Shown here: positions 1 to 64,000 of the stretch, one piece after another
How positions within the stretch are numbered: position 1 is the first letter of the stretch
Layout: every line of letters begins with the position of its first letter
Assembly (NCBI GenBank): GCA_031292515.1
Contig: JARLGZ010000269.1
Location: 372,001-436,000 of the forward strand
Length of the DNA: 64,000 nucleotides
Source of the DNA: Puia sp.
GTDB lineage: Bacteria; Bacteroidota; Bacteroidia; Chitinophagales; Chitinophagaceae
Reading direction: 5' to 3'
Program-made: the position numbers and the translations under genes
The notes under the pieces: model-generated
The model's input: the letters and a program-made list of their open reading frames with translations, nothing else
Database searches by the model: none
What the model was told of the DNA's origin: nothing

Positions 1-1198
1 CCATCCCGACCTCTATGGCCACCGTAAGGTCGATAAATACCGTCAGCAGGAAGGTCGTCAGCAGGATGGCCGTGTCGCTTCCCGGCCCCTTCAGTATGGA
101 TTGGAAATGCCTCCACTCGCTCATATTATAAGCGACTACCGCCAGGATACCCGCCAGCGTCGCCATCGGAATCAGCGCGGCCCATTTGCCAAAAAACAGC
201 AATATCAACAGGAGTGTGACCGCATGAATCATCCCGGCCACAGGCGTGCGGCCTCCGTTCTTCACATTGGTGGCGGTGCGGGCGATGGCCCCCGTGGCCG
301 GGATGCCACCGAAGACCGAAGAAAACAGGTTGGCCACCCCCTGCGCGACCAGCTCCATATTTGACTTGTGATTGCCACCGATCATTCCATCCGAAACGAC
401 GGCGGATAACAGGGATTCGATTCCGCCGAGCAGCGCAATGGTGAAAGCGGGCCGGATTAAATTTCGCAGGGTTGCGGCATCTAAATGGGGAATGACGGGT
501 TTGGGCAACGAAGAGGAGATCGCACCGAACCTGCTGCCGATGGTCTCGACGGGCAAATGCAATAGCTGCATGGCGGCGGTGGTGGCGATGATCGCTATCA
601 GCGAGCCGGGTATCTTGCGCGTGACTTTCGGCCATAGAAGAACGATGGCGACGGTAGCGCTGCCGATGAGGACCGTATAGAGGTTTAAGGTGTGGAAATA
701 TTGGATATAGACCCTCCATTTGGCGAGGAAATCCGCCGGGACGACCCCTGTTTTCAATCCCAGGAAGTCCTTCACCTGGGAAGACAGGATGATCAGCGCA
801 ATCCCGCTGGTGAACCCGATGATCAAAGGGTGCGGGATGAATTTTATTACCGAACCCAGCCGGGCAAAGCCCATGATGATCAGTATAATGCCCGCCATAA
901 ACGTGGCGATGACCAGGCCGTCTATGCCGTGCGCCTGCACGATGCCGTAGACGATTACGATAAAAGCCCCGGTAGGCCCCCCGATCTGCACCCGGCTACC
1001 GCCCAGCAGCGAGATGATAAAACCCGCAATGATAGCCGTATAAAGACCCTTTTCCGGCGACACGCCCGATGCAATGGCAAAGGCGATGGCCAGCGGCAGG
1101 GCGACAAGACCCACGATCAGCCCGGCCATCAGGTCCTTCAGGAACTGCTGCCGGGTATAGCCCCGTAAAGTATCAAGTATTTTGGGTCTGAACATCAT
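1..1198 (-). CDS. SulP family anion permease (3' part outside window)
   Basis: Inner-membrane SulP/SLC26-type transporter for sulfate, bicarbonate or a similar anion. The frame opens at ATG ATG (1198/1195) and stays open to the left edge, so the C-terminal part, where a STAS domain would be expected, is not visible. The N-terminus reads [14 protein letters not shown], followed by the family hallmark around residues 20-60 ([20 protein letters not shown], then [14 protein letters not shown]). [14 protein letters not shown] and [15 protein letters not shown] follow, as expected for the SulP core. Several hydrophobic helices are evident. The substrate cannot be told from sequence. The gene lies 30 bp downstream of the DUF983 gene on the same strand and may be cotranscribed with it. 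Confidence 0.9.
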
Positions 1199-1227
1199 AT
1201 AGCCTGGGTCCGGACATCGTATCCGGG

Positions 1228-1692
1228 TTAACGGACTGCGGCGACTTCATCGTCCTGCCGCCAGTCCTTATTATATTTTACAAAGAAGGACAGCCATACC
1301 GCTCTTGACAACCGTATAAAATAGGGCTGCAGAACGAGCATCAAAACTCCGTTGACGCCCAGCCACCAAAAGACCCGGTTGTCATGGGTGGACAATCCAA
1401 GCACCACCCACCAGGCGACAAGGGTGGAAACGGAAAAAGCAATCGTCAGCGAATAGCTTACATAGGCCGTGCCATAGTAAAACCCCGGTTCTATTTCCGT
1501 ATCCTGTCCGCAAACCGGGCAGGTCCCGTACATATTAAACAGCGCCTTCAGGTGATAGGGGTTTTTATCCTTGAATAGATCCCCCTCCCTGCAACGTGGG
1601 CACTTTTGACGCAGCACGGCCCCCAGATAACCAGGCTCTTTTCTTTTTTTCCGGCTATCTGTTTTGATTTCATTTTCCGGAGCTTTACTCAT
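1228..1692 (-). CDS. DUF983 family membrane protein
   Basis: 154-residue protein of the DUF983 family, function unknown. A cytoplasmic N-terminal part carries two CPxC pairs (C31-P-R-C34 and C58-P-V-C61) that look like a small zinc ribbon. Two hydrophobic helices follow (about 76-100 and 108-127). Length and arrangement are typical of the family in Bacteroidota and alphaproteobacteria, where members often sit near cytochrome oxidase genes. The SulP gene follows 30 bp downstream. The 45 bp upstream hold a short direct repeat (see repeat at 1710). Confidence 0.85.
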
Positions 1693-1709
1693 AATGGTTT
1701 AGATGATAT

Positions 1710-1742
1710 TTTTAGGATACATTATGTTTTAGGATGCATTAT
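1710..1742. repeat. 16-bp direct repeat, period 17
   Basis: TTTTAGGATACATTAT (1710-1725) and TTTTAGGATGCATTAT (1727-1742), one difference, between the methyltransferase and DUF983 genes. Confidence 0.85.
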
Positions 1743-2335
1743 ATTTTTACCCAGCATTTTAAGAGATCGTTCATATCCGAATAAACGACCTGGAAATCGG
1801 GCGGTACTTCACTTTCCAGGCTGCACAACGTGCAAAGCCGCGTGCCTTTCGGTTTTTGCTGCAGTTGTCTGAACAAATAGCGGTTGTAGTAATTGTAAAG
1901 TTCTCCCGAATAATCGATACTGTCATCGATCTTGTCGGTGCCATCCAGGTTCTCGTAAAAAGCATTGTAGAAATAGAAATGATCGTATTTTTTTAAATCG
2001 AGCTGGGTGAAATTTCCATGTATAAAGAAGACGTTTTCCAGCTGCAGTTTGCTTTTGGCAGCTTCCGCATAATCAATCAGGCTTTTTCGCTGCTCCACGC
2101 CATAGTAAACCGCATGAGGAGTAAGATAGGCGGCGGCCAGGCAGAACTTACCTACCCCGCTGCCGATATCCAGGATGCTCACCGCCTCGTCGCCGGCGAG
2201 GAAACGGGCGGCTTTCATCGCGATAGGCAAGGGAGTCCAGTGATGCCTCGAAAGCGCCTGGATGGACAGGGGATAGAGCGCATTGAATTCCTTGTCGGAA
2301 TAGAACCATTTCTCAGCGGACGTTTTTTGAAGCAT
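1739..2335 (-). CDS. SAM-dependent methyltransferase, class I fold
   Basis: 198-residue protein when started at the second ATG (MLQKTSAEKW). That start is preferred because a perfect -7 element (TAATTTTG, 2363-2356) lies just upstream, so the longer frame from 2356 would begin before the transcript. Motif I of Rossmann methyltransferases is clear (ILDIGSGVGKF, about residues 54-64), followed by an acidic turn after YYGVEQRK. The substrate is not evident. The C-terminal part, with YNYYNRYLFRQLQQ and a CTLCSLE segment, is unlike rRNA or small-molecule families I can name. The promoter shares an operator with the Crp-type gene diverging at 2450. Confidence 0.75.
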   Translation of the reverse strand: MLQKTSAEKWFYSDKEFNALYPLSIQALSRHHWTPLPIAMKAARFLAGDEAVSILDIGSGVGKFCLAAAYLTPHAVYYGVEQRKSLIDYAEAAKSKLQLENVFFIHGNFTQLDLKKYDHFYFYNAFYENLDGTDKIDDSIDYSGELYNYYNRYLFRQLQQKPKGTRLCTLCSLESEVPPDFQVVYSDMNDLLKCWVKI

Positions 2336-2355
2336 AGTATACGGCGTTCGAAACA

Positions 2356-2420
2356 CAAAATTAGAAAGGACCGGGTAGTCCCGCGGTAAACCTTGTCACC
2401 CGAAAAAGTGATTTATATCA
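2356..2420 (-). promoter_or_regulatory. Operator plus -7 element, methyltransferase gene
   Basis: Palindrome TGATTTATATCA (2409-2420) and perfect -7 box TAATTTTG (2363-2356 on the minus strand). The centre-to-box distance is 51.5 bp. It drives the gene starting at 2335. Confidence 0.65.
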
Positions 2421-2440
2421 GTTTTTATACAATAGATTTG
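2409..2440 (+). promoter_or_regulatory. Operator near the Crp-type gene, possible autoregulation
   Basis: The same palindrome lies only 18.5 bp upstream of a TAGATTTG box (2433-2440) that almost abuts the ATG at 2450. At that spacing a bound Crp-type protein would cover the -33 region, so repression is more likely than activation. The near-leaderless layout makes the box itself uncertain. Confidence 0.4.
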
Positions 2441-2449
2441 TAGTATAGT

Positions 2450-3157
2450 ATGAGTATAAAAGGCATTTTTCCGATCGATAAGTGGGATTTTGAGAGTGAA
2501 TCGATCCTTGCCGATCTGCCTTCGGGTGATCTGGAATTGCTGATGATCCGTAAATCGGAACACGTGTATAAGAAGGGCGAGGTCATCTTCCGGGAAGGAG
2601 CATACCCGGCCGGCATCTATTATATCGCGAACGGAAAGGCGAAGAAATATAAAGTGGACGGGGAAGGCAGGGAACAGATCATTTATGTCGCCAACACAGG
2701 CGAGTTATTGGGGTATCATGCCATCCTTTCCGGCGACAATTACCCGGATTCCGCTGCCGTATTGGAAGAAAGTATCATTACATTCATACCGAGGGAAGAC
2801 TTCCTGGAAGCCATCAGGCAGTCCGACGTATTGAACCGGAGACTGCTCAGGACTTTGAGCCATGAGTTTGCCGTACTGGCCAACAGCCTCACCATGTTCG
2901 CGCAAAAATCCGTCAGGGAGAGACTGGCTCTCCAACTGATCGTGATCCGTGAAAAATACAAAGTCGATTTTAAACCCGGCATGCCCGTTGAGATAAATAT
3001 GGGTCGCGACGACCTGGCAAGCCTGGTCGGTACCGCCCGGGAAAACGTCGTTCGTATGCTTTCCGAGTTCAGGGAAGAGGGCATCGTGGAGACCCGGGGC
3101 AGAAAAATTATCGTACTCGACGTAAAAAAACTGGTTAAGATCGCCAATTACAGATAA
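2450..3157 (+). CDS. Crp/Fnr family transcriptional regulator
   Basis: 235-residue regulator with an N-terminal cyclic-nucleotide-binding-type beta roll (about residues 20-120), a dimerisation helix (about 125-155) and a C-terminal winged helix (about 180-230). The recognition helix reads GTARENVVRML (194-204), with the CRP-like R-E-x-x-x-R pattern (R197, E198, R202). The protein has no cysteine at all, so it cannot carry an FNR-type Fe-S cluster. The effector is unknown, and the RxS cAMP signature is not obvious in the beta roll. A matching operator (2409-2420) overlaps its own promoter region, which suggests autoregulation. It is a candidate reader of the palindromes found throughout the window. 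Confidence 0.92.
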   Translation: MSIKGIFPIDKWDFESESILADLPSGDLELLMIRKSEHVYKKGEVIFREGAYPAGIYYIANGKAKKYKVDGEGREQIIYVANTGELLGYHAILSGDNYPDSAAVLEESIITFIPREDFLEAIRQSDVLNRRLLRTLSHEFAVLANSLTMFAQKSVRERLALQLIVIREKYKVDFKPGMPVEINMGRDDLASLVGTARENVVRMLSEFREEGIVETRGRKIIVLDVKKLVKIANYR

Positions 3158-3218
3158 TCCCGGTTTTGCCTGGCGGCTTCTCCTGTCTCCGGTTGGTCAA
3201 TTGCCGTATATTGCAGGC

Positions 3219-4820
3219 ATGGAAAACATTGGACTGATCGTCATGCTCCTATTCGGCATCACCTTCCTGGGAGTGCTGAGCAACAAATACAAATTTCCAT
3301 TTCCGATCGCCCTGGTAGTCTCGGGTGTAGTGATCAGCCTGGTCCCGGGCCTGCCGGTCATCACCCTCCAACCCGATATCGTTTTCCTCTTATTCCTGCC
3401 TCCCTTGTTATATGGCGCTGCCTGGTACACCAGCTGGCATGAATTCAGGGCCAATATCCGCCCCATATCCCTGGCGGCGGTGGGTCTCGTGTTCTTCACG
3501 ACCACCCTGGTGGCAGTCGCCGCACACGCGCTCATACCCGGCATGAGCTGGCCGCTCGGTTTCCTGCTCGGAGCCATCATCTCGCCCCCGGACGCCGTAG
3601 CTGCCACGACGGTGACACGAGGTCTCGGGCTGAACCCCCAGCTGATCGCCATCCTGGAAGGGGAGAGCCTCGTAAACGACGCCAGCGGCCTGATCGCATA
3701 TAAATATGCAACGGTAGCCGTACTGGCGGGGAATTTTGTCTTCTGGCAGGCCGGCCTCAACTTCTTGCTCGTGGTGACCGGCGGCGTGGCGATCGGGCTG
3801 GCGATCGGCGCCATCATGTATTTCGTCCACAAGAGATTCATCTGCGACCCGATCATCGAAGTCACCCTTACGCTGTTGACGCCCTTCGCCGCCTATCTGC
3901 TGGCCGAACATTTTCACGGCTCGGGCGTCCTGGCCGTCGTCAGCTCCGGCCTGTTCCTTTCGTTCAACTCGGCGACCATCCTCACGCACCAGAGCCGCAT
4001 CATGTCCTATGCCGTGTGGGATGTCGTCGTCTATGTCCTGAACAGCCTGATCTTTATACTCATCGGTTTGCAACTGAGGAGCATCATGGAAGGTATAAAA
4101 GACTATTCGAAATCCGAGCTCATCTTCTATGGCGCCGTGATCAGCGCGGTCGTGATCGTCGTCCGGTTCGTATGGGTATTGCCGGCAGCCCTCCTGCCGC
4201 GTCTCTTTAGCCGGCGTATCCGGCAGACCGGTTCCATCGACCTGCGCAATAGCGTTGTGTTCGGATGGGCCGGCATGCGCGGCGTCGTGTCCATGGCGGC
4301 GGCCTTGTCATTGCCGCTGCTGATGCCCGATGGCAATCCCTTCCCGCACCGCAATCTCATCATCTACCTCACGTTTTGCGTCATCCTCTCCACGCTTGTA
4401 CTGCTGGGCCTCACCCTGCCCTGGGTCGTCCGCACCCTGCGAATCCCGGCCTATTCCATCGCCGCGGAAGAATATGACGCGCGTATAAAGGTCGTCAGCG
4501 ATACAATCGGTTATATCGAAGAGAATATGTCGCAGATCAACGGAGAACTGCTGAACAATATCAAGAGCAAATACGAAATAAAATACGAACGGCTGCAGAA
4601 GACCGACCTCCCCGCCGGCTATTTCGGTCAGACAGAAAATCAGCCCGTCAACATCTTCAACGAATTCTCGCAGCTCCAGCTCGACATGATCGGCGTCGAA
4701 AGACAGACCCTCACCCGGTTGCACCGGGAAGGTGGCGCCAGCGACGAAGTGCTTCGCAAGATCGAGCGTGAACTCGACCTGGAAGAGACCCGGCTCCGGA
4801 TGGAGATCTACAACGGCTAA
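3219..4820 (+). CDS. Na+/H+ antiporter, CPA1/NhaP family
   Basis: 533-residue monovalent cation/proton antiporter of the inner membrane. ATG 3219 is preferred over an in-frame TTG at 3201 because the hydrophobic first helix begins directly after it. About 12 helices fill residues 1-400. The ion-binding signatures are visible: SPPDAVAAT around D125, ESLVNDASG with N153-D154, and the late CPA1 motif GWAGMRGVVSMAAALSLP. The C-terminal 110 residues are soluble, helical and charged, as in NhaP/CvrA-type proteins, and probably regulatory. The stop codon lies within an imperfect direct repeat (see 4808-4865). Confidence 0.9.
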   Translation: MENIGLIVMLLFGITFLGVLSNKYKFPFPIALVVSGVVISLVPGLPVITLQPDIVFLLFLPPLLYGAAWYTSWHEFRANIRPISLAAVGLVFFTTTLVAVAAHALIPGMSWPLGFLLGAIISPPDAVAATTVTRGLGLNPQLIAILEGESLVNDASGLIAYKYATVAVLAGNFVFWQAGLNFLLVVTGGVAIGLAIGAIMYFVHKRFICDPIIEVTLTLLTPFAAYLLAEHFHGSGVLAVVSSGLFLSFNSATILTHQSRIMSYAVWDVVVYVLNSLIFILIGLQLRSIMEGIKDYSKSELIFYGAVISAVVIVVRFVWVLPAALLPRLFSRRIRQTGSIDLRNSVVFGWAGMRGVVSMAAALSLPLLMPDGNPFPHRNLIIYLTFCVILSTLVLLGLTLPWVVRTLRIPAYSIAAEEYDARIKVVSDTIGYIEENMSQINGELLNNIKSKYEIKYERLQKTDLPAGYFGQTENQPVNIFNEFSQLQLDMIGVERQTLTRLHREGGASDEVLRKIERELDLEETRLRMEIYNG

Positions 4821-4865
4821 CGAATATCTAAAATCGCTGATGACTGTCTGCAACGGCTGAGGAAT
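4808..4865. repeat. Direct repeat spanning the antiporter stop codon
   Basis: CTACAACGGCTAACGAAT (4808-4825, containing the TAA stop) and CTGCAACGGCTGAGGAAT (4848-4865), three differences, 40 bp apart. Confidence 0.75.
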
Positions 4866-4932
4866 CACTGAGCTGTCCTCCGGACAAAATCTTCATGACC
4901 ACGACCGGTCTCCTTTAAATCATTTTTTATGT

Positions 4933-4975
4933 TGACGCAGGTCATCTTCTGCCCGTCATCGGAGGCCTAGTTTTA
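4933..4975 (+). promoter_or_regulatory. Operator plus -7 element, YceI operon
   Basis: Perfect inverted repeat TGACGCAGGTCA (4933-4944), with TAGTTTTA (4968-4975) exactly 29.5 bp from its centre. The start codon follows at 4991. Confidence 0.72.
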
Positions 4976-4990
4976 CAAAAATATTTCAAA

Positions 4991-5590
4991 ATGAACAGGC
5001 AAAACTTCCCAATGGCGTTTAAACTCCTTCTCCTTGTAGCTGCTCTTCAGGCTCCGGCCATCTTCTCCGCTGCACAGACCCGTTTCTCGACAAGCTCCGT
5101 AAGCCTGCTGATCAGCGGGACCTCCACGCTGCACGACTGGACCATGAAGTCTGCGAAGGCCGATGGTACGGTGCTGTTCGACCTCGGTCCCGATGGGCAG
5201 ATCACCGGCATCCGGTCCCTGGTCTTCTCCACGCCTGCGAACGCGCTGAAGAGCGAGCATACCGGGATGGACAACAACGCTTATAAAGCATTGAAGAGCG
5301 ATCAGTTTCCTGTCATCAGCTACACAATGACCTCGGCGGCCGTCACCCATGGACCCGATGGCAGCGCGATCATAAAATGCGCAGGGACTCTTAGCCTGGC
5401 GGGCGCCACCAGGCAGGAAGATATCGTGGCGATCTGCAGGACCAACCCGGATAATTCGATCATCGTCACCGGGAGTACGCGGATCAGTATGCAGGACTTC
5501 AGGATCGACCCGCCCACTTTCATGCTGGGTACCATCAAAACCGGCAATGAGATCGTCCTGACCTTTAACATCGTCTTCAGAAAATCCTGA
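4991..5590 (+). CDS. YceI family periplasmic protein
   Basis: 199-residue exported protein with a signal peptide (about residues 1-28, cleavage near SAAQ) and a YceI-like lipocalin domain. Visible features are TLHDWTMKS near the mature N-terminus, the central strand region SLVFSTPANALKSEHTGMDNNAYKALK, and the C-terminal MQDFRIDPPTFMLGTIKTGNEIVLTF. YceI proteins bind isoprenoid-type lipids in the periplasm and are often stress induced. It is first in a three-gene group with a barrel protein and a second YceI-like protein. Its promoter (4933-4975) carries a consensus operator at the 29.5-bp spacing. Confidence 0.9.
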   Translation: MNRQNFPMAFKLLLLVAALQAPAIFSAAQTRFSTSSVSLLISGTSTLHDWTMKSAKADGTVLFDLGPDGQITGIRSLVFSTPANALKSEHTGMDNNAYKALKSDQFPVISYTMTSAAVTHGPDGSAIIKCAGTLSLAGATRQEDIVAICRTNPDNSIIVTGSTRISMQDFRIDPPTFMLGTIKTGNEIVLTFNIVFRKS

Positions 5591-5638
5591 ACCCAGGTTT
5601 AAAAATCCTGAACCCACTTCACAAAAATCCTGAATCCA
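5581..5638. repeat. Three-copy direct repeat spanning the YceI stop codon
   Basis: AAAATCCTGAACCCA at 5581 and 5602, and AAAATCCTGAATCCA at 5624; periods 21 and 22 bp. The first copy contains the TGA stop (5588-5590). Confidence 0.9.
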
Positions 5639-5665
5639 ATTTTTTTTACCCATAACAATTTTTTT

Positions 5666-7003
5666 ATGAGATCGACTATCAAATCTTTCGCTTATCTTTT
5701 GATGGCCACCTTCGCCGGCTTGCTGCCGGCCGGCCTGATCGCCCAGACCCTGCAGGGTCGGATCGCAAACCTCAGGCCCTATGACCAGTCGGGCATCAAC
5801 CAGTTCGAAACTTCAAAAAAAGACAGCATCCCCTTCGACGGCCTCCGGCTGAGGGTCGGCGCCGGGTTCACGCAGGAGTTCCAGGATCTCCGGGAGCAGA
5901 ATAACGGGGGGGAAACTCCCGCGAACCAGCTGTACAAGATCACCCCGGGATTCAACCAGGCCATGGCCAACCTCTACACCGACTTCCAGTTGGCAGATGG
6001 CATTCGCCTGAACCTCACCCTCTATCTGTCGACGCGTCACCACAACGAAACCTGGGTGAAGGGCGGCTACCTGCAATTCGATAAGCTTCCCTTTAAAGGG
6101 GAGTTCTGGGACGACCTGATGAAATATACCACCATCAAGATCGGCCAGATGGAGATCAACTACGGCGATCAGCATTTCCGCAGGTCGGACGGAGGGCATG
6201 CCCTCTACAACCCCTTTATCGAGAACTATATCGTGGATGCCTTCGCCACGGAGATTGGCGGCGAAGTCTATGTGCAGAAGGACGGTTTATTCGGCATGGT
6301 GGGCCTTACCAATGGCATGCTGAAGGCGAGCATCGACTCCCTGACCTACGACGCCCAAAATCAGCCGGTACGGAAATCACCGGCCATATACCTCAAAGGA
6401 GGCATCGACCGGAAGCTGGCAGATAATATCCGCCTTCGTTTCTCAGCCTCTTATTATCATGAAGCCAGTTCTCCCTCCAATGACCTGTATTTCGGAGACC
6501 GGGCCGGATCGAATTATTGGATGGTCATGGAGAAACCCTATACCGTGCCTCCCAGCGGGGAGAGTGCCTATGAAGCGGATGCTTTTTCAGGCCGCCTCAA
6601 TCCCGGCTTCAGCGATAAAGTGGACGCCCTCATGTTGAACGGCTTTGCAAAGCTCGGCGGTTTGGAATTCTTCGGAACTTTCGAACACGCACAGGGACGG
6701 ACCAGCACGGAGACTTCCTCCCGCCGGATGAACCAATATGCGGTGGATGGCATTTACCGCTTCGGCCACAAAGAGAACCTCTTCCTGGGGTTGCGTTATA
6801 ACGGAGTGTCGGCCGAACTGAAAGGCATAGCCGCCCCCGTAACCGTCAACCGGCTCGCCGCCGCCGGAGGCTGGTTTCTGACAAAAAATATTTTGCTGAA
6901 GGGCGAATATGCTACGCAGAGCTACCTCGACTTCCCGGCTACCGATTATCGCAGTGGCGGCAAGTTCTATGGCTATGTAATAGCAGCCACGATCGGATTC
7001 TGA
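5666..7003 (+). CDS. Predicted outer-membrane beta-barrel protein (porin-like)
   Basis: 445-residue protein with a signal peptide (about 1-26, ending GLIAQ) and a long run of alternating amphipathic strands that ends in phenylalanine (AATIGF), the usual outer-membrane insertion signal. Repeated aromatic girdle residues and strands such as IRLNLTLYLSTRHHN and LRFSASYYHEASS support a barrel of perhaps 16 strands. The family is not recognised beyond general porin likeness, and the substrate is unknown. It lies between two YceI-like genes with short gaps (75 and 38 bp), so the three are probably one operon. Confidence 0.75.
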   Translation: MRSTIKSFAYLLMATFAGLLPAGLIAQTLQGRIANLRPYDQSGINQFETSKKDSIPFDGLRLRVGAGFTQEFQDLREQNNGGETPANQLYKITPGFNQAMANLYTDFQLADGIRLNLTLYLSTRHHNETWVKGGYLQFDKLPFKGEFWDDLMKYTTIKIGQMEINYGDQHFRRSDGGHALYNPFIENYIVDAFATEIGGEVYVQKDGLFGMVGLTNGMLKASIDSLTYDAQNQPVRKSPAIYLKGGIDRKLADNIRLRFSASYYHEASSPSNDLYFGDRAGSNYWMVMEKPYTVPPSGESAYEADAFSGRLNPGFSDKVDALMLNGFAKLGGLEFFGTFEHAQGRTSTETSSRRMNQYAVDGIYRFGHKENLFLGLRYNGVSAELKGIAAPVTVNRLAAAGGWFLTKNILLKGEYATQSYLDFPATDYRSGGKFYGYVIAATIGF

Positions 7004-7041
7004 TAACAAGCGGCTCCGGTAAAATTCCGTACCCGGTAAAA

Positions 7042-7695
7042 ATGATGTCTATGTACCTCTTCAAATCTCTTCCGATCCTGGGCCTGTGCTTTGCCTCCCC
7101 CGGTCTCACAACCCCTGGCTTCAGGACCGCCGGCCCGGCAAAAGGCAGCTTGAATATGCCTGAAAAGAAGGAGGAGATCACCTGGATCGTCCAGAAGAGT
7201 AGCAGCCTCCTCATCGCCGGCCATACCAACCTGAGCCATTTTTCCTGCGGAGTCCCCGGGTATGAGGAGCCCGATACCCTCATCCTGGAAGGCGAAACCC
7301 CCGGCGGCATCACGCTCCGGGGTTCCCTCCGCATCGATATCGGCAGCTTCGACTGCCGCAACCGCCTGATGACCGGGGAACTCAGGAAAGCCCTGAAATA
7401 TGCGCAATACCCTCTCCTGACCATCGCCTTTATCAACCTGGAACAAATGCCTCTCTTCAATGACCGTCTGCAGTCGGTACGGGGTGGGGTAGACGTCGGC
7501 CTCGCGGGCGTATGCAGACAATTTGAAATCGACTACACCTCTCGCAGGATCGATGTCACCACGGTGGAGCTGGAAGGATGCCGCGCTTTCAGCTTCTCCG
7601 ACTTCCGGATTCAGCCCCCCCGCAAGATGGGTGGTCTCATCCGGGTAGACGATTCCCTGCAGGTCCGGTTCACGCTGTTTCTAAAACGGGCATGA
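7042..7695 (+). CDS. YceI-like periplasmic protein
   Basis: 217-residue exported protein. A hydrophobic leader (about 1-20) is followed by a divergent YceI domain: SSSLLIAGHTNLSHFSCGV near the N-terminus, GSLRIDIGSFDCRNRLMTGELRKALKYAQYP in the middle, and the C-terminal signature FSFSDFRIQPPRKMGGLIRVDDSLQVRF, which matches the DFRIDPP...GTI pattern of the paralogue at 4991. Two cysteines in the mature domain may pair. The second in-frame Met (residue 3) is an alternative start. It closes the YceI-barrel-YceI operon. Confidence 0.8.
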   Translation: MMSMYLFKSLPILGLCFASPGLTTPGFRTAGPAKGSLNMPEKKEEITWIVQKSSSLLIAGHTNLSHFSCGVPGYEEPDTLILEGETPGGITLRGSLRIDIGSFDCRNRLMTGELRKALKYAQYPLLTIAFINLEQMPLFNDRLQSVRGGVDVGLAGVCRQFEIDYTSRRIDVTTVELEGCRAFSFSDFRIQPPRKMGGLIRVDDSLQVRFTLFLKRA

Positions 7696-7757
7696 CGAAA
7701 ATCATATCGCGGGCTGGATTTGGATCAGGATTATTTTGAAGCGGTCTAATACTTTTG
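7693..7757 (+). promoter_or_regulatory. Operator plus -7 element, small unknown protein
   Basis: TGACGAAAATCA (7693-7704) overlaps the stop codon of the YceI-like gene. Perfect -7 box TACTTTTG (7750-7757) lies 51.5 bp from its centre. Confidence 0.7.
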
Positions 7758-7774
7758 TGATGGGAGCATATATT

Positions 7775-8140
7775 ATGAATTTTCATGCAAGTCCGTCCCT
7801 CCTAAAAGAGGTACAATTGGCGTTTACCGGCGCCTACCCGTTTCTAAAAATAGAGTTTGCGGGAACAGGGACGCCGGTATCAAACTACCAAAAGGTCGTA
7901 AGCCGGGGGCTGCCGACCGGAGAAGACCTGTCCGCTACTGCAAAGGAACTGCTGGAAAACGAAATCCATCTCTCCGATAGAATGAAAGTGGGTGAACTGC
8001 AGGACCGCCTGCGGGGATTTTTCGGCTTGCGGGTGCAGGTGCTCCGGAAGAGCGGGAACGTCTGGTTGGAGACCAGCAGGACCAGCGACTGGACGCTCAG
8101 ACAGCAAAACGACCACGGGGTGGCACTCTCCTCGATATGA
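7775..8140 (+). CDS. Small conserved-looking protein of unknown function
   Basis: 121 residues from ATG 7775 (MNFHASPSLLKEVQ). An in-frame TTG at 7736 is rejected because a perfect -7 element (TACTTTTG, 7750-7757) lies downstream of it. The protein is soluble, with no signal peptide or membrane segment. It resembles a small mixed alpha/beta domain: a helix with LKEVQLAFTGAYPFLKIEF, a middle helix with LSDRMKVGELQDRLRGFFGL, and a last strand pair RVQVLRKSGNVWLETSRTSDWTL. I do not recognise a family. It has its own promoter with a consensus operator at 51.5 bp spacing. Its stop codon lies inside an 11-bp tandem duplication. Confidence 0.7.
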   Translation: MNFHASPSLLKEVQLAFTGAYPFLKIEFAGTGTPVSNYQKVVSRGLPTGEDLSATAKELLENEIHLSDRMKVGELQDRLRGFFGLRVQVLRKSGNVWLETSRTSDWTLRQQNDHGVALSSI

Positions 8141-8225
8141 CCTCGATATGACCCGCGTCCAAGAATACAGTCGAAGTCGAAGAATGCGGTCGAAGAATAC
8201 AGTCGAAGAATGCAATTGCCGTAGA
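8130..8225. repeat. Nested tandem repeats after the small protein gene
   Basis: CCTCGATATGA occurs twice in tandem (8130-8140 with the TGA stop, and 8141-8151). It is followed by degenerate copies of a GTCGAAGAAT(A/G)C unit to about 8220. There is no other feature in the 128-bp gap. Confidence 0.85.
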
Positions 8226-8268
8226 ATGGTACCGGCGGACCGGCTTCGCCGCCGCCTCTAAGCCGCCT

Positions 8269-9327
8269 CTAATATAACAGGTTCTTCAATTTTGCCAGGT
8301 CGGTGATGCGAATCTTCCCCTCTTTTATTTCCACCAGCTTTTCGGCTTTGAAATCGCTGAGCGTACGGATCAGCGACTCCGTGGCGGTACCCACATATTG
8401 GGCAATGTCCTCCCGGGAAATATCCAGTCCCGCCGGAGTGGCGCCGCTCTTGTTGAATTTGGCATTGATATCGACCAGCGCGGCGGCTACCCTTTTCCGC
8501 AGGGAGCCATAGGCCAGGCTCAGCAACCGTTCTTCCTTCTCCTTCACGTTCTGGGCGATCAGGCGGATGAACTTGGTGGCGATATGGATGTCGTTGTAGA
8601 CGGCCGACAGGAATTCGTCCCTCGGGATCAGGGCCAGTTCCGCGTCTTCCAGCACGACCGCCGTGTCCTCGTAAGACCGGTCTTCGAGTAAGGGCAGATA
8701 GCCGATGAAATCGCCGGCCGTATACAGGTTGGTGATATATTCCTTCCCGTCTTCATGAACGCGGAAGGCCTTTATCTTTCCCTTTTTGAGATAGTAGAGA
8801 AATTTGGGTCTTCTTCCCTCCAGGTACAGGGAGAGCTTCTTCGGGATCTCCTCCAGTTCGTAGAGGGTAGGGTCTATGTTCAGCAGCCCGGAGCTATTCA
8901 GGTCATTCAGCAGGTTGCCGACCCCCTTCTCATCCGCCGCGTATCCGCCCTGCAGGATGTCGTATTTTTTCAGGCGGATCTCGATGGCATTCAGAAGCTC
9001 TATGTCGTCAAAAGGCTTGGTGATATAGTCGTCCGCCCCCATTTCCATCCCTTTCCGGAAATCTCCCCGCTCCGTCCGCGCCGTCAGGAAAATAAAGGGG
9101 GTATTCTCCGTGGCCGCATTCTTCCTGAGCAGATGGAGTACCCCGTATCCGTCCAGCTCCGGCATCATGATGTCGCAGATGACAAGGTCGGGTTTTTCCT
9201 GCAAGGCCGTTTCCACTCCTCTTTTTCCATTGGGAGCCGTCATCGCCTCATAGCCGGCGAGGGTCAGGATCTCGGCAATATTTTCACGGATATCATCATG
9301 GTCATCGATAACGAGTAGTCTGCGCAT
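8269..9327 (-). CDS. Response regulator: receiver domain fused to a Crp-type cNMP-binding/HTH regulator
   Basis: 352 residues in two modules. Residues 1-122 are a CheY-like receiver with acidic D8/D9, phospho-acceptor D52 (CDIMMPELDG), T82 and K104 (ITKPFDD). A linker of about 35 residues follows. Residues 160-285 form a Crp-type beta roll and dimer helix, and 300-345 a winged helix with recognition helix GTATESLIRTL (E317, R321). The design suggests a Crp-like activator switched by phosphorylation rather than, or as well as, ligand. It diverges from the cbb3 cluster across a shared 172-bp region that holds an operator. A close paralogue is encoded at 43877. No cysteine cluster for O2 sensing is present. 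Confidence 0.93.
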   Translation of the reverse strand: MRRLLVIDDHDDIRENIAEILTLAGYEAMTAPNGKRGVETALQEKPDLVICDIMMPELDGYGVLHLLRKNAATENTPFIFLTARTERGDFRKGMEMGADDYITKPFDDIELLNAIEIRLKKYDILQGGYAADEKGVGNLLNDLNSSGLLNIDPTLYELEEIPKKLSLYLEGRRPKFLYYLKKGKIKAFRVHEDGKEYITNLYTAGDFIGYLPLLEDRSYEDTAVVLEDAELALIPRDEFLSAVYNDIHIATKFIRLIAQNVKEKEERLLSLAYGSLRKRVAAALVDINAKFNKSGATPAGLDISREDIAQYVGTATESLIRTLSDFKAEKLVEIKEGKIRITDLAKLKNLLY

Positions 9328-9405
9328 ACGGGTGAATTATTTGGTAGAGCTGTTTTTTGGGTGGAAATATTTGCAATGTAAGAATTTAATGAAAAAGTTC
9401 CATCC

Positions 9406-9470
9406 TGATTAAGATCAGGGCGAAAACTGAGATCCGTCATACCCCCCCCTTCTCACACGCGCTACCTTGT
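9406..9470 (+). promoter_or_regulatory. Operator plus -7 element, cbb3 oxidase operon
   Basis: TGATTAAGATCA (9406-9417), extended by two more symmetric bases on each side (CC...GG), is close to an FNR box. The likely -7 box TACCTTGT (9463-9470) is 51.5 bp away. The palindrome also lies 79 bp upstream of the divergent receiver-Crp gene. Confidence 0.68.
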
Positions 9471-9499
9471 GCCTTATTTTATAAGGGAATGCCCGCGTC

Positions 9500-11905
9500 A
9501 TGAAAACCACGATCGATCAGTATATTGCCTGCAGTCACTGCGGAGAGGACTGCAAAACGGAAACTATCGTACTGGGGGATAAGACCTTTTGCTGTGAAGG
9601 CTGCAAAATGGTCTACAGGCTCCTGGATCAAAACGGTCTTTGCGAATACTACCGTCTCAACGAACGGCCGGGAGTGAACCGGCTTGCCGAAGTCCGGAAA
9701 GACAAATTCGCCTTCCTGGATGACGAAAAAATAGCCGGGAAACTGATCGCGTTCCGCAACGAAGAACAAGTCCAGATACGGTTCTATTGTCCGCAGATCC
9801 ACTGCAGTTCCTGTCTCTACCTGCTGGAGCATCTCCATCAGCTGCACCACGGAGTCCTCTCTTCCAGAGTCGACTTTTCGGCCAAAGAAGTCTTCATCGT
9901 CTTCGACCCCTCCCGGCTATCCCTGCGCGGGCTGGCCGAACTGCTCGCATCTACGGGATATGAGCCCTATATCAGCCTGCACGACCTGGGAACGGCCCGA
10001 CCGGGCGTCTCCAGGAGGAGCATCTACCAATTGGGCATCGCCGGCTTCTGCTTTGCCAATATCATGCTGCTCAGCTTCCCCGAATATCTTGGCCTGGATG
10101 CCTCCGAGAAATACCTTCGGACCGTATTCCGCTACCTGAACCTTTTTCTGTCGCTGCCGGTGCTTTTTTACTGCGCACAGCCTTTTTACAGTTCAGCCTG
10201 GAAAAGCCTCCGTCACAAATACCTGAATATCGACGCCCCGATCGCCCTCGCGGTCTTTGTCACTTTTATCCGGAGCGTCTATGACGTAGCCTCCGGCTCC
10301 GGCTCCGGTTATTTCGACTCGATGACCGGCATCGTCTTTTTTATGCTGGCCGGCCGGGCCCTGCAGGACCGGACCTACAGCCGGTTATCCTTCGAACGCG
10401 ATTATACCTCTTATTTTCCGATCGCCGTATCCGTGCTGACGAAAGAAGGCCCGATCACCCGGCCGCTTCCCGAGATCCGGTGCGGCGACACCCTGCTCAT
10501 CCACCACGAAGAACTGATACCCGCCGATGGCATACTCACCCGCGGACAGGCATTGATCGACTACAGCTTTGTCACCGGGGAATCCCTGCCGGTCATCCGG
10601 GAGATCGGCGAGATCGTATACGCAGGCGGAAAGCAGACGGGCGCCGCCGTCGAAATCCTGGTCGTCAAAGAAGTCGCCCAAAGCTACCTGACCCAGCTAT
10701 GGGAAAGACGGGGAAATGTCGGGAAAGACGCCGGGGCGAAAACGAAGCCCGGACCTTCTTTTATAGATTTGCTGAGCCGCACCTTTACCTATATTGTCGC
10801 GGTATTGGCCATCACCTCTTTCCTCTACTGGCAGATACACGATCCGTCCAGGGCATGGAATGCCGCTACCGCCGTGCTGATCATTGCCTGTCCCTGTGCC
10901 CTGCTGCTGTCCAGCTCTTTCACAAACGGGAATATCCTGCGCATACTGTCCAGGAATCAATTATATCTCCGAAACGCCGGCGTGATCGACCGGATCGCCG
11001 CAACATCCCATATCGTCTTTGACAAGACGGGAACCCTTACCCTCGGCAGCCAGGATCCCGTCTATACCGGCAGCCCGCTCACCGCCGGGCAGGAACATGC
11101 CATAGCCACCCTCGCGGCCCAATCTACCCATCCGCTGAGCAGAGCACTCGCCGGTCGCATGACGACGGGTGAGCCCTGCCGGATTCTGGGTTTCCGGGAA
11201 GTACCGGGGAAAGGGATCGAAGGATTCGTCGATGGACACAAGATAGCCCTGGGCTCGCGCCTCTTCGTTACGGGAAAAGACACGGGACCCGGACAGAGCG
11301 CCTCGAAAGTATATGTCGCATGGGAAGGCCGGGTCCTGGGATCCTTCAGCTTTTCCAACCGCTACCGGCCGGGCCTCGCGGGCCTGGTAAAAACGCTTCG
11401 CCGGGATTTTCGTTTGTCCGTATTGTCGGGTGACAATGCCTGGGAACGCGACCGCCTGCGCGAAATCATGGGAGAAGACACGATCCTCCTCTTCGGGCAG
11501 AGCCCGGAAGAAAAAGCCGGCACCATCAGCCTGTTGCAAAAAAGAAACAAAAGCGTGATGATGATCGGCGATGGCCTGAACGACGCGGGCGCATTGCGGC
11601 AAAGCGATACCGGCATCGCCCTTTCGGAAAATGACAGTCATTTTACACCCGCCAGCGACGCCATTCTCGATGCCACACAACTACCCCTGCTGCCCCGCTT
11701 CATTCGGTTATGCAGGGCCGATAAGCAGATCATCCTCGCCAGCTTTGTCCTATCCGCCGTATACAACGTCGCCGGCCTGTTTTTTGCCGTGCAGGGCAAC
11801 CTCTCGCCGCTTATAGCCGCCATCCTCATGCCGCTCAGCTCTTTGAGCATCCTGTTGATCACCTATGGCAGCAGTAACCTCGCAGCCAGGTGGTTGAGGC
11901 TCTGA
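9500..11905 (+). CDS. ccoI: Copper-type P1B ATPase for cbb3 oxidase assembly (CcoI/FixI)
   Basis: 801-residue heavy-metal P-type ATPase. The N-terminus has a cysteine-rich metal-binding module (CSHCGEDC and FCCEGC, residues 11-35), then an HMA domain whose binding loop reads HCSSC. Membrane helices surround C464-P-C466. The phosphorylation motif DKTGTLT starts at D508, an HP pair lies in QSTHPLSRALAG, and the hinge motif GDGLND is at about 690. The family exports or delivers copper for cbb3 oxidase maturation. Position as first gene before ccoS and ccoNO supports this role. The promoter region carries the operator TGATTAAGATCA (9406-9417). Confidence 0.93.
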   Translation: MKTTIDQYIACSHCGEDCKTETIVLGDKTFCCEGCKMVYRLLDQNGLCEYYRLNERPGVNRLAEVRKDKFAFLDDEKIAGKLIAFRNEEQVQIRFYCPQIHCSSCLYLLEHLHQLHHGVLSSRVDFSAKEVFIVFDPSRLSLRGLAELLASTGYEPYISLHDLGTARPGVSRRSIYQLGIAGFCFANIMLLSFPEYLGLDASEKYLRTVFRYLNLFLSLPVLFYCAQPFYSSAWKSLRHKYLNIDAPIALAVFVTFIRSVYDVASGSGSGYFDSMTGIVFFMLAGRALQDRTYSRLSFERDYTSYFPIAVSVLTKEGPITRPLPEIRCGDTLLIHHEELIPADGILTRGQALIDYSFVTGESLPVIREIGEIVYAGGKQTGAAVEILVVKEVAQSYLTQLWERRGNVGKDAGAKTKPGPSFIDLLSRTFTYIVAVLAITSFLYWQIHDPSRAWNAATAVLIIACPCALLLSSSFTNGNILRILSRNQLYLRNAGVIDRIAATSHIVFDKTGTLTLGSQDPVYTGSPLTAGQEHAIATLAAQSTHPLSRALAGRMTTGEPCRILGFREVPGKGIEGFVDGHKIALGSRLFVTGKDTGPGQSASKVYVAWEGRVLGSFSFSNRYRPGLAGLVKTLRRDFRLSVLSGDNAWERDRLREIMGEDTILLFGQSPEEKAGTISLLQKRNKSVMMIGDGLNDAGALRQSDTGIALSENDSHFTPASDAILDATQLPLLPRFIRLCRADKQIILASFVLSAVYNVAGLFFAVQGNLSPLIAAILMPLSSLSILLITYGSSNLAARWLRL

Positions 11906-11992
11906 TTATAATCACCCGCGCTGATGAGCGGGATCATGGGCCGGGCACGATTGCCGGTATACTTTTATGTTATAATAGCTTAATATAAGAAC

Positions 11993-12259
11993 ATGAGTGT
12001 CATTCTGCTCCTTTTGATAGCCAGCCTTTCCGTAGCCCTGCTTTTCCTGGGCGCCTTTATCTGGAGTGTAAAGAACAGGCAGTTCGACGACGGCTTCTCG
12101 CCCCCCCGACGCATATTATTTGACGAGCCCGTCCCGTCATCCGCACCGGTCGTCGCAAGCGAGCCGGTCCCCCTGATACAAACGGCCGGACGGCCCCTGC
12201 CACACAGCGAAGCCGGAGCGCCCGAACAAAACGCGAAAAATTACCAGGAAATAAAATGA
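11993..12259 (+). CDS. ccoS: cbb3-type cytochrome oxidase assembly protein CcoS
   Basis: 88-residue protein with one N-terminal membrane helix (about 3-24), directly followed by the CcoS signature FIWSVKNRQFDD. A proline-rich tail follows (RRILFDEPVPSSAPV), longer than in many CcoS proteins. CcoS is needed for cofactor insertion into the catalytic subunit of cbb3 oxidase. It lies 88 bp after ccoI and 24 bp before ccoNO. Confidence 0.92.
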   Translation: MSVILLLLIASLSVALLFLGAFIWSVKNRQFDDGFSPPRRILFDEPVPSSAPVVASEPVPLIQTAGRPLPHSEAGAPEQNAKNYQEIK

Positions 12260-12283
12260 TCAACTAAAACCCCACGGATCCAT

Positions 12284-14443
12284 ATGGAAATGGAAAAATT
12301 CTATTACGACAACAAGACAGTAAAATGGTTTGCCTATGCCACCCTCTTCTGGAGCATCGTCGGCATGCTGGCCGGGCTATGGATCGCCATCGCCCTCTAC
12401 TATCCGCCCATGAACCTCGGCATTCCCGCCACGACCTTCGGCAGGATGCGTCCCGTACACACGAATGCGGTGATCTTTGCCTTTGTTGGCAACGGTATTT
12501 TTATGGGCGTATACTACTCGTTGCAACGCCTCTGTAAGACCAGGATGTTCAGCGATACCCTCAGCAAGATCCATTTCTGGGGCTGGCAGCTGATCATCGT
12601 AGCAGGCGCCATCACCCTCTGGGCAGGCAAAACAAGCGGTAAGGAATATGCGGAGCTGGAGTGGCCCATCGACATCGCCATCACCCTCATATGGGTCGTA
12701 TTCGGCATCAATATGTTCGGGACGATCCTGAAACGCCGGGAGAGCCATCTCTACGTGGCGATCTGGTTTTATATCGCCACCTGGGTGACCGTCGCCATGC
12801 TGCATATCGTCAACTCCATGGAGATCCCAGTTACCCTGTGGAAGAGCTACAGCGCGTATGCCGGGGTGCAGGACGCACTGGTGCAGTGGTGGTACGGCCA
12901 CAACGCCGTTGCTTTCTTCCTGACTACGCCTTATCTGGGGCTGATGTATTACTTCCTGCCAAAGGCGGCAAACCGGCCCATTTATTCATACCGGCTGTCT
13001 ATCATCCATTTCTGGGCGCTGATCTTTATCTATATCTGGGCGGGACCGCACCACCTGCTGTATACGGCCTTGCCGGACTGGGCCCAGTCCCTGGGCGTGG
13101 TCTTCTCCGTAATGCTGATAGCGCCAAGTTGGGGCGGCATGCTGAACGGCTTGTTTACCCTTCGCGGCGCCTGGGATAAAGTGCGGGAAGATCCTGTTCT
13201 CAAATTCCTGGTGGTGGCCATCACCTGCTATGGGATGGCGACATTCGAAGGACCCATGCTCGCCCTGAAGAACGTGAACGCGATTTCCCACTATACCGAC
13301 TGGACCATCGCTCACGTACACGTCGGCGCCCTGGGATGGAACGGCTTCCTCACCTTTGGCGTCCTGTACTGGTTGATTCCAAGGATGTGGAATACCCAGC
13401 TCTATTCAAAGAAGCTCGCCACCTCGCATTTCTGGATCGGCACCATCGGGATCGTCCTGTACGTGGTACCCTTGTATTGGGCCGGTTTTACCCAGAGCAT
13501 GATGTGGAAGAGCTTTACCGAGGAAGGGGCGCTGAAATTTCAGTTCCTCGAAACAGTAACGCATATCATCCCCATGTATATCACCCGCAGCCTCGGCGGC
13601 GCCCTCTATTTTACCGGCGCCCTGCTGATGATCTATAATCTGCGGAAGACGATCAAACAAGGTAGCTTCGTGGCCAACGAAGCGGCGGAAGCAGCACCCC
13701 TGCCCGCCACCGTCCAGCCGCACGGAAAACAATACTGGCACCGCTGGATCGAAAAGCGCCCCATGCAGATGCTCGTCTTCAGCCTGATCGCCGTAGCCAT
13801 CGGAGGCCTGCTGGAACTGATCCCTACCTTCCTCGTCAAATCGAATATCCCGACCATCAGCAGCGTAAAACCTTATACCCCGCTGGAACTGCAGGGCCGT
13901 GATATATACGTGCGCGAAGGCTGCTACCTCTGTCATTCCCAGATGATACGCCCGTTCCGAGACGAAGTCGCACGGTACGGTGAATATTCCAAAGCAGGAG
14001 AGTTCATCTATGATCACCCTTTTCAATGGGGCTCCAAACGCACAGGCCCGGACCTGGCCCGCATAGGCGGCAAATACCCGGATAGCTGGCACTATAACCA
14101 TATGATGGACCCGCAATCCATGTCGCCGGGTTCGATCATGCCGTCCTATACCTGGCTGCTGGATGACAACATAGATACCGCGGGCACGCCCGCAAAAATA
14201 CGCGTCATGCAGAAGCTCGGAGTTCCTTATCCCGCCGGCTATGCGCAGCAGGCGAATAAAGACCTCGTGTCGCAGGCGGACCAGATCCGGGCCTCTCTGA
14301 AAGCCGATAAGATCCATACCGGCGAGATCAAAGAGATCGTGGCCCTGATCGCCTACCTCCAGCGGATGGGCAAGGACATCAAGGCCATGCCAAAAGACCA
14401 GTCGGCAAAGACCGGTGACGGACAGTCCGTGATGGGTAACTAG
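12284..14443 (+). CDS. ccoN: cbb3-type cytochrome c oxidase, fused subunits I (CcoN) and II (CcoO)
   Basis: 719-residue fusion. Residues 1 to about 480 are the 12-helix CcoN catalytic subunit with heme and CuB histidines: H59 in MRPVHTNAV, H206 in WWYGHNAV, the H256-H257 pair in WAGPHHLLYT, and the VHVGALGWN region. A linker and one more helix lead into a CcoO domain of about 200 residues with one heme c site C547-x-x-C550-H551 (EGCYLCHSQMIRP) and a methionine ligand candidate in MSPGSIMPSYTW. Proteobacteria encode these as two genes; the fusion is usual in Bacteroidota. It reduces O2 to water at low oxygen with proton pumping. Confidence 0.97.
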   Translation: MEMEKFYYDNKTVKWFAYATLFWSIVGMLAGLWIAIALYYPPMNLGIPATTFGRMRPVHTNAVIFAFVGNGIFMGVYYSLQRLCKTRMFSDTLSKIHFWGWQLIIVAGAITLWAGKTSGKEYAELEWPIDIAITLIWVVFGINMFGTILKRRESHLYVAIWFYIATWVTVAMLHIVNSMEIPVTLWKSYSAYAGVQDALVQWWYGHNAVAFFLTTPYLGLMYYFLPKAANRPIYSYRLSIIHFWALIFIYIWAGPHHLLYTALPDWAQSLGVVFSVMLIAPSWGGMLNGLFTLRGAWDKVREDPVLKFLVVAITCYGMATFEGPMLALKNVNAISHYTDWTIAHVHVGALGWNGFLTFGVLYWLIPRMWNTQLYSKKLATSHFWIGTIGIVLYVVPLYWAGFTQSMMWKSFTEEGALKFQFLETVTHIIPMYITRSLGGALYFTGALLMIYNLRKTIKQGSFVANEAAEAAPLPATVQPHGKQYWHRWIEKRPMQMLVFSLIAVAIGGLLELIPTFLVKSNIPTISSVKPYTPLELQGRDIYVREGCYLCHSQMIRPFRDEVARYGEYSKAGEFIYDHPFQWGSKRTGPDLARIGGKYPDSWHYNHMMDPQSMSPGSIMPSYTWLLDDNIDTAGTPAKIRVMQKLGVPYPAGYAQQANKDLVSQADQIRASLKADKIHTGEIKEIVALIAYLQRMGKDIKAMPKDQSAKTGDGQSVMGN

Positions 14444-14494
14444 TCAACCGGTGTCGGAAACCAAGAATCAAAATAATATAAAAAATACCCGGCC

Positions 14495-14653
14495 ATGAAA
14501 TTTATAAACTACCTGGAAAAAATCAGCGGCGTGAGCATCTACGGACTGAGCTCCTTTGCCATCTTCGGATTGTTCTTCCTTGCCATGCTGGTCTGGGCGG
14601 TCAAAGCGGATAAGAATATGATCGACGAGATCCGCCGGCTCCCGCTGGAGTGA
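14495..14653 (+). CDS. ccoQ: CcoQ-like small membrane subunit of the cbb3 oxidase
   Basis: 52-residue protein (MKFINYLEKISGVSIYG to RRLPLE) with a single hydrophobic helix at about residues 16-35 and a charged C-terminus (KADKNMIDEIRRLP). Position between ccoNO and ccoP, size and topology fit CcoQ, which stabilises the complex. Sequence similarity in this subunit is weak, so the call rests on topology and context. The gap upstream is 51 bp. Confidence 0.75.
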   Translation: MKFINYLEKISGVSIYGLSSFAIFGLFFLAMLVWAVKADKNMIDEIRRLPLE

Positions 14654-14711
14654 CAGAATCAGGAACCCTTTGATACCACCCGCCGGCGATACGACAAATC
14701 GGCGGTATAAT

Positions 14712-14766
14712 CAATAGTCGATACAACCAATAGTCGGTCTAGTCAATAGTAAAAAAGTCAATCGTC
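14712..14766. repeat. CAATAGTC repeat upstream of ccoP
   Basis: CAATAGTC at 14712 and 14728, a partial CAATAGT at 14744 and CAATCGTC at 14759; period 15-16 bp. Confidence 0.8.
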
Positions 14767-14782
14767 ATTCAAAAAGTTTTTT

Positions 14783-15880
14783 ATGACCCCTTCTTCGATC
14801 AATAATCCTTTTGTGGTGATCATGATCATTATCATGGTGATCCTGGCCCTCGCGATCGGGCTGCTTGCTAACGTACTGCTCGGGGCTGCCCAGATGACTG
14901 CGGATAAAGATCATTCGGAAAACCGCGATCCGGAGACTGATAAAACCGGTACCCAGGCAGCTTCTCATACTTCTATCCCGGTCGCCCTGATAGCCGGCCT
15001 CCTGCTCGGCGCCTCCCTCCTGCCGGCAATACCTGCGTTTGCACAGGATCAGGCTGGCCAGGCGGCTTCTGCCCCGGCAGCCGCCGCCCCGACAACCGCT
15101 TCCAATGTGAACGGCATCTCGGACACGGCTTTCTATATGATGACAGGCGTAGTCTTCGTGGAGATACTGGTCCTGGTGACCCTGCTCTACAATGTGAAAA
15201 TCCTCCTGGCGGTGCAGAAGAAAAGGCAAATAGCCCCCGCAGGCTCGCCGGAGATCGTAGTGCCGGCCAAACCCCGCATCAGCTGGTGGGATCGGTTCAA
15301 CCGCTTCAAACCCGTCGACCAGGAATTTTCCCTGGACCTGGGCCACGACTACGACGGGATCCGGGAGTTGGACAACCGTCTGCCGCCCTGGTGGCTGTAT
15401 GGATTCTATGGTACCATCCTTTTCGCGTGCATCTATCTCTGGCGTTATCATGTGGTGCACACCGCACCCCTGAGCGGCGAAGAATTCCAGATCGCCATGC
15501 AGAAAGCTGAAGTGCAAAAAGCAGCCTACCTGAAAAAAGCGGCCAACAATGTCGATGAGACCACCGTAAAACTGCTCACCGACCCCGCCGACCTGGCGGC
15601 CGGTAAAGCCGTATTCGAAACCGTCTGCTTCGCCTGTCATGGAAAATCGGGAGAAGGGGGAGTAGGCCCCAACCTGACCGATGATTATTGGCTGCACGGC
15701 GGCGGCATCAGCGATATCTTTAAGACGATCAAATACGGGTGGCCCGACAAAGGCATGAAGAGCTGGAAAGACGACTATTCCCCTCCGCAGATCGCGCAGA
15801 TCGCCAGCTATATAAAATCGCTCAAAGGCACCCACCCCGCCAATCCCAAACCGCCCCAGGGTGTCATAGATAACCAATAA
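14783..15880 (+). CDS. ccoP: cbb3-type cytochrome c oxidase subunit III (CcoP), mono-heme form
   Basis: 365 residues. Two hydrophobic segments lie near the N-terminus (about 10-33 and 70-95, the second ending AIPAFAQ like a signal sequence). An Ala-rich stretch and another helix (FYMMTGVVFVEILVLVTLLYNV) follow, then the CcoP signature GIRELDNRLPPWWLYGFYGTI with a further helix. The C-terminal domain has one heme c motif, C282-F-A-C285-H286. The classical proteobacterial CcoP carries two such motifs, so electron entry here uses one heme fewer in this subunit. The gene is preceded by a repeat-bearing 129-bp gap. Confidence 0.95.
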   Translation: MTPSSINNPFVVIMIIIMVILALAIGLLANVLLGAAQMTADKDHSENRDPETDKTGTQAASHTSIPVALIAGLLLGASLLPAIPAFAQDQAGQAASAPAAAAPTTASNVNGISDTAFYMMTGVVFVEILVLVTLLYNVKILLAVQKKRQIAPAGSPEIVVPAKPRISWWDRFNRFKPVDQEFSLDLGHDYDGIRELDNRLPPWWLYGFYGTILFACIYLWRYHVVHTAPLSGEEFQIAMQKAEVQKAAYLKKAANNVDETTVKLLTDPADLAAGKAVFETVCFACHGKSGEGGVGPNLTDDYWLHGGGISDIFKTIKYGWPDKGMKSWKDDYSPPQIAQIASYIKSLKGTHPANPKPPQGVIDNQ

Positions 15881-15889
15881 AAAACGACT

Positions 15890-17374
15890 ATGCCTAACCG
15901 ATCCATACCCGATCAGCCCGCACCCGGCTCCTTCAAAGACGGCCAGCCTCCGTCCGGGGTCTCCGTGCCCGACCAATCCTTCCGGGACCACCTGGCTACC
16001 GTAGACGACGCCGGCCATCGCAAATGGATATTCGCACAACGGCCCAAAGGCAGATGGTATTCTATCAGGACCTTTATCAGCCTGGGCTTCTTTGCGTTAT
16101 TCTTTTCACTGCCCTTTGTCTATATAGGCGGCCGCCCCCTGTTCCTTTTCAATATCCCCGCCGCCCGCTTCATCCTCTTCGGTAAAGTCTTCTGGCCCCA
16201 GGATTTCTTCATCTTCGGCCTGACGATGGTCACTTTTATCATATTCATCATCCTGTTCACCGCCGCCTTTGGCCGGCTCTTCTGCGGATGGGTCTGCCCC
16301 CAGACCATTTTCATGGAGATGCTGTTCAGAAAGGTGGAATACCTGATCGAAGGCGATGCCGCCCAACAGAAGATCCTGCAAAAAGCACCCTGGACGACCG
16401 GCAAGATCCTTAAAAAGACCGCCAAACACAGCGTCTTCTTTTTGCTGGCCTTCCTCATCGCCAACATCTTCCTGGCCTATATCATCGGCAGCAGGGACCT
16501 CTGGAAGATCATGACGGAGCCTGTCGGACAGCATATCGCAGGCCTGCTTTCCATCCTCATATTCTCAGGTGTCTTCTATGCCGTATACGCTTTCTTCCGT
16601 GAACAGGCCTGCACCGTGGTATGCCCGTATGGCCGCCTGCAAAGCGTATTGCTCGACAGGAATTCCATGATCGTCGCATATGACCACAAAAGGGGCGAAC
16701 CCCGGGAGAAATTCAGCAGGAAGGCAAAAACGGAGGAACACATTGTCGGCGACTGCATAGACTGCTTCCAATGTGTAAAAGTATGCCCTACGGGGATCGA
16801 TATCCGCAATGGGACGCAGATGGAATGTGTGGGATGTACGGCCTGCATAGACGCCTGCGACCATATGATGGAGAAAGTCGGCCGGCCGACAGGCCTGATC
16901 CGCTATGCTTCGGAGAACGGCATATCCACGGGCGAACCCCTCCGGTATACCCTCCGGATGAAATTCTATACGGGCCTTTTATGCGTCCTCGTAATCATCC
17001 TTGCCGCGCTGCTGATTAGCCGGAAAGACGTCGACGCCACCATCATGCGCACCCCGGGCATGTTATACCAGGAACGCGGAAAAGACAGCGTCTCCAATCT
17101 GTACTCGATAAAAATAGCCAACAAGACCATCCGGCAGATACCCCTGCAATTGAAGCTGGAAGACGCCGCCGGCCAGGTGGATATCATCGGGGGCGGCCAG
17201 ATTGTCGTACGGAAGGAAGACGAAGGGACCGGCACCTTCTTCGTGATTTTGCCGAAACAGGGGATCCATGGGAGAAAGACCCGCATCCGGCTGGGGCTCT
17301 ATGAAGGAAGCCGGAAAATGGATGAAATACAGACAAATTTCCTGGGACCGGCAGCGGATGCGGACAACGACTAA
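15890..17374 (+). CDS. ccoG: Cytochrome c oxidase accessory protein CcoG (FixG/RdxA)
   Basis: 494-residue polyferredoxin-like membrane protein. The N-terminal half has about five helices and the motif RLFCGWVCPQT. After CTVVCPYGRLQ come two 4Fe-4S motifs, DCIDCFQCVKVCPTGID and MECVGCTACIDACDHMM (about residues 290-325). The C-terminal 120 residues form an Ig-like periplasmic domain after a last helix. CcoG is linked to copper reduction during cbb3 oxidase assembly. It starts 10 bp after ccoP, in the same operon. Confidence 0.95.
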   Translation: MPNRSIPDQPAPGSFKDGQPPSGVSVPDQSFRDHLATVDDAGHRKWIFAQRPKGRWYSIRTFISLGFFALFFSLPFVYIGGRPLFLFNIPAARFILFGKVFWPQDFFIFGLTMVTFIIFIILFTAAFGRLFCGWVCPQTIFMEMLFRKVEYLIEGDAAQQKILQKAPWTTGKILKKTAKHSVFFLLAFLIANIFLAYIIGSRDLWKIMTEPVGQHIAGLLSILIFSGVFYAVYAFFREQACTVVCPYGRLQSVLLDRNSMIVAYDHKRGEPREKFSRKAKTEEHIVGDCIDCFQCVKVCPTGIDIRNGTQMECVGCTACIDACDHMMEKVGRPTGLIRYASENGISTGEPLRYTLRMKFYTGLLCVLVIILAALLISRKDVDATIMRTPGMLYQERGKDSVSNLYSIKIANKTIRQIPLQLKLEDAAGQVDIIGGGQIVVRKEDEGTGTFFVILPKQGIHGRKTRIRLGLYEGSRKMDEIQTNFLGPAADADND

Positions 17375-17387
17375 GCCCCGGATTCGA

Positions 17388-17431
17388 AGAGGATCCGTAG
17401 AAGGTATAGAAGAGAATCCATAGAATGTATA
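17388..17431. repeat. 21-bp imperfect direct repeat before ccoH
   Basis: Copies at 17388-17408 and 17411-17431, sharing AGAG-ATCC-TAGAA-GTATA, between ccoG and ccoH. Confidence 0.8.
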
Positions 17432-17435
17432 AATC

Positions 17436-17930
17436 ATGAAAAATATGCAAAACGATACCATCACAGAAAAGAGAGACAACCATCCTTTCAGGATGAACTG
17501 GGGGAATCGCCTCCTCCTCGTGTTTGTCGTCTTCGGTTCCATGATATCCTACATGGTCTGGCGCTGTATGGAAACACCGGTAGACCTCGTCACAAAGGAC
17601 TACTATAAGGACGAACTCGTCTACCAGGATGTGATTGACGGGGCCCGTAAGGCGGCGGCACTCTCCGGGTCGGTGATCCTGCGGCAGGAGACAAACACGA
17701 TCTCCGTCCAGTTGCCGCCGGAGATGAGGAACACGCAGGTCAGCGGTCATATACTCTTTTATTGCCCTTCCGACGTGGCCAGGGATCGTAACCTGCCGCT
17801 GACACCGGATGCAGGCGGACGACAGGAAATAGACACGCATCGGTTCCTGCCGGGCCATTATCGCGTCAAGATCGGGTGGGAGAGCCGCGGCATCCGTTAT
17901 TTTTCGGAACAGCCCTTCGTCATCCTTTAG
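17436..17930 (+). CDS. ccoH: CcoH/FixH-like cbb3 assembly protein
   Basis: 164 residues: a short cytoplasmic N-terminus (NHPFRMNWGNR), one membrane helix (about 27-47), then the FixH signature ETPVDLVTKDYYKDELVYQDVIDGARKA and a periplasmic beta domain that ends FSEQPFVIL. CcoH associates with cbb3 subunits during assembly. Its stop codon sits in the first copy of a 15-bp tandem repeat (17922-17989). Confidence 0.88.
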   Translation: MKNMQNDTITEKRDNHPFRMNWGNRLLLVFVVFGSMISYMVWRCMETPVDLVTKDYYKDELVYQDVIDGARKAAALSGSVILRQETNTISVQLPPEMRNTQVSGHILFYCPSDVARDRNLPLTPDAGGRQEIDTHRFLPGHYRVKIGWESRGIRYFSEQPFVIL

Positions 17931-17989
17931 ACCCTTCATCCTTTAGATCTTTATCCTTTAGATCTTTATCCTTTAGATCTTTATCCTTG
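17922..17989. repeat. 15-bp tandem repeat spanning the ccoH stop codon
   Basis: ATCCTTTAGATCTTT at 17938, 17953 and 17968, with a diverged first copy at 17922 that contains the TAG stop and a partial last copy at 17983. Confidence 0.92.
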
Positions 17990-18075
17990 ACAAATATTCT
18001 TGAACAGCATTCTTGAAAACAGGTCGATAAATATACCGGCCATCACGGGATACAAATCAAAAATCCAATGGGCAT

Positions 18076-18810
18076 ATGTGGCAAGTTCTTTCAGCGGGTC
18101 TCTTTATAGGAATGATAGGCAGCTTTCATTGCATCGGCATGTGCGGCCCCCTGGCATTGGCTTTGCCCGTCAGGGATCTGTCGGCAAGAGGCCGCCTGCT
18201 GGCGATCATGACTTATCATGCCGGCAGAATACTGACCTATTCCCTGCTGGGCCTCCTGTTAGGTTCACTGGGCCGGCGGATCTATATAGCAGGCTTCCAG
18301 CAGGCATTTTCGATCGGGCTGGGCCTCTCGATACTATTCGTCTTGTTCAGCCAATGGAAGGGACTGCAACGCCTTGTTGGGGAGAAACGGGTGGCGGCTG
18401 CCCGGCTGCAGGTTCTGAGCGAGGGGTTGGGAAGAGGCCTTCGTCACGGCATCACCCGCCTCTGGCAGTCTCCTTTAAAAAGCCGCTTTCTCTTGCTGGG
18501 GATGTTGAATGGCCTGCTGCCCTGCGGGACCGTATACCTCGCGCTGGCCGGCGCACTAAGCCTGTCATCAGTGAAAGAAGCCGTAGCCTTCATGACCCTT
18601 TTTGGAATGGGCACCCTCCCCGTCATGCTGTCGATAACCTGGTTCGGTCATCTGATCGGCATCCCGCTTCGCAAACAGATGCGGAAGGCGATCCCCCTTC
18701 TGATGATGGGAATGGCCATCCTGTTGATTCTTCGAGGTCTGAACCTGGGTATCCCCTTTGTCAGCCCCCTTCTTGCCCGCCAGCCGGGACAGGTTGTCTC
18801 CTGCCACTGA
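18076..18810 (+). CDS. TauE/SafE-like (UreH-type) six-helix membrane protein
   Basis: 244-residue integral membrane protein beginning at ATG 18076. The signature of this family in cbb3 clusters is clear: GMIGSFHCIGMCGPLALALP near the N-terminus with a conserved CxxxC pair, and LLGMLNGLLPCGTVYLALAGAL in the second half. Homologues next to cbb3 genes are thought to act in copper handling, although sulfite export is the formal family name. It lies 145 bp after ccoH, across a tandem repeat, and converges on the histidine kinase gene. Confidence 0.87.
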   Translation: MWQVLSAGLFIGMIGSFHCIGMCGPLALALPVRDLSARGRLLAIMTYHAGRILTYSLLGLLLGSLGRRIYIAGFQQAFSIGLGLSILFVLFSQWKGLQRLVGEKRVAAARLQVLSEGLGRGLRHGITRLWQSPLKSRFLLLGMLNGLLPCGTVYLALAGALSLSSVKEAVAFMTLFGMGTLPVMLSITWFGHLIGIPLRKQMRKAIPLLMMGMAILLILRGLNLGIPFVSPLLARQPGQVVSCH

Positions 18811-18860
18811 CAACGACTCGCTGCCGGTGTCGTGCACGTACCGGATGCCTCCCGCAATCA

Positions 18861-20444
18861 TTAACGAAAATCTTTACCGGTATATCCGGTATGTCCTTCC
18901 GGAAGCCGGATGGTGACGGTCGTCCCGCCGTTCAATACGCTATCCAGGACGATGGTCCCTTGCAGCAGGTCCATATACTTTTTGACGAGATGAAGCCCGA
19001 GACCCGTGCCCTCTATATTCAGCGCATTTCCGCCGCGATAGAAACTGCTGAACAGGTGCTCCCGGTCCGCTTCCGAAATACCGATGCCCCGGTCCGATAC
19101 CGACAGGGTCAGCCCCTTGCCGGAAACCTGTCCGGCTTTCAGGAGAATGGGGGATCCCTCCGGAGAGAATTTGACGGCATTGCTCAACAGGTTGAGCAGG
19201 ATATTTTTCAGGAGCCGCTTATCACCGGTGAACTCGGACAAACCGTTGTACTCACAATGGATCTGCTGCCCGTCCTTTAAAATCGATGCCATTTCATCGA
19301 CCGTCTCATCCAGGAATTCTTTCACCGGGAATAAAGCCGGCTCCGCCTTTATATGGCCTTCTTCCAGCTTGCCCAGGGACAGAAAATCCTCCAGCAAATT
19401 GTTCAGGTGCTTGACCGAATCCTTGATCCGCCGGATATGTTTATCCCGCTGGTCCTGCTGCTCGGCAAGCGTATATTTCGAAAGCAGGGAAGCCGAAGAC
19501 AAAACCGTGCTCAGCGGCGTTCTGAACTCATGCGAGGCCATCGACACAAAGCGGGACTTGATTTCGCTCAGCTCCTTCTCCTTGCTCAAAGCCTCGCTCA
19601 GCTCCTGTTGCGAACGCTCCAGCTCCAGCAAGGCTTCCCGGAGGATCTGGGTCCGCTGTTCCACTTTTGTCTCCAGCCCCGTATTCAGCGCGCGCATGTC
19701 TTCCGTGATTTGCTCCAGCTGCGCCTTTTGGCCGAGCAACTCCCGCTCGGATTGTTTTCGCTGCGTGATATCCACGATAAATGCGATCACGAAGAACTTG
19801 TTCTTTTGCCGGTAATAACTGAGACTTACCTCCACCGGAAATTCAGAACCATCTTTTTTCCGGGCGAAGAGGTCGCGGCCATGCCCCATGGTCCGGTTGC
19901 CCGGGTGATGATAGAACCCCTCCCGGTAACCTGCATGGGCGGGGTGCATCCGGGCAGGGATCAGGACTTCGACAGGCCTCTGCAGCAATTCGTCCGCTAT
20001 ATACCCGAAAAGCCGGCCCGCGGCGGGGTTTAGCAGGACGATCTTCCCCTTGTCATCGGTCAGGACGATTCCTTCGGTGGCATGCTCGAAGAGCGCATGA
20101 ACCTGCATCTGCTCGGCCTCGATGGAGCGGTACAACCTCTTCACGTACAGTACGAACAGGGTCGTCATCACCACAACGATCAGGGAGAACAGATGCTGCA
20201 TAATCACCTGCTGCCTCGATAGCTGATCGTGCGGGTAGAATGAAGCGGCTACGATCAGCAGGATACCCGCAACGCCGGATAATTTCGTGTAATGATCATT
20301 TTTCAGGAAGATCGTCAGCAGGATCGCGGCAATAATACCCCCGTCAAAGACGCTATATCCGGGATTGAGATACTGCAATACCCCGGAACAGACCATTACG
20401 ATCACGCAGAACAATAATATATGGGAAGACTTTTCTTTAAACAT
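18861..20444 (-). CDS. PAS-domain sensor histidine kinase with FixL-like PAS
   Basis: 527 residues. Four to five short hydrophobic segments fill 1-105. A PAS domain spans 112-230, a coiled coil 230-295, then come HisKA with H305 (SMASHEFRTPLS), and HATPase with NLLSNAVKFSPEG, DRGIGI and GTGLGLHLVKKY. The PAS core reads MHPAHAGY...GHGRDLFARKKDGSEFPVE. H170 and R190 align by eye with the heme-ligand His and the regulatory Arg of FixL, but this pattern also occurs in PAS domains with no known heme. No receiver is attached. The gene follows alcohol dehydrogenase by 51 bp on the same strand, so it is probably driven by that operator-bearing promoter. Confidence 0.92.
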   Translation of the reverse strand: MFKEKSSHILLFCVIVMVCSGVLQYLNPGYSVFDGGIIAAILLTIFLKNDHYTKLSGVAGILLIVAASFYPHDQLSRQQVIMQHLFSLIVVVMTTLFVLYVKRLYRSIEAEQMQVHALFEHATEGIVLTDDKGKIVLLNPAAGRLFGYIADELLQRPVEVLIPARMHPAHAGYREGFYHHPGNRTMGHGRDLFARKKDGSEFPVEVSLSYYRQKNKFFVIAFIVDITQRKQSERELLGQKAQLEQITEDMRALNTGLETKVEQRTQILREALLELERSQQELSEALSKEKELSEIKSRFVSMASHEFRTPLSTVLSSASLLSKYTLAEQQDQRDKHIRRIKDSVKHLNNLLEDFLSLGKLEEGHIKAEPALFPVKEFLDETVDEMASILKDGQQIHCEYNGLSEFTGDKRLLKNILLNLLSNAVKFSPEGSPILLKAGQVSGKGLTLSVSDRGIGISEADREHLFSSFYRGGNALNIEGTGLGLHLVKKYMDLLQGTIVLDSVLNGGTTVTIRLPEGHTGYTGKDFR

Positions 20445-20495
20445 AGGTTGGGATTCCCCCCTGAATTTACCGCTAAGATATCTTTTTCATGTATT

Positions 20496-21536
20496 TTATT
20501 CGTTTGTAAGGATGACTTTCAACGCTTTTTCCCGGTCCGCATGCTGGAAGGTATCATAGGCCCGGACGATATCGGACAATTTGAACCGGTGCGTAATCAA
20601 CCGTTGCGGATCTAATTTCTTGGACTGTACGGTCTTCAGCAGCATCGGCGTCGTGACCGTGTCCACCAGCCGCGTCGTGATCGTGATGTTCTGCGACCAA
20701 AGCGTTTCCAGGTGCAATACCACACTTTTGCCGTGTACGCCGATATTGGCGATCCGGCCTCCGGGGGCAACCAGGGATTCGCATAACTCAAAGGTCGCGG
20801 GAGTCCCCACGGCCTCGATCACGGTATCCGCCCCCTTTTTGCCCGTCAGGCTCATCACCTTCGCGATGGGATCGGTATGGGCGCTGTTGATGGTCTGCGT
20901 GGCGCCGAACCGCCTGGCGACATCCAGCCGGTTGTCGTCCAGGTCTATCATGATGATCTCCGCCGGCGAATAGAACTGGACCGTCAGCAGGGCGGCCAGA
21001 CCAATAGGGCCGGATCCGACGATGACCACCGTATCGCCCGGTTTGACCTGGCCGTTCAAAACGCCGCATTCGAAGCCGGTCGGAAGGATATCGCTCAGCA
21101 TCACCAGCGCTTCCTCGTCACTCCCTTCCGGAATCCGGTACAGGCTGTTGTCCGCATGCGGGATCCGCACATATTCCGCCTGCGTTCCGTCGATCAGGTG
21201 TCCCAGGATCCATCCGCCGTCCTCGCAATGCGAATACATCCCCTTTTTGCAATATTCGCATTTTCCACACGAGGTGATGCAGGAGATCAGCACATGATCC
21301 CCCTTTTTAAACGCCGTAACCCCACTGCCGGTTTCCTCGACGATACCTACCCCCTCATGACCCAGGATCCTCCCGGGAGTGACTTCGGGCGTGTCCCCTT
21401 TCAGAATATGCAGGTCTGTTCCGCATATCGTCGTCTTGAATACTTTGACGACGGCGTCCGTGGATTTCAGGATCGCCGGCTTCGGCTTTTCTTCCCAGGC
21501 TTTCTGCCCGGGTCCGTGATATACTAAGGCTTTCAT
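20496..21536 (-). CDS. Zinc-dependent alcohol dehydrogenase, medium-chain family
   Basis: 346-residue NAD(P)-dependent dehydrogenase. Catalytic zinc ligands are visible in TTICGTDLHIL and GHEGVGIVEE. The structural zinc lobe is CGKCEYCKKGMYSHC, and the Rossmann motif is VVIVGSGPIGLAALL followed by the acidic IMIDLDDNRLDVAR, which favours NAD. It reduces aldehydes or oxidises alcohols, so it could dispose of reductant in fermentation. The substrate is not determined. A consensus operator (21588-21599) lies exactly 29.5 bp upstream of its TAGTTTTA -7 element. The histidine kinase gene lies 51 bp downstream. Confidence 0.93.
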   Translation of the reverse strand: MKALVYHGPGQKAWEEKPKPAILKSTDAVVKVFKTTICGTDLHILKGDTPEVTPGRILGHEGVGIVEETGSGVTAFKKGDHVLISCITSCGKCEYCKKGMYSHCEDGGWILGHLIDGTQAEYVRIPHADNSLYRIPEGSDEEALVMLSDILPTGFECGVLNGQVKPGDTVVIVGSGPIGLAALLTVQFYSPAEIIMIDLDDNRLDVARRFGATQTINSAHTDPIAKVMSLTGKKGADTVIEAVGTPATFELCESLVAPGGRIANIGVHGKSVVLHLETLWSQNITITTRLVDTVTTPMLLKTVQSKKLDPQRLITHRFKLSDIVRAYDTFQHADREKALKVILTNE

Positions 21537-21556
21537 AACTTTTTTCTTTTAAGTGC

Positions 21557-21599
21557 TAAAACTAGGACACGGATTTTGCCCGAAACATGACCCTTGTCA
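21557..21599 (-). promoter_or_regulatory. Operator plus -7 element, alcohol dehydrogenase-histidine kinase
   Basis: Palindrome TGACCCTTGTCA (21588-21599) and TAGTTTTA (21564-21557 on the minus strand), 29.5 bp apart. The box is identical to that of the YceI operon. Confidence 0.72.
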
Positions 21600-21652
21600 C
21601 GGAAGACCCTGATCGTACTCATCAGGAGTACGATTTCAAACAGCAATCTTTG
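21588..21652 (+). promoter_or_regulatory. Same operator, DUF3943 gene
   Basis: On the plus strand the palindrome centre is 51.5 bp upstream of AATCTTTG (21645-21652), one mismatch from TAnnTTTG. A second inverted repeat, GTACTC-N5-GAGTAC (21615-21631), lies between them. Confidence 0.58.
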
Positions 21653-21690
21653 AAGGCGGCAATACTTCAAAACCTGTAACAGACGGATGC

Positions 21691-23097
21691 ATGCGATACC
21701 TATACATTTTTTTAGCGTCTTTCCTATATAACTCTCTTACACCCGCATTCTGCCAACCCGCCCTGCCCTCCCTGCAGTTTCCGAAGTCGCAGGGCTTCCG
21801 GGTCACTTCCGGCGCAGTCCATGTACGCGATACCTTGCCCCGTAAACGGTTTGGCCGCGCCGCCGGGGAGTTGATGCTGGCGGAAATCACGCCCTGGCTC
21901 TTCGACAGGTACCTGAGAAACGAAGACTATGCACATATCTCCTTCCAGACCCTGGGATATAATATTAAGCCGTCCAGCTGGACCTGGGACAACGACCCCT
22001 TTGTCACCAACCAATTCGGCCACCCTTACCACGGCAGCCTTTTTTTCAATGCCTTCCGGGAAAATGGCTACAGCTTCTGGCAGGCGGCCCCGGCCGCCTT
22101 TGCAGGCAGCTATCTCTGGGAGACAGTTGCTGAAAACCAGCCACCGGCCCCCAACGACTTTATAAACACAGGCTTCGGCGGTATCATGCTCGGCGAAATG
22201 TCTTACCGGCTCGCCAACAAGATCGTTAACAACAATAGCCGGGGATTCGGACGCCAGGTCAGCGAGGTTGTGGCCCTCCTGATCAACCCGGTCAACGGGC
22301 TCAACAGGATCCTGGAAGGGAAATGGGGCAGACCCGCCGGCGATCCGGCCCGGCGTGACACGAGTGAAATAGTTACCGAATTCGATATGGGTGTCAGGAA
22401 GTTCAAAGTCGACAACCGCGACGGTAGTTTTGGCTGGTACGGCCATGTGAAACTTTTGTACGGGACGCCATTCGAAAACTACAAGACCCCTTTCAGCCAT
22501 ATGTACCTGAACGCCGAATTGGGAAAGGATGACAGCTCCTTCGTAAATCTCATCAGCGTATACGGCTCGCTGTCCGGCTGGATGCTTCACTCAACCGAAA
22601 CAGACCGGCACCTGCTCCTGCTCACCGCCAACTACGATTTCATCCGCAACGAAGCCTTTTTCTATAGTTCCCAAAATGTCAAACTGAATTTGTTTTCGGA
22701 GTTCGGCCTCCCGGGGAAGACCCGGATAAACACCTCGGTGGGCGGCGGATTGATCATACTGGCCGCCGTGCCCGACCTCTATATCACGCCAAATGGCAGG
22801 GACTATGACTATTGCACCGGCGCCGCCTTCAACGCCGGCGGAGGCATCGGCGCCGGCAGGTTTTTTTATGGGATCAACTACCGCGGCGCCTGGCTGAAGA
22901 CGATAAACGGCAATCCCTCTCATTACCTCCTGCACACGGCCACCAGCGAGTTCCGGTGCCGGATCGTCGACGGCCTCTCCGTATGTGCCGAACCGGGATA
23001 TTTTACCCTCCTCGGCCGGTACAGGGACTTTCCCGGAGTGGACAAGACCTATCCCTATATAAGGATTTCCTGCAAATATTCCTGGCATTCCCGCTAG
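21691..23097 (+). CDS. DUF3943 domain protein, probably outer-membrane associated
   Basis: 468 residues with a signal peptide (about 1-21, ending AFCQ). The DUF3943 signature is present: WDNDPFVTNQFGHPYHGSLFFNAFRENGYSFWQ (about 95-127), with conserved NQFxHPY and an intramembrane-like helix AAPAAFAGSYLWE. The second half is rich in amphipathic strands and ends YIRISCKYSW, as in barrel proteins. Function is unknown. The promoter uses the operator shared with the divergent alcohol dehydrogenase, here at 51.5 bp from AATCTTTG. Confidence 0.85.
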   Translation: MRYLYIFLASFLYNSLTPAFCQPALPSLQFPKSQGFRVTSGAVHVRDTLPRKRFGRAAGELMLAEITPWLFDRYLRNEDYAHISFQTLGYNIKPSSWTWDNDPFVTNQFGHPYHGSLFFNAFRENGYSFWQAAPAAFAGSYLWETVAENQPPAPNDFINTGFGGIMLGEMSYRLANKIVNNNSRGFGRQVSEVVALLINPVNGLNRILEGKWGRPAGDPARRDTSEIVTEFDMGVRKFKVDNRDGSFGWYGHVKLLYGTPFENYKTPFSHMYLNAELGKDDSSFVNLISVYGSLSGWMLHSTETDRHLLLLTANYDFIRNEAFFYSSQNVKLNLFSEFGLPGKTRINTSVGGGLIILAAVPDLYITPNGRDYDYCTGAAFNAGGGIGAGRFFYGINYRGAWLKTINGNPSHYLLHTATSEFRCRIVDGLSVCAEPGYFTLLGRYRDFPGVDKTYPYIRISCKYSWHSR

Positions 23098-23130
23098 CGA
23101 AAGCCGGCTGAGCAGAATCACATCCCCGGC

Positions 23131-23173
23131 TGATAGGCATCAGTGAGACCCGGGCTAAACAGGAATAGATTTG
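23131..23173 (+). promoter_or_regulatory. Operator plus -7 element, VIT1/CCC1 gene
   Basis: TGATAGGCATCA (23131-23142) and perfect box TAGATTTG (23166-23173), 29.5 bp apart. The ATG at 23178 follows almost at once, so the leader must be very short. Confidence 0.68.
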
Positions 23174-23177
23174 GGAG

Positions 23178-23852
23178 ATGAAGAGGCCCGATAAATCCGA
23201 TTTGATAAAAGACATCATCATCGGGATGTCCGACGGCCTGACAGTCCCTTTCGCGCTCACGGCGGGATTGAGCGGAGTACTGAGCACCAACCACCTCATC
23301 GTAGTCTCCGGTCTCTCCGAAATTGCAGCCGGCTGCATCAGCATGGGCCTGGGCGGATACCTCGCGGGTGAATCGGAGCTCGACCACTACAACACAGCCC
23401 TGCAGAATGAATACCACGAGATCGATCGCACGCCGGACAGCGAATTGAAGGAAGTACAGGATATTCTGCTGGACCTGGGTATCGAAGAAAACCTCAGCCG
23501 GGCGGCGGCCCTGCAGATCAGCAAAGACAGGGATCGCTGGGCGGACTTCATGATGAAGCTCGAATTGAAATTGGAACAACCTTCCCGCCATCGTGCCGCG
23601 AAAAGCGCCGGAACGATCGCCCTTTCCTATTTAACCGGGGGATTCATTCCCCTGTTCCCTTATATCCTGTTCCACGACAGCCGGACCGGCTTCTATGCGT
23701 CTTGTGGCGTAACCATCCTCGCCCTGGTCCTTTTCGGCTATTTCAGGAGCACGATGACCGGCCAGCCGGTAGCAAAAGGAACCTTTAAAATGACGGTGAC
23801 GGGCATCGTTGCCGCCGCGTCCGCCTATTTGCTGGCCAAAGCGGTAAGCTGA
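23178..23852 (+). CDS. VIT1/CCC1 family transporter
   Basis: 224-residue membrane protein with the VIT1/CCC1 arrangement: DIIIGMSDGLTVPFALTAGLSG as first helix, GCISMGLGGYLAGESELDHY before an acidic cytoplasmic metal-binding stretch (residues 75-135, many Glu and Asp), and three C-terminal helices. Homologues move Fe2+ or Mn2+. The promoter has TGATAGGCATCA 29.5 bp upstream of TAGATTTG, with only a few bases between that box and the start codon. The 3' end overlaps the convergent kinase gene by 28 bp. Confidence 0.9.
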   Translation: MKRPDKSDLIKDIIIGMSDGLTVPFALTAGLSGVLSTNHLIVVSGLSEIAAGCISMGLGGYLAGESELDHYNTALQNEYHEIDRTPDSELKEVQDILLDLGIEENLSRAAALQISKDRDRWADFMMKLELKLEQPSRHRAAKSAGTIALSYLTGGFIPLFPYILFHDSRTGFYASCGVTILALVLFGYFRSTMTGQPVAKGTFKMTVTGIVAAASAYLLAKAVS

Positions 23853-24859
23853 TCGATCTCCCGGATATATCCATCCATCAATAGCAGATACCGGGCCGCT
23901 TCGCCCAGGGCCTGCTTTTTCTCCTCTCCCCCGGCAGCGCTCCGGGCCCGCAGGCTATTTACTTTTGCCCGCACATTTGCGCGATAGCTCTTATAATAAA
24001 TGAAAAGGATCCGGTCCTGGTCATTCCTGATCGCCGGCGAAAACTGGCCATAGCAAGCCAGGAAGAAATCCGAAAAATCCTTTCTGCCGAACGCATCCAG
24101 GTCCATACACAGGAAAGCTACTTCATTGAGCACATCCATTTGCCGGTAGTCGTCGTTGAATTCGATACAATCGAAAGGCTGCGGGGAAGACAATAAAAAG
24201 ATATTCCGGGTATGAAGGTCCCCATGACAATCCCTGAAAAACCCGGACTCAAGCCGTTCCTCGAGCAATTCTTTATGGGTCTCCACAAACCGGTCCGAGA
24301 CATCGAGGGCATGACCGATGATAGCCCGGTAGTCCGCGGACAACTCCTCTCCAAGATATCTCCCTTCGGCACCCAGCTCCCGGAACTGCGCCCGGATACC
24401 CAAGGCATCCTTGTCATAAAGGATATCGGCCGACGCATGAAAAACGGCTATTTTCTGCGCCAGCCTGCGGATATCTTCCCATGTCACCCGGCCCTTCCGC
24501 AAAAGGACGTCCATCTGGCGCCCGGAATCCGCCCGGCGCATCCTCACCGCGTAATCCGCTACCTCCCCGCCTTCTCCGCCGACAAACCACTTTCCCGCCA
24601 GCAACCGCACCGGTACGACATCCAGGTAGAGATCGGCCGTCAACCTCCTGTTCAACAGGATCTCCCTTTCGCAACAGCGTTTTCTCTTCTCCAGCGTAGA
24701 GAAATCCAGGAAAGGATACCGGATCGGTTTCTTTATCTTATATGCAAAGCGCTGACCCAGGAGCACCCAGGAAATATGCGTCTCCGTTAGAACAGGCCTG
24801 CCCGGTTCATCCGGGAAGTTGCCCCCCGAAAGCAATTGGTCGATCGCTTGTCTTGTCAT
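23825..24859 (-). CDS. Aminoglycoside-phosphotransferase-like kinase (COG2187 type)
   Basis: 344 residues. The N-terminal half is the COG2187-specific region (HISWVLLGQRFAYKIKKPIRYPFLDFSTLEKRKRCCERE). The kinase catalytic loop reads CHGDLHTRNIFLL, followed by the metal-binding stretch FDCIEFNDDYR. The substrate is unknown. In many bacteria this domain is fused to the AAA-type kinase encoded just upstream; here the two are separate genes joined by an ATGA overlap, so they are likely translated together and act as one complex. Confidence 0.85.
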   Translation of the reverse strand: MTRQAIDQLLSGGNFPDEPGRPVLTETHISWVLLGQRFAYKIKKPIRYPFLDFSTLEKRKRCCEREILLNRRLTADLYLDVVPVRLLAGKWFVGGEGGEVADYAVRMRRADSGRQMDVLLRKGRVTWEDIRRLAQKIAVFHASADILYDKDALGIRAQFRELGAEGRYLGEELSADYRAIIGHALDVSDRFVETHKELLEERLESGFFRDCHGDLHTRNIFLLSSPQPFDCIEFNDDYRQMDVLNEVAFLCMDLDAFGRKDFSDFFLACYGQFSPAIRNDQDRILFIYYKSYRANVRAKVNSLRARSAAGGEEKKQALGEAARYLLLMDGYIREIDQLTALASK

Positions 24860-25350
24860 CTTTTCAATGGCAGATAGTCTGCCGCTTTAGCCAGCAATTC
24901 ATCGATATTGTCATCCGTCGATACCAGCACGAGGTGCGGAAACTCCGGGGACTCCCACCCGGTCCTGATCTTCCGGTATACTTCGAAATCCGCTTCGCTG
25001 TCCGCCCGCGGCTTTTTCAATCGCTCCCGGACCAGGGCTTCATCCGCCCGTACTTCGATAAAAAAGGTTTTTTCCCGGCTTCCGACGGCTTCCTGGAATT
25101 CCCGGCGGGCTGCCTTCCTATGGAAACTGGCGTCCAGCACCATATCCCGGTGCAGCATCATCCCCTCTTCCATACAGCGCATCATCTCCCGGTAAACCGC
25201 CTCCCTCCCGGCATCGGAATAGTTTCCGCATAATCCCAGTTTCTTTCTCAGGCGGTCGCTGCTGATATACAGGGCGCCCGTTTCCGCCGCCAGCCGGCTG
25301 GCCAGCCAGGTTTTACCGGATCCCGGAAGACCCATGACGACTATAATCAT
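24856..25350 (-). CDS. P-loop kinase (COG0645 type), partner of the APH-like kinase
   Basis: 164-residue nucleotide kinase-like protein. Walker A is GLPGSGKTWLA (about 8-18). A conserved YISSDRLRKKLG and a lid region (RERLKKPRADSEAD) follow, as in gluconate-kinase or zeta-like P-loop kinases. It matches the part that in many species forms the C-terminal half of COG2187 proteins. Its stop overlaps the next start as ATGA (24856-24859). The substrate is unknown. Confidence 0.82.
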   Translation of the reverse strand: MIIVVMGLPGSGKTWLASRLAAETGALYISSDRLRKKLGLCGNYSDAGREAVYREMMRCMEEGMMLHRDMVLDASFHRKAARREFQEAVGSREKTFFIEVRADEALVRERLKKPRADSEADFEVYRKIRTGWESPEFPHLVLVSTDDNIDELLAKAADYLPLKR

Positions 25351-25363
25351 AAAAAAACTATCA

Positions 25364-27238
25364 TCATAAAAAACTTACCGCTTCATTCAGTTCTTCAAAA
25401 AAGACGATCTTCTCCTGCCGGAGAAGCGTCTTGGCCTTCTCCATCATCTCCCCGCCCAAAAGGACCGGGAACATCTTTGTCCGGAATGTCTTCCGCAGGA
25501 ACAGCCCGGCTATTTTTTCGGGGTTGGTCATGAATTGGGGAGTGACCAGCACATAGATAGCGTCTGCGCCGAACCCGTCCGCTACCTCCATGGCCTGCAA
25601 ATACCGGTCCTCCAGCGCGTCGCCGATGATATCGATGGGATTGTTCCTTGACCAGTTGGATGGCAGCACTTCACTCAGCCTGTCGATTTCCGAAGCGCTC
25701 AGGGCATATAGCTTGTCGCCGATCAGGTCGCTGATGACCGTCCCCGCGCCACCCGCATTCGTAATGACCAGCACTTTTTTGAAATGATAGGGATATAAAA
25801 GACCGTTTATATCTGAAAGCAGCCGGGCGCCGGCGCCCTGCACGAGCCCCGCAAAAAGCTCATAGTTTCCCGACAGGTTTCCCGTATGGGAAAAAGCCGC
25901 CTTCCGGGCAGCCTCGGTTTTGCCGGCCTTGAACAGGTTGACGGGACATGGGCAACCCCGGATCGCTCGCAGCAGGTTCTTGCCGCGTGTGATTCCTTCT
26001 ACATAGAGATTGACCGGGCCCGGGCCCGTATAAGAACGGATCAGGTCCGCAAAATCCAGGTCGGCCATGTTTCCGACGGATACGATATTTTCGAAACCGA
26101 TATTTTTATAGACAGCCTTATCCATGAGTTCCGCCAGGATAGCACCGGACTGGGAGAAGAGGTTGATCTCACCCCTCCGCACCTCCCCGCCAAAGCTCAG
26201 GTTCTTGCCATTGGCATAAATTCCCAGGCAATTGGGACCAATGATATTCAACTGATATCGCTCGGCCAGCTCCTGTAAAAACCGCTCGTCCTTGCCCGCC
26301 TCTTTCAGACCCGCGGTGATGATGATGATATTCTTCACTTTCCTGGGGATCAGCCTTTCAATAGTGTCCTGCAACGAAGCAGCCGGAATACTCAACACCG
26401 CCGTGTCGACAAAAGGCAGATCTTCCAAACGCGAAAAGATCTTTTTGCCGAACAGGATAGCCAGGTGGGGATTCACATAGCAGCAATCCGGATCGCCGGC
26501 GCTGTTCTTCGCCAGCGCATAACCCGCTTTCTCGGCGTGCCCGCTCACCCCGACAATGACCGTTTTCTCAGGTTTAAAGATCCCCGGCTCATACCTGGCC
26601 GGTCGGAGACCGGGAGAACTCTTGCCCGGCAACACCCTGGCATCGACGATCACCAGCTTTCCTTCCTCCGTCAGCAGGACGGGGTTCAGATCCAACTCCT
26701 GTACATCCAGCCGCTGCAGCCGCAGAATCAGATCGATCACCGGCCGCAGGCTATATTTTTGCCCGCGGAAACCCTTCGTGAAAATGGCCGAGATCTTCGT
26801 CCGGAGTATGGCTTTTTCGATCTCCGCTTCACCGGCTTCGCTATCGATATAGCACACATCCCTGAACAACTCCACCATCACACCCCCGGCGCCGAATACG
26901 ATCACTTTTTCAAACACAGGATCCTGCAGGATGCCAAAAAAGAGTTCGATGCCCTTGTACATCCGGGTCGTGATCCAGCCGTCTCCTGCACCGGGTTCGA
27001 CCCCGTGGCTCCGCAGGTTTTCGAGGATCTTCTGTTTTGCCTTTCTCAATTCCTCCGGGTTCCCCAGGTTGAGCGCTACCCCGCCCATGTCCGTTTTGTG
27101 GACTACCTTCGGAGACGCGATCTTCAAAGCCACCGGGTAAAACCCGGGCGCAGGCTCCGCTTCGAGCGGGAAATAGCAGTACTCCGGAACAGGCATCCCG
27201 CTATTTTTCAGCCAATCATAAAGTTCATTTTCCAGCAT
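25364..27238 (-). CDS. ADP-forming acyl/acetyl-CoA synthetase, fused ATP-grasp (beta) and CoA-binding (alpha) parts
   Basis: About 624 residues from ATG 27238 (MLENELYDWLKNSGMPVPEY). A GTG frame extends to 27307, but family alignment begins at this ATG. The ATP-grasp beta part comes first, with ALKIASPKVVHKTDMGGVALNL containing the mobile-loop His, and VFGAGGVMVELFRDV. The alpha part follows: a CoA-binding Rossmann fold (VIVGVSGHAEKAGYALAKN), GPNCLGIYANG and AFSHTGNLSG with the presumed phospho-His. The enzyme makes ATP from acyl-CoA and ADP, or the reverse. It has the beta-alpha order, the reverse of many bacterial fusions. It diverges from the BON gene. Confidence 0.85.
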   Translation of the reverse strand: MLENELYDWLKNSGMPVPEYCYFPLEAEPAPGFYPVALKIASPKVVHKTDMGGVALNLGNPEELRKAKQKILENLRSHGVEPGAGDGWITTRMYKGIELFFGILQDPVFEKVIVFGAGGVMVELFRDVCYIDSEAGEAEIEKAILRTKISAIFTKGFRGQKYSLRPVIDLILRLQRLDVQELDLNPVLLTEEGKLVIVDARVLPGKSSPGLRPARYEPGIFKPEKTVIVGVSGHAEKAGYALAKNSAGDPDCCYVNPHLAILFGKKIFSRLEDLPFVDTAVLSIPAASLQDTIERLIPRKVKNIIIITAGLKEAGKDERFLQELAERYQLNIIGPNCLGIYANGKNLSFGGEVRRGEINLFSQSGAILAELMDKAVYKNIGFENIVSVGNMADLDFADLIRSYTGPGPVNLYVEGITRGKNLLRAIRGCPCPVNLFKAGKTEAARKAAFSHTGNLSGNYELFAGLVQGAGARLLSDINGLLYPYHFKKVLVITNAGGAGTVISDLIGDKLYALSASEIDRLSEVLPSNWSRNNPIDIIGDALEDRYLQAMEVADGFGADAIYVLVTPQFMTNPEKIAGLFLRKTFRTKMFPVLLGGEMMEKAKTLLRQEKIVFFEELNEAVSFL

Positions 27239-27356
27239 GCCCAAAACTATCCGTATTTTCCGCGGCCGTCCTTGATGCCGCTCAATAGACTGCCTGATAT
27301 TAGTCACCCCGTTTGTCTCCCGTCGGTATTTTGCCTATAAGGATCATTCCTTCCCT

Positions 27357-27399
27357 TGACGATCGTCATTGTGGGCGCGTTCCCGCGAACCTAGATTTG
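27357..27399 (+). promoter_or_regulatory. Operator plus -7 element, BON gene
   Basis: Fully symmetric TGACGATCGTCA (27357-27368) and perfect TAGATTTG (27392-27399), 29.5 bp apart. The leader is about 55 bp. Confidence 0.75.
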
Positions 27400-27458
27400 T
27401 GTTTCAGTAAATAACCAGGTACAACCCTGTTTTTCATAATCTTTAAAAACATTTCATC

Positions 27459-28133
27459 ATGAGAACAGATCTCCAGATTCAGCAGGATGTGATCGATCAG
27501 CTCAAATGGGAGCCCGTTTTGAACGCTGCGTCGATAGGCGTGGCCGTAAAAAACGGCATCGTCACATTGACAGGTATCGTAGATACCTATTTCAAAAAGA
27601 TCACCGCGGAAGATGCCGCAAAAAAAGTCGCAGGCGTAAAAGCCGTTGCCGAAGACATCCAGGTAGGCGTTTCCCCCAGCTTCCGGAAGACGGATGCCGA
27701 AATCGCCGAAGCGGTCCTGAATGCGCTAAAATGGAATACGCTGATACCCGATGAAAAAATAAAGATCGCCGTAGAGAACGGGGTGGTGACGATGGAGGGA
27801 GAACTCTTTTGGGAATACCAGCGGAACGCAGCCGCGATAGCCGTTGGCACCCTCGCCGGCGTGAAAAGGGTCAACAACCTGATCACCATCAAATCCGATA
27901 TCTCCGTCTCTCCGTCGGATGTCCGGCAGAAGATATTCGCCGCCTTTCAGCGAAGCGCCACCATCGACTCGGGCAGAGTCTCCGTGGAAGTGATCGGGAA
28001 ACGCGTGATCTTATCCGGAAAGGTCCGTTCGCTCGGGGAAAAAGAAGATGCCGTATACGCCGCCTGGTCGGCGCCGGGCGTAACCGCCGTCGAAAACAAA
28101 CTCAGTGTCGAAGAAGAGCAATTGGCCTACTAA
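27459..28133 (+). CDS. BON-domain protein with three BON repeats
   Basis: 224 residues with three successive BON domains at about 2-72, 79-149 and 152-221. Each has the pattern of a strand with VxxGxVTLxGxV followed by a helix and VxxVxxL: NGIVTLTGIVDTY, NGVVTMEGELFWE and KRVILSGKVRSLG. There is no signal peptide, unlike OsmY-type proteins, so it is probably cytoplasmic. BON proteins of this layout are often stress induced and may bind membranes. The promoter has a perfect palindrome (TGACGATCGTCA) 29.5 bp upstream of TAGATTTG. A hairpin terminator follows. Confidence 0.92.
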   Translation: MRTDLQIQQDVIDQLKWEPVLNAASIGVAVKNGIVTLTGIVDTYFKKITAEDAAKKVAGVKAVAEDIQVGVSPSFRKTDAEIAEAVLNALKWNTLIPDEKIKIAVENGVVTMEGELFWEYQRNAAAIAVGTLAGVKRVNNLITIKSDISVSPSDVRQKIFAAFQRSATIDSGRVSVEVIGKRVILSGKVRSLGEKEDAVYAAWSAPGVTAVENKLSVEEEQLAY

Positions 28134-28178
28134 GAGTAGGATTGCCGGAAAAATAGGTTTTGGGAATGGAGGATAAAA

Positions 28179-28214
28179 AGAGGTCGCCTCGTTGGGAGAC
28201 GGCCTCTTCCTTTT
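28179..28214 (+). terminator. Hairpin terminator after the BON gene
   Basis: A stem of about 12 bp with one mismatch (AGAGG-TCG-CCTC pairing with GAG-ACG-GCCTCT) is followed by TTCCTTTT. It ends the BON transcript before the stress-protein operator at 28241. Confidence 0.65.
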
Positions 28215-28240
28215 ACCGGCCTCCGGACACCCCCGGCCCT

Positions 28241-28305
28241 TGACTACAATCATAGGCCGGATTGATACGGCTCATTCGAATCGATCCGGATTACCCCTTA
28301 CTTTA
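28241..28305 (+). promoter_or_regulatory. Operator plus likely -7 element, universal stress protein
   Basis: TGACTACAATCA (28241-28252) with TTACTTTA (28298-28305) at 51.5 bp. The box differs from consensus at two positions, so the promoter part is less certain than the operator. Confidence 0.55.
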
Positions 28306-28320
28306 AAGAAAATTTGACAC

Positions 28321-29124
28321 ATGGAAAAGATACTACTGGCGCTCGATCCGAAGAACCTCAACATGAGTTCCGTGGATTTTGCATGCTATCTCTCTCGCCT
28401 GACCCATTCCAGGCTTACCGGTGTATTCCTGGAAGACATCTACAACGAAGAACCCGACCTCGTGCACACGACACAAAAAGAACCGGACAGGGATCACCCA
28501 ACCATCAGTCTTTCCAGTATCAGCAGTTTCAAAGTGGCCTGCGAATGCCGGGGAGTATCCACCCTCGTACACCGGGACCGGGGGGTGCCGGCAGACGAGA
28601 TCATCGAAGAGAGCCGCTTTGCGGACCTGGTCGTCGTAGACGCCGAGACTTCTTTTGCCAGGAGGAATGAATCGGTTCCCGGACGCTTCGTAAAGGACGT
28701 CCTCCTGGAATCCGAATGCCCGATTATCATATCCCCATTCAGCTTCGACAGCCTCGACGAAATCATCTTCTCCTATAACGGTTCTAAATCATCGATGTTT
28801 GCCATCAAGCAATTCACCTACCTGTTCCCGGAACTGCAACAGAAAAAAGCGATCATCGTCAGTGCCAGGGCCAACGGCGAAGACAGCCTCGAAGAACAAT
28901 TTAAATTGAAGGAATGGTTGAAAAACCACTACAATGACGTAGAGTTCGTCATATTGAAAGGAGATCCTTCGGATCAATTGTTCGGGTACCTGATAGAAAG
29001 GAAGAACGGTATCGTCGTCATGGGGGCCTACGGGAGGGGGATGCTCTCGCAATTCTTCAGACCCAGCCACGCAAAGCTCATCGTCAAGACCGTCAACCTC
29101 CCGATCTTTATCTCACACTATTAA
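28321..29124 (+). CDS. Universal stress protein, tandem UspA-like domains
   Basis: 267 residues. The N-terminal UspA-like half begins MEKILLALDPKN and ends near residue 145. The second half opens with IIFSYNGSKSSMFAIKQFTYLFPEL and closes with VVMGAYGRGMLSQFFRPSHAKLI, a partly degenerate ATP-binding loop of the G-xx-G-x9-G/S type. A paralogue with the same xAIKQFxYLFPEL hallmark lies at 34531. The promoter has TGACTACAATCA 51.5 bp upstream of TTACTTTA. Its TAA stop overlaps a possible ATT start of the patatin gene. Confidence 0.92.
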   Translation: MEKILLALDPKNLNMSSVDFACYLSRLTHSRLTGVFLEDIYNEEPDLVHTTQKEPDRDHPTISLSSISSFKVACECRGVSTLVHRDRGVPADEIIEESRFADLVVVDAETSFARRNESVPGRFVKDVLLESECPIIISPFSFDSLDEIIFSYNGSKSSMFAIKQFTYLFPELQQKKAIIVSARANGEDSLEEQFKLKEWLKNHYNDVEFVILKGDPSDQLFGYLIERKNGIVVMGAYGRGMLSQFFRPSHAKLIVKTVNLPIFISHY

Positions 29125-29938
29125 ATCGCTCACCATTAAACAGCAGGAGACAGTAGGCAGAAAGACCGGTATCGTTCTTTCCGGAGGAGGGGCCAGGGGC
29201 ATCGCGCACCTCGGCGTGCTGGAGGCCCTGGAAAGCCAGGCCATCCGCATCGACGCCCTGGCCGGTGCCAGCGCCGGTGCCATCGCCGCCGCCCTGTACG
29301 CGGCAGGCCATAAACCACGGGAGATAAAAGAAATGCTCAAAGACCAGTCCTTTTTCGGGTTTTCCAGGATTAAACTCTCCGGCGGCGGGATCTTTAATAT
29401 GGAAGGCCTGCGGAAACTGCTCGAGCAGCACCTCGGCGCGACCCGCTTCGAAGACTTGCCCATACCCCTTTTCGTGGCAGCCACGGACCTGGCCGACAGA
29501 AAGACGGTTTTCTTTTCCGACGGCCCCCTGGTCGATGCACTGCTGGCTTCTTCCTGTGTGCCCTTTGTCTTCGAACCGGTCAACTACCGGGGACGCCAAT
29601 GGGTAGACGGAGGCATCCTGAACAACTTTCCGACGGAACCCCTGAAAGACCATTGTGACTACCTCATCGGCTCCCATGTGAACAGGCTGGCCGATGACCC
29701 GCCCGGCCAGACGACCCTTCGGAAAATGCAGGTCGTGGAACGATGCTTCCATATGGCGATCGCGGGCTCTGTTTACGCGAAGGCCTCTCAATGCGACCTC
29801 TTCCTCGACCCGCCGGAACTGGCCAGGTATAGCCTTTTTGACATCCGGGACGCCGAGGAGATCTACGGGATCGGATTCCGGCATTGTCTCCTCCGGACCG
29901 GGGAAACCGCCTTCCGGATCGATGACCCGAATCAATAG
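29120..29938 (+). CDS. Patatin-like phospholipase without a visible canonical start codon
   Basis: Patatin lipid acyl hydrolase with the full active site: oxyanion motif SGGGARGIAHLGVLE, nucleophile GASAGA and catalytic Asp in VDGGILNNFP. The first ATG/GTG/TTG in this frame is GTG 29216, which falls after the GGGARG motif and would remove it. The frame is open upstream to a TAG at 28994, with no ATG, GTG or TTG in between. ATT codons at 29120 (overlapping the TAA of the stress-protein gene) and 29135 are the plausible initiators; 29120 is used here. A sequencing error or recent start loss is the alternative. Confidence 0.8.
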   Translation: MKSLTIKQQETVGRKTGIVLSGGGARGIAHLGVLEALESQAIRIDALAGASAGAIAAALYAAGHKPREIKEMLKDQSFFGFSRIKLSGGGIFNMEGLRKLLEQHLGATRFEDLPIPLFVAATDLADRKTVFFSDGPLVDALLASSCVPFVFEPVNYRGRQWVDGGILNNFPTEPLKDHCDYLIGSHVNRLADDPPGQTTLRKMQVVERCFHMAIAGSVYAKASQCDLFLDPPELARYSLFDIRDAEEIYGIGFRHCLLRTGETAFRIDDPNQ

Positions 29939-29944
29939 TCACGC

Positions 29945-29987
29945 TGACGCCGCTCAGGAATTCTTCGCCAGCCGCAACTTACCTTCA
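29945..29987 (+). promoter_or_regulatory. Near-consensus operator plus -7 element, ppsA
   Basis: TGACGCCGCTCA (29945-29956) has one mismatch to the palindrome. TACCTTCA (29980-29987) lies exactly 29.5 bp from its centre. The spacing is the main support. Confidence 0.5.
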
Positions 29988-30071
29988 ACACCGTATCGGA
30001 TACGATCGTATCGGATGCTGTTTCGCTTCACCCTGTCAATAGTATTTCACTTCATCAAATGATAAGAACTC

Positions 30072-32471
30072 ATGGACACTTATATTAAAAAATTCTGTGA
30101 CATCGGCATCGCCGACGTCCCCGTCGTAGGAGGCAAGAATGCCTCCCTGGGAGAAATGTTTTCACGGCTTTCCGCCAAAGGGATTCGCGTACCCGACGGG
30201 TTCGCTACCACCGCGACAGCCTTCTGGTATTTCCTGGATACCAACAAAATACGCGAACCCCTGCAGACGCTGCTGGGGCAACTGGATAGAAAAGAGTTCA
30301 CCAACCTTTCCGATATCGGCAGACGAGCCCGGGTCCTCATCCTGAACGCCGAGATTCCGCAGGACCTGGCAGCACAGATCACCGGGGCCTATGGAGCGCT
30401 CTGTACCGAAAAACACCGGGAAGTCGCCGTACGCAGCAGCGCAACCGCGGAAGACCTCCCCGAAGCCAGTTTCGCCGGCCAGCATGAATCTTATCTGAAC
30501 ATCAGCGGAACCGAAGCCCTCCTGGAAGCGGTCAGGAACTGCTATGCTTCCCTGTATACCGACAGGGCTATAAAATACCGCGAGGACAATGGCTTCGCCC
30601 ATGAGAAGATCGCCCTCTCCATCGGCATCCAGAAAATGGTCCGCTCTGATAAAGCCTGCTCGGGCGTCGGCTTTACCTTGGAACCGGAGTCCGGGTTCAG
30701 GGATATCATCCATATCGCGGGCGTATGGGGACTGGGCGAAAATATCGTGCAGGGCCAGTCCACCCCCGATGAATTCCTGGTCTTCAAACCCTCCCTGGTA
30801 AAAGACAGACGCGCCATCGTGCAAAAGCGGCTGGGGAAAAAAGAAAAGACCATGGTCTATGCGGATGACAAGGCTAACGCCGCCGTTCATACGATAAATC
30901 TGGATACCCCCGCGGAGGACAGCGACCGGTTCGTCCTGTCGGACGAAGAAGTCACGAGCCTCGCCAAATGGGCGCTGCTCATCGAACAGCACTATGACAA
31001 ACCCATGGATATCGAATGGGCCAAAGACGGCCTCACCGGAGAGCTTTTTATCGTACAGGCCAGGCCCGAAACGGTCAGGTCCCGCGCAAACCCCTTCCTG
31101 GTGAAGGAATACCATCTGCTGAAGCAGGGAGAATGCCTTACACGCGGAGAGGCCGTGGGTGAACTCATCGCCTTCGGAAAGGCCCGCATCCTCGCATCCC
31201 CGGATCAGGCAGGCGACCTGAAGGAAGGTGAGATCATCGTCACCGATAGCACCAGCCCCGACTGGGACCCCGTCCTCAAAAAAGCAGGGGCCATCATCAC
31301 GAACAAGGGCGGAAGAACCAGCCACGCTTCCATCGTGGCGAGGGAACTGGGCGTGCCGGCGATCGTCGGGACGGGCGACGCCACCGACAAAATAAAAGAC
31401 GGCGAGACCATTACCGTCTCCTGCTGCGAAGGAAAAACAGGCTTTGTCTACAGGGGTAAAGCCCAGTGGACGGAAAAAGAGCTGGACCTCAGCGGCATCA
31501 AACTGCCGGTCAATACCCGCGCCATGCTCATCATCGCCGACCCTGACAAGGCCTTCGAGCTTTCTTTCTACCCGAACGAGGGGGTAGGGCTGCTGCGTAT
31601 GGAATTCATCATCACCCATTCCGTAAACATACACCCGATGGCCCTGGTGAAATTCGACGAACTGAAAGACCCCGCGGTAAAACAACAGATCGCGGAACTC
31701 ACCCGCCACTATACCGACAAAAAACAATATTTTATCGATCGCCTGTCGCAGGGGATCGCCACGATCGCCGCGGCTTTCTACCCGAAAGAAGTGATCGTCC
31801 GGATGAGTGATTTCAAGACAAATGAATACGCCGGTCTGCTCGGAGGCCATGACTTCGAACCCAAAGAAGAGAACCCAATGCTCGGCTTCCGCGGAGCCTC
31901 CCGCTATTACAACGACCTGTACCGGGAAGGTTTCCGCCTGGAATGCGAAGCGATCCGCTTAGTAAGGGACGAAATGGGTCTCGCCAACGTAAAAGTGATG
32001 ATCCCTTTCTGCCGGACCGTTGAAGAAGGGAAAAAAGTCATCCAGGTGATGAGGGAATTTGGCCTGTCCCAGCTCCGCAACGACCTGGAGATCTATGTGA
32101 TGGCCGAAATACCCGCTAACGTGCTGCTTGCCGATGAATTCGCTGAAATATTCGACGGCTTTTCCATCGGCTCCAACGATCTGACACAACTCACCCTGGG
32201 CATCGACAGGGACTCATCCCTCGTAGCCGGCCAGTTTAACGAACAGAATGAGGCCGTGGAGAAGATGATCGCCAATATGATCCGCGACGGCAAAGCCGCC
32301 GGCGCAAAAGTCGGTCTCTGCGGCCAGGCCCCCAGCGATTTCCCCGAATTCGCGCAGTTCCTTGTCAGACAAGGCATCGACAGCATTTCGTTCAACGCGG
32401 ACGCCTTGCTCGAAGGAATCCGGAATATTAACAAGGCCGAAGCCGCCTACCGCGCCCTGATGCCTTCATGA
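30072..32471 (+). CDS. ppsA: Phosphoenolpyruvate synthase
   Basis: 799-residue pyruvate, water dikinase (pyruvate + ATP + H2O to PEP + AMP + Pi). The N-terminal nucleotide-binding domain starts VGGKNASLGEMFSRL and contains VRSSATAEDLPEASFAGQ. The swivelling phospho-His is H418 in GGRTSHASIVAREL. The C-terminal PEP-binding barrel has NEGVGLLRMEFI, SIGSNDLTQLTLG and GLCGQAPSD with the catalytic Cys. Length is normal. It is followed with an ATGA overlap by the L,D-transpeptidase gene. A near-consensus operator (one mismatch) lies 29.5 bp upstream of TACCTTCA. Confidence 0.97.
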   Translation: MDTYIKKFCDIGIADVPVVGGKNASLGEMFSRLSAKGIRVPDGFATTATAFWYFLDTNKIREPLQTLLGQLDRKEFTNLSDIGRRARVLILNAEIPQDLAAQITGAYGALCTEKHREVAVRSSATAEDLPEASFAGQHESYLNISGTEALLEAVRNCYASLYTDRAIKYREDNGFAHEKIALSIGIQKMVRSDKACSGVGFTLEPESGFRDIIHIAGVWGLGENIVQGQSTPDEFLVFKPSLVKDRRAIVQKRLGKKEKTMVYADDKANAAVHTINLDTPAEDSDRFVLSDEEVTSLAKWALLIEQHYDKPMDIEWAKDGLTGELFIVQARPETVRSRANPFLVKEYHLLKQGECLTRGEAVGELIAFGKARILASPDQAGDLKEGEIIVTDSTSPDWDPVLKKAGAIITNKGGRTSHASIVARELGVPAIVGTGDATDKIKDGETITVSCCEGKTGFVYRGKAQWTEKELDLSGIKLPVNTRAMLIIADPDKAFELSFYPNEGVGLLRMEFIITHSVNIHPMALVKFDELKDPAVKQQIAELTRHYTDKKQYFIDRLSQGIATIAAAFYPKEVIVRMSDFKTNEYAGLLGGHDFEPKEENPMLGFRGASRYYNDLYREGFRLECEAIRLVRDEMGLANVKVMIPFCRTVEEGKKVIQVMREFGLSQLRNDLEIYVMAEIPANVLLADEFAEIFDGFSIGSNDLTQLTLGIDRDSSLVAGQFNEQNEAVEKMIANMIRDGKAAGAKVGLCGQAPSDFPEFAQFLVRQGIDSISFNADALLEGIRNINKAEAAYRALMPS

Positions 32472-33937
32472 CTTTTTTTATGCACGCACGGCTTCTTTTA
32501 TATTGCTTCCTGCCGGGATTCCACACCGTGCAAAAGCCACCTGCTCTCCCGCAGGACCAACATTACACCCTGCAACGCCTCGCCCTGCAACACCCGGACC
32601 TCGTCGACCGGTTCTACCGGGAGAGACAAGGCTCTCTCTTCTGGTTCGGGGCAGAGAGGAAACCGATAGAGCCCGGGAATGACATGCCCGGGAATGACAC
32701 AGCGGGAAAAGACAGGCCGGGGAAAGGCACACCCGGAGAAAACATTCCCGGAAAAGATATGCCCGGTAAAAGCGCCTGGGGCAGGGATTCTCTTAGAAGA
32801 GAATTGTCGTACCGGATCGGATACGCAGCCTGGCAGGGCCTCGACAGTAACCGGTATCATCCGCAGGAGATCAGGAGACGGGAGGCAGTCTATGAAGGAG
32901 ATGCCCCCACGGGGAACACCCGGGACAGCCCGGAAGAACAAAACGCGGATAGGATGTATACCGATGCCGCCATCACGCTCTGTAAGGACCTTTACCAGGG
33001 CGGCGGCATCGGCAGCCTCATCAGCTATGACGGCATATCCCCGGCTTACGGCGAACAGGAAGACAGGCTTTTATTGGACCGGCTCGGCCGATGCGCTAAC
33101 GCGGAAGCACTTGCCGCGCTGGTGACCAGCCTGGAGCCGGTCGACCGCCAATACCGCGTCCTGCGCGATTCCCTGGCGGCCGCGCTCAAATCGGGAGACA
33201 CCCGGAAACAGAGACGATTGGCCGCCGCAATGAATATTGGCCGGTGGATCCGCCACCGGAACTTCGATCGCTTTATCATCGTCAATATCGCCTCGACGAC
33301 CCTCCGCTATTATTCCGGGGATACCCTGCGATTGAGCATGAAGATCGTCGCGGGACAGGCTTCAAAAAGGACACCCCGCTTCGCGGCCTGGTGCGGCCAG
33401 GTCATCCTCTACCCTTATTGGAATGTACCCCGGAAGATCGCCATCCGGGAACTCCTTCCGGTCTTCAAAAGATTGCCCGCCTCGGTGACAGCGATGAACA
33501 TGCAGATACTCGATGGCCGGGGACAGGTCATAGACCCCTCCCGCCTCGCCTGGGCATCCTATGACAAGGACCATTTCCCATACAGCGTCCGCCAGTCGAC
33601 GGGCTGCGACAATGCCCTCGGCGTCATAAAATTCAATCTCACCAGCCCCTATGACGTCTACCTCCATGACACGAATTTCAAAATGGCCTTCCTGTCCGGA
33701 TATCGCTATTACAGCCACGGATGTATCCGCCTGGAAAAACCGATGGACCTCGCCAGCGAACTGCTCAGACATACCTTGGATACCGGCTTTCTCAAGTCCT
33801 GCCTGAAAGATCAGCAGCCCGTCACCCTCGACCTGGAGAACCGCGTCCCCGTATTTGTGGTATACCTTACGGCAGAAGCGGACGACAGCGGTGCCGGCAT
33901 CGCCTGGTTCAAAGATGTATATCATTTGGAGAACTGA
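32468..33937 (+). CDS. L,D-transpeptidase (YcbB/LdtD-like) with a pentapeptide-repeat insert
   Basis: 489 residues. There is an N-terminal hydrophobic leader and a scaffold region (NADRMYTDAAITLCKDLYQGG, about 155-180). The YkuD catalytic domain has SGYRYYSHGCIRLEKP with nucleophile C419 and HDTNFKMAFL. It cross-links peptidoglycan 3-3 or anchors proteins. Residues 69-103 are seven pentapeptides of the form (P/A)G-x-x-x, beginning PGNDM PGNDT AGKDR. Such an insert is not a usual part of the family. The start overlaps the ppsA stop (ATGA), so the two are cotranslated despite unrelated functions. Confidence 0.87.
   Translation: MTFFMHARLLLYCFLPGFHTVQKPPALPQDQHYTLQRLALQHPDLVDRFYRERQGSLFWFGAERKPIEPGNDMPGNDTAGKDRPGKGTPGENIPGKDMPGKSAWGRDSLRRELSYRIGYAAWQGLDSNRYHPQEIRRREAVYEGDAPTGNTRDSPEEQNADRMYTDAAITLCKDLYQGGGIGSLISYDGISPAYGEQEDRLLLDRLGRCANAEALAALVTSLEPVDRQYRVLRDSLAAALKSGDTRKQRRLAAAMNIGRWIRHRNFDRFIIVNIASTTLRYYSGDTLRLSMKIVAGQASKRTPRFAAWCGQVILYPYWNVPRKIAIRELLPVFKRLPASVTAMNMQILDGRGQVIDPSRLAWASYDKDHFPYSVRQSTGCDNALGVIKFNLTSPYDVYLHDTNFKMAFLSGYRYYSHGCIRLEKPMDLASELLRHTLDTGFLKSCLKDQQPVTLDLENRVPVFVVYLTAEADDSGAGIAWFKDVYHLEN
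32672..32776 (+). repeat. Seven 15-bp coding repeats in the L,D-transpeptidase
   Basis: In-frame units encode (P/A)G plus three variable residues (residues 69-103). Copies differ by several bases, so the array is not recent or is under change. Confidence 0.85.
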
Positions 33938-33977
33938 CCGGGATCAGGAGATTTATCGCCACCTGAAAATAAATTTG
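33935..33977 (+). promoter_or_regulatory. Operator plus -7 element, holin-like/Usp operon
   Basis: TGACCGGGATCA (33935-33946) begins with the stop codon of the L,D-transpeptidase gene. Perfect TAAATTTG (33970-33977) is 29.5 bp away. Confidence 0.72.
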
Positions 33978-33993
33978 ATGGAAATAAAGTCTT

Positions 33994-34356
33994 ATGGAAG
34001 AGTTTAAGAAAATAGAAGACCTGGTCGATCACGCCCGCGAATATGTGAACACGCGGATTGATGAAGCCAAACTCTCTGTAGCGGAAAAGAGTTCCGGCGT
34101 GATCGCCCTGCTGATCGCCCGCGCGGTGGTCGGCATCGTATTCTTGCTTAGCCTGTTGTTTGCCAGCATCGCTGCTTCATATGTATTAGGCTCCGTGCTG
34201 GGCAGGACCTGGCTGGGGTTCCTGGTTGTAGCCGGCTTCTATTTTCTGACCGGGATCATCGTATGGCTCTCCAGGGAGAGGATGATCCGTCTGCCCATAA
34301 TGAACACCATCATCGATCAGCTTTTTAAAAACGATTATTCACATGAGAAAGATTAA
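33994..34356 (+). CDS. Phage-holin-3-like (PF07332-type) small membrane protein
   Basis: 120 residues. An amphipathic N-terminal helix (EEFKKIEDLVDHAREYVNTRIDEAKLSVAEK) is followed by two membrane helices (about 38-65 and 70-92) and a charged tail. This is the layout of proteins annotated as holin superfamily members that are common in Bacteroidota and unrelated to lysis. The promoter has TGACCGGGATCA, which includes the stop codon of the upstream gene, 29.5 bp before TAAATTTG. It overlaps the next gene by 14 bp. Confidence 0.8.
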   Translation: MEEFKKIEDLVDHAREYVNTRIDEAKLSVAEKSSGVIALLIARAVVGIVFLLSLLFASIAASYVLGSVLGRTWLGFLVVAGFYFLTGIIVWLSRERMIRLPIMNTIIDQLFKNDYSHEKD

Positions 34357-34534
34357 AAGGATCACGCACCTCCGGTCCGAAAAGAAGAGGCTCCGTCAGC
34401 AGCAGACGGAGTTGGAAAAACAGATTCGAAACGACTGGAGAACACTGCGTCATACATTTGAGCCCGCCGGACTGGCCCGCGAAGCCCTGTCATCCTGCAC
34501 CGAATGGGTAACCCGGAAATTGTTAAAACGATGA
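34343..34534 (+). CDS. Small basic hypothetical protein
   Basis: 63 residues, strongly basic and helical (RSEKKRLRQQQTELEKQIRNDWRTLRHTF). No membrane segment is seen. Its position between the holin-like and stress-protein genes, with overlaps of 14 bp and 4 bp (ATGA at 34531), supports its being a real, coupled gene. Similar tiny coiled proteins often follow holin-like genes in Bacteroidota. Function is unknown. Confidence 0.65.
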   Translation: MRKIKRITHLRSEKKRLRQQQTELEKQIRNDWRTLRHTFEPAGLAREALSSCTEWVTRKLLKR

Positions 34535-35361
34535 AAAAAATACTGGTTCCTTTCGAAGGGGCGAATTTCTCTCCGGCAACGCTGGAATTTGTCCGCAAGC
34601 TGAATGAGTCGGCACCCATCCTCCTGACGGCGGCCTTTGTGCCGGAGATGGACTACGCCAATCTTTGGAATCCCGCCACCGGCATCATCGGCGCACCCTA
34701 TCTGCCAAAGACGGATAAGGAAGAAGACGAGCTCATCGAAAGCCACAGCGCCATCCTGGAAACCTTCTGTCGCGGGCAAAATATAAAATACGCCTTGCAT
34801 ACAGACCGGCTCGACTTCGCGCTTCCTTCGATACAAAAAGAAAGCCGCTTTGCCGACCTGATGCTGGTCAGCAGTCTCCATTTTTTTGAACGGGTCAGCA
34901 GCGAGCAGCCGAATGCCTACCTCAAGGAGCTGCTCCATGCGACGGAATGTCCGGTGCTGCTGCTGCCGGATAGTGCCGGCCTCCCTGAAAATATCATCCT
35001 GGCCTATGATGGCTCCCCCTCATCGGTCTATGCCATCAAACAATTCATCTATCTGTTTCCCGAACTGTCGGCTCTACCCGCCACGCTGGTATACATCGAT
35101 GAGAACAGGAAAAACGAGGCGCCGATGCCCGATCGGACCGGGATAGAAGAATGGGCCGGCTCTCATTTCAGCAACCTGAGCATACTGACCCTGGGCCTGC
35201 CGAAAGGCGCCGCCTTCCCGGAATGGATCGCCGCACAGAAGAATCCATGGCTCGTGACCGGCTCCTTTGGCCGTTCCGGCCTTTCCCTGCTTCTCTCCAA
35301 AAGTTTTGTAGCCGGTGTGATCAAATCGAATACCGTGCCCCTGTTCATCGCACATCCCTGA
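34531..35361 (+). CDS. Universal stress protein, tandem UspA-like domains (paralogue)
   Basis: 276 residues from ATG 34531 (MKKILVPFEGANFS). This start is chosen because it gives the standard Usp N-terminus and an ATGA overlap with the preceding stop. Two Usp-like halves are present. The second begins IILAYDGSPSSVYAIKQFIYLFPEL and ends LVTGSFGRSGLSLLLSKSFV, again a degenerate nucleotide loop. It is third in the operon opened by the operator at 33935. It is related to the protein at 28321 but clearly diverged. Confidence 0.92.
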   Translation: MKKILVPFEGANFSPATLEFVRKLNESAPILLTAAFVPEMDYANLWNPATGIIGAPYLPKTDKEEDELIESHSAILETFCRGQNIKYALHTDRLDFALPSIQKESRFADLMLVSSLHFFERVSSEQPNAYLKELLHATECPVLLLPDSAGLPENIILAYDGSPSSVYAIKQFIYLFPELSALPATLVYIDENRKNEAPMPDRTGIEEWAGSHFSNLSILTLGLPKGAAFPEWIAAQKNPWLVTGSFGRSGLSLLLSKSFVAGVIKSNTVPLFIAHP

Positions 35362-35490
35362 AAGGACATCTTCATTTTTTTTGCTAAACGGCTCTTCTCT
35401 TTGTCCGTCGGCTTTTCGCTCGTATTTTTCCGTCTGTCCCTGGCCGTTAGGCCACAGGGCATCGCATTTCCCTTTCCTCCCTGGTCCTTC

Positions 35491-36612
35491 CTACCCCGAC
35501 CTCTTCTTGTAATTCAGGATCGCCCAGCCGTTGAAAAATACGGCAAACCCCAGCATCGCCACGATATGCGGCCGTATGTCGCCGAGCCCGCTTCCCTTGA
35601 GCACGACCATTCGCATCACGTCGATAAAATACGACACCGGGTTGAACCGGGTGATCGTCTGCGCCCAGGCAGGCATGCTCTCGATCGGCGTATACAGCCC
35701 GCTCAGCAGGTTGAAGATCATCGTGACAAAGAATGACACCAGCATAGACTGTTGCTGGGTCTGCGCATACGTAGACAGCAGCAGGCCGAGACCCAGTATG
35801 GCCAGGAGATAAATGCCCGCGAAAATATAAATCGTCAGGTAATGACCGACCGGAACGATGCCATATACGAGCCTGGCGATCGCCAGCCCGATCGTTAACA
35901 CGGTCAGTGCCAGGATCCAGAATGGCACCAGCTTCCCGATGATAAAATTCATTTTTCGGATGGGACTCACATTGATCTGCTCGATGGTTCCCATCTCCTT
36001 CTCGCGAACGATATTATTGGAGGCAAATGAAGACCCGATCATCGTTACCAGCATCACCAGGATGCCCGGAACCATAAAATAGCGATAGTTCATATTTGGG
36101 TTAAACCAGTTGGAATAACGCACCTCGATGGTAGGTTGCGGGTCCATCCGCGGATACTGGATCCATTGCGCCCGAACCTCCTCATTATAATCCTGCAGGA
36201 TGCTCTGTATATAAGCCCCGCCTAACCCGGCCTTGACGCCATTGATCGCATTGACGGCAACGAACAGCGTGGCCTCATTGTCCTTGACCAGGCTTCGCTC
36301 GAATTGAGCCGGTATCTCCAGCACAAGGTCGGACCGGTCCTGCTCGATGGCATGCAGCGATTTTTGGAAAGACACGCTGTAATCCGTCAGCCGGAAATAC
36401 CCGGAAGCGATGATCTTATTCACGAGCTTGATGGAATAAGCCGACCGGTCATGATCCACTACACCCAGGTTGATGTTCTTGATCTCATAATCCGCCGCCA
36501 GGGGCAGGATCAGCAACTGGATGATCGGCATGATAAACAGGATCCGGAAAATAGCCGGGTCTCGGATGATCTGCAGGAACTCCTTCTGTAATAGAAATTT
36601 CAACGTTCTCAT
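35491..36612 (-). CDS. ABC-2 type efflux permease
   Basis: 373-residue permease of the YbhR/YbhS type: one N-terminal helix (FRILFIMPIIQLLILPLAA), a large periplasmic domain (about 45-175), then five helices with the family stretch NNIVREKEMGTIEQINVSPIRKMNFIIGK after the second. It pairs with the permease upstream (ATGA overlap at 36609-36612) and with two separate ATPases. It is the last gene of the efflux operon. Confidence 0.92.
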   Translation of the reverse strand: MRTLKFLLQKEFLQIIRDPAIFRILFIMPIIQLLILPLAADYEIKNINLGVVDHDRSAYSIKLVNKIIASGYFRLTDYSVSFQKSLHAIEQDRSDLVLEIPAQFERSLVKDNEATLFVAVNAINGVKAGLGGAYIQSILQDYNEEVRAQWIQYPRMDPQPTIEVRYSNWFNPNMNYRYFMVPGILVMLVTMIGSSFASNNIVREKEMGTIEQINVSPIRKMNFIIGKLVPFWILALTVLTIGLAIARLVYGIVPVGHYLTIYIFAGIYLLAILGLGLLLSTYAQTQQQSMLVSFFVTMIFNLLSGLYTPIESMPAWAQTITRFNPVSYFIDVMRMVVLKGSGLGDIRPHIVAMLGFAVFFNGWAILNYKKRSG

Positions 36613-37715
36613 GCGAGCCGGATTTTAAAGTTTTTAATGCTGATACCCAGCAGGAATAAGGTCATCCCCGCCAGGATCAGGGTCTCCTTCCAGACGGAGG
36701 CAAAACCCAGCCCCTTGATCATGACGGATTTGACGATGATATAATACCATTTCGCAGGCACGACATTGGAAATGACCTGCAGGGGAACGGGCATATTCTC
36801 GACGGGAAAGAGGAAACCGCTGAACAGCAGCGTGGGAAGGAACAGGCTCATCATCGAAGTGAACATGGCCGTTTGCTGCGTTTTCGCGGTGTTGGAGATC
36901 AGCAGCCCGAGGGAAAGCGACGTGATGGTGAAAAGGATACTCTCCGCCATCAATAGCCACACATTCCCCACGATGGGAACGTCTAACGCATATACGCTCA
37001 ACAACAGGATACTGACGATATTGACCATCGATACGAACAGGTAAGGGATGGTCTTGGCGATGACGATCCGGAACGGCTTTAAAGGCGATACCAGGATCAC
37101 CTCCATCGTCCCCATCTCCTTTTCCTTCACGATCGAAATAGACGTCATCATTGCGCAGACCAGCATCAATACCAGGGCCATTACCCCCGGCACAAAATTA
37201 TAGGCCCCTTTTAATTCGGGATTGTACAGCATCCGTATCTGTGTCTTGATCTGGTAGGGTAGGGTCTGTCCCTGATTCAGCGACTGCTGGTAATCGGCAA
37301 TGATGGCGCTGGCATAGTTGGTGAGCGTGTTGGCCGTATTCGGATCCGAAGCATCGGCGATCAGCTGTACCTGCGCATGGTTGGTATGCAGCAGGTCGTC
37401 CTGGAAACCCCGGAGAAACACGACCACCATCCGCGTCCTGCCTTCCCGGAATACGGCCTCGATATCTTTTTGCGAATGGATCAAACGAACGACGTTGAAA
37501 TAACGGCTGGCGCCGATCTCCTGGATGAGCTTGATCGTAGCGGGGTCCCGCGACTCGTCCAGCACAGCGATCCGGGAATTTTTTACCTCGTTGGTGAGCG
37601 CAAAACCGTATAGCACGATCTGGACGACCGGCATGCCGATGAGGATGAACAGCGTCCGGCGATCCCGCCAGATATGATACCATTCCTTCCTTACAAAAAT
37701 CAGAAGCTGCTTCAT
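36609..37715 (-). CDS. ABC-2 type efflux permease
   Basis: 368 residues with the same layout as its downstream partner: an N-terminal helix after RKEWYHIWRDRRTLF, a periplasmic domain, the loop ISIVKEKEMGTMEVILVSPLKPF, and five C-terminal helices. The two permeases probably form the heterodimeric membrane channel. The 237 bp upstream are a pyrimidine-rich repeat region (37714-37860). Confidence 0.92.
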   Translation of the reverse strand: MKQLLIFVRKEWYHIWRDRRTLFILIGMPVVQIVLYGFALTNEVKNSRIAVLDESRDPATIKLIQEIGASRYFNVVRLIHSQKDIEAVFREGRTRMVVVFLRGFQDDLLHTNHAQVQLIADASDPNTANTLTNYASAIIADYQQSLNQGQTLPYQIKTQIRMLYNPELKGAYNFVPGVMALVLMLVCAMMTSISIVKEKEMGTMEVILVSPLKPFRIVIAKTIPYLFVSMVNIVSILLLSVYALDVPIVGNVWLLMAESILFTITSLSLGLLISNTAKTQQTAMFTSMMSLFLPTLLFSGFLFPVENMPVPLQVISNVVPAKWYYIIVKSVMIKGLGFASVWKETLILAGMTLFLLGISIKNFKIRLA

Positions 37716-37860
37716 GTCCGGACAATTTTTTTCGATCCGTTTTTCGATCCGTTTTTTGAATCCCTTTTTCGGTCCTCTTTTTCAATCCACTCTTTTCGAC
37801 CCTCTCTTTTTATCTTCCCGTTCGGTCTCTCTTTTCGATCCGTTCTTTTTTCTGCCTATT
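37714..37860. repeat. Degenerate T-rich repeat between efflux ATPase and permease genes
   Basis: Imperfect copies of TTTTTCGATCCG (for example around 37729-37755 and near 37835) in a pyrimidine-rich stretch. The transcript of the minus-strand operon is purine-rich here. The rest of the gap to 37952 is C-rich with no gene. Confidence 0.7.
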
Positions 37861-37952
37861 CGGCATGCTTCTCCGCCCCCTCCTATCTCCGCCCTCCTCC
37901 CCTCACCCCCCCTTTTCTCCTATCGTCCCGGTACCCTCCTCCCGCCTCCTCA

Positions 37953-38699
37953 TTACTCCCCGGTTCGGGTGGCTTTGCGCGCCAGCCGGAGAAATACCTC
38001 GTCCATCGACGCCGCATCATGTTCCTTCATCAACCGCTCCGGCGTATCCAGCGCATCGATCCGACCGTCCACCATGATGGAGACACGATGACAATATTCC
38101 GCCTCGTCCATATAGTGAGTCGTGACAAAAACGGTAATGCCCCGGTCCGAAGCCGCATAGATAAGGCTCCAGAACTCCCTCCGCGTGATCGGGTCTACCC
38201 CGCCCGTCGGCTCGTCCAGGAATACGATGGCCGGATCATGAACGATGGCGATCGAAAAAGCCAGCTTCTGCTTCCATCCCAACGGCAGCGAACGGACCAG
38301 GCTGTTTCCCTGTTCCTCCATATGCAATTGCTGCAGCAGCAGACCCGTCTTTTCCTTGATACGTGCATCGGAAAGCCCGTAGATGCCTCCATAGAAGCGG
38401 ATATTCTCCCGGACTGTCAGGTCCTCGTATAAGGAGAACTTCTGGCTCATATACCCGATGCTGCGCTTGATGAGCTCCGTCTGCCGGTATACATCATAAC
38501 CGGCCACGCTGGCCTCCCCGGAACTGGGCAGCGAGAGACCGCAGAGCATCCGCATGGCAGTCGTCTTACCCGCCCCGTTGGCACCCAGGAAGCCGAAGAT
38601 CTCGCCCTTCTCCACTTCAAAGGAGATCGCATCCACGGCGATAAAATCGCCGAACCGCTTGGTCAGCCCTTTGGCCGTGATCACCTTGTCTTTTTCCAT
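37953..38699 (-). CDS. ABC efflux ATPase (second half of a split YbhF/RbbA-type pair)
   Basis: 248 residues. Walker A is GANGAGKTTAM and Walker B is AIVFLDEPTGG. The signature loop is atypical, SLPLGWKQKLAF in place of LSGGQ, as in the second ATPase module of YbhF-type proteins. In those proteins two ATPase modules are fused; here they are two genes separated by 60 bp of T/C-rich sequence. It serves the two permeases downstream. Confidence 0.92.
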   Translation of the reverse strand: MEKDKVITAKGLTKRFGDFIAVDAISFEVEKGEIFGFLGANGAGKTTAMRMLCGLSLPSSGEASVAGYDVYRQTELIKRSIGYMSQKFSLYEDLTVRENIRFYGGIYGLSDARIKEKTGLLLQQLHMEEQGNSLVRSLPLGWKQKLAFSIAIVHDPAIVFLDEPTGGVDPITRREFWSLIYAASDRGITVFVTTHYMDEAEYCHRVSIMVDGRIDALDTPERLMKEHDAASMDEVFLRLARKATRTGE

Positions 38700-38759
38700 A
38701 ATGCTTTTTTCAATCCTTTTTCCCGGGTCTCTCTTTTTCTTCTTTTTCTCTTTTCGTGG

Positions 38760-39683
38760 CTATTTATTCATCAAAGCCATGAAACAATCTTCGATATTGG
38801 GTTTGATGGACAGGATCTCGGCTTGTTCATACCGCCCTTTTTTCATCAGCGCCTCCAAAACTCCACGGTCGTCGCCGGCGGTTTTTAAGACTACATGATG
38901 ATATTGTCCGAAAGGATAGCAGCTCGCCACGGCGGGATCCCCGGCCAGCTCATTCATAAGCCGGAACATCTCCGTCGCCTTCACCGCCCACAATGGCCTG
39001 CGGAATTCCTCGCGGACGCCTTCCGGTGTATTGATCGAGAGGATCTCCCCCTTCTGGATCAGGGCCACCCGGTCGCAGAGACTGGCCTCGTCCATATAAG
39101 AGGTGGAGACCAGGATCGTAATGCCCTCTTCCTTCAGCCGGTGCAGCATCTCCCAGAACTCCTTCCGTGAGACGGCATCGACGCCCGTGGTGGGTTCGTC
39201 CAGGAACAGCACCTCCGGCTCGTGGATCAGCGCACAGCTCAGGGCCAGTTTCTGCTTCATCCCTCCCGACAGCTGGCCGGCCTTCCGGTCTTTAAATGGC
39301 TCGATCTGGCTATAGATATCTTTAATCAGCCGGTAGTTTTTTTTGATGTCCGCATCGAAGATGGCCGCGAAGAATTCCAGGTTCTCCTGTACGGTCAAAT
39401 CCTGGTACAATGAGAACCGGCCCGGCATATATCCCACGCATTGCCGTATCTTTTTATACTCCCTTACCGTATCGTACCCGTTTACGGAAGACTTCCCGGA
39501 GTCGGCCAGCAACACGGTGGTGAGGATGCGGAACAGCGAAGTCTTGCCCGCCCCGTCGGGCCCGATCAGCCCGAATATTTCACCCCGCCCCACCGAAAAA
39601 GAGATCCCGTTCAGCGCGATCAGCTCCGTTTTTTTCGTCTTATATTTTTTGACAATCTTTTCAACGACTACCCGCTCTTCCAT
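38760..39683 (-). CDS. ABC efflux ATPase (first half of the split pair)
   Basis: 307 residues. Walker A is GPDGAGKTSLF, the signature is the near-normal QLSGGMKQKLAL, and Walker B is VLFLDEPTTGVD. A C-terminal extension of about 80 residues (from GEILSINTPEGVREEF) is typical for drug-type ABC-2 ATPases. Together with the ATPase at 37953 it energises the HlyD-TolC-linked exporter. Confidence 0.92.
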   Translation of the reverse strand: MEERVVVEKIVKKYKTKKTELIALNGISFSVGRGEIFGLIGPDGAGKTSLFRILTTVLLADSGKSSVNGYDTVREYKKIRQCVGYMPGRFSLYQDLTVQENLEFFAAIFDADIKKNYRLIKDIYSQIEPFKDRKAGQLSGGMKQKLALSCALIHEPEVLFLDEPTTGVDAVSRKEFWEMLHRLKEEGITILVSTSYMDEASLCDRVALIQKGEILSINTPEGVREEFRRPLWAVKATEMFRLMNELAGDPAVASCYPFGQYHHVVLKTAGDDRGVLEALMKKGRYEQAEILSIKPNIEDCFMALMNK

Positions 39684-39719
39684 AAAAAAAGGCTTTTACT
39701 GCTCAAAACTCTTCCAGCC

Positions 39720-39880
39720 CCATCACCCCCATCAACAATCCCATCGAACATCTCTCCCAACCCCCCAAAACTGCCCTGAACCCGTCCCGGTTACCCACTT
39801 ACCCATCGCACACTACCCACTACCCACCTCCCACTCACTATTGACTATTCACTATCTTCATCCCCTCACCACTCACTACC
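39720..39880. repeat. Low-complexity CCCA/CACT repeats before the HlyD stop
   Basis: Many copies of CCCAT, TACCCACT and CACTA motifs fill the gap between the HlyD and ATPase genes. No reading frame or promoter is evident. Confidence 0.7.
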
Positions 39881-40831
39881 TCACCAGTTCACTTCCCCAT
39901 ACATCCCGATCTTGAGCAAGCCGTCGTTCTTTACATGGATCTTGACGGCATAGACGAGATTGGCCCTTTCTTCCTTGGTCTGTATAGTCTTGGGGGTAAA
40001 CTCGGCCTTGTCGGAAATCAAAGTGATCACACCCGTGTACTCACGGTACTTTGTCGGCCCGTCATCGACATACACTTTTACCGGTTGACCGATCCGGAGC
40101 CCCGACAGTTGTGTGCCGGATACATAGGCCCGCAGGGTGATCACCGACAAATCCGCGATCTTATACAAAGCCTTGCCCGCAGACGTCACCTCCCCGGCCA
40201 TCGCATATTTCGTGAGCACGATACCTCCGACCGGGTTGAGGACATGCGCCCGGTTCAACTGGTCGTCGATCTGCGCGATGGAACGCACAATCGGCTTAAA
40301 CTCACTCATGACCGTGCTATTCTGGGTGCCGACCGTCGTCTCCTGCACACGGATCTGCTGCTCGTTGACATCGATTTGTTTTTTTAACACATCGATTTGG
40401 GTATTATAGTCGTCCAGCTGCTTGGTGGTGGCGGCATCGGCCTTGATCAGCCGTTCCGTCCTTGTCTTCTCAAGCAGCAGGTCCGCCAGCTGTATCCGCT
40501 GTGCGGAGATCTGTTCCCTCAGCAATTTTACCTGCGGCCGCACATCCATCGTCTTTTGGTTCAGCGCATGAAGCGTCGCCTGCACCTGCGAACGCTGCAA
40601 CTGCAGCGGGATCGTGTCGATGACGGCGACAAGACTGTCTTTCGCGAGTTGCGAGCCTTCATCGAGCTTCAGCAACAGGATCTTGCCTGCCACCTCCGAG
40701 GAGACGATGACTTCATCGGCCTCAAAGACGCCTTCGGCATCGAAAGAGCGATCATGGAGATGACAACTCCAAAGCGAACAGGTAGAAAAACCGGCCAGCA
40801 GGATGACAACAGGGAAAAAAGGTATGCGCAT
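39881..40831 (-). CDS. HlyD/EmrA-type periplasmic adaptor, probable lipoprotein
   Basis: 316 residues. The N-terminus MRIPFFPVVILLAGFSTCSLWSC looks like a lipoprotein leader. A biotinyl-lipoyl-like half motif (VIVSSEVAGKILLLKLDEGSQLAKDSLVAVID), a coiled-coil hairpin (about 85-165) and the returning lipoyl half (LNPVGGIVLTKYAMAGEVTSAGKALYKI) are all visible. It bridges the ABC-2 permeases and the TolC channel encoded 12 bp upstream. Confidence 0.92.
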   Translation of the reverse strand: MRIPFFPVVILLAGFSTCSLWSCHLHDRSFDAEGVFEADEVIVSSEVAGKILLLKLDEGSQLAKDSLVAVIDTIPLQLQRSQVQATLHALNQKTMDVRPQVKLLREQISAQRIQLADLLLEKTRTERLIKADAATTKQLDDYNTQIDVLKKQIDVNEQQIRVQETTVGTQNSTVMSEFKPIVRSIAQIDDQLNRAHVLNPVGGIVLTKYAMAGEVTSAGKALYKIADLSVITLRAYVSGTQLSGLRIGQPVKVYVDDGPTKYREYTGVITLISDKAEFTPKTIQTKEERANLVYAVKIHVKNDGLLKIGMYGEVNW

Positions 40832-40843
40832 AAAGAAGATTTA

Positions 40844-42133
40844 TTAGTGACCCATCAGGTTTTTATAATTGTATTCCGCCTGCAGCAATTGCACCCGGTG
40901 CAGGATCCGGTTCTCGCGCGCCTGGTCTTCCGCATCGACCTGCGTGAGATAGTCATGGGCGCTCAGCACCCCATTGGCAAGCTGTGCGGCGGCGGCATTC
41001 TTGACGGAATTCCGCAGCCCGATGATCCGGTCGTCCGTCCGCCCCAACTCTTCGAATTGGACGATGTCTTCGCGGAACTGTCTTTGAGAGATTCCGGTGT
41101 TGAATATGAAAGTCTCCTTATCGACATCCTGGGTCCTGCGGCCCAGCTCGGAGATCCGCTTTTGATTTTTCAGCGTATAAAGGCCGCCGAGATTCCAATT
41201 CAGCCGCAGACCTCCGATATAGTAAAGTGCGAAATCATTGCTCAGCATGTTCAGCCCGGGACGCCCGTAGCCACCCTGGAAGAACAGGCTGAACCGCGGT
41301 CTCAGCTGCGCCTTGGCCAGCGCGTCCTGCAGATCGTAATTCTTTTTCTGGTACTCGTAGAGAAGCAGTTCCGGCCGGTCGAGCAGATCCGTGGATAAAG
41401 GTTCAGGCGGGCTCATCAACACCGTCGTCTCATCCAGCGGACGGTCCAGGAACAAACCCAGCATCGCGAGGTAAGCCCTTCTTGCCGACAACTCCTGGAC
41501 CCGCGTCTGCACAGCCTGCAGCAACTGCGCCTCCAGCTCGTCGACACTGCTCCTGACAGCAGTTCCCTGCTCGACCAACGCACGTGTCTTGTCGACGCCA
41601 TTCTGAATATCAGCCTGCAGCAATTCGTTTTGCTTCAGCTGCTCTTCGATCAGCAGGACCCCGAAAAACAATTGATTCACCCGGTCATACAAGGCATACA
41701 ATTCAACATCCAGGTTCTTTTCCTGTATCAGTTCGTTCACAACGGCCGATTGTTTTTGATTCCGGATCAGCCCCCCATCATAGATCAGCTGGTCAACTTC
41801 TCCATATGCTTTATATTGGTCCTTGCTGTATGCAGGCAATGAGAAGCCTGCGATAGGGATCTTGAATGGAAAATTGGTCACATCCGACTGAAGAGTTGCC
41901 TGACCGGCAATGTTTAATTGCGGCAGGAATCCTCTCGAAGCATTCTCGACGGAATACTCCATCGATTGGCGAACCAGCTGACGTTGCCGGCTCAAGGGGT
42001 AATGCTCTCTCGCCTGCAGATATACTTCTTCGATCGTCAGCCGGACCGGCGGACCGGCCAGACAGCCGGCAGGCCGTAAAAAAAGGAACAGGAAGAGACA
42101 GGTCGGAAAAACCCGTGTGAAGAAGGAAGTCAT
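40844..42133 (-). CDS. TolC family outer-membrane efflux channel
   Basis: 429 residues from ATG 42133, which gives a clean signal peptide (MTSFFTRVFPTCLFLFLFL...GCLAG). A longer frame to 42220 would overlap the upstream gene and bury the signal. The two OEP repeats show long helices and strand turns, for example YKAYGEVDQLIYDGG and LRPRFSLFFQGGYGRPG. The C-terminus ends in a helix with LLQAEYNYKNLMGH. It is the exit duct for the ABC-2 exporter. Confidence 0.92.
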   Translation of the reverse strand: MTSFFTRVFPTCLFLFLFLRPAGCLAGPPVRLTIEEVYLQAREHYPLSRQRQLVRQSMEYSVENASRGFLPQLNIAGQATLQSDVTNFPFKIPIAGFSLPAYSKDQYKAYGEVDQLIYDGGLIRNQKQSAVVNELIQEKNLDVELYALYDRVNQLFFGVLLIEEQLKQNELLQADIQNGVDKTRALVEQGTAVRSSVDELEAQLLQAVQTRVQELSARRAYLAMLGLFLDRPLDETTVLMSPPEPLSTDLLDRPELLLYEYQKKNYDLQDALAKAQLRPRFSLFFQGGYGRPGLNMLSNDFALYYIGGLRLNWNLGGLYTLKNQKRISELGRRTQDVDKETFIFNTGISQRQFREDIVQFEELGRTDDRIIGLRNSVKNAAAAQLANGVLSAHDYLTQVDAEDQARENRILHRVQLLQAEYNYKNLMGH

Positions 42134-42194
42134 GAAGATCGTTTTAACATATTTGCAGAAACAGGAATCGGGTAGGGAATGGAAGACCACACAC

Positions 42195-42668
42195 TCAGGA
42201 AGCAAAAAAAGCCTGTGCATGCGTCTGTTCGAACCGGCCCGTTTTTTTCTCCACGCGGATACGGAACGTCACGCCCGGGATCTCGGCCAGCTTCTCCGGC
42301 GGAAAAGGCCAGTCGCCGGAAAGATGCACTGTCTCACTCGAAATCATCGGAAGGATCCGTTCATGCAACCGGTGCAAAGCCTTGACCCGCTCACCGGGAT
42401 CCGTCAGCTCCTCGAATCGTCCCCAGGCAATCACGCTCTGCCAATTGGCCATATTATTCAAATGATCTACCTCGAAACAGACTTCGGGGTTCTTCCGCAT
42501 CAGATCGATCTTCATCCCTTCATGGGTATGACAATAGATATACTCTCCATCATAGGCATAGCTGATCGGAACCACATACAGGGTGTCCTCATAGCGGCAT
42601 CCCAGGCGCCCGATGATCTGTTTGCTCAGCAACGCTTCGATATCAGATGTGTTTAATATACCCAGCAT
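42195..42668 (-). CDS. NimA-like pyridoxamine 5'-phosphate oxidase family flavoprotein
   Basis: 157 residues of the PPOX split-barrel fold: IIGRLGCRYEDTLYVVPISYAYDGEYIYCHTHEGMKIDLMRKNPEVCFEVD is the usual NimA-type core, with H in CHTHEGMK. Members bind FMN or heme; some reduce nitroimidazoles. It leads the efflux operon on the minus strand. The promoter has TGATACCCGTCA (42755-42744 read on this strand) exactly 29.5 bp from TATCTTCG. Confidence 0.9.
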   Translation of the reverse strand: MLGILNTSDIEALLSKQIIGRLGCRYEDTLYVVPISYAYDGEYIYCHTHEGMKIDLMRKNPEVCFEVDHLNNMANWQSVIAWGRFEELTDPGERVKALHRLHERILPMISSETVHLSGDWPFPPEKLAEIPGVTFRIRVEKKTGRFEQTHAQAFFAS

Positions 42669-42712
42669 AATTTGTCGTTTTAGGTTTGGAAAAATCTCCT
42701 GCTAATCCGGTT

Positions 42713-42755
42713 CGAAGATAGAAAGGCGCGGCTTTTACAGGGATGACGGGTATCA
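42713..42755 (-). promoter_or_regulatory. Operator plus -7 element, NimA-like/efflux operon
   Basis: Shared palindrome TGACGGGTATCA (42744-42755, plus strand). On the minus strand TATCTTCG (42720-42713) lies exactly 29.5 bp away, with one mismatch. Confidence 0.62.
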
Positions 42756-42808
42756 ATTCGGCGGATGATAAAGTTCATAGATCTGCGTCGTCGGATATTT
42801 TATCTTGC
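42744..42808 (+). promoter_or_regulatory. Same operator, PfkB-type kinase/receiver-Crp transcript
   Basis: On the plus strand TATCTTGC (42801-42808) lies 51.5 bp from the palindrome centre. It is the same kind of TAnCTTG box as at ccoI. An alternative TAGATCTG (42778-42785) sits at 28.5 bp. Confidence 0.55.
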
Positions 42809-42825
42809 CGCAAATAAATATACGG

Positions 42826-43827
42826 ATGTCTGCCATTGTCACCATTACCCTCAATCCTTCTATAGACAAGCATGTCGTGGTGCCCGAACTGGTTCCCGGA
42901 CACAAGCTTCGCTGTTCCCAGCCGCTGTTGCAGCCCGGCGGGGGCGGGATCAATGTCGCCCGTGCGACGAAGAGGCTGGGGGGCGACGCCACCGCCATCT
43001 ACCTCGCCGCAGGAAGTAACGGAGCCAAACTGACAAGAATGCTCGAAGAGGAAGGCATCCGGACCCGGGTCATCGTCACCGAAGGGGATACCCGCGAAAA
43101 CCTCATGGTCGTAGAACAGTCCTCCGGACTGCAATATCGCTTCATCTTCCCGGGCCCTGCGGTTAGCCCATCCGTCCGGGAAGACCTGGCGAGTATACTC
43201 GAAACCGAATGCGAAGGGTCATTCGTGGTGGTCAGCGGCAGCCTGCCGCCGGGCCTGCCGGCATCCGTGTTTGGACAACTGGCTTCGATCGCACGAAACA
43301 AAAAATGCAAGTTGGTCATAGACACCTCGGGAGAGGCATTGAAGAAAGCCCTCGAAACTGGCGTATACCTTCTAAAGGCCAGTGTCCGCGAACTGTATTC
43401 CCTGGCAGGTATCGAAGGGCAGGAGACAGAAGAACAGGAGGCAAATGCCATACCGCGCATGGCGGCGCTTGCAAACCAGCTCATCATCGATAACCATTGC
43501 CATGCAGTCGTCGTATCCATGGGAGCCGCCGGCGCCTTGCTGGTGACAGAAAAAGGAACCCGCAGGATGGAGACGCCATCCGTTAAAGCCGTCAGCACAA
43601 TCGGCGCCGGCGACAGTATGCTGGCCGGCATCGTCCTGAAACTGTCATTGGGAGAAGACCTTGAAAAAGCGGTTGAATACGGATGCGCATGCGGCGCCGC
43701 CTCCACCCTGAACGAAGGGACCACGCTCTGCAGTCCCCGGGACGTAGAACAATTGTATGCACAAATGCATGACAATAGGCAGCCCCGCCGGGATCAGATC
43801 CCCGGCACTGCCTATACCATCCTATGA
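42826..43827 (+). CDS. PfkB-family hexose kinase (1-phosphofructokinase/Pfk-2 type)
   Basis: 333 residues from ATG 42826; a TTG at 42805 overlaps the -7 element and is rejected. Motifs are TLNPSIDKHV at the N-terminus, the di-glycine motif LLQPGGGGINVARA, VVSGSLPPG, and the anion-hole/catalytic motif TIGAGDSMLAG with D263. It phosphorylates fructose-6-phosphate, fructose-1-phosphate or tagatose-6-phosphate; sequence alone does not decide. The receiver-Crp gene follows by 49 bp. Confidence 0.9.
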   Translation: MSAIVTITLNPSIDKHVVVPELVPGHKLRCSQPLLQPGGGGINVARATKRLGGDATAIYLAAGSNGAKLTRMLEEEGIRTRVIVTEGDTRENLMVVEQSSGLQYRFIFPGPAVSPSVREDLASILETECEGSFVVVSGSLPPGLPASVFGQLASIARNKKCKLVIDTSGEALKKALETGVYLLKASVRELYSLAGIEGQETEEQEANAIPRMAALANQLIIDNHCHAVVVSMGAAGALLVTEKGTRRMETPSVKAVSTIGAGDSMLAGIVLKLSLGEDLEKAVEYGCACGAASTLNEGTTLCSPRDVEQLYAQMHDNRQPRRDQIPGTAYTIL

Positions 43828-43876
43828 ACGGGAAGAAGGATCTCTTATAGAAGAATGTTCCCTTATAATGGCGATT

Positions 43877-44905
43877 ATGAAGAAAATACTACTGATAGAA
43901 GACCATGATGAATTGCGTGAGAACGTCGCCGAGATCCTGGAGTTGTCGAACTACCAGGTCCTGAAGGCGAAAAACGGGAAGATGGGCGTCGAAACGGCCC
44001 TGAAAGAGAGACCGGATCTGATCATTTGCGATGTCATAATGCCCGGGCTGGATGGATACGGGGTACTGTACTCGCTCCAGCAACACCCCGCGACATCCGG
44101 GATCCCCTTTATTTTCCTGAGCGCCAAAATGGACAAAACGGATATCAGACGTGGGATGATGGCCGGCGCCGACGACTACCTCATAAAACCATTTGACGGT
44201 ATCGAATTATTGAAAGCCATAGAGACCTCGCTGAAAAAACACGAGCACCGCCTGCGCGAAATTCCCCGTCAACCGGAAAAAGGGGAGGTGCGACTGATAG
44301 ACCTTGCCGACAGGGAGATAGCCTTATACGGAAAAAAACAAATGATTTATACGGAAGGACAAAGACCCGCCCACCTGCACTACATAGTAAGCGGAAAGGT
44401 CAAAGCTTACAAGGCCCACCTGGATGGAAAAGAATTCATCACCGGGATTTTCGGCCCGGGCGATTTCATCGGGTATATGGCTTTGCTGGAAGATACCAAT
44501 TACCAGGACAGCGCGCAGGTCCTCGAAGACGCGGAGATCATATCGGTTCCGCGACAGGAATTCCTGCAAATGATAAGCAGCAACGCGGCCGTCGCCCGTC
44601 AATTCATCCGGTTGATGGCCAGGAACGCGGTAACAAAGGAAGAAGACTTGCTGAACCTGGCCTATAATTCCCTGCGGAAAAGAGTAGCGAACGGCCTGTT
44701 GCAGCTCGCCGATAAATTCAGGGATGAGCAGGGAGCCGCCGCCGCTATCGGCATCTCCCGCGAGAACCTGGCTCATATCATCGGATCCGCCACCGAATCA
44801 CTTACACGCACCCTCGGAGAATTCAGACAGGAGAAACTGATCGATATCCGGGACGGTAAATTATACCTGTTGAACGAGAAAAAACTCAGAAACCTGGCGA
44901 ACTGA
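43877..44905 (+). CDS. Response regulator: receiver domain fused to a Crp-type cNMP-binding/HTH regulator (paralogue)
   Basis: 342 residues from ATG 43877 (MKKILLIEDHDELREN), chosen to match the paralogue at 8269; ATG 43868 is nearly as good. The receiver has D52 (CDVIMPGLDG), S82 and K104 (LIKPFDG). The linker is about 20 residues. A Crp-type beta roll spans about 145-265, and the winged helix has recognition helix GSATESLTRTL (E307, R311). It probably shares the pfkB-family transcript, and therefore the operator at 42744. It may pair with the histidine kinase at 45636. Confidence 0.93.
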   Translation: MKKILLIEDHDELRENVAEILELSNYQVLKAKNGKMGVETALKERPDLIICDVIMPGLDGYGVLYSLQQHPATSGIPFIFLSAKMDKTDIRRGMMAGADDYLIKPFDGIELLKAIETSLKKHEHRLREIPRQPEKGEVRLIDLADREIALYGKKQMIYTEGQRPAHLHYIVSGKVKAYKAHLDGKEFITGIFGPGDFIGYMALLEDTNYQDSAQVLEDAEIISVPRQEFLQMISSNAAVARQFIRLMARNAVTKEEDLLNLAYNSLRKRVANGLLQLADKFRDEQGAAAAIGISRENLAHIIGSATESLTRTLGEFRQEKLIDIRDGKLYLLNEKKLRNLAN

Positions 44906-44956
44906 CCTGCCGGCCAGCCGGAACGCCGCTATCTGTTGAAATACCGCTATGTTCAG

Positions 44957-44987
44957 AAAAAAAACCCCGCCGAAGGGGTGGGCGGGG
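44957..44987 (-). terminator. Rho-independent terminator of hsp20
   Basis: On the minus strand CCCCGCC-N9-GGCGGGG is followed by eight T. A perfect 7-bp GC stem about 75 bp after the hsp20 stop. The opposite strand lacks a U tract, so it acts in one direction. Confidence 0.85.
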
Positions 44988-45062
44988 AGCAGGGACGGAA
45001 CAATCTTTCCAATTCAATTACAAAAGTCTTCTTACAGGATCGAAGTCTTCACATCGAAATCT

Positions 45063-45518
45063 TCACTTTACGGCGATATGCCGGGTGGACAGTTTCCTGG
45101 CTTCTTCTGTTTTGGGTAGCACGAGCTTAAGCAGGCCGTTCTCATAACTGGCATCGATCTTTTCCTTATTCACCCCTTCAGGCAGCGAGAAACTCCGGGA
45201 GAAAGAATGGTAGTTGTATTCTTTCCGCGTGAACTTTTCATCTTTCTCCTCTTTCTTTTCTTCGGTTTCGGCGCTGATGGTCAAAGTATTGCCTTCCACG
45301 TCGATATTGAAATCGTCTTTTTTCATCCCCGGAACGGCCAGGCTCACTTCATAACTGGTTTTGCCTTCCACGATATTCGCGGCCGGAATATTCACCGGGT
45401 CCAGCATGTTTGTAAGCGATCCTCCATTGCTGTCGAACAGCGCGTCCCAAGGTCTGAAAAAATCGTTGAAAAGAGAGGGAGCGGTTTCCCCTCTTCTGAT
45501 TAATGATTTGCTTGACAT
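45063..45518 (-). CDS. Hsp20/alpha-crystallin small heat shock protein
   Basis: 151 residues. A short N-terminal region (FNDFFRPWDALFDSNGG) leads into the alpha-crystallin domain at about 45-140: ANIVEGKTSYEVSLAVPGMKKDDFNIDVEGNTLTISAE, then FSRSFSLPEGVNKEKIDASYENGLLKLVLPK with the conserved A-x-x-x-NGLL-x-L. No clear C-terminal IxI is seen. A strong ribosome-binding site (AGGAGG) precedes the ATG. The promoter and palindrome upstream are listed separately, and a perfect hairpin terminator follows. Confidence 0.95.
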   Translation of the reverse strand: MSSKSLIRRGETAPSLFNDFFRPWDALFDSNGGSLTNMLDPVNIPAANIVEGKTSYEVSLAVPGMKKDDFNIDVEGNTLTISAETEEKKEEKDEKFTRKEYNYHSFSRSFSLPEGVNKEKIDASYENGLLKLVLPKTEEARKLSTRHIAVK

Positions 45519-45539
45519 AAATCCTCCTGTTGTTTTAAC

Positions 45540-45561
45540 GTGATGAAATAAAATTCATCAC
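45540..45561 (-). promoter_or_regulatory. 8-bp inverted repeat in the hsp20 leader
   Basis: GTGATGAA-N6-TTCATCAC is a perfect palindrome between the -7 box and the AGGAGG ribosome-binding site. It is not the CIRCE sequence. It could be a repressor site or an RNA hairpin in the leader. Confidence 0.5.
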
Positions 45562-45603
45562 AAAACTATCCGGTTTGTTTTGCCAGGACAAGGACGGTCG
45601 TCA
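45561..45603 (-). promoter_or_regulatory. Promoter of hsp20 with near-consensus operator
   Basis: Perfect -7 box TAGTTTTG (45568-45561, minus strand). TGACGACCGTCC (45603-45592), one mismatch, is centred 29.5 bp upstream. A full-consensus palindrome TGATGACGGTCA lies further up at 45627-45638, over the stop codon of the kinase gene. Confidence 0.58.
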
Positions 45604-45635
45604 GCGGCAACCCTGAACCTCGTCACTGATGACGG

Positions 45636-47498
45636 TCAGACCGGCTCCTGATACAGATTGGCGGGGTTCGCAGAGCTAGGGCTGCCTTCAGGCGCCACAT
45701 GCCTGTCTACGGGTTCTGCATGCCTGCCTTCAGGATTTGACTGCCTGTCATCCGGCTCCGACGGTCTGTCCGCTTTTGGGTAGACGATTTCCGCAGGAAA
45801 AAAGACGGTGAATGCCGACCCGCTGCCGGGCGCACTTTGCAGATCGATTCTCCCGCCCATCAGGTCCAGGTATTTTTTCACGATGCTCAGACCCAGCCCC
45901 GTCCCGCCGATGCCGGCCGTATTGGTGGCGCGAAAGAAACGTTCGAACAAATGCTCCTGCTCCTCCACCGGGATCCCGATACCGCTGTCTGTGATCGTGA
46001 AGCTCACGCCGGACGGCCCGAACTGCAGAAGGAACCTGATGACGGTATATTCAGGCGAATATTTGAGAGCGTTGGAAAGGAGATTGTTGAGGACATTCCG
46101 CAGCAGTTGTGCATCGAGCCGGGTTCTTTCGGGTTTTCCCCGGACTTCCAGAATAATCTCCTGACCGGCTTTGCAAGCTTCGCCCAGTTCGCCGGTAATC
46201 TCGTCCACGAATACCGGCAGATCCAGTTCGACAGGGTTGTTCCGGATGAGACCGCCCTCAAGCTTTTCGATCGACAGGAAATCGGTGAGGATCTGTTTCA
46301 GGTTATTGACATGCGATTTGATGCGATGGATGTGTTTCATCCGCTTCTCATCCAGGTCCGGGCCGGCGCCCTGATACTTGCCGATCAGCGACACCGAGGA
46401 AAGGATGACGCTCAACGGCGTCTTGAACTCATGGGAGGCCAGCGTGACGAAACGTGATTTCATTTCATTCAGGTCCTTTTCACGGCTGAGTGCATACCGG
46501 ATCTCCTCTTCCGTTCTCTTTTGTTCCGTGATATCGCGCGTGATCTTCGCAAACCCCCGCAGGCTGCTCCTGTCGTCGTAAAGAGGCGTAAAAATTACAT
46601 CCGCGCAAAACAGGGACCCGTCTTTCCGCTTACGCATACCCACAGTCTCGAAACGGCCGTCCTCCAAAGCTCTTCTCAGATTATAGGCCGGCTCACCGCG
46701 GAGGTTCTCTTCTTCCGTATAGAAAATGGAAATGGGCTGTCCGATCGCTTCTGCTTCCGTATACCCTTTAATCTGCTCGGCCCCCGGGTTCCAGCTCATC
46801 ACCCTTCCCTCCGGATCGATCATAAAAATGGCATAATCCTTTACATGGTTGATCAGCAGGCGAAATCGCTCCTCGGAATCATGCAGCCTTTTTTCCGCTT
46901 TTTTCCGTCGCCGGAAATTATACAGGACGAGCACGAAAAGGGTTACGAGCAGCAGGAAGACAGCCCAAAACAATAAGATAAAGACATTCCTGGACGCATT
47001 CCGGCTCCTGGAATTTGCCTCCTCCCTGATGAGAAGCAGCCGGTTCTCTTCCTGTCTGATGGCCGTAAGAAGATACCGGGATTTGTCCAGGCGATATTTT
47101 TTTTCGGCAGACACCGCCAGGCTTGCCGGGGGGGCCGGCACACCGGCGATGAGGTCCGCTATCGAGTCAGCCCTCAGTTGTTGCCGGAGATTGTCCGCGG
47201 TGAGCTGCTTCAATATCCGGACATGCGCCAAAACTTCCGGGAGCGGATCCACGCGGCGACCGCCCTCATTTTGCGAACCTGCCGAGCCGTTTTCCTGATC
47301 CGGTCCGTTTTCCTGATCCAGCTCCTGCAGGAGTGTGGCAGCCTGGTCAGCCTCATTCATGACGGCCTGGGTATGGTTGACAAGCCGGGAGCCCCCCTCA
47401 AAAGTCCGGTTGTATCGAAACGCAATGATGCCGAGCACCAGGATGCCTGACAAAATGGTGGCGATCAACAGCAGGAAGGTCTTCTTAAAAACGGGCAT
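45636..47498 (-). CDS. Membrane PAS sensor histidine kinase
   Basis: 620 residues from ATG 47498 (MPVFKKTFLLL); the frame extends to 47534 but this Met starts the first helix. A periplasmic helical sensor of about 145 residues lies between two helices, followed by one PAS domain (FRLLINHVKDYAIFMIDPEGRVMSWNPGAEQIKGY). HisKA has TLASHEFKTPLS with its His at residue 356. HATPase has NLLSNALKYSPEY, DSGIGI and GTGLGLSIVKKY. The last 45 residues are a repetitive tail (EP.DR..PEG units). It lies 2.6 kb from a receiver-Crp gene and upstream of hsp20. Confidence 0.92.
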   Translation of the reverse strand: MPVFKKTFLLLIATILSGILVLGIIAFRYNRTFEGGSRLVNHTQAVMNEADQAATLLQELDQENGPDQENGSAGSQNEGGRRVDPLPEVLAHVRILKQLTADNLRQQLRADSIADLIAGVPAPPASLAVSAEKKYRLDKSRYLLTAIRQEENRLLLIREEANSRSRNASRNVFILLFWAVFLLLVTLFVLVLYNFRRRKKAEKRLHDSEERFRLLINHVKDYAIFMIDPEGRVMSWNPGAEQIKGYTEAEAIGQPISIFYTEEENLRGEPAYNLRRALEDGRFETVGMRKRKDGSLFCADVIFTPLYDDRSSLRGFAKITRDITEQKRTEEEIRYALSREKDLNEMKSRFVTLASHEFKTPLSVILSSVSLIGKYQGAGPDLDEKRMKHIHRIKSHVNNLKQILTDFLSIEKLEGGLIRNNPVELDLPVFVDEITGELGEACKAGQEIILEVRGKPERTRLDAQLLRNVLNNLLSNALKYSPEYTVIRFLLQFGPSGVSFTITDSGIGIPVEEQEHLFERFFRATNTAGIGGTGLGLSIVKKYLDLMGGRIDLQSAPGSGSAFTVFFPAEIVYPKADRPSEPDDRQSNPEGRHAEPVDRHVAPEGSPSSANPANLYQEPV

Positions 47499-47768
47499 AC
47501 GACGGGTGTAAAACTTTTTATGGTAAAGGGCCACGCTCGGGCCATTTCAGGTAGTCAAGGGGTAAGGGGGCGAGGGTTTAATCAAAGTACCGATCGGCCG
47601 GGTAAGAGGTTTTGTATCGACCGGTGAGGAGGCTTAGTTGCCTAAAGATAGGCTGTTTAAGCTTACCCCGGAAATGAGTCGCCGATATTTAAACAAAAAC
47701 CTTAGGATGTCTTAACGCTCCGGCAGATCACCGGAAACCGCCTGCTCCTTTCGCCGCGTAACCCCGTT

Positions 47769-49574
47769 TTAGTCGAACTGTCCCCGGTACAACGCATAAT
47801 AGCTTCCCTGCATGCGTAACAGCTCGGCATGAGTGCCGCGCTCGATGATTTCGCCTTTTTCCAATACCAGGATCTCGTCCGCATTGCGGACGGTCGACAA
47901 CCGGTGTGCGATGACAAAGCTGGTACGCCCCGCCATGAGCCGGTCCATGCCGGCCTGGATCGCAATTTCCGTGCGGGTATCGATCGAACTCGTCGCCTCG
48001 TCGAGGATGAGCACCGCCGGCTTCGCCACGGCAGCCCGTGCAATATTCAACAACTGCCGCTGCCCCTGGCTCAGGTTATTGCCATCGCCTTCCAGGACAG
48101 TCTGATAGCCCTTCGGCAGCCTCCTGATAAAGGAATGCGCATTGGCCAGCGTGGCGGCGGCGATGACGTCCTCGTCGCTGGCATCCAACCGCCCGTAACG
48201 GATATTTTCCATCACCGTCCCGGTGAACAGATGGGTGTCCTGCAAGACAATGGCCATGGATCGCCGCAGGGAATCCCGCCGGATATTCCGGATATCGATG
48301 CCGTCGAGCAGGATCCGCCCCGAACGGATATCATAAAACCTGGGCAGCAGGTTCATAATGGTCGTCTTCCCGGCGCCGGTAGAGCCAACCAGCGCGATCT
48401 TCTGCCCCGGCTTCGCAGCAAGTGAGAGATCATTCAATATGGTCTGCCCGTCTGTGTAACCGAAATTTACATGCTCGAACGACACTTCCCCCCTGATCGG
48501 CCCCAGCACGATAGCCTGATCTGCATCGGCCGGTTCAGGCAACTCATCCATGATCCGGAAGATCCGCTCGGCGCCCGCCAACGCGGCCTGCAGGCTGTTG
48601 AACTGGTTGGAGATCTCGTTTACCGGGCGCGCAAATTGCCGGGCATATTGAAGAAAAGCAGCCAGACCCCCGATATCCAAACCCCGGAATACAGACAAAA
48701 GCCCCCCCACGGTGGCCGTCAACGCAAAATTAATCGTGTTCATGTTTTGCATGACCGGCATCATGATGCCGGAATAGAGCTGCGCCTTCGTGGATTTTTC
48801 CCGCAGGTCTTCATTCAGCGTCTCGAATTCCCTGACCACCTCCTCCTCATGACAAAAGACTTTTACCACTTTTAACCCGCTGATCATCTCTTCGATATAA
48901 CCGTTTACGGTGCCCAGCGCATTCTGCTGCCCCAGGAAGAAGCGTTTGCTCTTCCGGATGATCCTCGACGCCAGCCACAGCATGAGTGGCACTACCACCA
49001 GGGTGATCAGCGTAAGCAACGGACTGATCCAGCACATCAGGATAAAAGTCCCGGCAAGCGTAATAGAGCTGGAAAATAATTGCGTGATGCTGTCATTCAG
49101 GGTTTCGCTGACATTGTCCATGTCATTGGTGAAACGGCTCATCAGGTCTCCATGATTTTGCCGGTCGAAAAATCTGATGGGCAAAGATTGCAGGTGGGCA
49201 AACAGGTCGGTCCGCAGCCCGCTCACCGTCCTTTGGGCGACCACCACCATCCACCGGGCCTGCAGGATCGCCGCTACCGAGCCGGCGCAATAAATCCCCA
49301 GCAACAACAGGACCATTTTTACCAGCCCTGCCAGGTCACGGGGTAGGATCGTATCATTGATGATCGGCCGTAACAGGTAGGAACAGGTGAGGTTCGCGCC
49401 GGTATTCAGAAGCACCATCAACAGGACGAGCGCCAGCAAAGCACCCTGCCGCCGGAGATAACCCCACAGCCGGCGGATCGTCTTGCCCGCTTCCTGCGGT
49501 TTTTCCACCGACACAGCTCCCCGGCGCCCGGGCAGCCCCCCGGGGGTCAGCTTCGTATGGACGGCCTCACTCAT
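47769..49574 (-). CDS. Heterodimeric ABC exporter subunit with canonical catalytic site
   Basis: 601 residues: six membrane helices (about 40-330) and a C-terminal nucleotide-binding domain. Walker A is GSTGAGKTTIM. The signature is LSQGQRQLL, and Walker B with the catalytic Glu reads VLILDEATSSID. The LSQGQ variant and intact Glu are those of the TM288-like subunit in heterodimeric exporters. The partner gene upstream overlaps by 4 bp (ATGA). Exported substrates could be lipids or drugs. Confidence 0.93.
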   Translation of the reverse strand: MSEAVHTKLTPGGLPGRRGAVSVEKPQEAGKTIRRLWGYLRRQGALLALVLLMVLLNTGANLTCSYLLRPIINDTILPRDLAGLVKMVLLLLGIYCAGSVAAILQARWMVVVAQRTVSGLRTDLFAHLQSLPIRFFDRQNHGDLMSRFTNDMDNVSETLNDSITQLFSSSITLAGTFILMCWISPLLTLITLVVVPLMLWLASRIIRKSKRFFLGQQNALGTVNGYIEEMISGLKVVKVFCHEEEVVREFETLNEDLREKSTKAQLYSGIMMPVMQNMNTINFALTATVGGLLSVFRGLDIGGLAAFLQYARQFARPVNEISNQFNSLQAALAGAERIFRIMDELPEPADADQAIVLGPIRGEVSFEHVNFGYTDGQTILNDLSLAAKPGQKIALVGSTGAGKTTIMNLLPRFYDIRSGRILLDGIDIRNIRRDSLRRSMAIVLQDTHLFTGTVMENIRYGRLDASDEDVIAAATLANAHSFIRRLPKGYQTVLEGDGNNLSQGQRQLLNIARAAVAKPAVLILDEATSSIDTRTEIAIQAGMDRLMAGRTSFVIAHRLSTVRNADEILVLEKGEIIERGTHAELLRMQGSYYALYRGQFD

Positions 49575-51310
49575 GATGCGGTCACCTCCTTCTCCTGTTG
49601 GGAATAATAGATCTCCTGGTAGGCCTGGCTGGACTTGAGCAGTTCCTCATGACTCCCGCTCGCGATAATCGCCCCTTCTTCCAGAACGATGATCTTGTCG
49701 GCTGACAGGATCGAGCCGATCCGTTGTGCAATGATAAAAGTCGTCGTTTGCCGCAGGTGCCGGTCAAGCGCTTCGCGGATCCTGGCCTCCGTAGCCGTAT
49801 CCACGGCGCTGGTGCTGTCATCCAGTATCAGGATGGCCGGTTTTTTCAGCAGGGCCCGTGCAATGCAAAGCCTTTGTTTTTGTCCCCCCGATACATTCAC
49901 GCCTCCCTGGCCTAAAACGGTATCATAGCCGGCGGGAAAGGAGGAAATAAAGTCATCCGCCTGCGCGTCCCTGGCGGCGGCGATGAGCTCTTCTTCCGTT
50001 GCCAGCGGATTCCCCCATTTCAGATTTTCACGAATGGTGCCGGAAAACAGCTCGTTTTGCTGCAAGACCATGCTTACACCATTGCGAAGGTTTGACAGGG
50101 TGTAGTCACGAACGTCCAGCCCATCCACCAGCACCTGTCCTTCCGTGACATCATACAACCGGGGAATCAACTGCACCAGCGTGCTCTTGGCAGACCCCGT
50201 CGCCCCGATAACGGCCACCCGCTGCCCCGCCTCGGCGGTAAGATGGATGTTTTTGAGGACATATTCTTCGCCGGTGCTGTGATATTTGAAAGACACCCCG
50301 ATAAATTCCACCTTGCCACGCAAAGGCCTCCTGTCCTCCCGCGCAGCTCGCGGCGAATCCGTAATGTCTATCTCCGCATCGAGCACTTCCAGGATCCGCC
50401 GGGAAGAAGCCCCGGCCCGCGAAAACGTCATCACGCTCACGGATAACATCATCAATGACATCAGGATTTGGGTCACATAGCTGATGAACGACATGAGCTG
50501 ACCTACCTGCAGCTTGCCAGCCATGATCTTATTGCCCCCGAACCACACGATGGCCACGATCGAAAGATTCATCACCAGTTGCATGACCGGCATGATAAGC
50601 GCCACGATGGAAGAAGCCCTGATGGAAATCGTCATCAGCTCTTCGTTGCTGACGGAGAATTTCTTCTTCTCAAAACTCTCCCGAACGAAGGATTTGATCA
50701 CCCGCACGTTGGTGAGATTTTCCTGGACGGCTCCATTCAAATTGTCCAGTTTGCCTTGCATCTGGACAAAATAGGGAATACCCCTGCGAAGCAGCAGGAA
50801 GATACTCACCATCAGCACCGGGATAGCGACGGCGATGATCAGCCCCAGCCCCGGCGCGATCCGCACGGCAATCACCACCGCGAATACCAGCATCAGAGGC
50901 CCCCGTATCAGCAATCGCAAAGACATCATCACCACCTGCTGGAGGATATTGACATCATTGGTCAGCCGGGTTACCAGGGAGGCCGAAGAGAACCGATCGA
51001 TATTGGCAAAGGAGAACTGCTGGATCTTCCCGAAAAGTCCCTTTCGCAACTCCGTGACAAATCCGACCGACCCCTGCGAGGAATACCAGATATTCCCTAC
51101 GTTGCCGATAATGGCCAGCAGGGAGAGGGCCAGCATCAGACCTCCCGTCCGGAGAATATAGGAGACGTCCCGCTGCTGTATGCCCAGGTCGACAATTCTG
51201 GACATCAGCTCGGGCTGCACAATCTCGCAGAACACATCCACCATCACCAGCAGCGGCGCGAGCAAAAATGCCTTTTTGTATTTCTTTACGAACCGGAAGT
51301 ATTGCTTCAT
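49571..51310 (-). CDS. Heterodimeric ABC exporter subunit with degenerate catalytic site
   Basis: 579 residues with six helices and a nucleotide-binding domain. Walker A reads GATGSAKSTL, with Ala in place of the usual Gly before Lys. The signature is canonical (VSGGQKQRL). Walker B is LILDDSTSAVD, where Asp replaces the catalytic Glu. That is the expected asymmetry of TM287-like subunits: one site of the dimer hydrolyses ATP poorly. The gene overlaps both neighbours by 4 bp. Confidence 0.93.
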   Translation of the reverse strand: MKQYFRFVKKYKKAFLLAPLLVMVDVFCEIVQPELMSRIVDLGIQQRDVSYILRTGGLMLALSLLAIIGNVGNIWYSSQGSVGFVTELRKGLFGKIQQFSFANIDRFSSASLVTRLTNDVNILQQVVMMSLRLLIRGPLMLVFAVVIAVRIAPGLGLIIAVAIPVLMVSIFLLLRRGIPYFVQMQGKLDNLNGAVQENLTNVRVIKSFVRESFEKKKFSVSNEELMTISIRASSIVALIMPVMQLVMNLSIVAIVWFGGNKIMAGKLQVGQLMSFISYVTQILMSLMMLSVSVMTFSRAGASSRRILEVLDAEIDITDSPRAAREDRRPLRGKVEFIGVSFKYHSTGEEYVLKNIHLTAEAGQRVAVIGATGSAKSTLVQLIPRLYDVTEGQVLVDGLDVRDYTLSNLRNGVSMVLQQNELFSGTIRENLKWGNPLATEEELIAAARDAQADDFISSFPAGYDTVLGQGGVNVSGGQKQRLCIARALLKKPAILILDDSTSAVDTATEARIREALDRHLRQTTTFIIAQRIGSILSADKIIVLEEGAIIASGSHEELLKSSQAYQEIYYSQQEKEVTAS

Positions 51311-52131
51311 CGAGATGTTAAAATTAAGGGTTTAGCCGCGAGCCCCACCGGAAACTCCAGATCCGGGTAAGCGCTCAGATGACCGAACCGGTAGTTGCTT
51401 TTCTCCCGGACCCTCCTGATAAAATCCCGCAGCTCCGCCAGGAACTCCGCATTTTGTAACTGCGGGTCATGCAGGAGGATAACTATATTGGCCGCCCGGA
51501 AGGTTCGTTCTTCCCGGACGGTCTTGTCGACGAGTTCCAGCATCTCCCGGCCACTATGAACCGAAAGCCCCAGCGAGTCGGACCTCCACTCCAGGTCCCA
51601 GCCAAATACCCGGTAACCCTGCGCTGCCAGCGAATCGGCAGCCTCTTTTCCATTCACGATGTCCTCCTGTCTCCTTTTGCCGATGCGCCAGAAATTTCTT
51701 CCGGGCAACCGCGCAATCCCGTTCACCAGGTGCAGGCTGTCCCGGTTTACATTGAAGTCCGCCAGCACCTCCCCGGCATCCTCATAATACTTCCTGTATT
51801 TTTTATTGGCGTGCGTAAAGCTATGATTCCCTATTTCGATCATGGGATTCCGCTCGTAGCGCCGGAATAGCAGATTCATGCTGTCGCTTGAAAAGACATA
51901 TTTCCCGATGACGAATACGTTGACAGGCACGCTGTCCACCGTCGCCAGCCGGTCTACCTCTTCGCTACCCTTGCACGGACCGTCATCGAAGCTCAGGTAA
52001 ATCGTCACGACCGGCGGAACAAAATACCCGGCCGCCCCGCCCGCCCGCCCGGGGCAGGGATTCCTTCCGGCAGATAGCAGGAAGACGGCAACTGCCAGAC
52101 CCGGTAGAACTGTCGGCAAACGAACCTTCAT
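51307..52131 (-). CDS. Polysaccharide deacetylase (NodB-type carbohydrate esterase)
   Basis: 274 residues with an N-terminal hydrophobic leader. The NodB motifs are present: YLSFDDGPCKG (catalytic Asp pair) and GNHSFTHANKK (H-x-x-x-H metal ligands). It deacetylates N-acetyl sugars in peptidoglycan or an exopolysaccharide, probably in the periplasm or as a lipoprotein. The start of the ABC exporter overlaps its stop (51307-51310), suggesting that the exported substrate relates to cell envelope sugar or lipid. Confidence 0.88.
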   Translation of the reverse strand: MKVRLPTVLPGLAVAVFLLSAGRNPCPGRAGGAAGYFVPPVVTIYLSFDDGPCKGSEEVDRLATVDSVPVNVFVIGKYVFSSDSMNLLFRRYERNPMIEIGNHSFTHANKKYRKYYEDAGEVLADFNVNRDSLHLVNGIARLPGRNFWRIGKRRQEDIVNGKEAADSLAAQGYRVFGWDLEWRSDSLGLSVHSGREMLELVDKTVREERTFRAANIVILLHDPQLQNAEFLAELRDFIRRVREKSNYRFGHLSAYPDLEFPVGLAAKPLILTSR

Positions 52132-52215
52132 GATACGCTTCTTTCTTTCAAATATATTCCCCGGGGCAACCCGCCCGGGAGATCCCGGTCAGTCAGTCGA
52201 ATGACCTTGCTCAGG

Positions 52216-52280
52216 TGACGATCATCAAGAGAGTTCCTGATCAGGGTCATAATTAACAGAGCCGATTTGATATTCCTTTG
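52216..52280 (+). promoter_or_regulatory. Two tandem operators plus -7 element, nitroreductase operon
   Basis: TGACGATCATCA (52216-52227) and TGATCAGGGTCA (52238-52249) are 22 bp apart. TTCCTTTG (52273-52280) is 51.5 bp from the first and 29.5 bp from the second, so both positions are used at one promoter. Confidence 0.7.
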
Positions 52281-52284
52281 GGAT

Positions 52285-52482
52285 ATGAATCAGCAGTATA
52301 ACCAGATAAGGCCGTCCGAGATGCCGCCGTCGGGACCTCCCGAGATGCCGGGCTCGCCGGGACCGACCTTCCCGGAAGTCCCGGGCGAAGAACCCGGAAC
52401 CACGACACCCGAGACACGCCCGGAGACGGCTCCCGAGACACAGCCAAAAAGCCCCGAAGAAATTCCTTCACCCAAAAAATAA
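52285..52482 (+). CDS. Small proline/glutamate-rich protein of unknown function
   Basis: 65 residues from ATG 52285; an in-frame TTG at 52267 is rejected because the -7 element (52273-52280) follows it. The sequence is almost wholly Pro, Gly, Glu, Thr and Ser (PPSGPPEMPGSPGPTFPEV, then PET/PE repeats), so it should be disordered. No signal or membrane segment is seen. It lies 6 bp before the nitroreductase gene and directly behind two tandem operators, which supports real expression. No family is recognised. Confidence 0.6.
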   Translation: MNQQYNQIRPSEMPPSGPPEMPGSPGPTFPEVPGEEPGTTTPETRPETAPETQPKSPEEIPSPKK

Positions 52483-52488
52483 ACACTG

Positions 52489-53022
52489 ATGAGCACCCTC
52501 GCCATTCCTGAAACCCTCTCCGTCATCCTGGAAAGGAAGAGCGTCCGGACATATACCGGGCAGCCGGTCGGTGAAGAACATATCAAATGGATCCTCCAGG
52601 CTGCCATGGCGGCGCCCGCGGCCGTTCACAAATTCCCCTGGAAATTTATTGTCATCCGCGATTCGGAAATGCTGCACTATCTGGCCGGCGGCCTGCCCTT
52701 CGCGAAAATGCTCGCGGAAGCGGGGACGGCGATCGTCGTTTGTGTGGTTCCTCAGGAAGCGTTTGCAGGCAAAACGGAATTAGCCGTCATCGCAGGCGCC
52801 TGTGCCAGCCAGAATATCCTCCTGGCCGCGGAAGCCTTGGGCCTGGGTGCCGTATGGACGGCCCTGTACCCCGATCCCGAACTGATGCAGTTCGTACGAA
52901 CGGAGCTGGATATACCCGATACCGTTATACCCTTGAATATCATACCCGTCGGGTATCCGTCAGGCAAAGACAAGGCTACCGCCAAATACGACGCGGCAAA
53001 TATTCACTGGGAAGAATGGTAA
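52489..53022 (+). CDS. Nitroreductase family FMN oxidoreductase
   Basis: 177 residues of the nitroreductase fold. The N-terminal RKSVRTYTGQPV motif gives the FMN-binding Arg. WILQAAMAAPAAVHKFPWKFIVI and ACASQNILLAAEALGLGAVWTALYPD are typical of the small nitroreductases in anaerobic-stress operons, and IIPVGYPSGKD closes the FMN site. It reduces nitro or quinone compounds with NAD(P)H. It lies between the proline-rich protein and the AI-2E-family gene, with gaps of 6 and 12 bp. Confidence 0.93.
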   Translation: MSTLAIPETLSVILERKSVRTYTGQPVGEEHIKWILQAAMAAPAAVHKFPWKFIVIRDSEMLHYLAGGLPFAKMLAEAGTAIVVCVVPQEAFAGKTELAVIAGACASQNILLAAEALGLGAVWTALYPDPELMQFVRTELDIPDTVIPLNIIPVGYPSGKDKATAKYDAANIHWEEW

Positions 53023-53034
53023 AACCGTCCGCCC

Positions 53035-54090
53035 ATGCAGTCACACTCCTTCTCTCAAAGCCTCCACCGGAACCTGGTCAGCCTCTCGTTGCTGCTGCTC
53101 CTGCTCTACCTGGGCCGTCATATCCTGGTACCCCTCGCATTCGGGGGCCTGTTTGCCTTGGCATTGGCTACCCCCTGCAACTTCATAGAGGATCACGGAT
53201 TTTCCAGGGGGATGTCCTCCCTGTTATCCATTATCCTGTTCGCGCTGATCGGCCTCGCACTTGCCTGGATCGTGGCCGCGCGGATAGACAGTATAAAGGA
53301 AGGGCTATCGGTCCTGACCGGCGAACTGTCCGCGGGAATCCTTCATGTTTCCACAGCGTCTTCTCTTGCAGCGAGAGCCATGCCGGATCCCGGCTCGCTC
53401 CTCCAGGGAACTTTTTCATTCCTGTCCGGCACCCTGACAGACCTGGTGCTGATACCCGTCTACACTTTCCTGCTCCTTTATTACCGTGATCTCTTCGTCC
53501 GCTTCCTGGTGAGAACCATCGGCGGCGCCCAGCCAGCCGACTTGCTGGCGATGCTTACCAAAGTCAGGCTGCTCACCCGGCAATATGTAGGGGGCCTGCT
53601 TATCGAAATGCTCATCATTGCCTCTTTGAATGCGGTCGGATTCTTCATCGTGGGCATGAAATATGCCCTGCTCTCGGCGCTCATCGTCGCCCTCCTGAAC
53701 CTGATCCCTTATCTTGGGATCTTCATGGCCTGCGCACTTAGCCTGCTTATCAACGTGCACAACAACCCTCCCGGGATAGCCCTCCGGGTGATCGGAGTCC
53801 TGCTGGCAGTACACCTGCTGGACGCTTACCTGATTTATCCGAAGATCGTCGGTTCAAAAGTCCGGATCAACGCGCTGGCCGTTATCGTCGGTGTGGTGAC
53901 GGGGGGTACGCTGTGGGGCATCCCGGGCATGTTCCTGGCACTCCCGGCGATCGCCATGCTGAAAGCAATTCTCGAGGAATCCGACAACCTGCAGCCCTGG
54001 GGTCTCCTGCTCGGCGGCAATATCACCGGCTCCCATCCCGCTTCAAAAGATTCCGCGGAAAAAAATCCTACGGACTCTACGGACCCTTAA
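53035..54090 (+). CDS. AI-2E family (TqsA/PerM-like) membrane protein
   Basis: 351 residues with about seven to eight membrane helices: two N-terminal pairs, an amphipathic region (RIDSIKEGLSVLTGELSAGI), then the family stretch VRLLTRQYVGGLLIEMLIIASLNAVGFFIVGMKYALLSALIVALLNLIPYLG and VIVGVVTGGTLWGIPGMFLALPAIAMLK. Homologues have been linked to AI-2 or Na+ export; the actual substrate is open. It is the third gene of the operon from 52285. Confidence 0.9.
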   Translation: MQSHSFSQSLHRNLVSLSLLLLLLYLGRHILVPLAFGGLFALALATPCNFIEDHGFSRGMSSLLSIILFALIGLALAWIVAARIDSIKEGLSVLTGELSAGILHVSTASSLAARAMPDPGSLLQGTFSFLSGTLTDLVLIPVYTFLLLYYRDLFVRFLVRTIGGAQPADLLAMLTKVRLLTRQYVGGLLIEMLIIASLNAVGFFIVGMKYALLSALIVALLNLIPYLGIFMACALSLLINVHNNPPGIALRVIGVLLAVHLLDAYLIYPKIVGSKVRINALAVIVGVVTGGTLWGIPGMFLALPAIAMLKAILEESDNLQPWGLLLGGNITGSHPASKDSAEKNPTDSTDP

Positions 54091-54111
54091 AGGGATTCAC
54101 CCCCGCTTGCA

Positions 54112-54176
54112 TGACCAGGATCAGGTTCCGCCTGCTCGCAGGTCATAGGATCGGCATCTTGCGGGAAATACCTTTA
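54112..54176 (+). promoter_or_regulatory. Operator plus -7 element, DUF2892 gene
   Basis: TGACCAGGATCA (54112-54123) with TACCTTTA (54169-54176) at 51.5 bp. The leader is about 20 bp. Confidence 0.65.
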
Positions 54177-54199
54177 TTACGTAATCAATAATTATTTAT

Positions 54200-54415
54200 A
54201 TGAAAAAGAACACAGGGATCACAGACAGGGTTATCCGGTTTGTGCTGGCCGTTATCCTGATCGATATAGCTTCCGGGAAAACCATCAACGGCATATGGGA
54301 CGTGATTGCCTGGACGGCCGCGGCCATCTTGCTGATTACCGCAGTGCTGGGCCGATGTCCGCTCTATTCCCTTTTTGGCATATCCACCTGCCCGCGCAAA
54401 AAAACGATCGGATGA
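54200..54415 (+). CDS. DUF2892 (YgaP-like) small inner-membrane protein
   Basis: 71 residues: RVIRFVLAVILIDIASG and WDVIAWTAAAILLITAVLG are two membrane helices, followed by the DUF2892 signature GRCPLYSLFGISTCP. In other bacteria this domain is fused to rhodanese (YgaP) or stands alone near sulfur and stress genes. Function is unknown. The promoter has TGACCAGGATCA 51.5 bp upstream of TACCTTTA. Confidence 0.9.
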   Translation: MKKNTGITDRVIRFVLAVILIDIASGKTINGIWDVIAWTAAAILLITAVLGRCPLYSLFGISTCPRKKTIG

Positions 54416-54705
54416 TACTCGCGGGGATAGACGCTGATCCGGACATTCTCCTCCTGCCTGACCTTCCCCTGACTGGCATCCCGGCTCTTGTCTGACCTGT
54501 TTTTTTCCGGCTGTCCAGTCTCTCTCCTAATTTGACCGGGCTTCCGTATCCCACCGATTCTTTCGTTGCTGGCCGATATCTGAGCGGCCGGTCGTACACG
54601 CTCATATCCTTATCCGAAGAGTGCCCGTCTTGCCTGCGTTTCCGGGGAAACGCGATAAGACTCATCGATTCTTTTGAGGCCAATACAATCCAAAAACTAT
54701 ACATT

Positions 54706-55152
54706 ATGAAAGAAGAAATGATTACCCAACGCAAGATCGACCGGAAGGCGCTCTTTTTTATCGTCTTTTTCGGGGCTTGTATCCTGTCATTCTCCGGAGC
54801 CTACGCCCAGCAGACGAACTGGGTGGCGCCAAAAGAAGCCGATAACATGAAAAATCCACTGGCCGGCAACGCCGCCGCCGTGGCCGATGCAAAAAACCTA
54901 TACATAGCCAATTGCGGCCCTTGTCACGGGGAGAAGGGTAAAGGCGACGGCCCGGCAGCCCAGGGATTGAATCCCAAACCCGCCGACCATACTTCCGCCT
55001 CCGTGCAAAGCGAATCGGACGGCTCGCTCTTCTGGAAACTGTCAGAAGGCCGCAACCCGATGCCCGGCTATAAAAAGATATTCTCCGACCAGCAGAGATG
55101 GGAATTGATTGCGTACATCCGCACACTCGCAAAAATCCCTAAAAAGAAATGA
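54706..55152 (+). CDS. Exported mono-heme c-type cytochrome
   Basis: 148 residues from ATG 54706; a longer upstream frame lacks coding character and would hide the signal peptide. A leader of about 35 residues ends GAYAQQ. The heme site is CGPCH in YIANCGPCHGEKGKGDGPAA, and the Met ligand candidate is in GRNPMPGYKK. It is a class I cytochrome of about 12 kDa mature mass that could carry electrons to the cbb3 oxidase. Its stop overlaps the first ATG of the barrel gene. Confidence 0.9.
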   Translation: MKEEMITQRKIDRKALFFIVFFGACILSFSGAYAQQTNWVAPKEADNMKNPLAGNAAAVADAKNLYIANCGPCHGEKGKGDGPAAQGLNPKPADHTSASVQSESDGSLFWKLSEGRNPMPGYKKIFSDQQRWELIAYIRTLAKIPKKK

Positions 55153-56420
55153 TGGCTCAAATTATCGCATGTTATCAACAATCAAAACACAACTTTATGA
55201 GATCCTCACAAATAAGTATCCGACGGATTCTCCTTCCGCTCGCGATCTTGACGACCACAACGGTCGCGAATGCCCAACAGACGACCGTCGTAGACTCGGC
55301 CCTTCTCCAGAGAGTGGCTGCCCTCGAACAGCAGGTAGCCGACCAGAAACCCGGCGAGAGCCACCTTATGATCGTCGGACTAACCACCTTCGGCTTCGTA
55401 AACAGCAAAACCACCTTTAAACCGGGCGATGGGACCAGCGTGGTCAGTAAGACAAACAGCCTGGGCGACGCGGACCGCTACGAGCTCAGCCCGATGTTCC
55501 TGTGGCGGCATGGTACAAAATGGCTGATAGAATTTGAACCTTCCTTCGACGGGAATACCCTCGGCGTAAACTGGGCTAATATCTCCTATTTTGCGGCCCC
55601 CGGCCTGACCGTCAGAGCGGGCTATTTTGTGCTGCCCTTCGGTATATACAACAAGCGGTTGGCTGCCGGATGGATAGACAAAGTGGCGCCCGACCCCGTG
55701 GGCATCGACTTGCCTGGATCGGATTTTGGAGTAGGCATCAGCGGGGGATTTCCGCTGGGTAGCATGAAATGGAGCTACGATGTATCCCTTACCAATGGAC
55801 TGCAGCTGCTGCCGGATGGCGAACTGCAGGGCTCGGGCATCACGGATAATAACAACAACAAGACCGTCAGCGGAAGATTCGCGCTGCTTCCTTTGTCCAA
55901 CTCCTCCCTCGAAATAGGCGTGTCCGGTCTCTATGGAGGCGTAGCCGACGCCGGCTCTTCCTATAACAATGCAAATACGACGATGTTGGGAGCCGACCTG
56001 AGTTTCGTAAAGAATCTGAATCCCCTGCTCATAAATATCAAAGGACAATATAGCGTCATAAAAGTGAACAGCCAGAACTACGTGGAATCCTCCGGAAACA
56101 CCCTGTATTCCTTCGACAACAAATCGACCTCCGCCTTTGCCCAACTGTCCGTACGACCCGTATCGGCTGAAAACAAGCTATTGAAAAACCTTGAGCTGGC
56201 ATTCCGGTATGTGAACTACACCACGCCCGCCCAGTCGCTCTGGGGCCAGAACTACCACGAAGAAGACATCGGGCTCGATTACTGGCTGAGTTGGAGGACC
56301 GTCCTCAAATTCACCTATGCCGTGTCTCACTCGCTGAGTACCGAAAATATTCCGGCAGGCGGGACAGGCGGAACTACCGACATGAATAATATGTATTTGC
56401 AATTCTCCATCCAGTTTTAA
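55149..56420 (+). CDS. Outer-membrane barrel protein with N-terminal coiled coil (porin-like)
   Basis: 423 residues from the ATG that overlaps the cytochrome stop. A second ATG at 55197 (MRSSQISIRRILLPL) gives a better signal peptide ending VANAQQ and may be the true start. A short coiled coil (ALLQRVAALEQQVADQ) precedes a barrel of many amphipathic strands and the C-terminal FSIQF. Coiled coil plus barrel recalls OprO/P-type porins, but I do not assign a substrate. Its place between cytochrome genes hints at electron transfer or uptake across the outer membrane, by context only. Confidence 0.8.
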   Translation: MMAQIIACYQQSKHNFMRSSQISIRRILLPLAILTTTTVANAQQTTVVDSALLQRVAALEQQVADQKPGESHLMIVGLTTFGFVNSKTTFKPGDGTSVVSKTNSLGDADRYELSPMFLWRHGTKWLIEFEPSFDGNTLGVNWANISYFAAPGLTVRAGYFVLPFGIYNKRLAAGWIDKVAPDPVGIDLPGSDFGVGISGGFPLGSMKWSYDVSLTNGLQLLPDGELQGSGITDNNNNKTVSGRFALLPLSNSSLEIGVSGLYGGVADAGSSYNNANTTMLGADLSFVKNLNPLLINIKGQYSVIKVNSQNYVESSGNTLYSFDNKSTSAFAQLSVRPVSAENKLLKNLELAFRYVNYTTPAQSLWGQNYHEEDIGLDYWLSWRTVLKFTYAVSHSLSTENIPAGGTGGTTDMNNMYLQFSIQF

Positions 56421-56430
56421 AAATGATTGT

Positions 56431-56706
56431 ATGAAAACGTCAAGTATCAAAAAGATCACATGGGTCATCATAGCGGGAACAGGTCTCTTGCTCGCCGGCA
56501 TCCTGAACGGCTGCGTGGAAAGCCAGAAAGTAGCGGCTAAGAGCGGGGTGCAACTCTGGGCCGAAAATTGCCAGCGATGCCATAATACGCCTTCTCCCAA
56601 CTCCTTCTCGCATGATCAGTGGATTACGATCGGCATGCACATGCAGACAAGGGCTCAGCTTACCGAAAAGGAAAAAGAAAAGATAGTCGCTTTCCTGACC
56701 CAATGA
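56431..56706 (+). CDS. Small c-type cytochrome lipoprotein
   Basis: 91 residues. A lipoprotein signal (LLLAGILNGC, acylated Cys about residue 27) is followed by one heme motif CQRCH in WAENCQRCHNTPSPNSFSHDQW. The spacing to the final helix (TEKEKEKIVAFLTQ) is compact and resembles the small mono-heme domains in Bacteroidota. A Met in IGMHMQ could be the sixth ligand. It lies 10 bp after the barrel gene. Confidence 0.87.
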   Translation: MKTSSIKKITWVIIAGTGLLLAGILNGCVESQKVAAKSGVQLWAENCQRCHNTPSPNSFSHDQWITIGMHMQTRAQLTEKEKEKIVAFLTQ

Positions 56707-56769
56707 CAAGCGCTCACAGGATCGCCCATGAATAACCGGTTCAACACCCACTAAATAAATCTCAGAAAT

Positions 56770-57270
56770 ATGAAACGCTTATTTTCCCCCATGATCATGG
56801 CAGTCATCTGCCTGTTGGAAGCACGATGCGGATCGCACAACCAGGCTCCCGGGACGGGCGGGGATACCGCGACCGGCCATTCCGGCCAGCCAGGGACCAC
56901 CGACACCGTCATAGTAATGACAGGGATCAATTCCAAAGGAATAGGCCGGTTTCGGGACGTCCGGTTGACACATCCCCTCGATGAGCACAAGGTGGCGGCG
57001 GGAGAAACCATCTACCGGTCAAAATGTTTCGCCTGTCATAAACTGACCGATGAGTTGCTGGTTGGACCCGGATGGAAAGGCGTGACCGACCGGCGGACCC
57101 CTGAATGGATCATGAACTGGATCACAAATACCAAAGTCATGCTCGATAAGGACCTGGCCGCCCGGGCAGACATGGCCATATGCCTGATACGCATGCCCAA
57201 CCAGGATCTTACGGATGACCAGGCCCGCGATGTATTGGAATTCATGCGGAGAAATGACGGCGGGAAATAA
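56770..57270 (+). CDS. c-type cytochrome, exported
   Basis: 166 residues. A hydrophobic leader is followed by a Gly/Thr linker. The heme motif is CFACH in YRSKCFACHKLTDELLVGPGWKGVTDRR, and the Met ligand lies in LIRMPNQDLTDDQARDVLEFM. The GPGWKGVTDRR pattern is typical of cytochromes in Bacteroidota respiratory clusters. The last seven codons including the stop are repeated exactly just downstream (57249-57292). Confidence 0.9.
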   Translation: MKRLFSPMIMAVICLLEARCGSHNQAPGTGGDTATGHSGQPGTTDTVIVMTGINSKGIGRFRDVRLTHPLDEHKVAAGETIYRSKCFACHKLTDELLVGPGWKGVTDRRTPEWIMNWITNTKVMLDKDLAARADMAICLIRMPNQDLTDDQARDVLEFMRRNDGGK

Positions 57271-57292
57271 GAGAAATGACGGCGGGAAATAA
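57249..57292. repeat. Exact 22-bp tandem duplication spanning a stop codon
   Basis: Copies at 57249-57270 and 57271-57292 are identical. The first ends with the TAA stop of the cytochrome gene. Confidence 0.95.
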
Positions 57293-57299
57293 TTCCGTC

Positions 57300-57802
57300 C
57301 CGGTATGTATACCCCCGTCAGGAACCCCTCGCCGCCCTAGCCCGTGCAATGACCAGTAAAAGAGCCCCCGCAAAAAGACAGGACCGGCGCTCCAGAGCAG
57401 CGAGGGAAGGATTTCGATGCCCGGAAGCCAATACGCGGCCACCTGGATCGCTAACAAGACCTCGTTGGAGAGGACCGCAATAGCAAACACGATCAACGCG
57501 AAAGAGGTGAATTTCATGCCGCCGGCCAGTAAGCCTCTTTGCGTATAACGGACCAGGATGAAGAGACTGATGAAACCCCGCCCGGACCAGCCACCCCGGG
57601 TTCTGCCAGAGATAGGAGAGGAACAAGGACGGCAGGATCGAGAGACACAAAACCCGTGCAAACCGGCGGACCCTTTTCCCATCCCTGCTCCCGGCATCGG
57701 CGACGGTAGCGGGAGAGAGCCCCGTCCCCCCTCTCCGGGGAAAGCAGCCAGCATGCCCCAGGCGGCAACCGCAATCCCCCCAGCAGCGAACAATCGAACC
57801 AT
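57300..57802 (-). pseudogene. Frameshifted small membrane protein remnant
   Basis: Coding-like minus-strand sequence is split over two frames. It opens MVRLFAAGGIAVAAWGMLAAF (from 57802), then moves to another frame with ARVLCLSILPSLFLSYLWQNPGWLVRAG. It returns to the first frame with FISLFILVRYTQRGLLAGG and KFTSFALIVFAIAVLSNEVLLAIQ, a typical helix series. The switches fall close to a six-base homopolymer (57726-57731) and a GGCGGGG-like run (57575-57582), so they are probably single-base indels or sequencing errors. I recognise no family. A short intact frame of 186 residues exists but reads poorly in its middle. Confidence 0.42.
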
Positions 57803-57897
57803 TTATCCTTGCCGGTCATCCCCCCAAGAAACGATATTTCCGGTCTCGCCGACCTGAGTCTTGTCAAAAAAAGACAGACAATAGTCACTATCCGCGC

Positions 57898-57939
57898 TGA
57901 TGGAAGTCATGTCAAAAGCCAGCTAAAAAGAAGTATTTG
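57898..57939 (+). promoter_or_regulatory. Possible operator upstream of the N-ATPase operon
   Basis: TGATGGAAGTCA (57898-57909) matches the palindrome. The nearest box, AGTATTTG (57932-57939), sits at 28.5 bp and lacks the TA, so the promoter is doubtful. A one-mismatch copy, TGAGTCTTGTCA, lies at 57855-57866. atpD starts 160 bp downstream. Confidence 0.4.
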
Positions 57940-57975
57940 CACAGGCTGGAAGCTGCGACTGCCCGGCGGCAGACA

Positions 57976-59566
<1,591 letters not shown>

Positions 59567-59586
59567 CAAACGTCAAAAATACTTAC

Positions 59587-59991
59587 ATGGAATCATCCCT
59601 CATAAACCTCAAAGTCCTCCTTCCCTTCCGCGTCTTCGCGGAAATAGAAGAGGTTCGCCGGATCACGCTGGAGACCGGCGCCGGGTCATACGGACTTCTG
59701 CCGCAAAGACTGGATGGAGTGGCCGCCATTTCGCCGGGCATTTTTATGTATGAGACTGCCCGGGACGGCTGCAAATACCTGGCACTCGATGAAGGGATCA
59801 TGGTAAAAACCGGCAGACAGGTGCTTGTCTCCGTTAGAAACGCCATCGGGGGGACGGACCTGGGAAAACTCCATGAATGGATGGAGAAAGAGTTCAGGGG
59901 ACTGGACGAAAAGGAAAAAGAGATGCGTTCCGTTATGGGGAAGCTGGAGACCGGCCTGCTGCGCAACCTGGAGAAACTGACGAGGGATTGA
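59587..59991 (+). CDS. atpC: N-type ATPase epsilon subunit
   Basis: 134 residues from ATG 59587. The N-terminal beta sandwich carries LKVLLPFRVFAEIEEVRRITLETGAGSYGLLPQRLDGVAAISPGI, and a C-terminal helical hairpin follows (LHEWMEKEFRGLDEKEKEMRSVMGKLETGLLR). A longer frame upstream is only read-through of the atpD region. Second position directly after atpD is diagnostic of N-ATPase operons. A repetitive 195-bp gap separates it from atpQ. Confidence 0.93.
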   Translation: MESSLINLKVLLPFRVFAEIEEVRRITLETGAGSYGLLPQRLDGVAAISPGIFMYETARDGCKYLALDEGIMVKTGRQVLVSVRNAIGGTDLGKLHEWMEKEFRGLDEKEKEMRSVMGKLETGLLRNLEKLTRD

Positions 59992-60004
59992 AGAACGCAG
60001 GATG

Positions 60005-60160
60005 ACAGACCCCATAAAAAGACCATGAAAAGACCGTCAAAAGACGGCCAGCCGGGAAAGATGGCCAGCCAAAAAAGTCAAGCAAAAAAGTCAACCCAAA
60101 AACGGCCAACCGTGAAAAAAACCAGCCATGAAAACCAGCCATGAAAAACAGCCAACGGGA
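60005..60160. repeat. A-rich degenerate repeats between atpC and atpQ
   Basis: Copies of AAAAGACC, GGCCAGCC, AAAAAAGTCAA and CCAGCCATGAAAA follow one another, the last as a clear tandem pair near 60122-60145. No gene is evident in the gap. Confidence 0.75.
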
Positions 60161-60186
60161 AAAACAAACGCCAAAAAAATGAACGA

Positions 60187-60513
60187 ATGCCATACGACGA
60201 TTCCGATTCCGAGCAACGATTCAGCCGCCAGGTGGGCGAAAAAGAGAGACGCAAGCTCAGGGCGCAGCGCGAAAACAAACGCTCCGTCTGGTATGGGCTG
60301 GGCCTGTTCGGAATGGTGGGTTGGTCGGTGGTCGTACCGATGCTCGTCGGCGCAGGTATCGGGATCTGGATGGACAAAAAACACCCCGTTCACTTTTCCT
60401 GGACCCTTAATTTCCTGGTCACCGGCCTGATACTCGGCTGCCTGATCGCCTGGAACTGGGTCCGGAAAGAAAATAAAAACATACACAAAAAGGAGGAACC
60501 TGGCAATGAATGA
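60187..60513 (+). CDS. atpQ: N-type ATPase subunit AtpQ (AtpI-like)
   Basis: 108 residues. A basic N-terminus (EKERRKLRAQRENKRS) is followed by two membrane helices: VWYGLGLFGMVGWSVVVPMLVGAGIGIWMD and LNFLVTGLILGCLIAWNWV. The YGLGLFGMVGWSVVVP stretch is the hallmark of this AtpI-like subunit, which is thought to help c-ring assembly or bind Mg2+. It overlaps atpR by 8 bp. Confidence 0.9.
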   Translation: MPYDDSDSEQRFSRQVGEKERRKLRAQRENKRSVWYGLGLFGMVGWSVVVPMLVGAGIGIWMDKKHPVHFSWTLNFLVTGLILGCLIAWNWVRKENKNIHKKEEPGNE

Positions 60514-60874
60514 GATCTTTTACAACATCCTCGCCCTGATCGCCGGCGGACTGATCGGCGTCCTGTTCTTTGGAGGACTATGGATTACCGTTAGGGAAGG
60601 GACCCGGTCGAAAAACCCCGCGTTATGGTTTGTCGGCAGCTTTATCCTGCGTTTGGCCATCGCCATGTCGGGGTTTTACTACATTGCTCATGGAAGCTGG
60701 CAAAGGTCGATGATCTGCCTGGTCGGATTCATCCTTGCCCGCCTCGTCATCATCCGCAATACGCCCATCCTGACCGGGACCCACGGAAAACCGGCAGAGA
60801 ATCGCGGAGAACAGGCGAATGTGCCCGGCAGCGGCTACCCGAAACTCGACAAGGAGGGGAACCATGAAGCTTAG
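60506..60874 (+). CDS. atpR: N-type ATPase subunit AtpR
   Basis: 122 residues with three membrane helices (about 5-28, 38-60 and 65-82). The second contains FVGSFILRLAIAMSGFYYI, with an intramembrane Arg typical of AtpR, and LARLVIIRN follows. AtpR occurs only in N-ATPase operons and is proposed to pair with the Glu of the first c-subunit helix. Its 3' end overlaps the start of atpB. Confidence 0.88.
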   Translation: MNEIFYNILALIAGGLIGVLFFGGLWITVREGTRSKNPALWFVGSFILRLAIAMSGFYYIAHGSWQRSMICLVGFILARLVIIRNTPILTGTHGKPAENRGEQANVPGSGYPKLDKEGNHEA

Positions 60875-61568
60875 CCCCGACCAAACGATATTCTGGCAGC
60901 ACGGGTTCATCCATATCGACCTCACCCTTGTCACGACCTGGGCCCTGATGGCCCTGCTGTCGGTGGCCTCGTGGTTGATTACCCGCAGGCTCAGGGCCGA
61001 TATACGGATCTCACGCTGGCAGTGCCTGCTCGAAATGCTCGTAACGGCGATGAACGACCAGATCCGCGAGGTCGGCCTGAACCGGCCCGCGAAATACATC
61101 GGCTTTATAGGCACCCTTTTCGTCTTTATCGCCGTGTCGAACCTTTGCGGCATCCTGCCGGGCTATACACCGCCGACCGGGTCGCTGTCTACGACGACGG
61201 CCCTGGCCCTCTGCGTTTTTATTGCCGTGCCCTTTTTCGGGATCTCGGAAAACGGGATAGGAGGATACCTGAAATCTTATCTCCAGCCCAATTTTATCAT
61301 GCTTCCCATTAATGTCATCAGCGAAATTTCACGGACCCTCGCCCTCGCGGTCAGGTTGTTCGGCAATATCATGAGCGGGGGCCTGATCGTCACCATCCTG
61401 CTGGGCCTGACACCTTTTTTCTTCCCGGTCGTCATGAACGCGCTGGGTCTCCTGACAGGCATGATACAGGCCTATATCTTCGGCGTGCTGGCGACGGTAT
61501 ATATCACCGCGGCTACCAGCGAAAACGATGGGTCCGCTAAAACAAAAGAATCACCTCAAAAAAAATAA
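60864..61568 (+). CDS. atpB: N-type ATPase subunit a
   Basis: 234 residues from ATG 60864, which follows a good ribosome-binding site (AAGGAGG). Membrane helices include VSNLCGILPGYTPPTGSLSTTTALAL, and the fourth helix has the essential Arg in ISEISRTLALAVRLFGNIMSGGLIV. The C-terminal helices contain GLLTGMIQAYIFGVLATVYITAA with the conserved Q and Y. It forms the ion half-channels against the c-ring. Confidence 0.95.
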   Translation: MKLSPDQTIFWQHGFIHIDLTLVTTWALMALLSVASWLITRRLRADIRISRWQCLLEMLVTAMNDQIREVGLNRPAKYIGFIGTLFVFIAVSNLCGILPGYTPPTGSLSTTTALALCVFIAVPFFGISENGIGGYLKSYLQPNFIMLPINVISEISRTLALAVRLFGNIMSGGLIVTILLGLTPFFFPVVMNALGLLTGMIQAYIFGVLATVYITAATSENDGSAKTKESPQKK

Positions 61569-61571
61569 AAT

Positions 61572-61841
61572 ATGGACAACGCAACGCTAATCGGCCTGGC
61601 ATCGATCGTCACCGCCGGATTGACAACAGGTATCGGATGCATGATGCCGGCCCTGAGTGAAGGGAAATCGGTATCATCGGGTCTGCAATCGATCGCTCAG
61701 CAGCCCGATGCCGCCCCAACCATCACCCGGACCCTCTTCGTCGGCCTCGCGATGATCGAATCCACGGCCATATACTGTTTCGTGGTTTCTATGATCCTGA
61801 TTTTCGCCAACCCGTTCTGGAACCACTTTATCGCAAAATGA
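61572..61841 (+). CDS. atpE: N-type ATPase subunit c
   Basis: 89 residues, two helices. Helix 1 carries E30 (PALSEGKSV), helix 2 carries E63-S64-T65 and Y68 (AMIESTAIY). By offset these match Q32, E65, S66, T67 and Y70 of the Na+-binding Ilyobacter c subunit, with Glu in place of Gln. The loop QQPD replaces the usual RQPE. The ligand set suits Na+, but one N-ATPase c-ring (Burkholderia pseudomallei) was reported to be H+ specific, so the ion is not settled. Confidence 0.95.
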   Translation: MDNATLIGLASIVTAGLTTGIGCMMPALSEGKSVSSGLQSIAQQPDAAPTITRTLFVGLAMIESTAIYCFVVSMILIFANPFWNHFIAK

Positions 61842-61875
61842 CAAATCAAAAAATCAGCTAAGCAAATAAAGACCC

Positions 61876-62739
61876 ATGCAGATCAATTGGTTTACGGTCA
61901 TCGCACAGATGATCAACTTCTTCATCCTGGTCTGGCTGTTGAAACGCTTTCTTTACAAGCCTGTGCTCAAAGCGATCGATGACCGGGAAAAACGCATAGC
62001 CGCCCAATTGCAGGACGCGGCAGCCAAAGAAGCCGCCGCCAAACAGCAAGGCGATGAATACCGGCTGAAACAGGAAGCCTTCGATCGCGACCGGGCTTCC
62101 CTCCTGCAGAAAGCAGTGGACGAGGGCAATGCCGAACGCCGCCGTCTGATGGAAACAGCGAGAAAAGAATCCGGTGACTTACGCGCGGCCCTGGAAAGAT
62201 CCCTCGAACAGGAAAAAGAGAACACCAACCGCGAGATCGTCCGCATGACACAAAATGAAGTATTCGCCATCGCAAAAAAGACCCTGGAGGACCTGGCTTC
62301 TTCCGGCCTGGAAGAACAGTCCGTCCGGATTTTTATCCGCAGGCTCAGGAGCCTTGACGGGACCGGGAAACAGGCTTTCCTGGCGGCCTTCGGCGCCGAA
62401 ACCCACTCCCTGACCGTGAAGAGCGCCTTCGATTTGTCCGGCTCCCTGCGACAGGAAATCGAGACCGCCGTCCGGGACCTCCTGACCGCTCCACCCGCGA
62501 TCCCCGGGACCGCCGCCCCTGCCTTTGTCTATGAGACCGCTCCGCAATTGGTAAGCGGTATCGAGCTGGCCGCCGGAGGATATAAACTGGGCTGGAACAT
62601 CGAAGCCTACCTGGCATCGATGGAGAAGCAGTTGAAGGAGATAAATCCGAATCAGGTCACGGAGCCCGAAAAGAAAATCAACGGGAACAAAGAAACGAAT
62701 CCAGTCAACAACAAGGAAACTGCCCCAAGCAATGGATAA
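61876..62739 (+). CDS. atpF: N-type ATPase subunit b with long C-terminal extension
   Basis: 287 residues. One N-terminal helix ([24 protein letters not shown]) leads into a long charged coiled coil (about 30-135). A folded region then resembles the delta-like part seen in N-ATPase b subunits ([28 protein letters not shown] and [22 protein letters not shown]), consistent with the absence of a separate delta gene. The tail contains a duplicated [16 protein letters not shown] segment. It overlaps atpA by 8 bp. Confidence 0.93.
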
Positions 62740-64000
62740 TCAGCCGAACGATATCATAAACGAAGCCTTCACCGGCCTGGAGAGCCTGCGATCCTCCTAT
62801 ATCCCGCCCTTTCAACCCATAGAAAGAGGGATTGTACGCAGCGTATCTTCCGGGATCGCGATCGTGACCGGCCTGCCGGGCGCGGGATACGAGGAACTGT
62901 TGAAATTTCCGCAGGGGCTGTCGGGAATCGCCTTCGACATCGACCGGGACCGGATAGGCGTCATATTGCTGGGCGACGACACACGGCTAAAGGCTGGCGG
63001 GGAGGTCGAAAGAACAGGACGGGTCATGGATATCCCCGCAGGCGATGCGGTGATCGGCCGTGTCATCGATCCGCTCGGAGAGCCGCTGGACGGCGGCAAA
63101 CCCCTGATATTCAGCCGCCGTCTGCCGATAGAACGGCCCGCACCTCCCATCATGGACCGGGCTCCGGTGACAACGCCCCTGCAGACAGGCGTCAAAATCG
63201 TGGACGCCCTCATCCCGGTCGGTCGCGGACAACGCGAACTGATTTTGGGTGATCGTCAGACCGGCAAAACAGCCATCGCCGTCGATGCCATCCTCAACCA
63301 AAAGGACAAAAACGTCCTGTGCGTATACTGCGCGATCGGCCAGCGCGCCTCCTCCGTCGCCAGAGTGATCGCGCGGCTCACGGAAAACAAAGCCATGAAC
63401 TATACCGTCGTCGTTGTGGCGGAAGGGAACGACCCGCCGGGCCTGCAATATATAGCCCCTTATGCGGCCACCACCATCGCCGAACACTTCATGGAGCAGG
63501 GCCGCGACGTATTGATCGTCTATGACGACCTGACCCATCATGCCCGCGCTTATCGCGAGATCTCCCTGCTCCTGCGGAGGCCGCCGGGCCGCGAAGCCTT
63601 TCCCGGGGATATCTTCTATATCCACTCCCGTCTCCTGGAACGCGCCACCCATCTGAGACCCGAACTCGGCGGCGGCTCCATCACCGCCCTGCCCATCATA
63701 GAAACGGAAGCCCAGGATATCTCCGCCTATATTCCGACAAACCTCATCTCTATTACCGACGGCCAGCTTTATCTTTCTCCGGCCTTATTCGAGCTGGGAG
63801 TGCTTCCCGCCATCGATGTGGGCAAATCGGTTTCCCGGGTCGGCGGCAAAGCACAGTTGCCTGCCTACCGCGCCGCCGTCGGCGACCTGAAACTGGCCTT
63901 CGCCCAGTTCGAAGAGCTGGAGACCTTCGCCCGCTTCGGCAGCAGGCCGGACGAAAATACCCGCAGGATCATAGAACATGGAAAACGCATCCGGGCCTGC
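62732..64000 (+). CDS. atpA: N-type ATPase alpha subunit (3' end outside window)
   Basis: First 423 residues of the alpha subunit. Walker A is [11 protein letters not shown], the Walker B region is [12 protein letters not shown], and [30 protein letters not shown] is highly conserved. The frame is open to the right edge. An atpG gamma gene should follow in this operon type, beyond the window. The start overlaps the atpF stop by 8 bp. Confidence 0.95.

Follow-up and report, generated by a model that had tools for sequence, protein, structure and literature searches.

Tandem Crp/Fnr-type dyads at fixed distances from TAnnTTTG promoter boxes and a putative low-oxygen regulon in Puia sp. and other Chitinophagaceae

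At class II promoters, CRP binds a dyad that is centred at −41.5 and overlaps the upstream promoter element. In mycobacteria, a two-component system that senses through haem governs the DosR dormancy regulon, which includes Usp, nitroreductase and Hsp20-like genes. The locus analysed here, a stretch of 64,000 nucleotides (the window) from Puia sp. (Chitinophagaceae; assembly GCA_031292515.1, contig JARLGZ010000269.1, positions 372,001–436,000 of the forward strand), contains gene kinds similar to those of the DosR regulon, whereas its candidate regulators belong to another family (Crp-type) and its operator is a different one. As in CRP class II promoters, one dyad would be located at −41.5; in contrast to these, a second, abutting dyad would follow at −63.5, and no conserved −33 element is seen in the profile of the sites.

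A further parallel is the FixLJ–FixK system, as well as its hFixL-FxkR-FixK variant, which according to two papers (PMC7888657, PMC4999443) comprise a haem kinase and a Crp/Fnr activator without Fe-S ligands, with cbb3 oxidase (fixNOQP) and fixGHIS genes as targets. Corresponding components are encoded here, including a kinase that may bind haem. According to the same papers, the Fe-S protein FnrN and the Fe-S-free FixK of rhizobia use one operator, and a table for R. leguminosarum lists a single anaerobox, within 90 bp, for fixNOQP and likewise for fixGHIS; at the locus analysed here, pairs of dyads at 22-bp spacing predominate instead. A second difference is the fusion of receiver and Crp-type protein, which leaves no separate FixJ/FxkR step. 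With the ANR/FNR regulon known from Pseudomonas and E. coli, the locus shares the core TGA-N6-TCA and some targets, hemN and cco among them; PMC6588701 gives the motif of that regulon as TTGATNNNNATCAA. The locus differs in that the regulators of the window lack the FNR cysteine pattern, the dyads are laid out in tandem, and the promoters carry the Bacteroidota −7 box. None of the 27 copies in the window fits TTGAY-N4-RTCAA, hence an outer T and A are dispensable here. Among the PMC papers covered by our searches, none was seen to describe the operator unit, nor a receiver-Crp fusion acting in such a role.

The full-consensus palindrome TGAYNNNNRTCA occurs 27 times in the window, whereas 100 shuffled sequences contained 3.37 copies on average and never more than 10, the average being in line with the approximately four copies per 64 kb that an earlier, sequence-only reading of this DNA had expected. 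That reading had also named equal frequency inside and before genes as an observation that would speak against a regulon. With coding and non-coding DNA separated by a rough codon-usage gene caller, 17 of the 27 palindromes lie in the 8,725 non-coding bases of the window and 10 in its 55,275 coding bases (1.95 versus 0.18 per kb), whereas the two densities are equal in the remainder of contig C137, with 8 copies in its 76,271 non-coding bases and 40 in its 379,458 coding ones. The regulon therefore passes inside the island but not outside of it: the enrichment is local, with a non-coding density about 19 times that of the remainder of the contig. Controls with 12 other spacings and 16 other half-sites each gave at most 2 copies in the non-coding DNA of the window. 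The raw palindrome count of the whole genome is 699, versus 137 for the reversed pattern. This count was rejected as a measure of a genome-wide regulon, because in the stretches read outside the island the palindrome is about equally dense in coding and non-coding DNA.

The window contains a recurrent unit, in which a dyad is followed, after 22 bp from centre to centre (two helix turns), by a second dyad and then by TAnnTTTG. The centre of the nearer dyad is located 29.5 bp upstream of the box, that of the farther dyad 51.5 bp. When the offsets of TAnnTTTG were compared for 39 directed TGA-N6-TCA sites in the window, exactly 51.5 and 29.5 bp came out best, each with 10 sites that match the box at 5 or more of 6 positions, while the average offset had 0.37 such sites; for the 23 directed sites with full consensus, the counts are 5 and 7, respectively (mean 0.22). 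Both distances had been given by the sequence-only reading, and both are exact; its assignment of them to two separate promoter groups was rejected, since both arise from a single tandem unit, one distance from each dyad. The nitroreductase gene had been entered there under both distances, such that the tandem arrangement was already half caught. In the Flavobacterium promoter the box extends from −12 to −5 (PMC9723704). With the same position, the dyad centres would be at −41.5 and −63.5, values that would suit the sequence-only reading, which had named about −41.5, and sites further upstream by helical turns, for Crp/Fnr activators.

We scored the unit by its 18 fixed bases, calling a unit at 15 or more matches and a weak unit at 14. 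The window holds 17 units, compared to a mean of 0.015 in a Markov simulation. In the unit profile (243 sites having the required flanks, 247 without flank requirement), the distal dyad has an A-rich centre that is missing in the proximal one, whereas the outer bases of both are alike. The spacer bases carry almost no information, hence the unit is not a copied element. That the sites reflect chance, base composition or a repeated element rather than operators is hardly credible: the genome-wide excess of TGAYN4RTCA over its reverse, largely in coding DNA of the stretches read, is compatible with an artefact, but for the tandem unit this is refuted by the reversed-pattern, shifted-spacing and Markov controls, by the conservation across genera and by the spacers.

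The units precede genes of several kinds. On the reverse strand, a unit at 2356–2420 (17/18) is located before a methyltransferase gene (1739–2356), and on the forward strand a unit at 4911–4975 (15/18, weak distal dyad) precedes a gene at 4991/5012–5590, whose earlier label YceI is unsupported, as neither Pfam nor NCBIfam yields a match to ORF 4991–5590 at 0.001. The gene at 7775 follows a weak forward unit (7693–7757, 14/18) with a full distal dyad, a perfect box and a degenerate proximal dyad. The genes for a cbb3 oxidase and its assembly (ccoI, S, NO, P, G, H and a gene with a DsbD_2 domain, assigned by Pfam; 9500–18810, forward) have two forward units, one before ccoI (9406–9470, 16/18) and one before ccoS-ccoNO-ccoP (11903–11967, 17/18). 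Two pairs of opposed units share both dyads: 21557–21621 (reverse, 17/18), before alcohol dehydrogenase, with 21588–21652 (forward, 17/18), towards a DUF3943 gene; and 42713–42777 (reverse, 17/18), before a NimA-like (Pyridox_ox_2) gene, with 42744–42808 (forward, 16/18), before PfkB. All 18 bases match before VIT1 (23109–23173, forward) and before an ATP-grasp_5/Succ_CoA_lig gene at 25364–27238 (27242–27306, reverse). Further forward units precede a BON gene (27335–27399, 16/18, weak distal dyad), the Usp gene at 28321 (28241–28305, 16/18), a ppsA/PPDK-type gene (29923–29987, 16/18), holin-like/Usp genes (33913–33977, 17/18) and nitroreductase (52216–52280, 17/18). Further reverse units are found before Hsp20 (45561–45625, 17/18) and towards polysaccharide deacetylase and ABC transporter genes (52149–52213, 17/18).

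The sites named in the sequence-only reading are thus present, with reservations: the boxes of ppsA, ccoI, Usp 28321 and PfkB match at only 4 of 6 positions, the proximal dyad of hsp20 has one mismatch, and the DUF2892 gene (a name taken from that reading) corresponds to a small ORF at 54200–54415 behind a unit that is only weak (54112–54176, forward, 14/18). The claim that the regulon spans most of the window needs a restriction for some genes, such as the ABC/HlyD export block and the N-ATPase genes, directly before which no unit of at least 14/18 is found.

In the whole genome, a scan allowing up to 3 mismatches in the 18 fixed bases returned 45 units, compared to 0 for the reversed pattern, and dyad pairs at 22-bp spacing number 19 versus 0. 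The majority of the matches (39 of 45) fall into three contig segments of together approximately 126 kb. The island has a size of about 78 kb and extends about 16 kb beyond the right edge of the window; a second island is located on contig C283 and a third group of units on C171.

The relatives were represented by 80 loci, the best of 566 homologous to the receiver-Crp fusion P0002 described below. They contain 112 dyad pairs exactly 22 bp apart (other spacings: mean 1.15, largest 4), and perfect boxes number 78 at 51.5 bp and 63 at 29.5 bp, with a median of 1 elsewhere. At the 63 perfect combinations of proximal dyad and box, the distal dyad is perfect in 46 and has at least 4 of 6 matches in 56. 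The unit precedes 25 of 27 ccoNO and 23 of 27 ccoI homologues, but only 5 of 76 fusion genes; the controls with shifted geometry retain two of the three true elements and are hence non-empty (9/27, 6/27 and 10/76, respectively). The operon-internal genes ccoG (0/29), ccoH (0/26), ccoP (0/17) and DsbD2 (0/28) of these loci have no preceding unit. Since the loci were chosen by the fusion, the nearness of the units to it is partly by construction. In a sample of the family, 55 of 60 genomes have the unit. At the level of sequence, we regard it as established that the unit exists with a fixed spacing, is conserved in family and order, occurs in clusters and lies near genes for Crp-type regulators.

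Three Crp-type proteins are encoded in the window. P0001 (2450–3157, forward; 235 aa) has Pfam matches to cNMP_binding and HTH_Crp_2 and contains no cysteine. P0002 (fusion 1; 8269–9327, reverse), the main candidate regulator, combines Response_reg, cNMP_binding and HTH_Crp_2 domains (Pfam). P0003 (fusion 2; 43757–44905, forward; Pfam), whose start is uncertain (43868 according to the gene caller), is the second match to P0002 in its own genome, with 52% identity. The FNR cysteine pattern is absent from both fusion sequences as well. By eye, the residues of the cAMP pocket of CRP seem absent in the Crp-type proteins of the window. The two fusions and the cysteine-free Crp are likely the readers of the units.

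The fusion is not required for the tandem layout: some fusion-free genomes (no P0002 match at 1e-40) with an Fe-S-type FNR reach 5 to 13 units (G144, G125 and G095). In one order-level family (f14), three fusion-positive genomes have 0 tandem pairs and three fusion-free ones 4, 3 and 6; a second (f19) shows the same trend. Within the Chitinophagaceae sample, genomes with the fusion carry more units, also at similar genome sizes, while units number only 1–3 in the five genomes that lack the fusion but have an FNR-like gene, barely above the 0–2 of the eight with neither; the 12 "FNR" genomes of this comparison include three without the full cysteine pattern (G165, G191, G195), which is likewise missing in G153. 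Cysteines in this pattern were read in the FNRs of relatives (for example L194–L196 and L198). The filter used (CxxC, then 4–9 residues, then C) missed the FNRs of f14, whose gap is longer; labelled "no Cys" in the regulator tree, these FNRs carry cysteines on reading. The recognition helix reads E(S/T).IR in 89 of 90 fusion rows as well as in the FNRs that were read, and in some fusion-free relatives an Fe-S-type FNR probably reads the same operators.

P0001 itself could be the main reader, with the fusions controlling a subset of genes, as its gene lies inside the island, adjoining the unit at 2356–2420, and members of its clade occur in four other fusion-positive genomes of the family. We consider this unlikely: its helix, RENVVR, departs from that of the FNRs and fusions, and the clade was seen in only five genomes among the 30 matches fetched and read. 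Nor do we take P0001 as demonstrably an FNR that lost its cysteines, because it forms a clade of its own among the plain Crp proteins (5 rows, support 100/99). From the tree we use only this clade and the split of plain and fused Crp, where the program warned of long branches meeting; its midpoint was set by a misplaced fragment (L146) and it includes a truncated fusion (L167), both labelled "other". A somewhat more doubtful alternative is that distal and proximal dyads each have a regulator of their own, such as fusion 1 for one and fusion 2 or P0001 for the other, forming an AND gate. Three available proteins and the A-rich centre of the distal dyad alone would accord with it, but genomes with few Crp-type genes (such as G069 and G029, with two HTH_Crp_2 matches each) have units with the same two dyads, whose outer bases are moreover alike.

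A histidine kinase encoded at 18861–20444 (reverse; Pfam) is the likely partner of fusion 1. Its PAS domain finds its best PDB matches in the haem PAS domains of DosP and FixL (4.6e-13), and a homologue with such a domain is nearby in 60 of the 80 fusion loci. The column of the DosP haem ligand is His in 58 of 60 ungapped kinase rows, while that of the arginine holding O2 in FixL is Arg in only 33 of 66. A second PAS histidine kinase (45636–47534, reverse; Pfam) has best PDB matches not named as haem proteins and shows no haem-PAS profile.

Targets of the units include the genes for cbb3 oxidase, HemN (C137:450446–451876, match 1.1e-95), a COX2-like subunit, Usp, Hsp20, alcohol dehydrogenase and nitroreductase, as well as BON, OsmC and aldo/keto reductase genes. 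They fit a low-oxygen gene set of the FNR/FixK type, for which oxygen would be the signal. The many Usp, BON, OsmC, Hsp20, nitroreductase and aldo/keto reductase genes, together with the second kinase that is not haem-like, would also suit a general energy or redox stress signal (stationary phase, nitrosative or electrophile stress); with cbb3, HemN and the COX2-like subunit among the targets, a FixL/DosP-like PAS domain in the linked kinase and, in some relatives, the same units next to an Fe-S-type FNR, such a signal appears improbable, to the same degree as the AND gate. The sequence supports the original proposal of a Crp/Fnr-type regulon with fixed operator-promoter geometry. We favour, with a probability of roughly 0.7, a Chitinophagaceae regulon of tandem-dyad promoters that is FNR/ANR/FixK-like, is activated at low oxygen and is gathered here into the 78-kb island.

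In such a regulon, two Crp-type dimers would bind side by side on the same face of the DNA, at −63.5 and −41.5. The proximal dimer would contact RNA polymerase as in class II activation, and the distal one may aid by cooperative binding or by contact with the alpha subunit. The main reader in this genome would be a receiver-Crp fusion, phosphorylated by the kinase with the haem-sensor-like PAS domain. The three-step cascade of rhizobia (FixL to FixJ to fixK transcription) would thus be shortened to two proteins, since the fusion itself would be the target of the kinase. Low oxygen would then switch on the cbb3 oxidase, the COX2-like subunit, the oxygen-independent synthesis of haem by HemN, fermentation-type dehydrogenases and survival proteins.

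More speculatively, and in our estimate no likelier than P0001 as main reader, the 22-bp tandem unit may serve the Chitinophagales in general as a platform for activation by two dimers. Lineages would have swapped the oxygen sensor (Fe-S FNR for haem kinase and receiver-Crp fusion) with the operators unchanged, and each position of the unit would have its own Crp-type protein, such that one promoter integrates oxygen with a second signal. An exchange of oxygen sensors over fixed operators would constitute a natural experiment parallel to FnrN and FixK of the alphaproteobacteria. The arrangement also raises the structural question of how a pair of Crp-type dimers, adjoining each other at 22 bp, works with the polymerase of Bacteroidota. 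For the family, the unit of 18 fixed bases is sharp enough for the prediction of regulons in most Chitinophagaceae genomes.

Measured from dyad centre to box, the offsets of the 39 directed dyads in the window peak at exactly 51.5 and 29.5 bp, with 10 sites each against a background mean of 0.37 per offset (at least 5 of 6 box matches required). The sequence-only reading had given both distances, and both are exact. A division into two promoter classes, one for each distance, was rejected: two offsets appear because the dyads are paired, with centres 22 bp apart, and both distances belong to the two dyads of one tandem unit. This unit consists of a distal dyad, a proximal dyad 22 bp further on, and a TAnnTTTG box that begins 57 bp after the first base of the distal dyad. 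Across the genome, 19 copies of the tandem pattern TGA-N6-TCA-N10-TGA-N6-TCA are present (9 in the window and 4 just past its right edge), and none of the reversed pattern. Scored over 18 fixed bases, 17 units in the window reach at least 15 matches (mean 0.015 and maximum 1 in 200 first-order simulations), and units with 14 of 18 matches at 7693 and 54112 agree with genes that the same reading had named. At two divergent promoters (21557-21652 and 42713-42808) the same dyad pair is common to both genes, each dyad being distal for one and proximal for the other. A study on Flavobacterium psychrophilum places the TAnnTTTG box between -12 and -5 (PMC9723704); if this position holds here, the dyad centres would fall at -41.5 and -63.5.

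A scan of the whole genome upholds the proposed operator-box geometry, with 45 units at up to 3 mismatches versus none for the reversed pattern. Of these, 39 are concentrated in about 126 kb, or 1.7% of the genome: 23 at 374-452 kb of the window's contig (17 of them inside the window and the other 6 past its right edge), 13 at 15-53 kb of contig C283, and 3 on a 9.9-kb contig (C171). The remaining 6 are scattered, and four of them have 3 mismatches and are perhaps due to chance. The C283 island (L187-L189) groups its 13 units with genes for Usp, BON, OsmC, nitroreductase, LpxR, baeRF and erythromycin-esterase-like proteins; a search with the first receiver-Crp fusion (P0002, 8269-9327; the second, P0003, lies at 43757-44905) found fusions in this genome on the window's contig only.

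The claimed excess of the single palindrome TGA(C/T)-N4-(A/G)TCA also stands, with 27 copies in the window versus a mean of 3.37 and a maximum of 10 in dinucleotide shuffles. Divided by a rough codon-usage gene caller, 17 copies lie in 8,725 non-coding and 10 in 55,275 coding bases, and none of the control motifs (12 other spacings, 16 other half-sites) exceeds 2 copies in the non-coding DNA of the window. The proposed comparison of copies inside and before genes thus shows enrichment within the window but equal density outside it: the rest of the contig has 8 copies in 76,271 non-coding and 40 in 379,458 coding bases (0.105 per kb in both), and the first 220 kb of contig C28 have 5 in 33,181 and 18 in 186,819, respectively. 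The excess is therefore a property of this island. The genome-wide total (699 versus 137 for the reversed pattern) was dropped as a measure of the regulon, since the excess is island-bound and other stretches are equally dense in coding and non-coding DNA.

The unit is conserved among relatives. Searching with P0002 gave 566 places, the best 80 of which (1.39 Mb, titled mostly Chitinophagaceae, Chitinophagales or unplaced Bacteroidota) contain 112 dyad pairs at 22 bp, versus a mean of 1.15 and at most 4 at other spacings from 12 to 60. Perfect boxes number 78 at 51.5 bp and 63 at 29.5 bp (median over all offsets, 1), and 243 units reach at least 15 of 18 matches, 46 of them perfect; in the reversed sequence no unit scores above 14. 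A flawless proximal dyad plus box occurs at 63 sites; at 46 of these the distal dyad is perfect too, and at 56 it has at least 4 of 6 matches. Both dyads read (A/C)TGAY-N4-RTCA(T/G), but only the distal one is A-rich at its centre; the box reads TAnTTTTG, the spacers are nearly free of information, and the profile contains no -33 element. The inferred leader has a median of 27 nt (230 of 243 sites with an ORF). With 2 mismatches allowed, 55 of 60 genomes sampled from the family contain the unit (604 matches versus 11 reversed), and tandem pairs alone number 493 versus 15 for the control in 149 genomes of the order. A sample of 198 genomes of the phylum includes 36 that belong to this class but not to the order, and 28 of these contain one match or more (147 versus 5 reversed); in the 149 from other classes the counts stay close to background (45 genomes with a match, 63 versus 20).

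In the related loci, the unit stands upstream of ccoNO in 25 of 27 readable homologues, ccoI in 23 of 27, Hsp20 in 12 of 20, Usp28321 in 5 of 6, the NimA-like gene in 4 of 4, and the histidine kinase at 18861-20444 (minus strand) in 16 of 54. Operon-internal genes lack it (ccoG 0/29, ccoH 0/26, ccoP 0/17, DsbD2 0/28). Counts are low for the fusion genes (5/76) and homologues of the 7775 gene (7/24), and for several genes of the window, each represented by one to seven homologues, no homologue has a unit upstream. Past the window, targets in the genome include Usp genes, MlaE, HemN (TIGR00538, 1.1e-95, a shortened ORF scoring slightly below the curated threshold), a COX2-domain protein, alcohol dehydrogenase, two aldo/keto reductases, nitroreductase, OsmC, an erythromycin-esterase-like protein and LpxR. 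A BON gene follows its unit at a distance of 599 nt; two other nearest genes, more than 1 kb away, were left out of the targets. The cbb3 oxidase of F. psychrophilum is reported to be strongly up-regulated under oxygen limitation, in a paper whose main text names neither Crp nor Fnr (PMC9723704). An N-ATPase-type operon (58070-62739; AtpR, ATPase_gene1, A, B and beta-like subunits) lies towards the right edge of the window; the full dyad at 57898 has no box at 29.5 or 51.5 bp.

The window encodes three Crp-type proteins, the plain, cysteine-free P0001 (2450-3157) and the fusions P0002 and P0003. A well-supported branch of the tree splits fused from plain Crp proteins, and P0001 lies in its own clade of five among the matches read. 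The recognition helix reads E(S/T).IR in 89 of 90 fusion rows, mostly E(S/T)(A/T)IR in the FNRs that were read, and ENVVR in P0001. Two further Crp-type proteins of the genome (L204 on C198, L206 on C211) have a C...CFLC N-terminus and the helix YETVF(R/K). Of the 80 fusion loci, 60 carry a homologue of kinase 18861. The best PDB matches of this kinase's PAS domain are the haem domains of DosP and FixL (4.6e-13); the control, the PAS domain of a second kinase (45636-47534), best matches other sensor proteins (1.6e-10; FixL about 2e-7, DosP about 9e-7). At what we take to be the DosP haem-ligand position, 58 of 60 ungapped rows have His; at the presumed position of the FixL oxygen-contact Arg, only 33 of 66 have Arg. 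Kinase 18861 therefore likely binds haem.

In seven fusion-free genomes with units (G144, G095, G125, G069, G029, G042, G055), a plain FNR-like gene has a unit no more than about 1.5 kb from its DNA-binding part; in G034 some 150 kb separate such a gene from its nearest unit. By reading, these FNRs have CxxC and additional cysteines near the N-terminus, and another cysteine stands at what we take to be the C122 position of FNR. At least one expected iron-sulphur cysteine is missing from the relatives' FNR-like proteins L212, L216, L217 and L218, which are spread over two or more branches of the tree, suggesting that the cluster site eroded repeatedly. Among 60 genomes of the family, the 47 with a fusion have a median of 9 units versus 1 in the 13 others (7.5 in 32 versus 1.5 in 8 for genomes of 2.4-5.0 Mb). 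Five of these 13 have an FNR-like gene and 1, 1, 1, 3 and 3 units, which counts against a simple exchange of sensors; the eight with neither have 0-2. Fusion-free G095, G125 and G144 have 13, 9 and 5 units, and order-level family f14 runs opposite to the trend. Rich unit sets mostly accompany the fusion; the operators are probably older than it and could be served by an FNR. In three f14 genomes (L199-L201 from G029, G042 and G055), tandem units often have a longer GGTGA/TCACC outer sequence and the FNR helix is KETAIR; operator and helix possibly changed together.

The sequence shows the unit itself, the fixed distance between its dyads, its grouping in islands, its conservation and its position close to regulator genes; to this we add a mechanism in which the receiver-Crp fusions would bind the dyads, two dimers would cooperate at the 22-bp spacing, and activation would proceed from the dyad at -41.5; the FixL-like kinase would phosphorylate the fusion, with oxygen as the signal. 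We put this low-oxygen Crp/Fnr activator reading, as a whole, at about 70%, tempered because FNR-only family genomes have few units and relatives of P0001 were sampled in part.

The nearest known system is rhizobial FixL-FixJ-FixK with FnrN. One account describes regulators of the FnrN/FixK type with and without Fe-S that share one operator, the ligands having been lost independently, as its authors propose (PMC4999443); another has hFixL acting via a separate FxkR, and cbb3 promoters with a single anaerobox (PMC7888657). In contrast, a single protein here combines response regulator and Crp-type activator, and the operator has two dyads. The targets make up the gene set of FNR/ANR/FixK regulons together with survival proteins, and by analogy the Puia system would function like FixL-FixJ-FixK while being, by architecture, no member of it.
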